The notes beneath the pieces were generated by a model. That model had not been told where the DNA came from and did not search any database. It saw only the letters and a list, made by a program, of their open reading frames with translations. A stretch of 37,718 nucleotides of DNA from Streptacidiphilus neutrinimicus (lineage in GTDB: Bacteria; Actinomycetota; Actinomycetes; Streptomycetales; Streptomycetaceae), in assembly GCF_000787815.1 (NCBI RefSeq), contig NZ_BBPO01000044.1, positions 33,107 through 70,824 of the forward strand, in the 5' to 3' direction. Shown here piece by piece: positions 1 through 37,718 of the stretch. Within the stretch, counting starts at the first letter, position 1. Each line of letters opens with the position of its first letter. Both the position numbers and the translations under genes were made by a program.

Positions 1-61
1 GCGGATCACCGGGCGGTGCGGACGCGGAGTGGAGGGGCGGTGGGCGCAGCGTGGTCGCGGG

Positions 62-2941
62 TCAGTGGCGGGCGCCGAGGTCGGCGAGTTTGGCTTCGAG
101 GGTGGGGGCGAGGGGGTTGTCGCGGCCGTGGAGGGCGGTGAGGGCTTCGGTCCAGGCGGCGCGGGCGGCGTCGGGGCGGGCGGAGGTGGCGTGGAGGTCG
201 CCGAGGCGGTCGAGGGTGGCGGCCTGGCCGTCGAGGTCGCGGAGTTCCGCGCGGAGGGTGGCGGACTGGCGGAAGGCGAGCACGGCCTCCTCAGTGCGGC
301 CGAGGCGCAGACGGGTCTGGCCGAGGCTGTCCAGCAGGCCGGCCTCGACATAGGGGATCGGCTCCGGGGATGCCTGCAGGACGGCGAGGGCCGCGTCGTA
401 GCACTCGGCCGCCTCCGCATAGCGCTCCAGGGCGTGGAAGGCGTAGCCGCGGTTGTTGAGGGTCGCCGCGAGCAGGCCCGGCTTCTCGGCCATGCGGCCG
501 TCGGCCACGGCGAGGCCGTGCCAGTGGGCGGCCTCCTCGTAGCGGCCGCGGTGGTGCATGACCAGGCCCACGTGGGCCATCGTCGTGGTGTGGGCGTTGC
601 GGTCGCCCGAGAGCTCCGCCTGTTCCAGGGCCTCCAGCGCGCGGCGCTCGGCCAGCACCAGGTCGCCCATGCCGATGTAGGAGATGCTGATGCCGAGCAG
701 CATCCAGGCCTGCCCGCGGTGGTCGCCGAGGCGGCGTGCGCTGGCCAGGCCGATCAGGTTGACCGAGCGGATGGACCGCCAGTTGCCGCTCTGCACGGCG
801 AAGATGTGCATCGCGGATGCCAGCCGCCAGGTGACCGGCGTCGGCTCGCCCTGGGCGCTCAGCAGCACCGCCTCGTTCAGGTTGGCGCGTTCGTCCTGGT
901 ACCAGGCGAGCGACGAGCCGCGGTCGGTGAAGCCGGGCAGGCCCCCGGGGCAGGGGCGGTCCTCCTGGGCGCACAGCAGCGTGTGCTCGCGGTGCAGCAG
1001 GTTGGACGCGTGGTCGGTGGCGTGCGCGTACCAGGCCGCCAGGCGCTCCGCCGCCGGGCCGCACTCGGCCGCGAAGGACTCGCGCGCGCACTCCTGCGCG
1101 TAGACACGGACCAGGTCGTGGAAGGTGTACCGCTCGGCGCTGCCGGACTCGCCGCGGCGGGCCTCGAGCAGGTGGGTGCGGGCGAGCGCCTCCAGCAGCC
1201 GGCGTGCCTCCGCGAGCGGCACCCGCAGCATGGCGGCCGCCGACTCGGGCGTGAAGTCCGGACCGTCCCAGGCGCTCATGACGGCGAAGGCGCGGGCGGC
1301 GGCGGGCTCCAGCGCGTCGTAGCCGACGGCGAAGCAGCCGCGGACGGCGCGGTCCTCGACGTGGAGCTCGTCCAGACGGCTGCCCTGGCCGCGCAGCCGC
1401 GCGGCCAGCGTCGCGACCTTCCAGCCCGGCTGGCAGGCGAGGCGGCTGGCGGCGATGCGGATCGCCAGCGGCAGCCCCGCGCACAGCCGCAGCACCTCGG
1501 TGACGGCCTCCGGCTCGGCCTCGACGGACGCGGAGTCGACGATCCGGCCGAAGAGCCGGGCGGCCTCGTCCTGGGGCAGCACACCGACGGGGAAGCGGCG
1601 CGCGCCGTCCAGCCCGGGCAGGGTGCTCCGGCTGGTGACCAGCACCGCGCAGCCGCCGGAGGCCGGCAGCAGCGGGCGGACCTGGGCCGCGTCGCGGGCG
1701 TTGTCGAGCAGCAGCAGGATCCGGCGTCCGGCCAGGGTGGTCTGGTAGAGCGACTCCCGCTCCTCGACGTCCTCGGGGATGCGCCGCTGCGGGACGCCGA
1801 GGCCGCGCAGGAAGCGGGAGAGGACCTCACCGGGCTCGGCCGGGGAGCCGCCGAAGCCGCGCAGGTCGGCCTGGAGCTGCCCGTCGGGGAAACGGTCCAC
1901 GGCCTGGTGGGCGACGTGCAGGGCGAGCGAGGTCTTGCCCGCGCCGCCGGGCCCGGCCAGCACGGCGACCGTGGCCGCGCCGCTGCTCTCGTCCCGGTCG
2001 GCCAGCGCTTCGCGCAGCCGTGCGACCAGCACCTGACGGCCGGTGAAGTCCCGCAGCCCCGGCCGGAGCTGACGCGGAACGACCGGCTCGGCGGGGGCGG
2101 CCGCAGCGGTCTTCGACGCCGCAGCAGGCTTGGACGCCGCAGCAGGCCTGGACGCCGCGGACGCCGCCGCCGCGTCGGCCTCCGGGGCCGCGAGCGCCGG
2201 ATCGGCGATGAGGATCCCCTGGTGGGTGCGCTGCAGCTCCGGAGCCGGGTCGACGCCGAGCTCCTCCGCCAGCCGCCGCCGGACCTGCTGGTAGACCTCC
2301 AGCGCCTCACCGCGGCGGCCGCTGCGGTACAGGGCCAGCAGGCGCAGCTCGGCGACCCGCTCGTCCAGCGGCTGCCCGGCGTGCAGGGCGGCCAGCTCTC
2401 CGACGACCTCCTGGTGCCGGCCGAGGGCCAACTCCCCCTCCAGGCACTGCTTGTGCACGGCGACGCGGAGCGCGTCGAGCCGCTCCGCCTCCGCGCGCAG
2501 CGCGGCGCCGGTGAGGCCGGCGAGGGCGGGTCCGCGCCAGCAGGCGAGGGCGCGGCGCAGCGCGGCGACGGTGTCCCCGGGGGTGCCCCGGGCGTCGCGC
2601 CGGGCCCGCTCGAAGGCGAGGAGGTCGAGCTGCCGCTCCGTCAGCCCGAGCTGGTAGCCGCCGTGCTGGGTGACCACGAGACCCGGGGCGCCCGCTTCGG
2701 CGAGGGCGCGCCGCAGACCGGAGACCGCGTCCTGCACCTGGCGCACGGCCGTGGCCGGCCCGCCATCGTCCCACATGACGTCGACCAGGCGGTCCATCGG
2801 AACGGTCCGGCCCGCGTCGAGCAGCAGCGCCGCGAGCACCTTGGCGACGCGCGGTCCGCCGAGCGCGACCTCACGGCCGGCGACCTCGGCACGCAGCGGC
2901 CCGAGGACTCCCATCCCGACGTCCGCCTGTCGTGTGCCCAC
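62..2941 (-). CDS. AfsR/SARP-family transcriptional regulator (SARP-NB-ARC-TPR)
   Basis: Large signal-transducing activator, 959 aa if started at the GTG at 2941. Residues about 10-100 form the OmpR-like winged-helix DNA-binding domain (GVLGPL start, ending GGYQLGL). Residues about 105-240 are the bacterial transcriptional activation domain. A linker with AAASK repeats follows, then an NB-ARC ATPase with P-loop GPGGAGKT (Lys336) and the LLLLDNARD Walker B-like stretch. The C-terminal third has TPR-like helices. An ATG at 2914 (residue 10) is an alternative start and would match the usual short leader before VLGPL. The architecture and length resemble Streptomyces AfsR (about 990 aa), but no afsS-like gene is adjacent, so I do not name it afsR. 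Such proteins activate secondary-metabolism genes by binding direct repeats of 11-bp period; exactly such repeats lie at 3002-3030 upstream. Confidence 0.93.
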   Translation of the reverse strand: MGTRQADVGMGVLGPLRAEVAGREVALGGPRVAKVLAALLLDAGRTVPMDRLVDVMWDDGGPATAVRQVQDAVSGLRRALAEAGAPGLVVTQHGGYQLGLTERQLDLLAFERARRDARGTPGDTVAALRRALACWRGPALAGLTGAALRAEAERLDALRVAVHKQCLEGELALGRHQEVVGELAALHAGQPLDERVAELRLLALYRSGRRGEALEVYQQVRRRLAEELGVDPAPELQRTHQGILIADPALAAPEADAAAASAASRPAAASKPAAASKTAAAAPAEPVVPRQLRPGLRDFTGRQVLVARLREALADRDESSGAATVAVLAGPGGAGKTSLALHVAHQAVDRFPDGQLQADLRGFGGSPAEPGEVLSRFLRGLGVPQRRIPEDVEERESLYQTTLAGRRILLLLDNARDAAQVRPLLPASGGCAVLVTSRSTLPGLDGARRFPVGVLPQDEAARLFGRIVDSASVEAEPEAVTEVLRLCAGLPLAIRIAASRLACQPGWKVATLAARLRGQGSRLDELHVEDRAVRGCFAVGYDALEPAAARAFAVMSAWDGPDFTPESAAAMLRVPLAEARRLLEALARTHLLEARRGESGSAERYTFHDLVRVYAQECARESFAAECGPAAERLAAWYAHATDHASNLLHREHTLLCAQEDRPCPGGLPGFTDRGSSLAWYQDERANLNEAVLLSAQGEPTPVTWRLASAMHIFAVQSGNWRSIRSVNLIGLASARRLGDHRGQAWMLLGISISYIGMGDLVLAERRALEALEQAELSGDRNAHTTTMAHVGLVMHHRGRYEEAAHWHGLAVADGRMAEKPGLLAATLNNRGYAFHALERYAEAAECYDAALAVLQASPEPIPYVEAGLLDSLGQTRLRLGRTEEAVLAFRQSATLRAELRDLDGQAATLDRLGDLHATSARPDAARAAWTEALTALHGRDNPLAPTLEAKLADLGARH
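2111..2164. repeat. Three 18-bp tandem repeats inside the SARP gene
   Basis: Three adjacent 18-bp units of the form CTtgGACGCCGCAGCAGG (the third diverges at its end) encode the AAASKP/AAASKT hexapeptide repeats of the flexible linker between the activation domain and the NB-ARC domain. Copy number could vary between strains without breaking the frame. Confidence 0.8.
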
Positions 2942-3001
2942 CGCTCCCCGCTGCTCCCCGTGCGTTCCCGGCCTGTTCTCGGCCGGGACATGACGTGTTG
3001 A

Positions 3002-3030
3002 TCAGGACGAACCTAGGACGGATCTAGGAC
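3002..3030 (-). promoter_or_regulatory. Candidate SARP binding site: three heptamers with 11-bp period
   Basis: On the minus strand the heptamers GTCCTAG, GTCCTAG and GTCCTGA follow each other with exactly 4 bp between them, starting every 11 bp (plus-strand positions 3002, 3013, 3024). Heptameric direct repeats of 11-bp period next to a promoter are the known binding signature of SARP activators. They lie 61 bp upstream of the SARP GTG start, so autoregulation is the simplest reading. No convincing -10 box could be fixed. The rest of the 387-bp gap (2942-3328) holds one perfect 16-bp palindrome at 3234-3249 and no gene I can support. Confidence 0.55.
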
Positions 3031-3233
3031 CGGTGTCCATATCGTCAGGACTGCCGGTCCGAGCCGGGTGGCACGGGGGGATCACCCAGCTCGGGCCGTC
3101 TGCCTTTTCCAGGGGCCCTCCGCCCGCGCGGCCCGGTCGAGTCGTCCGCGCGATCCGCCTGATCGGCTTCCGCGAAGGAGACCACCCTCACACCCCCGAC
3201 TCCACTCCCCGCTTGAATGTGCACGTCTTCAGG

Positions 3234-3249
3234 GTCGACCCGGGTCGAC
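3234..3249. promoter_or_regulatory. 16-bp perfect palindrome upstream of the GNAT-like gene
   Basis: GTCGACCC followed directly by its reverse complement GGGTCGAC, about 80 bp before the start codon at 3329. It could be an operator. G/C-rich palindromes also arise by chance in this genome type, so support is weak. Confidence 0.3.
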
Positions 3250-3328
3250 GGGCGTGTCCGTTCGCCCGCGCACCGCTCGAATGGTCGAGACTGCAAGACG
3301 AGGGCAGACCGAGGAGGAGGCGGCGAGG

Positions 3329-3637
3329 ATGAGCACGAGCGAGGCGGAGGTCACGGTCGCGGACGCGCCACAGGCGCACCGGTTCGAGGCGCGGATCGAG
3401 GGCGAGCTGGTCGGCTTCGCCTCCTATGTGCGGGAGGGCGACCGCGTCATCTACCAGCACACCGTCGTCGGCCCCGCCTACGAGGGCCTCGGCATCGGCG
3501 GGCTGCTGGCGAGGACGGCCCTCGAGGACGGCATCCGCCGGGGCGTCACCGTCGAGGTGACCTGCCCGTTCATCAGGGACTGGCTGACACGACACCCGGA
3601 GTACCAGGACAAGGTGTCCGGCACTCCGGGCGTGTGA
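3329..3637 (+). CDS. Small GNAT-like N-acetyltransferase (COG2388/NATD1 type)
   Basis: 102-aa protein. The start ATG at 3329 is set by a strong ribosome-binding site GAGGAGGAGG 8 bp upstream; the open frame continues upstream but without comparable signals. It has the reduced acetyl-CoA-binding fold of the COG2388 family: a central beta-hairpin (ELVGFASYVREGDRVIYQHT), the CoA pyrophosphate loop YEGLGIGG, the helix GLLARTALEDGIRRG, and the family-typical C-terminal CPF-x8-HPEY segment. Family members are about 90-110 aa, so it is full length. The substrate is unknown for this family. It stands alone, convergent with the Rpf-like gene, whose stop codon is only 37 bp away. Confidence 0.85.
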   Translation: MSTSEAEVTVADAPQAHRFEARIEGELVGFASYVREGDRVIYQHTVVGPAYEGLGIGGLLARTALEDGIRRGVTVEVTCPFIRDWLTRHPEYQDKVSGTPGV

Positions 3638-3674
3638 GGAGAGAACTACCGCAGATGTCCGCAGATCGCGATCG

Positions 3675-5210
<1,536 letters not shown>

Positions 5211-5327
5211 TCACGCCGCACTGACACGATTCACAGAATCACCTCGCCCAATTGCCCGATTTGCCCCAGTGGTTTGTCAGCCTTCCCCGGCTTATGTCCG
5301 GTTGATACACCTTCGGCCGGACGTAAA

Positions 5328-5359
5328 AGCGCGCCCGTCCCAGTCGGGACGGGCGCGCT
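5328..5359 (-). terminator. Rho-independent terminator of the D,D-carboxypeptidase gene
   Basis: Perfect 14-bp stem, arms AGCGCGCCCGTCCC and GGGACGGGCGCGCT, with a 4-nt loop. On the minus strand it is followed by TTTTA. It lies 40 bp after the stop codon of the gene at 5399-7669. Confidence 0.88.
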
Positions 5360-5398
5360 CAGAATGTGACGCACGGTCAGCGACGCGCGGTCGGCTCG

Positions 5399-7669
5399 TC
5401 AGGTCAGGCGGGTCAGCTTCGCGCCGAACCCGGGAGCGGTCAGACCCGACTGCAGCGCGACCGGAACCGTCTGCGCCGTGGGACCGCTGCCGACCACGAG
5501 CTCGCCGACGACCGTGCCGGCCGCTGCGCTGTGCGGGACGGCCTGCCCGGCCAGCGGCCGCAGCGAGACGCCCACCGAGAGCCCGCTCCAGCCCGCCACC
5601 TGCACGTCCGCGGTCGCCACCACCGGAGTCCGGCCGCCCATCCCGTCGTCGACGTAGCCGACCACGTCACCCTTGTGCGCGATCGTGTGCCCCTGGAGCG
5701 CCTGCTCGGCGCTGAGCACCAGCTTCTTGCTGTTGGCCAGCACCTGGTCGAGGATGCCCTGCCCCGGCCCGCTGCCGAGCGCCGGCTGGCTCAGCGTCAC
5801 ACCCACGATCAGCTGGTCGACGCCGCCCACCGGCTGCTCCGCCGCCCACACCAGGTTGCCGAGCGCCGCCGTGCTGGTGCCGGTCTTGATCCCGATCACG
5901 CCGTCCTTGCCGACGAGCGTGTTGGTGTTCGGAGTCGGGCCGTTGCCCGGCGAGTTGAAGGACTGTGTACCGACGACCTCACGGAAGACCGGGTCCGCCA
6001 TCGCCGCGGTGGCCAGCTTCAGCTGGTCGTCGGCGTTGCTGCGGGTGGTCGCGTCCAGACCGCTGGGGTCCGTGTACGTCGACTGCGTCATGCCCAGCTG
6101 CGCGGCCGTGGCCTGCATCTTCTGCACGAACGCGACGTCGGTGCCGGCGTCCCACCGCCCCAGCAGCCGGGCGATGTTGTTCGCGGACGGAATCATCAGC
6201 ATCTGCAGCGCCTGGTACTCGCTGAGCTTCTCGCCGGCCGTGACCTTCTGCACCGACTCGCCGGACGTGCTGCCGGAGTTGTAGTCGTTGACCGCGCCCT
6301 GGTCGACGGTGATCGTCGGCCCGGGCTCACCCTTCTTCAGCGGGTGGTCGTGCAGGACGACGTACGCGGTCATCATCTTGGTCACACTCGCCAGCGGGAC
6401 CGGGTTGCCGCTGCCGCTCCTGCCCATCATCCCGAGCCCCGGGACGGAGACCGCGGCCTGCCCGCTGACCGGCCAGGCAAGCGAGAGCTGCCCGCCCTCG
6501 AACGCGTAGTTCGCCACCGCGGACTGCTGCAACTTCGGCGACGGCAGCGGGCGCAGCACCTGCACCGTGCCGAGGACCAGCACGAGCAGCACCAGCAGCA
6601 CCCCGTAGAGCCGCACGCGCCGCAGGGCGACCCGTGCCGGCGTCATCGGCCGGGCGCTGAGACCGGCCAGCACCTCCATCGCCTCGACGGTCGTCTCCGG
6701 GGAGGCGGCGACGGCGGTCGCGGCCCCGGCCGGCGCGCCGTGCACGGGCTCGGACGCGGCACCGGGCCCCGCCGGCCGGGACGGCCCCGGCGGCGGCGGA
6801 AGCGGCGGCAGCGCGGACATCGGCCGCGTCTCCTCGTCCGCGACGGATCGCGGCGGAGCTACGACCGGCGGCTTCTTCGCCTCCGGCGCGGGGCGGGGCT
6901 CGGGTTCGGCCTCGGGCTCGTCGTCGGAGCCGGAGTCGGCCTCGGCTTCGGCTTCGGCTTCGGCTTCGGCTTCGGCGGGCTCCTCTCCGGTCTCGGGCTC
7001 GGCAGCCTCGGCCGTCGCCGGAGCCTTCTCGATCACCGCAGCGCGCAGCAGGCGGGTCTCGGCGTCGACCCCCGCCTCGCGCTTCGCCTCTTCGCCGTCC
7101 TCGGACGACTCGGGCTCGGCGCTCTCGGGCTCGGCGCTCTCGGGCTCGGCAGCCTCGGCCGCCTCCGAAGCCTTCTCGATCACGGCGGCGCGCAGCAGGC
7201 GCGTCTCAGCGTCGGCACCCGGCTCCGACGTCCGTTCCGGCTCCGGCTCGGACGCGTCGCCGTCCTCGGCGGCCTCCGGCTTCGCAGCCTCGGGGTCCTC
7301 GGCCCCGGCCGCGCGCTCCGGGGCCTTCCCGACCACCGCAGCACGCAGCAGGCGGGTCTCGGCGTCGACCTTGGGCTCCGCCGCCTCCGCCGCCTCCGCC
7401 GCCTCCCGCGCTTCCTCGGACTCGGCAGGCTCCTCCTCGGACCCCTCCGGCTCGGCGGACTCCGGAGCCTCCGCGCCCTCCGCCTCGTCCGCGCGCTCCG
7501 CGTCCGCCCCCTCGCGCTCCTCCCGCACGTCGCGCGGGCGGAGGGTGCGGGTGGGTGAGTCCGTGGGAGCGGGCGCGGACGCCTCGGCCGCCTCGGCTGT
7601 CGACCGTTCCGCCTCCTGCTGCTCCTCCGCTCCCGCGGTCCGGTTCGACCTGTCGGGGGACTCACCCAC
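5399..7669 (-). CDS. D-alanyl-D-alanine carboxypeptidase (PBP5/S11) with long acidic cytoplasmic N-terminus
   Basis: 756 aa from the GTG at 7669, fixed by AGAGGAGG 9 bp upstream. Residues 1-350 are Ala/Glu/Pro-rich, acidic and repetitive, with three near-identical copies of DAETRLLRAAV (about 102-112, 153-163, 202-212). A single membrane segment (YGVLLVLLVLVLGTVQVL, about 355-372) follows, then an extracytoplasmic S11 peptidase domain with all three active-site motifs: SVTK (428-431), SAN (495-497) and KTG (595-597). Typical PBP5 enzymes are about 400 aa; the extra length is all in the N-terminal tail. The enzyme trims the terminal D-Ala from stem peptides. The tail is probably a regulatory or interaction region. 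Neighbours (Rpf/NlpC/P60 hydrolase, Scr1-like pair) agree with an envelope role. Confidence 0.93.
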   Translation of the reverse strand: MGESPDRSNRTAGAEEQQEAERSTAEAAEASAPAPTDSPTRTLRPRDVREEREGADAERADEAEGAEAPESAEPEGSEEEPAESEEAREAAEAAEAAEPKVDAETRLLRAAVVGKAPERAAGAEDPEAAKPEAAEDGDASEPEPERTSEPGADAETRLLRAAVIEKASEAAEAAEPESAEPESAEPESSEDGEEAKREAGVDAETRLLRAAVIEKAPATAEAAEPETGEEPAEAEAEAEAEAEADSGSDDEPEAEPEPRPAPEAKKPPVVAPPRSVADEETRPMSALPPLPPPPGPSRPAGPGAASEPVHGAPAGAATAVAASPETTVEAMEVLAGLSARPMTPARVALRRVRLYGVLLVLLVLVLGTVQVLRPLPSPKLQQSAVANYAFEGGQLSLAWPVSGQAAVSVPGLGMMGRSGSGNPVPLASVTKMMTAYVVLHDHPLKKGEPGPTITVDQGAVNDYNSGSTSGESVQKVTAGEKLSEYQALQMLMIPSANNIARLLGRWDAGTDVAFVQKMQATAAQLGMTQSTYTDPSGLDATTRSNADDQLKLATAAMADPVFREVVGTQSFNSPGNGPTPNTNTLVGKDGVIGIKTGTSTAALGNLVWAAEQPVGGVDQLIVGVTLSQPALGSGPGQGILDQVLANSKKLVLSAEQALQGHTIAHKGDVVGYVDDGMGGRTPVVATADVQVAGWSGLSVGVSLRPLAGQAVPHSAAAGTVVGELVVGSGPTAQTVPVALQSGLTAPGFGAKLTRLT

Positions 7670-7898
7670 GTAACCCAGCCTCCTCTAGCTCATGCTCATG
7701 CCGCTTCTGCCTGGCACCAGTCTCCTGCACCCGCGCGCACATCCGCGCTCGCCAGGCCGCCGACCGGCCGCACGATCAGACGAGAGGCCGCCTGCCGACG
7801 GTTCCGAAAGATCACGGCGAGGTGTCACATTCGAGGCCCTCTCGACAGCGGGGTGTGAGAGGCGTCACTCTGTTGTGCATCCACGCGGGGAGGCTTGG

Positions 7899-8624
7899 AT
7901 GGGCAGGAGCCGCAGAACAATTCCCGAGGAGCTGCTGTTGCTCGCTCTGGACCCGGCCACGGGTACCACGGCGCAGCCCCAGACGCTCGACCTCGGACTG
8001 GCCGGAGCACAGCTCGTCGAGCTGGCCATGGCCGGACGCATCGTCCCGGACGGGGACCGGATCACCGTGGTGAATCCGCGACCGACCGGCGACCCGACCC
8101 TCGATCACGCGCTCGAACTGCTGCGCAGACGTGGCAGCGCGGTGCGCGCCGTACAGTGGATCGGCGGCCCGCGACTGGGCCTGCGCCAGACCTATCTCGC
8201 GCACCTGGAACGGTGCGAGATGGTGAAGGCCGTGCCGGGCCAGGTGTGCGGAGTGTTGCCGACGACCCGTTACCAGGCGTCGGACGACTGCACGAACAGT
8301 GCCATCAAGGAACGCCTCGACGCGGCGATCCGGACCGGGGTGCCCCCGGACCCGCGCACCGCCGCGCTCGCCGCCCTGGCCCACTCGGTCGGGCTCGGCA
8401 AGCACCTCTACCCGGGCAACGAGGGACGGTCCTGCAGGTCCCGCCTGCGCGACCTGATCCGTTACGACCCCCTCGGCGGCATGGTCGCGCACGCGGTCAT
8501 GGACGTGCAGAACGGCATGCCGACCACGCAGGTGCGCACGGGCGGCGGCGCCGCCCGTCCGGCCGCGCGTCCGGCGGCCCGGCCCGCCGTGGTCACCGGG
8601 ATGGTCCGCGCGGGCATCAGGTAG
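7899..8624 (+). CDS. GPP34 (Golgi phosphoprotein 3) family protein
   Basis: 241 aa; the ATG at 7899 has GGGGAGG 5 bp upstream. It starts with the family-typical IPEELLLLALDPATG, followed by a helical repertoire (GLAGAQLVELAMAGRI, then DRITVVNPRPTGDPTLDHAL) and ends in an Ala/Pro/Arg-rich tail. In eukaryotes GPP34/GOLPH3 binds phosphatidylinositol-4-phosphate and retains Golgi enzymes. The bacterial members, abundant in actinomycetes, have no established function; a membrane-surface adaptor role is an inference. It is transcribed divergently from the carboxypeptidase across a 229-bp gap and ends at a hairpin at 8745-8780. Confidence 0.85.
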   Translation: MGRSRRTIPEELLLLALDPATGTTAQPQTLDLGLAGAQLVELAMAGRIVPDGDRITVVNPRPTGDPTLDHALELLRRRGSAVRAVQWIGGPRLGLRQTYLAHLERCEMVKAVPGQVCGVLPTTRYQASDDCTNSAIKERLDAAIRTGVPPDPRTAALAALAHSVGLGKHLYPGNEGRSCRSRLRDLIRYDPLGGMVAHAVMDVQNGMPTTQVRTGGGAARPAARPAARPAVVTGMVRAGIR

Positions 8625-8744
8625 TCCGGGCGGCAGAACACGGCACCACGGCACACGGCACACAGCACGCACACGGCACGACAGGCACGCGGCGAGACAG
8701 GATCCGACAGGCACGACACGCGAGGCGCGACACGCGACACGAGC
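8625..8744. other. Low-complexity GCAC/GACACG-rich spacer
   Basis: The first part of the 320-bp gap between the GPP34 gene and the XRE regulator consists of imperfect short repeats of GGCACA, GGCACG and GCGACACG. No protein, RNA gene or clean palindrome is visible in it. The remainder of the gap contains the hairpin at 8745-8780 and the undefined promoter of the regulator. Confidence 0.6.
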
Positions 8745-8780
8745 GGAAGCGGCGGCGAACCACCCTTCGCCGCCGTTTCC
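8745..8780 (+). terminator. Hairpin terminator after the GPP34 gene
   Basis: 15-bp stem with one G-U pair, left arm GGAAGCGGCGGCGAA, right arm TTCGCCGCCGTTTCC, 6-nt loop. It lies 120 bp after the stop codon. No T-tract follows, as is usual for high-GC actinomycete terminators. Confidence 0.65.
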
Positions 8781-8944
8781 TCGCACTGACCAGCTCTCCG
8801 GAGCGGCAGTTGTGGGCGCAGAATCGTTCCTCCTCTCAGCCAATCCGTCAAGAAGCGGGCCGATTGCGCCACATGAGGGCGTGTCGGGATGGCATCCTGG
8901 CTGGCTATAGGGGCGTGCCAGACCGTCGATGCCCAGGAGAGACC

Positions 8945-9805
8945 GTGTCAACCGCCAGCGTCAATCCCACCGTCCGCCGTCGTCGGCTCGGGGCCGAGCT
9001 CCGCCGACTCCGCGAGCAGAAAGGCCTCACCGCGGAGGAGGTCGCGCAGCAGCTGCTGGTCTCCCAGTCGAAGATCAGCCGTCTGGAGAACGGACGTCGC
9101 AGCATCAGCCAGCGCGACGTTCGGGATCTGTGCGACGTCTACGGCGTGAGCGATCCCGCGATGATCGAGGGCCTGATGACCATGGCCCGCGAGTCGCGGC
9201 AGCGCGGCTGGTGGCACGCCTTCGGCGACGTCCCCTACAGCGTCTACATCGGCCTGGAGGCCGAGGCGGTCTCCATCCGCACCTACGAGTCGCTGTTCAT
9301 CCCCGGCCTGCTGCAGACCCGTGACTACGCGCACGCCGTGGTCGCGGGCATCCAGCCGGAGGCCCAGCCGGCGCAGATCGAGAAGCGCACGGACGTCCGG
9401 ATGGTGCGTCAGGACCTGTTGCGCAAGAACGACGAGCCGCTGCGGTTGTGGGCGGTCGTCGACGAGGCCGCGCTGCACCGCGTCGTGGGGAGCCCGCAGA
9501 CGATGCGGGCGCAGCTGGAGGCGCTGATCGAGACCAGCCTGCTGCCCCACGTGACGGTGCAGGTGCTGCCGTTCGGCGTCGGCGCGCACCCGGGCATGAC
9601 GGCGAACTTCTCGGTGCTGGAGTACCGCGACGCCTCCGACGCGACGGTGGTGTACCTGGAGGGCGTGACCAGCGACCTGTATCTGGAGAAGGAGTCGGAC
9701 GTCCGCGCCTACGCGACGCTCTACGAACACCTCCAGGCGCAGGCGCTCGGCCCGGAGCAGACCCGCGAACTCGTGGACAAGGTCGCCAAACTGCACACAC
9801 GGTGA
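8945..9805 (+). CDS. XRE regulator with DUF5753 domain (Scr1-like, antitoxin-like)
   Basis: 286 aa from the GTG at 8945 (AGGAGA 4 bp upstream); the long open frame before it has no other start signal. Helix-turn-helix at about 13-70 (LGAELRRLREQKGLTAEEVAQQ, SKISRLENGRR), then the DUF5753 domain (residues about 100-280; IPGLLQTRDYAHAV, RLWAVVDEAALHR, VQVLPFGVGAHPGM, VVYLEGVTSDLYLE). Families of this kind occur in many paralogous copies in streptomycetes, each next to a small DUF397 protein, as here. The pair beside a D,D-carboxypeptidase gene matches the S. coelicolor scr1/scr2 (SCO4441/SCO4442) region. It probably represses or co-regulates itself and the partner, with effects on antibiotic production and development (known for relatives, inferred here). 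Confidence 0.93.
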   Translation: MSTASVNPTVRRRRLGAELRRLREQKGLTAEEVAQQLLVSQSKISRLENGRRSISQRDVRDLCDVYGVSDPAMIEGLMTMARESRQRGWWHAFGDVPYSVYIGLEAEAVSIRTYESLFIPGLLQTRDYAHAVVAGIQPEAQPAQIEKRTDVRMVRQDLLRKNDEPLRLWAVVDEAALHRVVGSPQTMRAQLEALIETSLLPHVTVQVLPFGVGAHPGMTANFSVLEYRDASDATVVYLEGVTSDLYLEKESDVRAYATLYEHLQAQALGPEQTRELVDKVAKLHTR

Positions 9806-9850
9806 TCGCGAAGTCGCGGAAGAATACACCACGGCCCGGCGAGAGCAGCG

Positions 9851-9883
9851 GTTCACTCGTCAAATCCTTTCGGATGAGTGAAC
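9851..9883 (+). promoter_or_regulatory. Inverted repeat between the XRE regulator and its DUF397 partner
   Basis: Arms GTTCACTCGTC and GATGAGTGAAC (one mismatch, 11-nt spacer AAATCCTTTCG) lie 45 bp after the regulator stop and about 100 bp before the DUF397 start. The AT-rich centre is striking in this genome. It may be an operator for the XRE protein controlling the downstream gene, or an attenuating hairpin. Confidence 0.5.
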
Positions 9884-9986
9884 GCCGACAGTCGACGGTT
9901 CCCAGCGGCGGGACGGTGTGGGCAGACTGACACCCGTAAACGCGATCAGCGGATCGTCAGCTCGCTCCTCCCGACTGGAGATGGAA

Positions 9987-10196
9987 ATGATCACTGAGGA
10001 CCACCGCGACGGCGCCCTCGACTGGCGCAAGTCCAGCTACTCCGGAGCCAACGCCTGCGTCGAGGTCGCCCGTCCCGCCGAGGCCGTCATGGTCCGCGAC
10101 TCCAAGGATCTGGCCGGGCCGTCCCTCGCCTTCTCCCGTGAGGCCTGGCAGTCCTTCCTCGCCGAGGTGGCCACCGGTTCCCTCGACCGCGCCTGA
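9987..10196 (+). CDS. DUF397 protein (Scr2-like partner of the XRE regulator)
   Basis: 69-aa protein. Of two in-frame ATGs (9981 and 9987) the second is preferred because GGAG (9977-9980) is then 6 bp upstream; it abuts the first. Sequence features are diagnostic for DUF397: LDWRKSSYSGANACVEVA, VMVRDSKDLAGPSLAFSREAWQSFLAEV. These proteins are encoded next to DUF5753/XRE regulators and act as their partners; in S. coelicolor the Scr1/Scr2 pair has been described as toxin-antitoxin-like. A complete, intact copy. Confidence 0.92.
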   Translation: MITEDHRDGALDWRKSSYSGANACVEVARPAEAVMVRDSKDLAGPSLAFSREAWQSFLAEVATGSLDRA

Positions 10197-10203
10197 CCTG
10201 GTC

Positions 10204-10235
10204 GCCCGGCGGGGGCAGCCGCGCCCCCACCGGGC
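10204..10235. terminator. Bidirectional hairpin between convergent genes
   Basis: Stem of two 6-bp helices (GCCCGG/CCGGGC outside, GGGGGC/GCCCCC inside) separated by one C-A mismatch, loop AGCCGC. It sits between the DUF397 stop (10196) and the stop of the minus-strand gene at 10267, so it can serve both. Confidence 0.6.
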
Positions 10236-10266
10236 ATCCCGAACCCCAGCCCGAACCCCAGCCCCG

Positions 10267-11118
10267 TCAGCGCAGCTCGTCGACGTAGGCGTCGGTTCCC
10301 GGCAGGGTCGGCAGGAACGGCGCCACCAGCTCCACCCGCGCGCCCGGGACCGCCCCGGCCACCTCCCCGTCCAGGCCGGTGAAGGCGTCCCAGCAGCCGC
10401 GCGGGTCCTGCTGCAGGAACCAGAGCAGCGTCAGCCGCGTGTCCGTCCCGTCCACGGGCTTCACGTAGGACATCCGGTCGACCGGCAGCGGCAGCGGCTC
10501 GAAGATCGTGCACATCGCCGCCGGCGAGCCGGACCGCAGCCGGGAGGGCAGGTGCCGGTCCATCAGCCAGTCGGTCAGCTGCCGCCGCTGCTCCGCCGTC
10601 TCGGTGTCGACGACCTCCATCACCAGCCCCTGGTAGGGGTGGTCCAGCGCGTGGATGTCACGCGGTCCGGCCGCGCCGTCCCGGTAGTACGTGCTGACGT
10701 GCTGCTGGAAGGCGGTGAAGACGTGGGTGCGATCGCGGTAGACGCGGCCGTCCCGGTTCAGCCGCTTGTTGATCTGGACCGTCCAACGCATGTGCGCGTC
10801 GTGGCGGCCCTGCGTGACCCAGTAGACCGAGAGGTAGCACCCTGCGGTGACCGGCTCCGCGACCGCCGACTTCTCCGGATACCGCAGCAGTTGCAGCTCG
10901 CGGGGGGCCACGAAGCGCCGCCCGGCGAACATCCACGGCATGGCCATCGCGCCCGCGTAGAAGTGGTCGTCCTCGTACCAACGGTTGTAGGCGTACTCGT
11001 GGCCCGGCAGCGGCTCGACCATGGTGATCAGAGCGCTGCCGATGGCGACGCCGTAGGGGCCGCGCGCGGCCAGCTCGGTGTAGCGCTGCAGTTCTTCCGC
11101 GTCATCCGAATCCGTCAT
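10267..11118 (-). CDS. Uncharacterised protein, probable duplicated EthD-like/ferredoxin-like fold
   Basis: 283 aa, no family assigned with certainty. Two similarly built halves are visible. One has a strand ITMVEPLPG followed by YNRWYEDDHFYAGAMAMPWMFAGRRFVAP. The other has LVMEVVDTETAEQRRQLTDWLMDRHLP followed by CTIFEPLPLP. The W-Y/L-x-D-x-H pattern after a first strand recalls EthD/dimeric alpha-beta-barrel proteins, which often act in aromatic, steroid or polyketide oxidation; a catalytic role here is inference. The ATG at 11118 has no ribosome-binding site. A TACCGT hexamer 8 bp before it could give a leaderless mRNA. The palindrome at 11123-11141 overlaps that promoter region and recurs before the SDR gene at 12099. 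Confidence 0.75.
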   Translation of the reverse strand: MTDSDDAEELQRYTELAARGPYGVAIGSALITMVEPLPGHEYAYNRWYEDDHFYAGAMAMPWMFAGRRFVAPRELQLLRYPEKSAVAEPVTAGCYLSVYWVTQGRHDAHMRWTVQINKRLNRDGRVYRDRTHVFTAFQQHVSTYYRDGAAGPRDIHALDHPYQGLVMEVVDTETAEQRRQLTDWLMDRHLPSRLRSGSPAAMCTIFEPLPLPVDRMSYVKPVDGTDTRLTLLWFLQQDPRGCWDAFTGLDGEVAGAVPGARVELVAPFLPTLPGTDAYVDELR

Positions 11119-11122
11119 GGAG

Positions 11123-11141
11123 CTGACGGTAAGTCAGATAT
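11123..11141. promoter_or_regulatory. Operator-like palindrome, copy 1 (ATATCTGAC-N6-TCAG)
   Basis: On the minus strand ATATCTGAC is followed after 6 bp by TCAG; the core CTGAC-N5-GTCAG is a perfect inverted repeat. It lies only 4 bp upstream of the start codon of the EthD-like gene, where bound protein would block transcription. The divergent XRE-like gene starts 126 bp on the other side. The same 19-bp pattern occurs at 12053 and 26673. Confidence 0.65.
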
Positions 11142-11266
11142 CGGGAACTGCCCAGAGGAAGCTCTGGAAGCTCCGGAGGAAGCTCCAGGCGGAACCGCCG
11201 GGGCCACGGATGCCTTGTGCGATCGTTGCCTGGGCCGACCCGCCTTGCCCCTTTAGCCTCCGATTC

Positions 11267-11953
11267 ATGCCGAGACGCACGCCTCCCTCCTCCGTCCCGG
11301 TTCCGTTCGAGCCGGCGGCAGCCCGTGCCGTGCGCTCCTCCCTCGGACTGAGCCCCGCCCTGGTCGCCCGCTCGCTCGCCGAGCAGTACGCGATGCCCGT
11401 GCCGCCCGCCCTGGTCATCGCCTGGGAGACCGGCGGCGCGCACCCCACCGAGCGCGAACTGATCGCGCTCGCGCGGGTGCTGTGGTGCCTGCCGGGCCAG
11501 CTGATGGGCGGACGCGCCGAGTCGCTGCGCGACCACCGACTCGCCATGGACCTGCCCCAGGAGGAGGTGGCCCGCCGGATCCGGGTCACCCCGCGCGAGT
11601 ACGCGAAGCTGGAGGTGCGCTGGACCGGCGACCGGACCATGACCCGCGACCTGGCAACCGCCCTGCACCTCTCCCCGCCCGTACTGGTCCGCGCCTGCGG
11701 CTGGGAGGAGGACCTCCAGGAGCTGCTGCGACGCGCGGTCGACGGCCGCTGGCAGGCCCAGGTGCGCCCGGTGCGCGACCTCGTCCCCACACTGTCGGAG
11801 GAGTGGATCACCCACGCGCTCCAGGCCCTCGCCGCCGAGCGGGCCACCTCGAGCGCGCTCTGGGGCGGCAGCGCCCCGACCGCGGTGACCGAGGAGCCGG
11901 AGGCGGAACCGCTGGAGCGCTTCTGGGCCCTGGTCGGCGTCACCCGCCTCTGA
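11267..11953 (+). CDS. DNA-binding protein with two tandem XRE-like HTH segments
   Basis: 228 aa from the ATG at 11267. No ribosome-binding site precedes this ATG, but TAGCCT lies 7 bp upstream, consistent with a leaderless transcript. Two helix-turn-helix-like units follow each other: about 16-80 (AARAVRSSLGLSPALVARSLAEQY, VIAWETGGAHPTERELIALARVL) and about 86-145 (LRDHRLAMDLPQEEVARRIRVTPREYAKLEVRW, TRDLATALHLSPPVL). The C-terminal 80 residues show no recognised ligand domain. Such proteins are common, uncharacterised regulators in streptomycetes. Its position between the EthD-like gene and the SDR gene makes it a candidate for the factor that reads the shared palindrome, although palindromes of this shape are also typical of TetR-like proteins. 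Confidence 0.82.
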   Translation: MPRRTPPSSVPVPFEPAAARAVRSSLGLSPALVARSLAEQYAMPVPPALVIAWETGGAHPTERELIALARVLWCLPGQLMGGRAESLRDHRLAMDLPQEEVARRIRVTPREYAKLEVRWTGDRTMTRDLATALHLSPPVLVRACGWEEDLQELLRRAVDGRWQAQVRPVRDLVPTLSEEWITHALQALAAERATSSALWGGSAPTAVTEEPEAEPLERFWALVGVTRL

Positions 11954-11984
11954 CGCGCCCGCCTCCCGCGCGAACGACGCCCGC

Positions 11985-12029
11985 ACCCACGACTCCCGGA
12001 CCCACGACCCTGGCACCCACGACCCTGGC
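11985..12029. repeat. Three 15-bp tandem repeats
   Basis: Units ACCCACGACTCCCGG, ACCCACGACCCTGGC and ACCCACGACCCTGGC lie head to tail just upstream of the SDR promoter; the proposed -35 hexamer (12025-12030) overlaps the end of the last unit. Slippage products or activator sites are both possible. Confidence 0.7.
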
Positions 12030-12071
12030 ACCCTGCGGCCGGAGACCCTACTCTGACGCATCGTCAGATAT
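12025..12071 (+). promoter_or_regulatory. SDR promoter with operator-like palindrome, copy 2
   Basis: CTGGCA (12025-12030) and TACTCT (12049-12054), 18 bp apart, form a plausible promoter. Directly overlapping the -10 end and the expected start point is TCTGACG-CAT-CGTCAGA, a perfect 7+3+7 palindrome, extended on one side by ATAT (12053-12071). Read on the minus strand it is ATATCTGAC-N6-TCAG, identical in layout to the copy at 11123-11141. The position suggests repression. Confidence 0.65.
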
Positions 12072-12098
12072 TTCTGGAGTGCTACCGGGAGGTTCGCC

Positions 12099-12884
12099 AT
12101 GCTGCTCGAAGGACGCACCGTCGTGGTCTCCGGCGTCGGGCCGGGTCTCGGGCACCGCGTCGCGCTGGCCGCGGCCCGCGACGGCGCCAACGTCGTACTC
12201 GGCGCGCGCACGCAGGAGAACCTGGTCAAGACCGCCGAGCAGATCGAGGCGAGCCGCCCGGGGACCACCGCGTGGAAGCGCACCGACATCGCCGACCCCG
12301 AGCGCTGCGACGCGCTCGCCGCGCTCGCCGTCGAACGCTTCGGCCGCATCGACGCGGTGATCCACGTCGCCGCCATGGACCAGTCCTTCGGCGGGCTGGA
12401 AGACGCCGACTTCGACGAGTGGCGCCGGGTCATCGACGTCAACCTGATCGGCACACTGCAGCTGACCCGCTCCTGCCTCCCCGCGCTGCGCGAACGCGGC
12501 GGCGCGGTCGTCATCGTCGGCACCCAGTCCGCCATCGCCGCGCCGTCCCAGGTCCGGCAGGCCGCGTACGCCGCCTCCAAGGGCGCGCTGACCAGCGCGA
12601 TGTACAGCATGGCCCGGGAGCTCGGCCCGTCCCGGATCCGGGTCAACACCGTGCTGCCGGGCTGGATGTGGGGGCCGATGGTGGAGGCCTACGTCACCTG
12701 GACCGCCACCGGCGAGAACGTCCCGCGGGAGGAGGTCGTGGGACGTCTCAGCGAGCGGGTCGTCCTTCCGGAGCTGGCCACCGACGGCGACGTCGCCGAG
12801 GCCGCGATCTTCCTCGCCTGCGACCGCGCCCGCGCCATCACCGGCCAGTCGCTCCTGGTCAACGCGGGCGAGATCATGCGCTGA
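12099..12884 (+). CDS. SDR-family NAD(P)-dependent oxidoreductase
   Basis: 261 aa, ATG with GGGAGG 6 bp upstream. Classical short-chain dehydrogenase: nucleotide-binding loop SGVGPGLG (11-18), and catalytic tetrad Asn115 (DVNLIGT), Ser144 (GTQSA), Tyr157 and Lys161 (YAASK). The usual NNAG motif is replaced by HVAA (89-92), a recognisable sub-family feature. After the active site come the typical RVNTVLPGWMWGP loop and a C-terminal GQSLLVNAGE. The substrate cannot be read from the sequence. Sharing an operator-like palindrome with the EthD-like gene suggests that both serve one oxidative pathway. It converges on fbiC with a 23-bp gap. Confidence 0.93.
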   Translation: MLLEGRTVVVSGVGPGLGHRVALAAARDGANVVLGARTQENLVKTAEQIEASRPGTTAWKRTDIADPERCDALAALAVERFGRIDAVIHVAAMDQSFGGLEDADFDEWRRVIDVNLIGTLQLTRSCLPALRERGGAVVIVGTQSAIAAPSQVRQAAYAASKGALTSAMYSMARELGPSRIRVNTVLPGWMWGPMVEAYVTWTATGENVPREEVVGRLSERVVLPELATDGDVAEAAIFLACDRARAITGQSLLVNAGEIMR

Positions 12885-12907
12885 CCCGGCGCGGTCCGGA
12901 ACCGGCC

Positions 12908-15565
12908 CTACTCGATCACCGGCAGCAGCTCCGGCAGGTGCCCGTCCGAGGCCAGCGCGGCCGCGCGCCGCTCGGCGGGGACCTCGCCGTAGAGGGTGGT
13001 GCGCTGGGCGGCCGGACGACCGGCCGCGGCGGCGACGGCCTCCAGGTCGCGGATGGACTTGTAGCTGCCGTAGGCGGAGCCCGCCATCCGGGAGATGGTC
13101 TCCTCCATCAGCGTGCCGCCGAGGTCGTTGGCGCCGCTGCGGAGCATCTCCGCCGCTCCCTCGGCGCCGAGCTTGACCCAGCTGGTCTGGATGTTGGGGA
13201 TCCGCCCGTGCAGCAGCAGCCGGGCCATGGCGGTGACGGCCCGGTTGTCGCGCGTCGTCGGGCCGGGCCGGGAGATGCCGGCGAGGTAGACGGGCGCGTT
13301 GGTGTGCACGAACGGCAGCGTCACGAACTCGGTGAAGCCGCCCCGGCCGGCTTCGAGCGAGCGGTCCTGGATCTCCGTGAGCACCCGCAGGTGGCCGAGC
13401 CAGTGACGGGGCTGGTCCACGTGCCCGTACATCATGGTGGACGAGGACCGGATGCCGAGCTCGTGCGCGGTGGTGACGACCTCGACCCAGGTCGCGGCGG
13501 GCAGCTTGCCCTTGGTCAGCACCCAGCGGACCTCGTCGTCGAGGATCTCGGCGGCGGTGCCGGGGATGGTGTCGAGCCCGGCCTCCTTGGCCTGCGTGAG
13601 CCAGTCCCTGATGGACAGCCCGGTCCTGGTCGCGCCGTTGACGACCTCCATCGGCGAGAAGGCGTGCACGTGCATGCCGGGCACGCGGTCCTTCACGGCC
13701 CGGGCGATGTCGAAGTAGGCGGTGCCGGGGAGGTCCGGGTGGATGCCGCCCTGCATGCACACCTCGGTCGCGCCGACCTCCCACGCCTGCTCGGCGCGGT
13801 CGGCCACCTGGGAGAGCGAGAGCGTGTAGGCGTCCGCGTCGGTGCGGCGCTGCGCGAAGGCGCAGAAGCGGCAGCCGGTGTAGCAGACGTTGGTGAAGTT
13901 GATGTTCCGCGTCACGCAGTAGGTGACGGTGTCGCCGACGACGTCCCGGCGGACCGCGTCGGCGACGGAGCAGAGCGCGTCGAGCGCGGGGCCGTCGGCG
14001 TGCAGGAGCGCCAGCGCCTGCGGGTCCGTCAGCCGGCGCGGGTCGTCGGCGGCGACGGCGAGCGCCTCGCGCACGTCCGCGTCCAGCCGCTCCACGCCCG
14101 CACGGTCGGGGGCGCCGGTCACCGCCGCGACCTCGCGCAGCGACTCCCAGTCGCCGTAGACGTCGTCGAAGTCGCCGCGCCGGTCGCCCGTGCGGCCTCC
14201 GCCGGGGCCTTCGGCGTCGATCTCGACGTGCAGCTCGGTGCGGCCGGAGGCGGTGAACGCCTCCTCCGGCTCCTGCCAGGGCAGGCCGACCGGCAACGCG
14301 TCCTCGCGTGCCAGCCCGGTCTCCGGGTCGGCCAGCGCCCGGATGTGCGGCAGCACGCGCGGGTCCAGCCACGGCTCGCCCTGGCGCACGTACTCGGGAT
14401 AGACGCAGAGGCGTTCGCGCAGCTCGAAGCCGGCCGCCCGGGAGCGCTCGGCCAGCTCCTCGATCTGCGGCCAGGGGCGCTCGGGGTTGACGTGATCGAT
14501 GGTCAGCGGCGAGACCCCGCCCCAGTCGTCGATCCCGGCGCCGATCAGCCGCTCGTACTCGCTGTCCACGAGGTTCGGCGGGGCCTGGAGACAGGCGGAC
14601 GGGCCCAGGATGTGCCGGGCCACGGCGACCGTGGCGACCAGGTCGTCCAGCTCGGCGTCCGGCATGCCGCGCATCGCCGTGCCCGGCTTGGCGCGGAAGT
14701 TCTGGATGATCAGTTCCTGGATGCCGTGGTAGGCCCGGGAGATCCGGCGCAGGGCGAACAGGGACTCCGCCCGCTCCTCGTAGGTCTCGCCGATGCCGAT
14801 CAGCAGGCCGGAGGTGAAGGGGACGGAGGAGCGGCCCGCGTCCTCCAGCACCCGCAGCCGGACGGCGGGCTCCTTGTCCGGGGAGCCGTAGTGCGGGCCG
14901 CCGGGCTCCGACCAGAGCCGGGTCGCGGTCGTCTCCAGCATCATGCCCATGGAGGGGGCGACCGGCTTCAGCCGCTGGAAGTCCGTCCAGGACATCACGC
15001 CCGGGTTGAGGTGGGGCAGCAGCCCCGTCTCCTCCAGGATGCGGACGGAGACGGCGCGGACGTAGGCGACGGTGTCGTCGTAGCCGTGCGCGTCGAGCCA
15101 CTCGCGTGCCTCGGGCCAGCGGTCCTCCGGCTTGTCGCCGAGGGTGATCAGGGCTTCCTTGCAGCCGAGCGCCGCGCCCTTGCGGGCCACGTCCAGCACC
15201 TCGTCCGGGGACATGAACATCCCGTGCCCGGCCCGGCGCAGCTTGCCCGGGACGGTGACGAAGGTGCAGTAGTGGCAGGTGTCCCGGCACAGCCGGGTCA
15301 GGGGGATGAAGACGCTCTTCGAGTAGGTGATGACGCCGGGTCGACCCGCCGCCTCCAGCCCCGCGTCGCGCACCCGGGCGGCGGACGCGGCGAGCTCCGT
15401 GAGGGCGTCACCCCGCGCCTGCAGCAGCACCGCGGCCTCGGCGACGTCGAGGGCTACCCCGCTCCGGGCGCGACTGACGGCCCGACGCATCGCGTTCGCG
15501 GTCGGCTGCGCGCTCGGCTGCGCGCCCGGTTGCCCGTTCGACTGGTGCTTCATGAGCTGAACCAT
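12908..15565 (-). CDS. fbiC: FbiC, bifunctional FO synthase (CofG-CofH fusion)
   Basis: 885 aa. Two radical-SAM domains in one chain: the N-terminal CofG-like half with CRDTCHYC (Cys93, 97, 100) and the C-terminal CofH-like half with CYTGCRFC (Cys561, 565, 568). Together they make 7,8-didemethyl-8-hydroxy-5-deazariboflavin (FO), the chromophore of coenzyme F420, from tyrosine and 5-amino-6-ribitylamino-uracil. Length and order match actinobacterial FbiC. Two ATGs (15565 and 15553) are possible; neither has a clear ribosome-binding site, so the N-terminus is uncertain by 4 residues. No other F420 gene is in the window. A 23-bp palindrome (15595-15617) lies 30 bp upstream, between fbiC and the divergent LolA-like gene. 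Confidence 0.97.
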
Positions 15566-15594
15566 ACGCGGATCTGCTGGCCCGGCCCTCGAGT

Positions 15595-15617
15595 AACCCT
15601 GAGAACGTCTCAGGGTT
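15595..15617. promoter_or_regulatory. 23-bp palindrome in the divergent fbiC / LolA-like region
   Basis: Perfect 10-bp arms AACCCTGAGA and TCTCAGGGTT around ACG. It lies 30 bp from the fbiC start and 105 bp from the LolA-like start. Genes diverge here, so a terminator is unlikely; a dimeric repressor or response-regulator site is more likely. Confidence 0.7.
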
Positions 15618-15721
15618 CCGTAGTCCGACGGGTGGAACGGGCTTTGCGCCCGTGGGCCGATGCCGCGGACGGGGGCGAGGCGTTCAATGACAGGGTGGGA
15701 AAGACGACGGAGGGACGATCA

Positions 15722-16888
15722 ATGTCGAACAGCACCGCCCGGACGAGCCGTAAGCGGCTGCTGCTGGCGTCGGCGGCCGTGGCGGCCGTAGCGGGTTCCG
15801 TGGCCGCGGGGACGGCGCTGGCCGCGGGGCCCTCGCTGCCAGCGGTGTCGGCGCAGGCCCTGCTGGCGCGTGCGCTCAGCAGCCACCAGCAGTCCTTCTC
15901 CGGCACGGTCGAGTCGACCGTGGACCTGGGCCTGCCCTCTCAGCTGGTCTCGCAACTGCCCTCGGCGCTCGGCGCCTCGGGCGCCAAGTCGGGCGCGAGC
16001 GCGGCCGCGGACCCGCAGGCCCAGCAGGCGGAGCAGCAATTGCTCGGTCTGCTGTCGGGGACGCACGACTTCACCGTGGCCATGGACGGCCCGAACCGTC
16101 AGGCCTTCAGCTCGACGGACACCGGCACCACGGTCCGGTTCGTCCACAACGGCACCGAGGCCTGGTCGTACGACAGCCGGAGCAACCAGGCCACCCAGTA
16201 CACCGGGATCAACCCGGACGAGGCGACCACGCATCCGAGCGCCCCGGCGATGAGCACCCCTGCGGACGCCGCGCGGATGCTTCAGGAGATCGCACCGTTC
16301 AGCTCGGTCTCGGTCGACGGCAACTCGATGGTGGCGGGGCGCCAGGTCTACGTCCTCGTCATCTCCCCCAAGGGAGCCGGCTCCACCATCGGCGACGTGC
16401 GCCTGTCCGTGGACGCGCGGACGGACATGGCGCTCGGCGTCCAGGTGGACCCGTCCGACGGCAGCAGCCCGATCGCCGACGTCCGGTTCGCGAGCATCAG
16501 CTACGCCGAGCCGGCCGCGAGCACCTTCGACTTCACCCTGCCGCAGGGCGCGAAGCTGACCACCAAGTCCGCGCAGCGGGGCGCCGGTCAGCAGCAGAAG
16601 CACGCCCCCGGCCACCCGGGCGCGCAGGGCCCGCAGAACGGGCAGGCGCGAGGCGACGACGTCCAGATGATCGGCACCGGCTGGACGACCGTCTACAAGA
16701 TCAGCCCCTCGGCCACCGCCAAGAACGGCAAGGGCGGCAACCCGGCGGACGCGCTCAAGTCCCTCGGCCACTCCGTCCCCGGCGGCACGCTGTTCACCAC
16801 CAAGGCGTTCAACGTGCTGGTCACCGACAACGGCACCGTCTACGCCGGCGCGGTCACCCCGCAGTTCCTGGAGAACCTGGCCAAGTAG
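15722..16888 (+). CDS. Secreted LolA/MucB-like protein
   Basis: 388 aa; the ATG at 15722 has GGAGGG 7 bp upstream, which decides it within a much longer open frame. Signal peptide 1-35 (RKRLLLASAAVAAVAGSVAAGTALAA). The mature part has the features of the LolA/RseB-MucB-type curved sheet: ALSSHQQSFSGTVESTVDLGLP, DFTVAMDGPNRQAF, VRFVHNGTEAWSYDSRSNQATQYTG, and YVLVISPKG followed by VRLSVDARTDMALGVQVDP. A Gly/Gln-rich linker (about 293-318) leads to a C-terminal segment ending GGTLFTTKAFNVLVTDNGTVYAGAV. In actinomycetes such proteins are extracytoplasmic, possibly lipid- or lipoprotein-binding or envelope-stress sensors; the specific role is unknown. Monocistronic, with a hairpin at 16931-16966. 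Confidence 0.85.
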   Translation: MSNSTARTSRKRLLLASAAVAAVAGSVAAGTALAAGPSLPAVSAQALLARALSSHQQSFSGTVESTVDLGLPSQLVSQLPSALGASGAKSGASAAADPQAQQAEQQLLGLLSGTHDFTVAMDGPNRQAFSSTDTGTTVRFVHNGTEAWSYDSRSNQATQYTGINPDEATTHPSAPAMSTPADAARMLQEIAPFSSVSVDGNSMVAGRQVYVLVISPKGAGSTIGDVRLSVDARTDMALGVQVDPSDGSSPIADVRFASISYAEPAASTFDFTLPQGAKLTTKSAQRGAGQQQKHAPGHPGAQGPQNGQARGDDVQMIGTGWTTVYKISPSATAKNGKGGNPADALKSLGHSVPGGTLFTTKAFNVLVTDNGTVYAGAVTPQFLENLAK

Positions 16889-16934
16889 TCCAGACAAGTG
16901 AAGATCTTCTACGGGAACTAGTCCGGACAAGTGA
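16886..16934. repeat. 16-bp direct repeat after the LolA-like gene
   Basis: TAGTCCAGACAAGTGA (16886-16901, containing the stop codon) and TAGTCCGGACAAGTGA (16919-16934) differ at one base and are 33 bp apart. The second overlaps the hairpin that follows. Confidence 0.75.
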
Positions 16935-16966
16935 TCGGTCGACCGAGTCTTCGGTCGACCGATCAC
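16931..16966 (+). terminator. 16-bp perfect hairpin made of two SalI-type palindromes
   Basis: Arms GTGATCGGTCGACCGA and TCGGTCGACCGATCAC with loop GTCT. Each arm itself contains the 12-bp palindrome TCGGTCGACCGA. It lies 43 bp after the LolA-like stop and is the likely terminator. No T-run follows, and two identical palindromes 16 bp apart before the phosphodiesterase gene could also be protein-binding sites. Confidence 0.6.
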
Positions 16967-17058
16967 ATCTGCTCATGCGTCGTTCTTCCAAACTTACTTC
17001 TCGGTAGTTAGCGTGCAGCTCCGTCATGCACCGGCCCGCCTCTACCGAGGAGACCCTC

Positions 17059-18087
17059 GTGCGCAAGCGCGCTCTGCTCGCCACCGCCGTCGCCGCAGCC
17101 ACCGCCGTTCTCGGTGGCCTGACCGTCGCGCCCGCCGCCCACGCGTCGACCACCGGCAACTCGCTCTCCGTCTTCGCCTGGAACGTCGACCTGGCCACCT
17201 CCGTGGTCGACAGCACCGAGAGTGAGAACGCCGCCGGCCGCACGCCGGTCGTCGAGTCGATCATCAAGCAGCACAACGCCGACGTGGTGGTCCTGGACGA
17301 GCTGTTCAACCACAGCTCGACCAGCAACATCGAGAGCGCACTGGCCGCCCAGTACCCGTACCACACGCCGGTCGTCGGCCAGGTCTGCTCCGGCGGCGGC
17401 TGGAACGGCATCAGCGGGGACTGCTCGAACTCGCTGTTCGTCATCAACGGCGGCACCATGATCTTCTCGAAGTACCCGATCACCGCCCAGTACGCGCACG
17501 TCTTCTCCAACTCGACCTCGGGCACCTGGGACTACGACTCCAACAAGGGCGCCGCGCTGGCGGAGATCGACAAGAACGGCGTCAACACCTGGGTCGTCGG
17601 CACGCACCTGCAGGCCGACCAGTCCGGCACCTCCACGGACACCACGCAGGCGACCCGCCTCGCCCAGCTCGGCGAGATCAAGAGCTGGGTCGACGGCATC
17701 GTCGGCTCCTCCGCGCCGGTGCTCATCGGCGGCGACTTCAACGTCGAGTACTTCCACGGCGCTTCGCGCGGGGACTACACCAACGCGCAGAACGCCGTGG
17801 GCGGCGTGCTGGGCACCCCCGCCACCGACCCGAGCCAGCTGACCACCATGGACTGCCCGGTCTCGGCCTGGTGCCAGTACATGTCCGGCGTCGAGTCCTT
17901 CCCGAGCGACTACCAGGACAGCCTCGACTACATCGGCTACCTGAACGCGCCGGGCCGCCCGACCCCGCTGGCGCTGCCGTCCGTCACCACGGACTTCGAC
18001 CCGCAGGCCGGCTGGACCCAGGGTCAGAGCGACACCCGGTCGCCGAGCGACCACTACCCGGTGCAGAGCACCTTCCAGCTTCCGTAG
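17059..18087 (+). CDS. Secreted sphingomyelinase C-type phosphodiesterase (endonuclease/exonuclease/phosphatase fold)
   Basis: 342 aa from the GTG at 17059, chosen because GAGGAGA is 5 bp upstream and the signal peptide (RKRALLATAVAAATAVLGG, cleavage after AHA, residue 29) then has normal length; the ATG at 17026 would add 11 unneeded residues. Mature part: WNVD (Asn42), VVLDELFNHSST (Glu81, metal), YPYHTPVVG, GTHLQAD (His183), GGDFNVE (Asp226, Asn228), and C-terminal PSDHYPV (Asp331, His332). This set and the order match bacterial neutral sphingomyelinases/phospholipase C of the DNase I superfamily, which cleave phosphocholine headgroups with Mg2+. The extracellular substrate could be another phospholipid. 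It is a single-gene unit. Confidence 0.9.
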   Translation: MRKRALLATAVAAATAVLGGLTVAPAAHASTTGNSLSVFAWNVDLATSVVDSTESENAAGRTPVVESIIKQHNADVVVLDELFNHSSTSNIESALAAQYPYHTPVVGQVCSGGGWNGISGDCSNSLFVINGGTMIFSKYPITAQYAHVFSNSTSGTWDYDSNKGAALAEIDKNGVNTWVVGTHLQADQSGTSTDTTQATRLAQLGEIKSWVDGIVGSSAPVLIGGDFNVEYFHGASRGDYTNAQNAVGGVLGTPATDPSQLTTMDCPVSAWCQYMSGVESFPSDYQDSLDYIGYLNAPGRPTPLALPSVTTDFDPQAGWTQGQSDTRSPSDHYPVQSTFQLP

Positions 18088-18272
18088 CACCCTGGCGAGG
18101 GAGGGCGCGCGCAGCGTGGTACACACCACTCGACGGGGTGTCAGAGCGCCTCGCGTACCCCGTCTCATCTGCTGAAAGGCACCTTGACGCACCACAGTTG
18201 ATGCCGATGCCATGGACCGTCACACGCGCCCAGTGCGGGGGCGCCGTCGGTTCGAGCCAGAAGGCATCACGT

Positions 18273-19583
18273 ATGAGCATCAGCCGCCGCGCCGTCCTCG
18301 CCGCCGCCGGTCTCACCGGCCTCAGCGCGGGGACGGCGCTGCTGAGCGGCTGCGCCAGCAGCAGCACCAGCGTCACCGGCCCGTCCGGAACCCCCGCCTC
18401 CCTGGAGGTCTTCTCCTGGTGGACCGAGGGCGGGGAGGCGGCCGCGCTCGCCTCCCTGGTCAGCGAGTTCCACGTGCACAACCCCCACATCGACTTCGTC
18501 AACCGCGCGGTCGCCGGCGGCGCCGGGGCCAACGCCAAGGCCGAGCTCGCCCGCCGCCTGAAGGCCGGCAACCCGCCGGACACCTTCCAGGGCCAGGCCG
18601 GCGCGATGCTCGACGACTACATCGACGCGGGGCAGTTGGAGGACCTCGGCTTCCTCTACCGGCAGCAGGGCTGGAACAGGCTGCTCAGCCCCACCCTGCT
18701 GCAGCTGACCCAGCGCGGCGGCAAGCAGTGGTCGGTACCGCTGGACATCCACCACATCAACCTGATCTGGGCCAACAAGCGCGTCTGCGAGCACGCGGGC
18801 GTCCCGACCGCGCCCGCCTCCGTCGCCGACTTCGTCACCGCCCTGCACAAGGTCGCCGCGACCGGCAAGAACCCGCTGGCCATCTCCGTCACACCGAACG
18901 AGATCTGGCAGCTCAAGCACCTGATGGAGTGTCTGCTGCTGGCCGAGCTGGGCGCCGCCGGCTGGCCCTCGCTGTGGCGGCGCGGCGGCGACTGGGGCTC
19001 CCCGCAGGTCACCGCGGCCCTCGAGGCGCTGCGCGAGATCCTCTCCCTGGCGGTCAATCCGACCGCGGAGGTCACCTGGAACCAGGCCAGCGCGATGGTG
19101 GGCAACGGTACCGCCGCCTACCAGATCATGGGCGACTGGACCGAGGCCACCTTCACCCTCGCCGGGCTCTCCCCCCGTCGCGACTACGCCTGGTCCACCG
19201 CCCCCGGCACCTCCGAGGCCTTCCTGTTCGCCTCCGACTGCTTCACCCTGCCCAAGGGCGCCAAGGACCGCGACGCGGCCATCGCCTGGCTCGTCGAGTG
19301 CGGCAGCCAGGCCGGCCAGGACTCCTTCACCACGGTCAAGGGCGCGATCCCGCCGCGCGCGGTCATCGGCTCGACCGAACGGGGCCTGTTCGACCAGTAC
19401 TCGAACTGGTCGATGGTGGAGTGGACCACCAAGCAGGTGGTCGGCTCCCTCACCCACGGCGTGGTGGCCCGCGCGGCCTGGAACAACGCGATCGACGCGG
19501 CGCTCAACGCGTTCGTGACGAACCGCGATCCCGGCCGGCTGCAGACCGCGCTGGAGGCGGCGGCCAAGCAGTACGCCGCGTAG
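18273..19583 (+). CDS. Extracellular sugar-type solute-binding lipoprotein (family 1), orphan
   Basis: 436 aa. The N-terminus MSISRRAVLAAAGL up to LLSGC (Cys27) is a twin-arginine signal with lipobox, so the protein is exported folded and lipid-anchored. The body is a family 1 solute-binding protein: LEVFSWWTEGGE, FVNRAVAGGAGANAKAELARRLKAGNPPD, WSVPLDIHHINLIWANK, MVGNGTAAYQIMGDW, and CFTLPKGAKDRDAAIAWL. AGAAGG lies 8 bp before the ATG. Such proteins normally deliver sugars to ABC permeases, but no permease or ATPase gene is next to it. It converges on a DeoR regulator with a 21-bp gap. It may use a shared transporter (for example a multipurpose MsiK-type ATPase) encoded elsewhere. Confidence 0.92.
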   Translation: MSISRRAVLAAAGLTGLSAGTALLSGCASSSTSVTGPSGTPASLEVFSWWTEGGEAAALASLVSEFHVHNPHIDFVNRAVAGGAGANAKAELARRLKAGNPPDTFQGQAGAMLDDYIDAGQLEDLGFLYRQQGWNRLLSPTLLQLTQRGGKQWSVPLDIHHINLIWANKRVCEHAGVPTAPASVADFVTALHKVAATGKNPLAISVTPNEIWQLKHLMECLLLAELGAAGWPSLWRRGGDWGSPQVTAALEALREILSLAVNPTAEVTWNQASAMVGNGTAAYQIMGDWTEATFTLAGLSPRRDYAWSTAPGTSEAFLFASDCFTLPKGAKDRDAAIAWLVECGSQAGQDSFTTVKGAIPPRAVIGSTERGLFDQYSNWSMVEWTTKQVVGSLTHGVVARAAWNNAIDAALNAFVTNRDPGRLQTALEAAAKQYAA

Positions 19584-19604
19584 GCCGCCGCGGGCCGCGC
19601 GGAG

Positions 19605-20387
19605 TCAGCCCCCCGCCACCAGCACCCGTCCCACGGCGGCGCCGGCCTGCTGCCTGGCCCCGGCCGGCAGCCCGGCGTCCGTCACGAGCGTGTCCACCGC
19701 GGACAGCGGCGCGTAGGACGACAGGCTGACCACCCCCCACTTGCTGTGGTCCGCGAGGACGACCACGCTGCCCGCGCAGGCGATCAGCGCGCGGTTGGTC
19801 TCCGCCTCGGCGAGGTTGGGGGTGGTCAGGCCCGCCGTGGGGTCGACCCCGTGGCATCCGAGGAAGAGCTGGTCGACGTGGAGGTCGTGCAGGGCCAGCC
19901 GCGCCATGGTGCCGACCAGCGCGTCGCTGGGAGTGCGCACGCCGCCGGTCAGCACGACCGTGGGGCCGGGCCGGGCGGGCCGCCGGGCCTCGGCGAAGAC
20001 CTCGGCGACGCGGACGGAGTTGGTGACGACCGTCAGCCGCTCGACGCGCAGCAGATGGCGGGCGAAGGCCCGGGTCGTCGTGCCCGCGGAGACCGCGATC
20101 GCGGTGCCGGGACGGACCAGGCGCGCGGCGAGCCGGGCGATCTCGTCCTTGGCCTGCGGCTCCCACTCCGTCTTGGCCTCGAAGCCGGGCTCCACGCCGC
20201 CCGCGCCGTCGGCGTGCAGCGCGCCGCCGTGGACCTTCAGGGCCAGCCCCAGCCGGGCCAGCTCGGCCAGGTCCCGGCGGATCGTCATGTCGGAGACGCC
20301 GAAGCGCGCGGACAGCTCCCCCACCCGGACGCTGCCGCACCGGCGGATCTCCGCGAGGATCACGGACTGGCGCCGCTTCGCCAGCAT
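19605..20387 (-). CDS. DeoR-family transcriptional regulator
   Basis: 260 aa, ATG with GAGGAAG 4 bp upstream. N-terminal winged helix (residues 3-56: RRQSVILAEI, VRVGELSARFGVSDMTIRRDLAELARLG). Then the DeoR C-terminal sugar-phosphate-sensing domain with AVSAGTTTRAFARHL, VVTNSVRVAEV, VVLTGGVRTPSDALVG and ADHSKWG. The ligand would be a phosphorylated sugar or polyol. The rarD gene lies upstream on the same strand (67-bp gap), but a DeoR-like site at 20446-20461 suggests an own, autoregulated promoter. The adjacent sugar-binding protein is a plausible target. Confidence 0.94.
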   Translation of the reverse strand: MLAKRRQSVILAEIRRCGSVRVGELSARFGVSDMTIRRDLAELARLGLALKVHGGALHADGAGGVEPGFEAKTEWEPQAKDEIARLAARLVRPGTAIAVSAGTTTRAFARHLLRVERLTVVTNSVRVAEVFAEARRPARPGPTVVLTGGVRTPSDALVGTMARLALHDLHVDQLFLGCHGVDPTAGLTTPNLAEAETNRALIACAGSVVVLADHSKWGVVSLSSYAPLSAVDTLVTDAGLPAGARQQAGAAVGRVLVAGG

Positions 20388-20445
20388 GTCGCTTCCTCGC
20401 CCCCTCGCCGCGGAGGGCCCCGCCTCACACAGAGTCGGACGTCCC

Positions 20446-20461
20446 TGAACGCAATCAAACA
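20446..20461 (-). promoter_or_regulatory. Candidate DeoR-type operator
   Basis: Read on the minus strand: TGTTTGATTGCGTTCA, two half-sites of the TGTTYG/GTTCA kind typical of DeoR-family sites. It lies 59 bp upstream of the regulator start and overlaps the rarD stop codon. It is unusually AT-rich for the surroundings. Confidence 0.45.
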
Positions 20462-21438
20462 GGATCGCGCATATCAGAAACCCCGGGACCCACCGCTGTC
20501 AAGGGGTCGCGCTCCGCGCCCGACGTGGCGTCAGCTCCCCTGCGGGCCTGCCGCAACCCGTCCACGGTCAGGACCAGCAGCGCCACCCAGACGAGGGCGA
20601 AGCCGGCCCAGCGCTCGGCCGGCATGTGCTCGTGGAAGACGGCGATGCCGAGCAGGAACTGGAAGACCGGGGCCAGGTACTGCAGCAGCCCCATCGTGGT
20701 CAGCGGCACCCGGACCGCGGCCGCGCCGAAGGCGACCAGCGGGACGGCCGTCACCACCCCGCACAGGGCCAGCAGCGCGCTGTGCCCGGGCCCGTGCCCG
20801 GTGAAGGTGGACCGCCCGCTCGCGGACAGCCACAGCAGGTAGCCCAGGGCCGGCAGGAAGAGGAACGCCGTCTCCAGTGCGAAGCCCTCCAGGCCGCCGA
20901 GGTTGACCGTCTTCTTCAGCAGTCCGTAGGTGGCGAAGGAGAACGCGAGCGTCAGCGCGATCCACGGCAGCCGGCCGTAGCCGAGGGTCAGCACCAGGAC
21001 CGCGGCGGCGCCCGTCGCCACGGCGACCCACTGCGCGGGCCGCAGGCGCTCCTTGAGGACGAGCACGCCGAAGGTGATGGTGACCAGCGGGTTGATGAAG
21101 TAGCCGAGCGAGGTCTCGACGACGTGACCGGAGTTGACGCCCCAGATGTACATGCCCCAGTTGACGCTGATCACCACGGCCGCCAGGCCGATCAGCGCCA
21201 GCCGCTTCGGCTGCCGCAGCAGCGGGCGTATCCAGGAGAGCGCGTCCGGGCGCCTCAGCCGCTGCAGGGCCAGCAGCGCGACCGCCACGACCAGGGACCA
21301 GGCCATCCGGTCCGCCAGGATCTCCCAGGCGCCGGCCGGTTTCAGCAGCGGCCAGTACAGGGGGAAGAACCCCCACATCGCGTAGGCGGCGAATCCCAGC
21401 CACAGTCCGGTGCGTTGCTCGTGACGTCTCCCACTCAT
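20455..21438 (-). CDS. rarD: RarD, EamA-family permease
   Basis: 327 aa with ten predicted membrane segments in two EamA repeats. RarD-specific motifs are present: GFAAYAMWGFFPLYWPLLKPAGAWEILADR (segment near the N-terminus), SVNWGMYIWGVNSGHVVETSLGYFINPLV, and LLQYLAPVFQFLLGIAVFHEHMPAERW. Length is slightly above the family norm (about 300) owing to a polar C-terminal tail. The substrate is unknown; related EamA proteins export amino acids or metabolites. The ATG at 21438 has no good ribosome-binding site, while a TACCGT hexamer 6 bp upstream permits a leaderless mRNA. Confidence 0.93.
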   Translation of the reverse strand: MSGRRHEQRTGLWLGFAAYAMWGFFPLYWPLLKPAGAWEILADRMAWSLVVAVALLALQRLRRPDALSWIRPLLRQPKRLALIGLAAVVISVNWGMYIWGVNSGHVVETSLGYFINPLVTITFGVLVLKERLRPAQWVAVATGAAAVLVLTLGYGRLPWIALTLAFSFATYGLLKKTVNLGGLEGFALETAFLFLPALGYLLWLSASGRSTFTGHGPGHSALLALCGVVTAVPLVAFGAAAVRVPLTTMGLLQYLAPVFQFLLGIAVFHEHMPAERWAGFALVWVALLVLTVDGLRQARRGADATSGAERDPLTAVGPGVSDMRDPV

Positions 21439-21455
21439 CCGAGGACGGTAAGCGA

Positions 21456-21492
21456 GAGCGCCCCCGCCCCGGAAGTCCGGGTGGGGGCGCTC
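21456..21492 (-). terminator. Terminator after the KimA-like gene
   Basis: 10-bp outer stem GAGCGCCCCC/GGGGGCGCTC, a small internal loop, 5-bp inner stem CCCGG/CCGGG and loop AAGT. It lies 28 bp downstream of the stop codon at 21520 and before rarD. Confidence 0.75.
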
Positions 21493-21519
21493 ATCGCGCG
21501 AGCGGTTCTCGGCGCGGCG

Positions 21520-23577
21520 TCAGTGCTCGCTGTCGGCGTGGTCCGAGCCCTCGATGGTGTGGTCGAGGTGGTCCAGCTTCTCCACCTTGATGCCGGACGC
21601 CGCGGCGTCCTCCAGCTCGTCGTGGGCGCTCACCACGTCGAACGGGACGATGGTGGTGACCACGTTCGGCAGCTTGCCGACCGCGCGGGCGATCTGGTCC
21701 GGCGTGCGGCGGTGCAGCAGACGGCCCAGGACCGGCGAGTAGTTGCGCTCCGGGATCAGCAGCGTGATCTGGCTCTTCTCCCGCTTGGCGGTGCGGGCGA
21801 TCAGCTCGACCAGGGCGCGGGCGATGCGGCGGTCCGGGCACTCGACGATCTCCAGCGACAGGTCGCCGACCTCGACGTTGCTCCACTGGAGCCGCAGCCG
21901 GTCGGCCTCGCGGTCGTCCGTCATGAAGTGCACCGCGCGGATCTCGGCGGGCCGCATCGAGCGGGCGTAGCGGATCGCCTTGAGCACGGCCAGGTCGACG
22001 CGGTCGACCAGGATGTACATCACCTGGCGGCGCGGGGTCGGGCTGGTGGCGTCGACCGGGGCCATGGCCAGCGCCTCGGCCTCCTCGCGGTAGCGCTTGT
22101 TGACCTTGATCAGCGACCAGACGCCGATCGGGAAGATCACCACGACCATCCAGGCGCCCTCGGTGAACTTGGTGACCGCGAAGATCCCGACCACCGCGAA
22201 CGAGGCGACGGCCGCGGCGCCGTTGATCGCGACCTTGATCTTCCACTTGCCCTCGCGGCGGTCCAGGTGGTGCTTGACCATGCCCGCGCCGGCCATGGTG
22301 AAGCCGGTGAAGACGCCGATCGCGTACAGGCTGACCAGACGGGTCAGGTCGCTGTCGGTGCCGATCAGCAGCAGCAGCGACACGACGGTCAGCACGATGA
22401 TGCCGCTGGAGAAGGCGAGGCGGTGCCCGCGACGGGTCAGCTGGCGCGGCAGGAACGAGTCCTCGGCGACGAAGCTGGCCAGGAAGGGGAAGCCGTTGAA
22501 GGAGGTGTTGGCGCCGGTGTAGAGGATCAGCGCGGTGGCGAGCTGTACGAAGACCAGCGCCGCGTTGCCGTACCAGCTGCTGCCGAAGGCCCAGCTGGCC
22601 TCCTGCGAGACGACGGTCGGGGTGCCGTCCACGAACGGCGTCGCGTGGGTGATGTGCGCCAGCAGCGAGACCCCGAGGACGCCGGTGCCCAGCACGGCCG
22701 ACATGACGACCATGGTCTTGCGGGCGTTCTTGCCCTGCGGGTTGCGGAAGACGCTGACGCCGTTGGAGATGGCCTCCAGGCCGGTCAGCGAGGAGCCGCC
22801 GTTGGCGAAGGCGCGCAGCATGGTGAGCAGTGCCGCGCCGTAGAAGAAGCCGTGCTCCCCGGTGCCGAGGGTGTACATCCCGGCCTGGTGGGTGCTCAGC
22901 TGGGTGTGGTCGCCGGTGAGGAAGCGGAGGAAGCCGACGATGACGAGCAGGCCCATCGCGCCCATGAACAGGTAGGCGGGGAGGGCGAAGGCCCGGCCGG
23001 CCTCGCGGATGCCGCGCAGGTTTCCCCAGCACAGCAGCAGCACGACCGCGACGGTCAGCCACAGCTTGTGGTCGGCGACCAGGGTTATGAAGGACCCGTT
23101 CCCCCAGAGGAACTGCCCGAGGGAGACCAGCGCGTCGGTACCGGCGGCCGCCTGGACGGCCACGGTGACGATGTAGTCGATGAGCAGTGCGACGGCCGCG
23201 ATCTGGGCGATCCGGGGGCCGAAGTTCTCGCGTGCGACGACGTACGAACCGCCCGCCCGGGTGTAGACCGAGACGACCTCGCGGTACGAGAAGGTCAGCA
23301 GGACCAGCAGGCCCAGGATCACGAAGGTCAGCGGGATCAGCGCGGTGAACGCGGCGATGCCGATCGCGGGGATCAGGATCACCAGCATCTGCTCGGAGCC
23401 GTAGGCCATGGACGAGATGCAGTCCGAGGCCAGCACGCCGAGTGCGACGGAGTTCGAGAGCTTCTCGTGGCTGAGCTGCTCGGTGACCAGGGGCTTACCG
23501 AGCAAACGTTTCTTCACTCGGTAGCCGAGGCTCTCCGGGAGTTCGACCTCGCCAGAGGGGCTGATGGTGCCGGCCAT
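21520..23577 (-). CDS. APC-superfamily transporter resembling KimA (YdaO) potassium importer
   Basis: 685 aa from the ATG at 23577. The open frame reaches 23649, but the extra 24 residues cross a hairpin and look non-coding. About 12 membrane segments. Shared patterns with B. subtilis KimA and relatives: LASDCISSMAYGSEQMLVILI, YTRAGGSYVVARENFG, IDYIVTVAVQAAAGTDAL, and MLRAFANGGSSLTGLEAISNGV followed by FRNPQGKNARKTM. The C-terminal about 170 residues (from RRQVMYILVDRVDL) form a soluble USP-like domain, as in KimA. KimA imports K+ and is inhibited by c-di-AMP; for this protein that is inference. Databases may list it only as an APC amino-acid permease. It follows korB on the same strand with a 121-bp gap that contains its own leader hairpin. 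Confidence 0.85.
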   Translation of the reverse strand: MAGTISPSGEVELPESLGYRVKKRLLGKPLVTEQLSHEKLSNSVALGVLASDCISSMAYGSEQMLVILIPAIGIAAFTALIPLTFVILGLLVLLTFSYREVVSVYTRAGGSYVVARENFGPRIAQIAAVALLIDYIVTVAVQAAAGTDALVSLGQFLWGNGSFITLVADHKLWLTVAVVLLLCWGNLRGIREAGRAFALPAYLFMGAMGLLVIVGFLRFLTGDHTQLSTHQAGMYTLGTGEHGFFYGAALLTMLRAFANGGSSLTGLEAISNGVSVFRNPQGKNARKTMVVMSAVLGTGVLGVSLLAHITHATPFVDGTPTVVSQEASWAFGSSWYGNAALVFVQLATALILYTGANTSFNGFPFLASFVAEDSFLPRQLTRRGHRLAFSSGIIVLTVVSLLLLIGTDSDLTRLVSLYAIGVFTGFTMAGAGMVKHHLDRREGKWKIKVAINGAAAVASFAVVGIFAVTKFTEGAWMVVVIFPIGVWSLIKVNKRYREEAEALAMAPVDATSPTPRRQVMYILVDRVDLAVLKAIRYARSMRPAEIRAVHFMTDDREADRLRLQWSNVEVGDLSLEIVECPDRRIARALVELIARTAKREKSQITLLIPERNYSPVLGRLLHRRTPDQIARAVGKLPNVVTTIVPFDVVSAHDELEDAAASGIKVEKLDHLDHTIEGSDHADSEH

Positions 23578-23595
23578 GGTGGTGGATTCCGATCC

Positions 23596-23630
23596 GGGCG
23601 GGAGTGGACCACCTATGCATACTCCCGCCC
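23596..23630 (-). promoter_or_regulatory. Leader hairpin in front of the KimA-like gene
   Basis: Perfect 10-bp arms GGGCGGGAGT and ACTCCCGCCC around a 15-nt AT-containing loop, 19 bp before the preferred start codon. TAAGAT, a possible -10 box, lies about 45 bp further upstream (near 23670). The hairpin may control translation or early termination. It does not show the c-di-AMP riboswitch motifs. Confidence 0.5.
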
Positions 23631-23698
23631 GATAGGACATATCGGACATCCGTTAACGCAGGCCGGGATCTTAGCGGCTCCCTAACGCCTGTGTGACC

Positions 23699-24664
23699 TC
23701 ACCGAACCATCCACGTGTCGGAACCGCTAAGAAGCGCCGACAGATCCCCCTCACCACGCTCCGCGACGGCCTGGTCCAGTTGCGCGTTCAACTGCCGGTC
23801 GTAGGCGGGCCTGGCCACCGCCCGCAGCACCCCGATCGGGGTGGGCTCGGTGAGCCGGGACAGCGCGAAGGCGCGCGTCGGGTCCGGGTCGGTCACGTCG
23901 TGGACGATCTCCTCGCCGTCAGGCGTGAGACGGTACGGCTGCCCGTGCTCCAGGCGCAGCAGGGCGGCGTCCCGCGTCGCCGGGTCCTTCAGGACCTCGA
24001 AGGCGCCGTCGTTGAAGATGTTGCAGTTCTGGTAGATCTCCACCAGCGCCGTGCCCTGGTGCTGGGCGGCGGCGCGCAGCACCGAGGTGAGGTGCTGGCG
24101 GTCGGAGTCGATGGTGCGGGCCACGAAGCCCGCCTCCGCGCCGAGCGCGAGCGACAGCGGGCGGAACGGCTCGTCCAGGGAGCCCATCGGGGTCGACTTG
24201 GTGATCTTGCCGGGCTCGCTGGTGGGCGAGTACTGGCCCTTGGTGAGGCCGTAGATCCGGTTGTTGAACAGCAGGATCTTCAGGTTCACGTTGCGGCGCA
24301 GCGCGTGGATCAGGTGGTTGCCGCCGATGGACAGCGCGTCGCCGTCCCCGGTGATCACCCACACCGACAGGTCCGGCCGCGAGGACGCCAGCCCGGTGGC
24401 GATCGCCGGGGCGCGGCCGTGGATGGAGTGCATCCCGTAGGTGCTGAGGTAGTACGGGAAGCGCGAGGAGCAGCCGATCCCGGAGATGAAGACGATCTTC
24501 TCTCTGGGGATGCCGAGCTCGGGCAGGAAGCCCTGCACCGCGGCCAGGATCGCGTAGTCCCCGCAGCCGGGGCACCAGCGCACCTCCTGGTCGGACTTGA
24601 AGTCCTTCGCCGTCAGCTTCAGCGCGCCGTTCGCCGTGACGCCGGTCGCCTTGATCTCAGTCAT
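23699..24664 (-). CDS. korB: 2-oxoacid:ferredoxin oxidoreductase, beta subunit
   Basis: 321 aa. Contains the thiamine-diphosphate site GDGDALSIGGNH (106-117) with the downstream NNRIYGLTKGQ, and the cysteines of the [4Fe-4S] cluster (WCPGCGD Cys31/34, GIGCSSR Cys65, QNCNIF). With KorA it decarboxylates a 2-oxoacid, most likely 2-oxoglutarate, and reduces ferredoxin, giving a CoA- and ferredoxin-dependent step of the TCA cycle. The start overlaps the korA stop by 8 bp, so translation is coupled. Length and domain layout match the mycobacterial/streptomycete KorB group. Confidence 0.96.
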   Translation of the reverse strand: MTEIKATGVTANGALKLTAKDFKSDQEVRWCPGCGDYAILAAVQGFLPELGIPREKIVFISGIGCSSRFPYYLSTYGMHSIHGRAPAIATGLASSRPDLSVWVITGDGDALSIGGNHLIHALRRNVNLKILLFNNRIYGLTKGQYSPTSEPGKITKSTPMGSLDEPFRPLSLALGAEAGFVARTIDSDRQHLTSVLRAAAQHQGTALVEIYQNCNIFNDGAFEVLKDPATRDAALLRLEHGQPYRLTPDGEEIVHDVTDPDPTRAFALSRLTEPTPIGVLRAVARPAYDRQLNAQLDQAVAERGEGDLSALLSGSDTWMVR

Positions 24665-26582
24665 CGAGCGCCTCCGAGATGACGGCGGCCAGCTGGGCGG
24701 CCTTGAACGGCATGCCGCTGACCTGCGTGAACGAGCGGGCGTCGACCAGGTACCTGGCCCGCAGCAGCATCGCGAGCTGCCCGAGGTTCATCTCCGGCAC
24801 CAGCACCCTGTCGTAGCGCCGCAGCAGCTCGCCGAGGTTGGCCGGGAAGGGGTTGAGGTAGCGCAGGTGGGCCTGGGCGACCCTGCCGCCCGCGGCGCGG
24901 GCGCGCCGCACGCCGGCGGCGATCGGCCCGAAGGTCGAGCCCCAGCCGAGCACCAGCAGCCCCGCGTCGCCGCCCGGGTCGTCCACGGCGAGGTCCGGGA
25001 CGCTGACGCCGTCGACCTTGGCCTGGCGGGTGCGGACCATGTGGTCGTGGTTGGCCGGGTCGTAGGAGATGTTCCCCGTCCCGTCCTGCTTCTCGATCCC
25101 GCCGATGCGGTGCTCCAGCCCTGGCGTGCCCGGCACCGCCCAGGGCCGCGCCAACGTCTGCGGGTCGCGCAGGTACGGCCAGAAGCCGCCCGAGCCGTCG
25201 GGGGCGTTGGGCTCGGTCGCGAACTCGACCCGCAGGTCCGGCAGCTCGGAGACCTCCGGGACGCGCCACGGCTCCGAGCCGTTGGCCAGGTACCCGTCGG
25301 ACAGCAGGAACACCGGCGTGCGATAGGCCAGCGCGATCCGCGCCGCCTCCAGCGCCATGGTGAAGCACTCCCCCGGCGAGGCGGGCGCCACGATCGGCAC
25401 CGGCGCCTCGCCGTTGCGCCCGAACATCGCCTGCAGCAGGTCCGCCTGCTCGGTCTTGGTCGGCAGGCCCGTCGACGGACCGCCGCGCTGGATGTCCACC
25501 ACCAGCAGCGGCAGCTCCAACGACACCGCCAGCCCGATCGTCTCGCTCTTGAGCGCGACGCCCGGCCCCGACGTCGTGGTCACGCCCAACGCGCCGCCGA
25601 AGGCCGCCCCGAGTGCCGCGCCGATCCCGGCGATCTCGTCCTCGGCCTGGAAGGTCCGCACGCCGAAGTTCTTGTGCTTCGACAGCTCGTGCAGGATGTC
25701 GGAGGCCGGGGTGATCGGATAGGAGCCCAGGAACAGCGGCAGACCCGACTGCCGCGAGGCCGCGATCAGCCCGTACGCCAGCGCCAGGTTGCCGGAGATG
25801 TTGCGGTAGCGCCCCGGCGCGAAGGCCCGCGCCGCCGGAGCCACCTCGTAGGAGACCGCGAACGACTCGGTGGTCTCGCCGTAGTTCCAGCCCGTCCGGA
25901 ACGCCAGCACGTTGGCCTCGGCGATCTCGGGTTTCTTCGCGAACTTGGCCCGCAGGAACGTCTCGGTGCCCTCGGTGGGCCGGTGGTACATCCAGGACAG
26001 CAGCCCGAGCGCGAACATGTTCTTGGCCCGCTCCGCGTCCTTGCGCGACAGCGAGGTCTCCTTCAGCGCCTCCACCGTCAGCGTGGTCAGCGCCACCGGG
26101 TGCACCCGGTACTCGGCCAGCGTTCCGTCGTCGAGGGGGTCCGCCTGCCAGCCCACCTTGGCCAGCGCGCGCTTGGTGAACTCGTCCGTGTTGACGATGA
26201 TCTCCGCGCCGCGCGGCAGGTCCGCCAGGTTCGCCTTGAGCGCGGCCGGGTTCATCGCGACCAGCACGTCCGGGGCGTCGCCCGGGGTGAGGATGTCGTG
26301 GTCGGCGAAGTGCAGCTGGAAGCTGGAGACGCCGGGCAGGGTGCCTGCCGGGGCCCGGATCTCGGCCGGGAAGTTCGGCAGCGTCGACAGGTCGTTGCCG
26401 AAGCCGGCCGTCTCGGAGGTGAAGCGGTCACCGGTCAGCTGCATACCGTCACCGGAGTCCCCGGCGAAGCGGATGACGACGCGGTCGAGCCGCCGCACCC
26501 GCTTGCCCCCATTGGCCGGCTCGGACTCCGGATCATGGGACTCGTCGAACGTGGAACCCGTCTCCTCGACCCTGCTGGTCAC
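24657..26582 (-). CDS. korA: 2-oxoacid:ferredoxin oxidoreductase, alpha (gamma-alpha fused) subunit
   Basis: 641 aa from the GTG at 26582. That start is preferred over the GTG at 26603 because AGGGAGG then lies 8 bp upstream. Residues about 35-210 are the gamma domain (RFAGDSGDGMQLTGDRF) and residues about 240-640 the alpha domain (GNLALAYGLIAASRQSG, YPITPASDILHELSKHK, TSGPGVALKSETIGLAVSLELPLLVVDIQRGGPSTGLPTKTEQ as successive motifs). The gamma-alpha fusion is normal for actinobacterial KorA. First gene of korAB. The 105-bp upstream gap contains the third copy of the ATATCTGAC-N6-TCAG motif, overlapping the stop codon of the response-regulator gene. Confidence 0.96.
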   Translation of the reverse strand: MTSRVEETGSTFDESHDPESEPANGGKRVRRLDRVVIRFAGDSGDGMQLTGDRFTSETAGFGNDLSTLPNFPAEIRAPAGTLPGVSSFQLHFADHDILTPGDAPDVLVAMNPAALKANLADLPRGAEIIVNTDEFTKRALAKVGWQADPLDDGTLAEYRVHPVALTTLTVEALKETSLSRKDAERAKNMFALGLLSWMYHRPTEGTETFLRAKFAKKPEIAEANVLAFRTGWNYGETTESFAVSYEVAPAARAFAPGRYRNISGNLALAYGLIAASRQSGLPLFLGSYPITPASDILHELSKHKNFGVRTFQAEDEIAGIGAALGAAFGGALGVTTTSGPGVALKSETIGLAVSLELPLLVVDIQRGGPSTGLPTKTEQADLLQAMFGRNGEAPVPIVAPASPGECFTMALEAARIALAYRTPVFLLSDGYLANGSEPWRVPEVSELPDLRVEFATEPNAPDGSGGFWPYLRDPQTLARPWAVPGTPGLEHRIGGIEKQDGTGNISYDPANHDHMVRTRQAKVDGVSVPDLAVDDPGGDAGLLVLGWGSTFGPIAAGVRRARAAGGRVAQAHLRYLNPFPANLGELLRRYDRVLVPEMNLGQLAMLLRARYLVDARSFTQVSGMPFKAAQLAAVISEALDD

Positions 26583-26672
26583 GACGTGGGCCTCCCTCGT
26601 CACCGATGGTGGTGCTCCGCGTAAAAGATCCTATGCCCGTCAAGGTGCCTGGCGGTGGATCCCGAGGACACG

Positions 26673-26691
26673 ATATCTGACGGTCAATCAG
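26673..26691. promoter_or_regulatory. ATATCTGAC-N6-TCAG motif, copy 3, upstream of korA
   Basis: ATATCTGAC, six bases, TCAG on the plus strand. The long arm is identical to the copies at 11123 and 12053, but the palindrome is weaker (CTGA/TCAG only). It lies 91 bp upstream of the korA start and reaches into the stop codon of the preceding response-regulator gene. Confidence 0.4.
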
Positions 26692-27377
26692 GAATTGAGA
26701 TAGGTCAGCACCGCCAGCACCCGGCGGTGGTCCTCCGGGCTCTGGCCCAGGCCCAGCTTCGCGAAGATGTTGCTGACGTGCTTCTCCACGGCGCCGTCGG
26801 AGACCACCAGCTGACGCGCCACGGCCGCGTTGCTGCGGCCCTCGGCCATCAGGCCTAGGACCTCCCGCTCCCGCGGCGTCAGATCGGCCAGCACGTCCCG
26901 CTTGCGGCTGCGGCCCAGCAGCTGCGCGACCACCTCCGGGTCCAGCGCGGTGCCGCCGGCGGCGACGCGGGAGACCGCGTCCACGAACTCGCGCACCTCC
27001 GCCACCCGGTCCTTCAGCAGGTAGCCGACCCCGCGGGTCGAGCCCGCCAGCAGCTCCGCGGCGTAGCGCTCCTCCACGTACTGCGACAGCACCAGGGTGC
27101 CCACGCCGGGGTGCCGCTCACGCAGGGCGATGCAGGCGCGCACGCCCTCGTCGGTGTGGGTCGGCGGCATCCGCACGTCCGCCACCACCACGTCCGGTGC
27201 GCCCTCCGCGGACGCCGCCAGCCCGTCGACCAGCGCCAGCAGCGCCTCACCGTCCTCCACGGCGCCGACGACCGCGAGACCGCGGTCGGTCAGCAAGCGG
27301 GTCAGACCCTCGCGCAGCAGCACGGAGTCCTCGGCTATCACGACACGCAGCGGCACGGGCGGGAGCGGCATGGTCAC
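26688..27377 (-). CDS. NarL/FixJ-type response regulator, no adjacent kinase
   Basis: 229 aa. Receiver domain with acidic pocket (IAEDSVL), phospho-acceptor Asp67 ([10 protein letters not shown]), and the conserved Lys of LLKDRV. LuxR-type helix-turn-helix at about 165-212 ([35 protein letters not shown]). The start is either the GTG at 27377 or the ATG at 27371; TAGCAT 6 bp before the ATG would allow a leaderless mRNA. No sensor kinase lies on either side, which is unusual for this sub-type. It follows the polyprenyl synthase by 10 bp, so the two may be co-transcribed. Confidence 0.94.
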
Positions 27378-27387
27378 ATGCTAGCGA

Positions 27388-28398
27388 TCACATCGTGCGC
27401 AGAGCGACCGCGTCGCACAGGCCCTCCAGGGCCGTCTTGGCCGAGCAGTCCGGCAGCGGACGCAGCAGCGCGCGGGCCTCCTCGGACCAGCGCAGCGTCT
27501 CCTCCCGCGCCCGCGCCAGCGCCGGGTGGGCGCGCAGCAGGCGCAGCGCCTCGGCGTGCAGCTCGTCGTCCTCGATCGGCCCGGCGGTCAGCTCGCGCAG
27601 CCGCAGGTCGCCCGGGACGGACGGGTCCGGCTCGGCGGCGCGCAGCAGCAGCACCGGCAGCGTGGGGACGCCCTCGCGCAGGTCCGTGCCGGGCGTCTTG
27701 CCCGACTCCTGGCTGTCGCTGGCGATGTCCAGCACGTCGTCGGCCAGCTGGAAGGCGATGCCGATGCGCTCGCCGTACTGGGTCAGTATGTCGCAGACGT
27801 ACTCGTCGGCCCCGGCCAGCAGCGCGCCGAGGCGGCAGGAGACGGCGATCAGTGAGCCGGTCTTGCCCGAGAGCACGTCCAGGTAGTGCCGGACCGGGTC
27901 GTCCTCGGGGCCGGGACCGGCCGTCTCCAGGATCTGGCCGGTGACCAGGCGCTCGAACGCCTGCGACTGCAGCCGCACCGCCTCCGGGCCCAGGTCGGCC
28001 AGGATCTGCGACGCGCGCGAGAAGAGGAAGTCCCCGGTGAGGATGGCGACGGAGTTGTCCCAGCGGGCGTTGGCGCTGACCGCGCCGCGGCGCATGGACG
28101 CCTCGTCCATCACGTCGTCGTGGTAGAGCGTGGCCAGATGGGTCAGCTCGACCACCACCGAGGCCGGGACCACGCCCGGCGCGTTCGCGTCGCCGAACTG
28201 GGCGGCGAGGATCGCCAGCAGCGGGCGGAACCGCTTGCCGCCCGCGTGGAGCAGATGCTGTGCGCCGACTGTGATGAACGGCACGTCGCTCTTGGTCGCC
28301 TCGGCCAGTGCCTGTTCGACGGCGGAGAGCCCGAGGCGGACGTCGGTCTCCAGTGCCTGGTCCTGCACGCTCAGCCCGAAGGGCCCCACGACGGTCAC
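27388..28398 (-). CDS. Long-chain polyprenyl diphosphate synthase
   Basis: 336 aa from the GTG at 28398, preferred because AAGGAG lies 8 bp upstream; a GTG at 28407 overlaps that site. Trans-type prenyltransferase with GGKRFRP (53-59), first aspartate-rich motif DDVMD (94-98), GKT (178-180) and second motif DDVLD (220-224). Small residues (Ala89, Thr90) ahead of the first motif are typical of long-chain enzymes. Lying between the nuo operon and korAB, it probably makes the C40-C45 side chain of menaquinone; chain length is inferred, not seen. Confidence 0.94.
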   Translation of the reverse strand: MTVVGPFGLSVQDQALETDVRLGLSAVEQALAEATKSDVPFITVGAQHLLHAGGKRFRPLLAILAAQFGDANAPGVVPASVVVELTHLATLYHDDVMDEASMRRGAVSANARWDNSVAILTGDFLFSRASQILADLGPEAVRLQSQAFERLVTGQILETAGPGPEDDPVRHYLDVLSGKTGSLIAVSCRLGALLAGADEYVCDILTQYGERIGIAFQLADDVLDIASDSQESGKTPGTDLREGVPTLPVLLLRAAEPDPSVPGDLRLRELTAGPIEDDELHAEALRLLRAHPALARAREETLRWSEEARALLRPLPDCSAKTALEGLCDAVALRTM

Positions 28399-28454
28399 CG
28401 GGAACACTCCTTGCGCTGGTCGGGTGGGGGTGGCTGGTAAGAGCCACCAAGGGC

Positions 28455-28460
28455 AGCGTA
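28455..28460 (-). promoter_or_regulatory. Possible -10 box of the polyprenyl synthase gene
   Basis: TACGCT on the minus strand, 56 bp before the start codon, fits the TAnnnT pattern. No good -35 is visible at the right distance, so this is tentative. Confidence 0.3.
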
Positions 28461-28483
28461 TCCGGTCGGCTGTCGATCACCGA

Positions 28484-28520
28484 GCGCGCCCGGCCCACTG
28501 TCACAGCGGGCCGGGCGCGC
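28484..28520 (-). terminator. Terminator of the nuo operon
   Basis: Perfect 13-bp stem GCGCGCCCGGCCC/GGGCCGGGCGCGC with an 11-nt loop, 30 bp after the nuoN stop codon. It separates the nuo operon from the polyprenyl synthase gene. Confidence 0.82.
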
Positions 28521-28550
28521 ACCAGGGTTGTTCCGGCGTTCCCGGACCTT

Positions 28551-30179
28551 TCACCGTACGAAGAGTGACGCCTGGTTCGCGAGATGCAGGAAGTACTCCG
28601 GCGCCACGCCGAGCACCACGGTGACCACCGCGCCGAGCCCGATCGCCGCGCCCGTCAGCGGGCTCGGCACGGCGACGGTCGGCCCGTCGGCGCGCGGGTC
28701 CGAGAAGAACATCAGCACGATGACCCTGATGTAGAAGAACGCCGCCACCGCCGAGGACAGCACACCGACGATGACCAGCGCCGTCCCCCCGCTGCCCGAC
28801 GCGGCCTGGAACACCGCGAACTTCCCGGTGAAGCCGCTCGTCAGGGGGATGCCCGCGAAGGCCAGCAGAAAGAGCGCGAAGACCGCCGCCAGCAGCGGCG
28901 ACCGCCGCCCGAGCCCGGCCCAGCGCGACAGGTGCGTCGCCTCCCCGTCCGCGTCGCGCACCAGGGTGACCACGGCGAACGCGCCGAGCGTCACGAAGGA
29001 GTACGCGGCCAGGTAGAACATCACCGCGCCGAGGCCGCTGCGGTCCAGCGCGATCACGCCGGTCAGGATGAACCCGGCGTGGGCCACGGACGAGTAGGCC
29101 AGCAGGCGCTTCACGTCCGTCTGGGTCACCGCGATGATCGCGCCCGCGACCATGGTCAGGATCGCCACGCCCCACAGCACCGGCCGCCAGTCCCAGGACA
29201 GGCCGGGGAAGGCGACGTAGAGCAGCCGGAGCATCGCCCCGAAGGCGGCCACCTTGGTCGCCGAGGCCATGAAGCCGGTGACCGGCGTCGGGGCGCCCTG
29301 GTAGACGTCCGGCGTCCACATGTGGAAGGGGACCGCGCCGACCTTGAACAGCAGGCCCACGCCCAGCATCGCCAGGCCGATCAGCAGCAGCACGTCGTTG
29401 CCGGTGGTCTGCGCCAGCGCCGGCGTGATCGTCGCCCTGCCCTCGACCACGTCGGCGATCCGGCTCAGCTGCACCGAGCCCGCGTAGCCGTAGACCAGCG
29501 CGAGGCCGAACAGGAAGAAGGCGGACGAGAACGCGCCGAGCAGGAAGTACTTGACCGCCGCCTCCTGCGACAGCAGCCGACGGCGGCGTGCCAGCGCGCA
29601 GATCAGGTAGAGCGGCAGGGAGAAGACCTCCAGCGCCACGAACATCGTCAGCAGGTCCGAGGCGGCCGGGAAGAGCAGCATGCCGCCCACCGCGAACATC
29701 GTCAGCGGGTAGACCTCGGTGGTCGCGTGACCGGACGTCGCCGCCCGTCGCTCCGCGTCGCTGCCGGGCACCGCCGCGGCCTCCGGCGCGAACGCGTCCA
29801 CCGAGGCGCCCGTCGACGAGCGCGGCTCAAGCCGCCGCTCGGCGAACTGGAGCACGGCGACGACCGCCACGAGTGTGATCACGCCCTGCAGGAACAGCGA
29901 CGGGCCGTCGACCGCGACCGCGCCCATCGCGGCCAGGTCCGCCTTGTTCGTGGCGTAGCCGTCCACCGCCAGGTAGAGGATCAGCCCGAACGAGGCCGCC
30001 AGGCCCGCCAGCGCGATGCCGATCTGCGCCGTGTAGCGGTGCCGGCGCGGCACGAAGGCCTCGGCGAGGACGCCGACCAGCGCCGCGCCGAAGACCGCCA
30101 GCATGGGCGACAGCTGCAGGTACTCGATGTGCGGCGCGGGGATCGGGGGAATCGCCGCCGCCAGCGTCATGCCGGTCAC
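28551..30179 (-). CDS. nuoN: NADH-quinone oxidoreductase subunit N
   Basis: 542 aa, last gene of the operon. Antiporter-like membrane subunit with about 14 helices: FVALEVFSLPLYLICAL, SQEAAVKYFLLGAFSSAFFLFGLALVYG, VGAVPFHMWTPDVYQGAPTPVTGFMASATKVAAF, KRLLAYSSVAHAGFILTG (each a conserved proton-channel element with Glu or Lys residues). It forms one of the three proton-pumping modules of complex I. The GTG start overlaps the nuoM stop (GTGA). A polar insertion around residues 125-155 lies between helices 4 and 5. Confidence 0.97.
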   Translation of the reverse strand: MTGMTLAAAIPPIPAPHIEYLQLSPMLAVFGAALVGVLAEAFVPRRHRYTAQIGIALAGLAASFGLILYLAVDGYATNKADLAAMGAVAVDGPSLFLQGVITLVAVVAVLQFAERRLEPRSSTGASVDAFAPEAAAVPGSDAERRAATSGHATTEVYPLTMFAVGGMLLFPAASDLLTMFVALEVFSLPLYLICALARRRRLLSQEAAVKYFLLGAFSSAFFLFGLALVYGYAGSVQLSRIADVVEGRATITPALAQTTGNDVLLLIGLAMLGVGLLFKVGAVPFHMWTPDVYQGAPTPVTGFMASATKVAAFGAMLRLLYVAFPGLSWDWRPVLWGVAILTMVAGAIIAVTQTDVKRLLAYSSVAHAGFILTGVIALDRSGLGAVMFYLAAYSFVTLGAFAVVTLVRDADGEATHLSRWAGLGRRSPLLAAVFALFLLAFAGIPLTSGFTGKFAVFQAASGSGGTALVIVGVLSSAVAAFFYIRVIVLMFFSDPRADGPTVAVPSPLTGAAIGLGAVVTVVLGVAPEYFLHLANQASLFVR

Positions 30180-31780
30180 TGGCCGCCTCCGGTGGTGGTC
30201 GTCGTAGCAGCGTTGATGTGCGGCGCCGGGTCGCTCTGCCCCATCTGGGAGAGCGTCTGGTTCACCGACGGGTTGACGATGTCGGCGACCGGCTTCGGGT
30301 AGACGCCCAGCACCAGCAGCAGCGCGATCAGCGGGGCGACGACCACCAGCTCACGGGCCTTCAGGTCGCCCACGCCCTCGTTGCCGGGCTTGACCGGGCC
30401 GGTCATGGTGCGCTGGTAGAGCACCAGCACGTACAGCGCGGCCAGCACGATGCCCGCCGTGGCGACGATGCCGAGCGCCGGATAGCGCTCGAAGGTGCCG
30501 ACCAGGACCAGGAACTCGCTGACGAACGGGCCGAGACCCGGCAGCGACAGGATCGCCAGCCCGCCCACCAGGAAGGTGCCGGCCAGGACCGGTGCGACCT
30601 TCTGCACGCCGCCGTAGTCGGAGATGAGCCGGCTGCCGCGACGCGACATCAGGAAGCCCGCCACCAGCAGCCAGGCGGCCGTGGAGACGCCGTGGTTCAC
30701 CATGTACAGCTCGGCGCCCGACTGGCCCTGGCTGGTCAGCGCGAAGATGCCGAGGATGATGAAGCCGAAGTGCGAGATCGACGCGTAGGCGACCAGCCGC
30801 TTGATGTCCTTCTGGCCCACCGCCAGAAGCGCCCCGTAAAGGATGCCGATCACGGAGAGCACCAGGATCGCCGGCGCGAAGGTCTTGCTCGCCTGCGGGA
30901 ACAGCTGCAGGCAGAAGCGGAGCATCGCGAAGGTGCCGACCTTGTCGACGACCGCGGTGATCAGCACCGCGACGCCCGGCGTGGCCTCGCCCATGGCGTT
31001 CGGCAGCCAGGTGTGCAGCGGCCACAGCGGCGCCTTCACCGCGAAGGCGAACATGAAGCCCAGGAAGAGGGCGTTCTCCGCCGTCGAGGAGAAGTGCAGC
31101 GAGCCGTTCTGCAGCGCGGTCGTGATGGAGACCAGGTCGAAGGTGTGGGTGATGGTGTAGAGGCCGATCACCGCCGCCAGCATGACCAGGCCGCCCAGCA
31201 GGTTGTAGAGCAGGAACTTGACGGCCGCGTAGCTGCGCTGCCGCGCGTCCTCACCCTTGGTCCGGTCCCCGAAGCCGCCGATGAGGAAGTACATCGGGAT
31301 CAGCATGGCTTCGAAGAAGACGTAGAACAGGAAGACGTCGGTGGCCTCGAAGGCGATCACCACCATCGCCTCGACCGCCAGGATCAGGGCGAAGAAGCCC
31401 TGGGTGCGGCGGTTGCGCTCGAAGGTCCCCGAGTCGTCGACGACCGGGTCGGCGTCGTGCCAGGAGGCCAGCATCACGAACGGCACCAGCACGCCCGTCA
31501 GCAGGATCAGCACCACCCCGAGGCCGTCGACGCCCAGGCTGTAGCTGATGCCGAACTGCGGGATCCAGCTGTGGTGCTCGGTCATCTGGTAGCGCGCCCC
31601 GTGCGGCTGGAACCGGGCGGCGACGACGCAGGCCAGGACGAGCGTCCCGAGCGAGAAGAGCAGCGGGACGACCTTGTTGCGGTCGCGACTGCGGGTGTTG
31701 GTGGCCGGCGGCAGCGCGGCGGTGAGGACCGCGCCGACGGCCGGCAGCGCGGCGGCGACTGTCAGAATCGGAAAGCTCAT
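30176..31780 (-). CDS. nuoM: NADH-quinone oxidoreductase subunit M
   Basis: 534 aa from the ATG at 31780 (MSFPILTV), which shares one base with the nuoL stop (TGATG). The open frame extends far upstream, but only as a shadow of nuoL. Antiporter-like proton-pumping subunit: SLGVDGLGVVLILLTG, FEATDVFLFYVFFEAMLIPMYFLIG, AFAVKAPLWPLHTWLPNAMGEATPGVAVLITAVVDKVGTF, KRLVAYASISHFGFIILG carry the conserved Glu/Lys residues. It ends with a Thr/Gly-rich tail. Confidence 0.97.
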   Translation of the reverse strand: MSFPILTVAAALPAVGAVLTAALPPATNTRSRDRNKVVPLLFSLGTLVLACVVAARFQPHGARYQMTEHHSWIPQFGISYSLGVDGLGVVLILLTGVLVPFVMLASWHDADPVVDDSGTFERNRRTQGFFALILAVEAMVVIAFEATDVFLFYVFFEAMLIPMYFLIGGFGDRTKGEDARQRSYAAVKFLLYNLLGGLVMLAAVIGLYTITHTFDLVSITTALQNGSLHFSSTAENALFLGFMFAFAVKAPLWPLHTWLPNAMGEATPGVAVLITAVVDKVGTFAMLRFCLQLFPQASKTFAPAILVLSVIGILYGALLAVGQKDIKRLVAYASISHFGFIILGIFALTSQGQSGAELYMVNHGVSTAAWLLVAGFLMSRRGSRLISDYGGVQKVAPVLAGTFLVGGLAILSLPGLGPFVSEFLVLVGTFERYPALGIVATAGIVLAALYVLVLYQRTMTGPVKPGNEGVGDLKARELVVVAPLIALLLVLGVYPKPVADIVNPSVNQTLSQMGQSDPAPHINAATTTTTGGGQ

Positions 31781-33675
31781 CAGACGGCCCTCATCAGGAG
31801 CGTGGTGGCGGCCAGCACCAGCGCGCCGCCGAACATCGACAGGGCGTAGGAGCGGACATAACCGTTCTGGACCTTGCGCACCCGGCCGGAGGTCCCGCCG
31901 ATCAGCGCGGCGATGCCGTTGACCAGCCCGTCCAGGCCCTTGCCCTCGAGGTAGACCAGGAAGCGGGTCAGGTGCGAGCCGCCGCTGACCAGGACGACGT
32001 GGTTGAAGTCGTCCTGCAGCAGGTCCCGGCGGGCGGCCCGGGTGAGCAGCGAGCCGAGCGGCGGCACCGCAGGGACCGGCCTGCGGCCGTACATCATCCA
32101 GGCGACGCCGACGCCGAGCAGCAGGACGACCGTCGTGCAGACGGTCACGGTCGTCGTGCTCAGCGGCGAGTGGCCCTCCTGGTACCCCGTCACCGGGCTC
32201 AGCCAGTGGACGAAGGAGGAGTTGATGCTGAACAGCCCGCCGAGGAACACCGAGCCGAAGGCCAGGATCACCATCGGGGCGCCCATGACGGCCGGGGACT
32301 CGTGCGGGTGGGGGTCGTGGCCGTCGGCGTCGGGGACCCAGCGCTTCTCGCCGAAGAAGGTCATCAGCATGACGCGGGTCATGTAGAAGGCGGTCACGGC
32401 CGCGCCGACCAACGTGCAGGTGCCGAGGATCCAGCCCTCCGTCCCGCCGTGGCCGAAGGCCGCCTCGATGATCTTGTCCTTGGAGAAGAAGCCGGACAGT
32501 CCCGGGAAGCCAATGATGGCGAGGTACCCGAGGCCGAAGGTCACGAAGGTCAGCGGCATGTACTTCCGCAGGCCGCCGTACTTCCGCATGTCCACCTCGT
32601 CGTTCATGCCGTGCATGACCGAACCGGCGCCGAGGAAGAGACCGGCCTTGAAGAAGCCGTGGGTGACCAGGTGCATGATCGCGAAGACGTAGCCGATCGG
32701 GCCGAGGCCCGCCGCCAGCACCATGTAGCCGATCTGCGACATGGTCGAGCCGGCCAGCGCCTTCTTGATGTCGTCCTTGGCGCAACCGACGATCGCACCG
32801 AAGAGCAGCGTCACCGCGCCGACCACCACCGTGGCCAGCTGCGCCGTGGGCGCCAGGTTGAAGATGGCCGAGGAGCGGGTGATCAGGTAGACGCCGGCGG
32901 TCACCATCGTCGCCGCGTGGATCAGGGCCGAGACCGGGGTCGGGCCCTCCATCGCGTCGCCGAGCCAGGACTGGAGCGGCACCTGCGCCGACTTGCCGCA
33001 GGCCGCCAGCAGCAGCATCAGCCCGATGCCGGTCAGCGTCGCCTGCGTCGCCTGCGAGGCGTGCGCGAAGACGGGCGTGAAGGCGAAGGTCCCGAAGGTG
33101 GTGAACATCAGCATGACCGCGATGGACAGGCCGACGTCGCCGACGCGGTTGACCAGGAACGCCTTCTTGGCCGCCGTGGCCGCGCTCGGCTTGTGCTGCC
33201 AGAAGCCGATCAGCAGGTAGGACGCGAGACCCACGCCCTCCCAGCCGACATACAGCAGCAGGTAGTTGTCGGCCAGCACCAGCAGCAGCATGGCCGCGAG
33301 GAAGAGGTTCAGGTAGCCGAAGAACCGGCGGCGCTTCTGGTCGTGCGCCATGTACCCGACCGAGTACAGGTGGATCAGCGAGCCGACGCCCGTGATCAGC
33401 AGCACGAACGTCATCGACAGCTGGTCCAGCTGGAACCCGACGTCGGCCTGGAAGCCGTTCACCGGGATCCAGGTGTACAGGGTGACGTGGACCGGCCGGT
33501 CGGCGGTCGAGCGTCCCAGCATCGAGAAGAACAGCGCGAGCCCCACGCCGAAGGAGGCGAAGGCGAGGAGCGTGCCGAGCCAGTGCCCGACGCGATCCAG
33601 GCGGCGCCCGCCGCAGAGCAGCAGAGCCGCTCCCAGCAGCGGAACCGCGACCAGTACGGGGATGAGATTGTCCAC
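31780..33675 (-). CDS. nuoL: NADH-quinone oxidoreductase subunit L
   Basis: 631 aa from a GTG; GGAGG lies 10 bp upstream. Distal antiporter-like subunit of complex [101 protein letters not shown]. The C-terminus contains the long lateral helix region that spans the membrane arm and a final membrane anchor. Normal length for the family. Confidence 0.97.
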
Positions 33676-33694
33676 TGTCGTGTCGCCTCCGCCG

Positions 33695-33994
33695 CTACAG
33701 CTTCATGAGGTTGGTGTCGTCGACCGAGGCCGAGTGACGGGTGCGGAAGACACTCACGATGATGGCCAGACCGACGACCACCTCGGCCGCCGCGACCACC
33801 ATGGTGAAGAAGGCGATGATCTGCCCGTCCAGGTTGCCGTGCAGCCGGGAGAAGGTGACCAGGGCCAGGTTGCAGGCGTTGAGCATCAGCTCGACGCACA
33901 TGAACAGCACGATCGCGTTGCGCCGCACCAGTACGCCGACGGCGCCGATCGTGAACAGCAGCGCCGCCAGATACAGGTAGTTGACGGGGTTCAC
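33695..33994 (-). CDS. nuoK: NADH-quinone oxidoreductase subunit K
   Basis: 99 aa, three membrane helices. The GTG start overlaps the nuoJ stop by 4 bp. The helix-2 and helix-3 acidic residues of the proton path are visible in [15 protein letters not shown] and [15 protein letters not shown]. Confidence 0.97.
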
Positions 33995-34851
33995 TTCGAC
34001 TCCACCTCCCGCTGCTGCTCCTCACCGGTCCGCTCGACGTGGGCCAGCTCGCCGCCCGTGCGCGGCTTCGGCGTCTTCCGGCCGAGCCAGTGCGCGGCGC
34101 CGGACTCCAGCTCGCCCATGCGACGCAGCACGTCGCTGCCGAGTCGGCGCATCTGCCCGCGCTGACGCAGCGTCGGGTTGACGCTGATCTCGGCCGGGGT
34201 GCCGTCCGGCAGCAGGCCGGGCGCGTCGACCGCGTTGTGGCGGGCGTAGACGCCGGGCGCCGGCAGCGGCGTGACCTGGGTGCCGAGGCGGACCCGCTGC
34301 TCGGCCAGCTCGCGCTGGCTCTGGCGGACCTCGGTGGCCTCGCGGTGCGTCAGCACCATCGCGCCGACCGCGGCGGTGATCAGCAGTGCGCCGGTGACCT
34401 CGAAGGCCCACACGTACTGCGTGAAGATCAGCCGCGCCAGGCCCGGGACGTTGCCGCCGCTCGCCTGGTTCGCCGCGCCGACTCCCGTGAAGTTCCGCAG
34501 GTGCGCGTTGGCGATCCCGGCGCAGAGCAGCACGCCCATGCCGATCCCGCCGAGCACGGCGGCGACCCGCTGGCCCTTCAGCGCCTCCTTGACCGAGTCG
34601 GCCGAGGAGACGCCCACGAGCATGACCACGAAGAGGAAAAGCATCATGATCGCGCCGGTGTAGACGACGATCTGCACGATGCCGAGGAAGACCGCGCCCT
34701 CGGCCATGTAGCAGATCGCCAGCGCGATCATGGTGCCCGCGAGGCAGAGCGCCGAGTGGACCGCCTTGCGGCAGAGCACCATGCCGAGTGCGCCGCCGAC
34801 GGCGATCACCGCGAGCACCCAGAACTGGACGGCCTCACCGGTGGAGGTCAC
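33991..34851 (-). CDS. nuoJ: NADH-quinone oxidoreductase subunit J
   Basis: 286 aa from the GTG at 34851, which overlaps the nuoI stop (GTGA). Five membrane helices in the first about 170 residues, including the conserved [22 protein letters not shown] hinge helix involved in coupling. The remaining about 110 residues form a polar cytoplasmic tail ([20 protein letters not shown] and onwards) that is absent from E. coli NuoJ (about 184 aa) but usual in actinomycetes. Confidence 0.96.
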
Positions 34852-35423
34852 GAGGCCACCTCCCCCTTGCTGACCGCGACCTGGCGCTCCGTGCCCGGAG
34901 CGGCCTCGGTGACCTGGCCGCGGTAGTAGTCGCCCTCGTCCGTGCCCGGGTAGATGGCGTGGGGCGTGTCGACCATGCCCTCGGTCAGCCCGGCCAGCAG
35001 CTGCTCCTTGGTGAAGATCAGCGACTCGCGGGAACTGTCGGCCAGCTCGTACTCGTTGGTCATGGTGAGCGCCCGGGTCGGGCAGGCCTCGATGCAGAGG
35101 CCGCACAGGATGCAGCGGGCGTAGTTGATCTGGTAGACCCGCCCGTACCGTTCACCGGGCGAGTAGCGCTCCTCGTCGGTGTTGTCCGCGCCCTCGACGT
35201 AGATGGCGTCCGCCGGGCACGCCCACGCGCACAGCTCGCAGCCGACGCACTTCTCCAGCCCGTCCGGGTGCCGGTTGAGCTGGTGACGGCCGTGGAAGCG
35301 CGGCGCCGTGGGCTTCTTGTACTCGGGGTACTGCTCGGTGAGGCGCTTCTTGAACATGGCCTTGAAGGTCACGCCGAAGCCCGCGGCGGGTCCCAACCCC
35401 CACGAAGAATGTTCAGAGGGCAC
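34848..35423 (-). CDS. nuoI: NADH-quinone oxidoreductase subunit I (two [4Fe-4S])
   Basis: 191 aa. Two ferredoxin-type cluster motifs: Cys59/62/65 with Cys69 ([12 protein letters not shown]) and Cys104/107/110 with Cys114 ([12 protein letters not shown]), carrying clusters N6a and N6b that pass electrons towards the quinone site. The GTG start lies 11 bp inside nuoH; the alignable part starts around [19 protein letters not shown]. Confidence 0.97.
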
Positions 35424-36756
35424 CGTCGTCTCCCTTCAGTGCAGGAACAGTGGTGGACTCGCCCGCCCGCGACGGGCGCCGCGGCACCGCCGGGAGCTGC
35501 TGCCCCGGCATCGGCGGCACGGGGAAGCCGCCCGCCATCGGGTCGAACGGCTCCTGGCCGGCGCCCGCCTCGGCGGGCCCCTCCTTCTTCGGCCGCAGCA
35601 TGTCGAACAGGACCGAGAGCAGCACCAGCGCGACCACGCCGCCCGCCACGTACAGCACCACGTCGCCGAAGTTGTGGCCCTGGTTGCGCAGCGCCCGGAC
35701 GGTGGCCACCAGCAGCAGCCACACCAGCGAGACCGGGATCAGCACCTTCCAGCCCAGCTTCATGAACTGGTCGTAGCGCAGCCGGGGAAGCGTGCCGCGC
35801 AGCCAGATGAAGACGAAGAGCAGCAGCTGGATCTTGATGATCAGCCACAGCATCGGCCACCAACCGTGGTTGGCCCCGGCCCAGAACGCGCTGATCGGCC
35901 ACGGCGCCCGCCAGCCGCCCAGGAACATCACGCTGGCCACGGCCGAGACGGTGACCATGTTGACGTACTCGGCCAGCATGAACATCGCGAACTTCAGCGA
36001 GGAGTACTCGGTGTTGAAACCGCCGACCAGCTCGCCCTCGGCCTCGGGGAGGTCGAAGGGGGCGCGGTTGGTCTCGCCGACCATCGACACCAGGTAGACC
36101 AGGAAGCTCACCGGCAGCAGCACCGCGAACCAGGTGTGCGTCTGCGCGTCCACGATCGCGGAGGTCGACATCGAGCCGGAGTAGAGGAAGACCGCCGCGA
36201 AGCTCAGGCCCATCGCGATCTCGTAGGAGACCATCTGCGCCGCCGAGCGCAGGCCGCCGAGCAGCGGGTACGTCGAGCCGGAGGCCCAGCCGGCCAGCAC
36301 GATGCCGTAGATCCCGATCGAGGCCGTGGCCAGGATGAACAGGATGCCGACGGGCAGGTCGGTCAGCTGCATCGTGGTCCGGGTGCCGAAGATGGAGATC
36401 TGGTGGTCGGCCGGCCCGAAAGGGATCACCGCGAAGGCCATGAAGGCCGGGATCGCGGAGAGCACCGGAGCCAGCACGAAGACCACCTTGTCGGCCGCCG
36501 TGACGACCAGGTCCTCCTTCAGGGCGAGCTTCACGCCGTCCGCGAGGCTCTGCAGCAGGCCCCACGGGCCGTGCCGGTTGGGACCGATGCGCAGCTGCAT
36601 CCAGGCGACGACCTTGCGCTCCCAGACGATGGCGATCAGCACCGTCAGCACCAGGAACGCGAAGACGAACACCGCCTTCAGCAGCACCAGCCACCAGGGG
36701 TCGCGTCCGAAGAAGGAGAGGTCCTCGGCCGCGAGCAGCACCGCAGGATGCATCAC
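35413..36756 (-). CDS. nuoH: NADH-quinone oxidoreductase subunit H
   Basis: 447 aa; starts GTG-ATG, overlapping the nuoG stop. Membrane subunit that forms the quinone-binding cavity: [30 protein letters not shown] near the N-terminus, [15 protein letters not shown], and [24 protein letters not shown] (conserved acidic loop). A Pro/Gly-rich C-terminal tail (about 385-447) extends beyond the E. coli length, as in other actinobacteria. Confidence 0.97.
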
Positions 36757-37718
36757 CGCTGCTCCTCCATGTCAGGCTTCTCTTCAGTGGTGGAGGCCAG
36801 CGCCACGATCCGGCCGGGCACCGCTCCGAGCGTCCTGGCGACCCCGCCCGGGCTCGAGTTGAGCGGCAGCCAGACCACCCGGTCCGGCAGCTCCGGGGTG
36901 ATCGCCAGCGGCAGCGCGACGACGCCCGCCGGGCCGGTCACGGTGAGCGGCGCGCCGTCGGCGACGCCGATCTCGGCCGCGGTCGCCGGGGAGAGCCGGG
37001 CGACGGCCGGATGCCGGGTGCCGGCCAGCGCCTCGTCGCCCTGCTGCAGCACGCCGTTGTCGAGCAGCTGCCGCCAGCCGGCCAGCACCGCCTCACCCGC
37101 GCTCGGGCGCGGCAGCTGGTGGGCCAGCTCGATCGGCGCGTCCGCGCGCTCGCCGCGCCAGGGCCCGAAGGCGTCCAGCTCGCGACGGGCCGCGATCACG
37201 TCCGGCAGGCCCAGGTGCTTGTCCATGGCGTCGGCCAGCATGTGCAGCACCCGCAGGTCGTCGTTCAGGTGGCGCTGCGTCATCTGGTCGGGCTTGAGCG
37301 CCGGTTCGAAGGAGCGGACCCTGCCCTCCCAGTCCAGGAAGGTGCCCGCCTTCTCGGCGACCGCCGCGACCGGCAGCACCACGTCCGCCCGCGCGGTGAC
37401 GGCGCTCGGCCGCAGCTCCAGGCTGACCACGAAGCGGGCCCTGGCCAGCGCCTCGTCGGCGGCGGCCGGATCGGGGAGGTCGTCGATCTCGACGCCGCCG
37501 ACAACCAGGGCGTCCAGCTCCCCGGCGGCCGCGGCGGTGATGATCCCGCCGGTGTCGCGGCCGAAGCGGGCCGGCAGCTCCGCCAGCCCCCAGGCGGAGG
37601 CGGTCTGACGGCGCGCCTCCGGGTCGGTGGCCGGACGGCCGCCGGGCAGCAGGTTCGGCAGCGCGCCGACCTCGACCGCCCCGCGCTCGCCGGCGCGCCG
37701 CGGGATCCACGCCAGCCG
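36753..37718 (-). CDS. nuoG: NADH-quinone oxidoreductase subunit G, C-terminal part (cut by window end)
   Basis: The frame is open from the stop at 36753 to the window edge and beyond, giving the last 321 residues. It matches the molybdopterin-oxidoreductase-like C-terminus of Nuo[70 protein letters not shown], followed by a molydopterin-dinucleotide-binding-like end domain ([27 protein letters not shown]). A GTG at 37430 is internal, not a start. The Fe-S N-terminal half and nuoA-F lie outside. Confidence 0.93.

Follow-up and report, generated by a model that had tools for sequence, protein, structure and literature searches.

A conserved 17-bp palindrome of Streptacidiphilus and its relatives, probable operator of a PF19352-domain TetR repressor of CoA-linked catabolic genes

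The closest described systems are TetR-type regulators. KstR is a mycobacterial TetR repressor with the operator TnnAACnnGTTnnA, according to the available part of its description (PMC1995591), and the KstR2 regulon is assigned to steroid rings C and D in the accessible portion of another study (PMC4810484). In similarly partial sources, MftR appears as an acyl-CoA-responsive TetR repressor of mycofactocin synthesis (PMC8728441), and EthR has a motif described as multi-copy, larger and more complex (PMC4482099). The locus studied here lies in a 37,718-nucleotide stretch of the Streptacidiphilus neutrinimicus genome (hereafter, the window), where a repeated motif is probably the operator of a PF19352 TetR repressor over a CoA-linked catabolic regulon for steroid-like or polycyclic terpenoid compounds. 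As far as the accessible descriptions go, this arrangement would resemble KstR2 in being a second TetR regulator beside KstR over part of a steroid pathway, and MftR, by description alone, in tying a TetR regulator to a redox cofactor of dehydrogenases. No earlier description of the motif, the PF19352 domain or such a regulon was found in the literature search results, which were short of full texts.

The preliminary description reported a 19-bp motif, ATATCTGAC-N6-TCAG, at 11141-11123 and 12071-12053 of the minus strand and 26673-26691 of the plus strand; these coordinates and strands are correct. The motif has three matches in the window, and none of 100 dinucleotide shuffles contained one. 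The AT-rich 9-mer, which had been called rare, is expected by chance 0.02 times in the window. Across the 8.42-Mb genome, the exact 19-mer has four occurrences, every one of them on the 70.8-kb contig that contains the window (C141: 7811, 44229, 45159 and 59779), and the reversed control gave no match. Copies 1 and 2 are indeed exact CTGAC-N5-GTCAG palindromes, as had been claimed, and copy 3 has one mismatch; when two mismatches were allowed, the palindrome was not enriched in the window (33 observed, 26.5 expected). The 19-mer was rejected as the working unit, since it extends three bases beyond the site on one side and falls one base short of it on the other, and its ATA flank is no general part of the site, being partly kept in some promoter sets. 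The conserved unit is the 17-bp palindrome TCTGAYG-N3-CRTCAGA. In a spacer test on the first 40 of 80 named loci, N3 gave 71 matches, and N0-N2 and N4-N8 gave none or one. The repeated motif is a real 17-bp DNA switch, and its three copies in the window (Table 1) are beyond chance.

Table 1. Operators and genes of the window
Feature	Position	Strand	Remarks
Conserved 283-aa protein gene, target ("EthD-like" in the preliminary description)	10267..11118	-	No Pfam family
Operator 1	11122..11138	-	12/14 to consensus; 4 bp before called start of 283-aa protein gene
Double-XRE protein, neighbour	11267..11953	+	Excluded as regulator by distribution
Operator 2	12052..12068	+	Perfect 14/14; 31 bp before SDR start
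Short-chain dehydrogenase (SDR), target gene	12099..12884	+	NCBIfam PRK07890 subfamily
FO synthase CofGH (F420 cofactor)	12908..15565	-	Convergent with SDR
2-oxoacid:ferredoxin oxidoreductase beta subunit, next in presumed operon	23699..24664	-	PorB_KorB-type, 240.7 bits, below cut-off 261.9
2-oxoacid:acceptor oxidoreductase alpha subunit (kor alpha), target gene	24657..26603	-	TIGR03710 above cut-off
Operator 3	26676..26692	-	11.5/14; about 70 bp before kor alpha start; overlaps stop of LuxR-type gene

Genes were called with a GC-based script, and their starts are approximate. The name "EthD-like" is unsupported, because the 283-aa protein matched no Pfam family, the EthD domain included, at E ≤ 0.001; homologues at E ≤ 1e-30 were present in 35 of 61 genomes, the own genome counted. 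No operator was seen for the FO synthase gene itself, and its counterpart (71%) lies inside the cluster of f3, another family of the order. At SDR promoters, the operator starts within a TANTCT −10-like box. An overlap of CTGG-N18-20-TANNNT with the operator was found in just 6 of 139 site-gene pairs (0.6 expected), so that the box of the SDR promoter is specific to a few promoters, and a single promoter layout for all sites was rejected.

Conservation was assessed by scoring sites out of 14 against the consensus palindrome, an upstream site being counted at 11 or more (also at 12 or more). All 29 SDR orthologues examined are preceded by a site scoring 11-14 (28 at 12 or more), as are all 30 examined homologues of the 283-aa protein gene (28 at 12 or more), a set which excludes five genomes with more distant homologues (G014, G016, G030, G031 and G052). 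The two genes are divergent and have one common site in four genomes (G015, G021, G034 and G035). Scores of at least 11 occurred in 10 of 87 comparison stretches for the SDR set and 12 of 90 for the 283-aa protein set; 20 of these 22 matches are the operator of the other window gene, and the remaining two are one place counted twice. All 90 comparison stretches of the kor set score 10 or less. Before kor, nine of the 13 same-genus loci have a site of 11.5-13.5 between −71 and −105, and G001, G003, G009 and G013 of this genus score 11-12 at other distances. Outside the genus, all eight f3 loci examined score 10 or less, as do seven of nine further loci, the other two scoring 12 at −231 and −351. 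Copy 3 had been ranked weakest and overlapping a stop codon. The overlap, with a LuxR-type response regulator gene (26688-27377, minus strand), is correct, but the copy is not spurious, given its distance to the kor start and same-genus counterparts scoring up to 13.5; with the site kept in these nine loci, spuriousness was rejected for the genus.

The random placement inside genes that had been considered for a genome scan was not observed. Sites scoring at least 12 are intergenic in 44 of 50 cases (binomial P 2e-23) in 498 kb of own-genome stretches selected for containing matches to related patterns, and 1 of 140 strong sites in the 80 named loci is inside a gene. Of 530 relatives, the best 80 were retained. 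The upstream conservation supports the earlier proposal of one regulator for the 283-aa protein gene and the SDR gene, with the kor operon added within this genus. In Streptacidiphilus and Streptomyces, and also in relatives further away, the operator precedes many genes predicted to break down steroid-like or terpene-like molecules.

Many of the targets are CoA-linked catabolic genes, including those for acyl-CoA dehydrogenases, luciferase-like oxidoreductases, SDRs, ligases, CYP125 (match 3e-155), steroid 3-ketoacyl-CoA thiolase (PRK07850, 680.2 bits, cut-off 515) and cholesterol oxidase. In four other genomes, homologues of CYP125 (69-70%) are preceded by exact sites at distances of 16-80 bp. 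A lipid-transfer-protein thiolase and a FadD3-family ligase (above cut-off) are also targets, and one target SDR is nearest to 3alpha,20beta-HSD. With the mycofactocin-coupled SDR model TIGR03971, the window SDR and a second target SDR scored 146.7 and 175.9 bits, both below the cut-off of 300. The Pfam tally of 41 targets contains four luciferase-like proteins, four acyl-CoA dehydrogenases, three SDRs and two AMP-binding proteins, a modest difference from 41 genes drawn at random from the same stretches. The control genes included two acyl-CoA dehydrogenases, both from the cluster on contig C179; luciferase-like, SDR and AMP-binding families were absent among the 25 listed of 65 control families, which means at most one control gene each. 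Judged by eye, at least 10 of the 41 targets seem unrelated (sortase, chitinase, kumamolisin, efflux and others). No ring-opening enzyme (KstD, KshA, HsaC) was noticed among the profiled cluster genes, and hence the targets fall short of demonstrating a whole pathway.

The gene of the candidate repressor is located outside the window (G000:C179:147909-148544), within a site-rich cluster in both the own and the f3 genomes. Its product combines TetR_N (PF00440, 26.7 bits, cut-off 24) with a C-terminal PF19352 domain (233.2 bits, cut-off 23.9). The predicted model has a mean pLDDT of 89.5, and the first 25 PDB matches of a fold search with it are all EthR entries (target-normalised TM 0.84-0.89).

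Among 296 Actinomycetota genomes, with at most ten candidates scored per genome, two or more exact sites were found in 13 of 20 TetR-positive genomes (E < 1e-30, a line set after the results were known) versus 1 of 276 others (Fisher 6e-17, a value that ignores shared ancestry). Outside the own family, the figures are 6 of 11 versus 1 of 276 (Fisher 4e-9, shared ancestry likewise ignored), and at the looser E ≤ 1e-10 they are 14 of 32 versus 0 of 264 for all genomes. The reversed motif had one match each in 3 of the 296 genomes, versus 25 genomes with the motif. In this search for exact sites, the TetR-positive G227, G302, G107 and G159 had none, and G075, G097 and G282 had one each; at least one site was present in 9 of the 276 genomes without TetR, of which G121 (62% complete) has two. 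Within the own family, 9 of 37 genomes have the TetR gene and no exact site. Such co-occurrence would also suit other genes of the same cluster. Of the two preliminary guesses, a "TetR-like" or a double-XRE regulator, the first is supported and the second is not, the double-XRE protein being absent from the f3 genomes.

A site scoring 12-14 precedes the TetR gene or operon in 3 of 11 distant loci (L176, L178 and L180), and the other eight have none of at least 12. In the own genome, the site at the TetR start scores 10/14. A degenerate CTGAC-N5-GACAG over the TetR ATG is identical down to the wobble bases in 77 of the 80 named loci and has one change in three. The motif is very probably bound by a conserved, previously unstudied repressor.

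From the computed site, its conservation, spacing and intergenic position, the linkage to the TetR gene and the target families, we infer binding, repression, an inducer and a substrate as follows. The TetR dimer would read the two TCTGAYG half-sites, cover the promoter and block transcription until the PF19352 ligand domain binds an inducer, which would most likely be a CoA thioester or another pathway intermediate. The regulon would serve the CoA-linked catabolism of steroid-like or other polycyclic terpenoids and overlap in part with KstR-type sites, CYP125 and the steroid thiolase being among the genes in the overlap. In Streptacidiphilus, a duplicated 2-oxoacid:ferredoxin oxidoreductase operon would have been recruited into it.

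A chance origin of the three matches, or one as remnants of a mobile repeat, has a negligible probability. Nothing was found in its favour, and it was rejected on the zero shuffle and reversed controls in the window and own genome, the intergenic position, the fixed spacing and the conservation across families. The double-XRE protein is a very unlikely regulator, although its gene sits between two sites. At E ≤ 1e-10, none of the 14 f3 genomes contains a match to it, and 13 of them carry exact sites; matches are likewise missing from G005, G011, G013 and G015, whose exact sites number 6, 6, 6 and 15. This distribution led to its rejection, unless a non-homologous protein replaces it there. It is improbable, to a lesser degree, that the same operator and regulon belong to another regulator of the cluster, e.g., the GntR-type one beside the SDR gene in f3, with TetR as a passenger. 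In G041 and G043, an operator separates the SDR gene from a small divergent gene, the one in G041 (L124:12141-12515) matching GntR-type models, and co-occurrence singles out no one gene among the part of the cluster genes profiled. Against this, no GntR-type gene adjoins the SDR gene of the own genome, TetR is the sole regulator gene recognised in both the own and f3 clusters and has operators before it in the three distant genomes, and a palindrome with a short spacer fits a TetR dimer.

With operator and TetR as proposed, the substrate might possibly not be steroid-like but some other carboxylic acid with a cyclic or branched skeleton, such as a diterpenoid or aromatic compound. A PDB search with one amidohydrolase target (C141:9717) gave DitZ and PtmU3 as the nearest entries, names from diterpenoid work; a literature search for DitZ gave nothing related among the matches listed. 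FO synthase and luciferase-like oxidoreductases are present, along with genes of cyclase-like and isochorismatase-like types, none of which is known to belong to the cholesterol pathway. In the accessible portion of PMC4810484, moreover, 55 of 57 Streptomyces genomes lack a recognised steroid pathway. What speaks for steroid-like substrates is that CYP125, steroid thiolase, cholesterol oxidase and a lipid-transfer-protein thiolase all have this operator, and that some operators have KstR-like sites close by.

The proposal supplies an operator defined precisely enough to be tested, together with a named candidate for the repressor of a catabolic regulon that is widely conserved in Streptomyces and relatives. 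It groups so far unassigned genes, those of the 283-aa protein, luciferase-like oxidoreductases and amidohydrolases, with CYP125 and steroid-type enzymes in a single programme, and makes the use of steroid-like molecules by Streptomyces directly testable through one tetR gene. Tentatively, streptomycetes and far-off Actinomycetota could share an unrecognised F420-linked catabolism of sterol-like or polycyclic terpenoids with its own regulator, overlapping but distinct from KstR; the F420 link may run via the luciferase-like enzymes and the clustered FO synthase. If true, this would be a pathway in organisms mostly scored as lacking steroid catabolism.

CYP125 and steroid thiolase are members of the KstR regulon. 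Here, genes of these types carry the TCTGAYG-N3-CRTCAGA operator, whose sequence differs from that of KstR. KstR-like sites (AACNNGTT core, at least 9/12) are found within 80 bp of 5 of 75 operators, with 0.16 expected from mononucleotide shuffles. A different TetR protein of the own genome resembles KstR (C172:69979-70455, its start probably called too late); it has KstR among its PDB matches (2e-29) and shares only 27% identity over 95 residues with the TetR candidate. Neither KstR nor a molecule named KstR2 is among the 13 PDB matches of the candidate at E ≤ 0.001, and KstR was rejected as the regulator by both operator and protein sequence. EthR, the TetR repressor of ethA in M. tuberculosis, is the nearest solved fold to the predicted model (best TM 0.87 by target and 0.79 by query length, 18% identity in the fold alignment) and the best PDB sequence match (residues 13-74, E 2e-5); its motif, as partially described, is unlike the 17-bp palindrome. 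The proposed system would share with the KstR regulon, so far as the available part of its description extends, a TetR regulator over a large lipid catabolic regulon, autoregulation and a short palindrome lying partly over the −10 box.

The three copies of ATATCTGAC-N6-TCAG that the preliminary description placed in front of the EthD-like gene, the SDR gene and the 2-oxoacid:ferredoxin oxidoreductase (kor) genes are indeed found there, with 0 of 100 shuffled sequences giving a match. Across the whole genome (8,418,219 bases, 184 contigs), this form occurs four times, every time on the contig of the window (C141). The relaxed pattern TCTGAY-N5-RTCAG yields 37 plus 35 matches on the two strands and none in the reversed control, and the window copies are therefore part of a larger set. 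The full palindrome TCTGAYGNNNCRTCAGA is present at eight places in S. neutrinimicus and at least once in 42 of the 61 genomes searched.

Sites were scored by comparison of each 7-base arm with TCTGACG, T for C counting half, to a maximum of 14. In 498 kb of the own genome, sampled as stretches chosen around pattern matches, 50 sites score at least 12 and 44 of them are intergenic, versus a sequence that is about 78% coding according to our own gene caller. A false motif was expected to fall at random inside genes; in 80 named loci of Streptomyces and Streptacidiphilus surrounding the regulator gene (the best 80 of 530 relatives), one of the 140 sites scoring at least 12.5 is intragenic and 139 are not. 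Within the first 40 loci, the N3 spacing yields 71 matches, compared with no more than 1 for any other spacing between 0 and 8. Because of the intergenic placement and this sole spacing peak, the working unit is a 17-bp palindrome, TCTGAYG-N3-CRTCAGA; the ATA flank of the 19-bp unit described initially is not a general part of the operator. Several divergent promoters contain operator pairs with a distance of exactly 61 bp (see table); other pairs are separated by 33, 51 or 62 bp. Such pairs may serve two facing promoters or cooperative binding.

Coordinates of operator pairs and genes (genome:contig:position, or window position)
Feature	Location	Remark
Operator pair, 61 bp	G000 (own genome):C179:145751/145812	
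Operator pair, 61 bp	G000:C179:157392/157453	
Operator pair, 61 bp	G041:C1:33560/33621	one orthologous promoter with the next two
Operator pair, 61 bp	G046:C3:622938/622999	
Operator pair, 61 bp	G043:C10:279890/279951	
TetR gene	G000:C179:147909-148544	
TetR homologue	G107:C74:75367-75987	one in-frame stop
TetR homologue	G007:C4:7404922-7405555	three matched pieces; genome 76% complete
EthD-like protein, 283 aa	window 10267-11118	conserved, without any Pfam family
kor alpha gene	window 24657-26603	bears operator
Second kor alpha gene	G000:C155:85903-87768	82% identical to window copy
nuo genes	C141:2-1541 and window 28551-37718	both ends of 70.8-kb contig
KstR-like protein	G000:C172:69979	

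Conservation of the site upstream of SDR and EthD-like orthologues, proposed earlier as a check, is pronounced. Counting the own genome, 29 of 61 genomes have an SDR orthologue, each with an upstream site of 11–14 (at least 12 in 28). Homologues of the EthD-like protein occur in 35 of 61 genomes; leaving out five more distant ones, a site of 11–14 precedes 30 of 30 (at least 12 in 28). In 20 of the 22 comparison stretches scoring at least 11, the site is the operator of the other window gene. The two genes are divergent around one common site in G015, G021, G034 and G035, and a perfect site lies 49 bp ahead of a 35% identical EthD-like relative in the distant genome G340. The suggestion that kor obeys the same regulator stands in part: among the 30 loci compared, 9 of 13 from the same genus bear a site of 11.5–13.5 at 71–105 bp upstream, but none of 8 from another family of the order has one above 10. 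Given the second kor copy in the own genome, the operator-bearing copy looks like a duplicate recruited within the genus. Of the NADH dehydrogenase (nuo) genes at both contig ends, NuoN was confirmed in the window and most others were judged by eye.

Two regulators had been put forward, a TetR-like protein and the double-XRE protein encoded at 11267-11953. The latter is contradicted by its distribution: at E ≤ 1e-10 it is missing from all 14 genomes of the other family, 13 of which carry exact sites. The TetR-like guess is backed by cluster linkage and site co-occurrence, which point to a protein with Pfam domain PF19352 as the predicted binder. Among the genes profiled, its gene is the one regulator gene recognised both in the site-rich cluster C179:120-159 kb and in the counterparts in G041, G046 and G043. 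The protein was found in 51 of 61 genomes, and S. anmyonensis and S. jiangxiensis share its sequence at 100% identity. In the phylum-wide sample, 20 of 296 genomes have it at E < 1e-30, a line set after the results were obtained, with at most 10 candidates scored per genome. At least two exact sites are present in 13 of 20 TetR-positive versus 1 of 276 other genomes (Fisher 6e-17) and, with the own family left out, in 6 of 11 versus 1 of 276 (4e-9), both values being too small owing to shared ancestry; seven TetR-positive genomes have no exact site or one. The homologues in G107 and G007 may be decayed genes or sequencing errors. The closest match to the predicted TetR structure is EthR, whose pocket is a long hydrophobic tunnel.

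Operators scoring 12 to 14 precede the TetR gene in L178 and L180 and, in L176, an isochorismatase-family gene immediately ahead of it (three of 11 distant loci). The bases at the TetR start codon, CTGACGGCATGACAGGACAAGT, are unchanged, wobble positions included, in 77 of the 80 named loci, and the remaining three each show a single change. They comprise one perfect and one degenerate half-site spaced as in the operator, the full site scoring just 10, and could be compatible with autoregulation. In L140-L169 and L197-L276 the start bases are near-invariant, including AT-ending wobble codons, despite GC-rich genomes; they may reflect an operator, a leaderless start or both.

Direct targets in the own genome include luciferase-like oxidoreductases, acyl-CoA dehydrogenases, SDRs, AMP-binding ligases, thiolases, amidohydrolases, a flavin reductase, an isochorismatase-like gene and a cyclase-like gene; at least ten of 41, judged by eye, look unrelated. 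Several targets are of steroid type. Among them, CYP125 is divergent from a steroid 3-ketoacyl-CoA thiolase with one perfect operator between them. CYP125 homologues in four other genomes have exact sites 16–80 bp upstream, and in two of these the thiolase lies divergently within 160 bp. Also of steroid type are a cholesterol oxidase, a FadD3-family ligase, a thiolase whose closest match is the lipid-transfer protein in PDB 6ok1, a steroid side-chain aldolase, and an SDR closest to 3alpha,20beta-hydroxysteroid dehydrogenase. One target amidohydrolase is closest to DitZ. The cluster in the other family also holds a ChsH2-type OB protein and an FO synthase, whose counterpart in the window adjoins the SDR.

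By kind the system is a TetR repressor regulon with predicted binding. In the most likely cycle, for which we infer binding, repression, inducer and substrate alike, a TetR dimer would repress until released by an intermediate of the pathway, which is probably a CoA thioester. Among the papers listed, a literature search mainly without subscription papers turned up no description of the operator, of a regulon of this type or, by its name, of PF19352. Its interest lies in the breadth of the regulon, the overlap with KstR-type sites and hosts thought poor in steroid catabolism; according to PMC4810484, recognised steroid pathways are absent from 55 of 57 Streptomyces genomes.

In most of the 29 SDR promoters the operator begins within a TANTCT box. 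A conserved C[TC]CTGG lies about 20 bases upstream of that box and 24–29 bases before the operator, and may be a -35 element or an activator site; the layout is not general, occurring in just 6 of 139 site-gene pairs. Of 75 operators, 5 have a KstR-type site no more than 80 bp away, against 0.16 expected, and a perfect 14-mer stands beside an operator at C113:15924. At C113:15909 and at C172:55-72 kb, near-perfect KstR-type sites (TAGAACNNGTTCTA) adjoin acyl-CoA dehydrogenase and thiolase-like genes. The own genome also encodes a KstR-like protein. A repressor bound to the operator would mask the -10 region of the SDR promoters, as likewise proposed for KstR; PMC1995591 describes the KstR motif and how it overlaps the -10 box.
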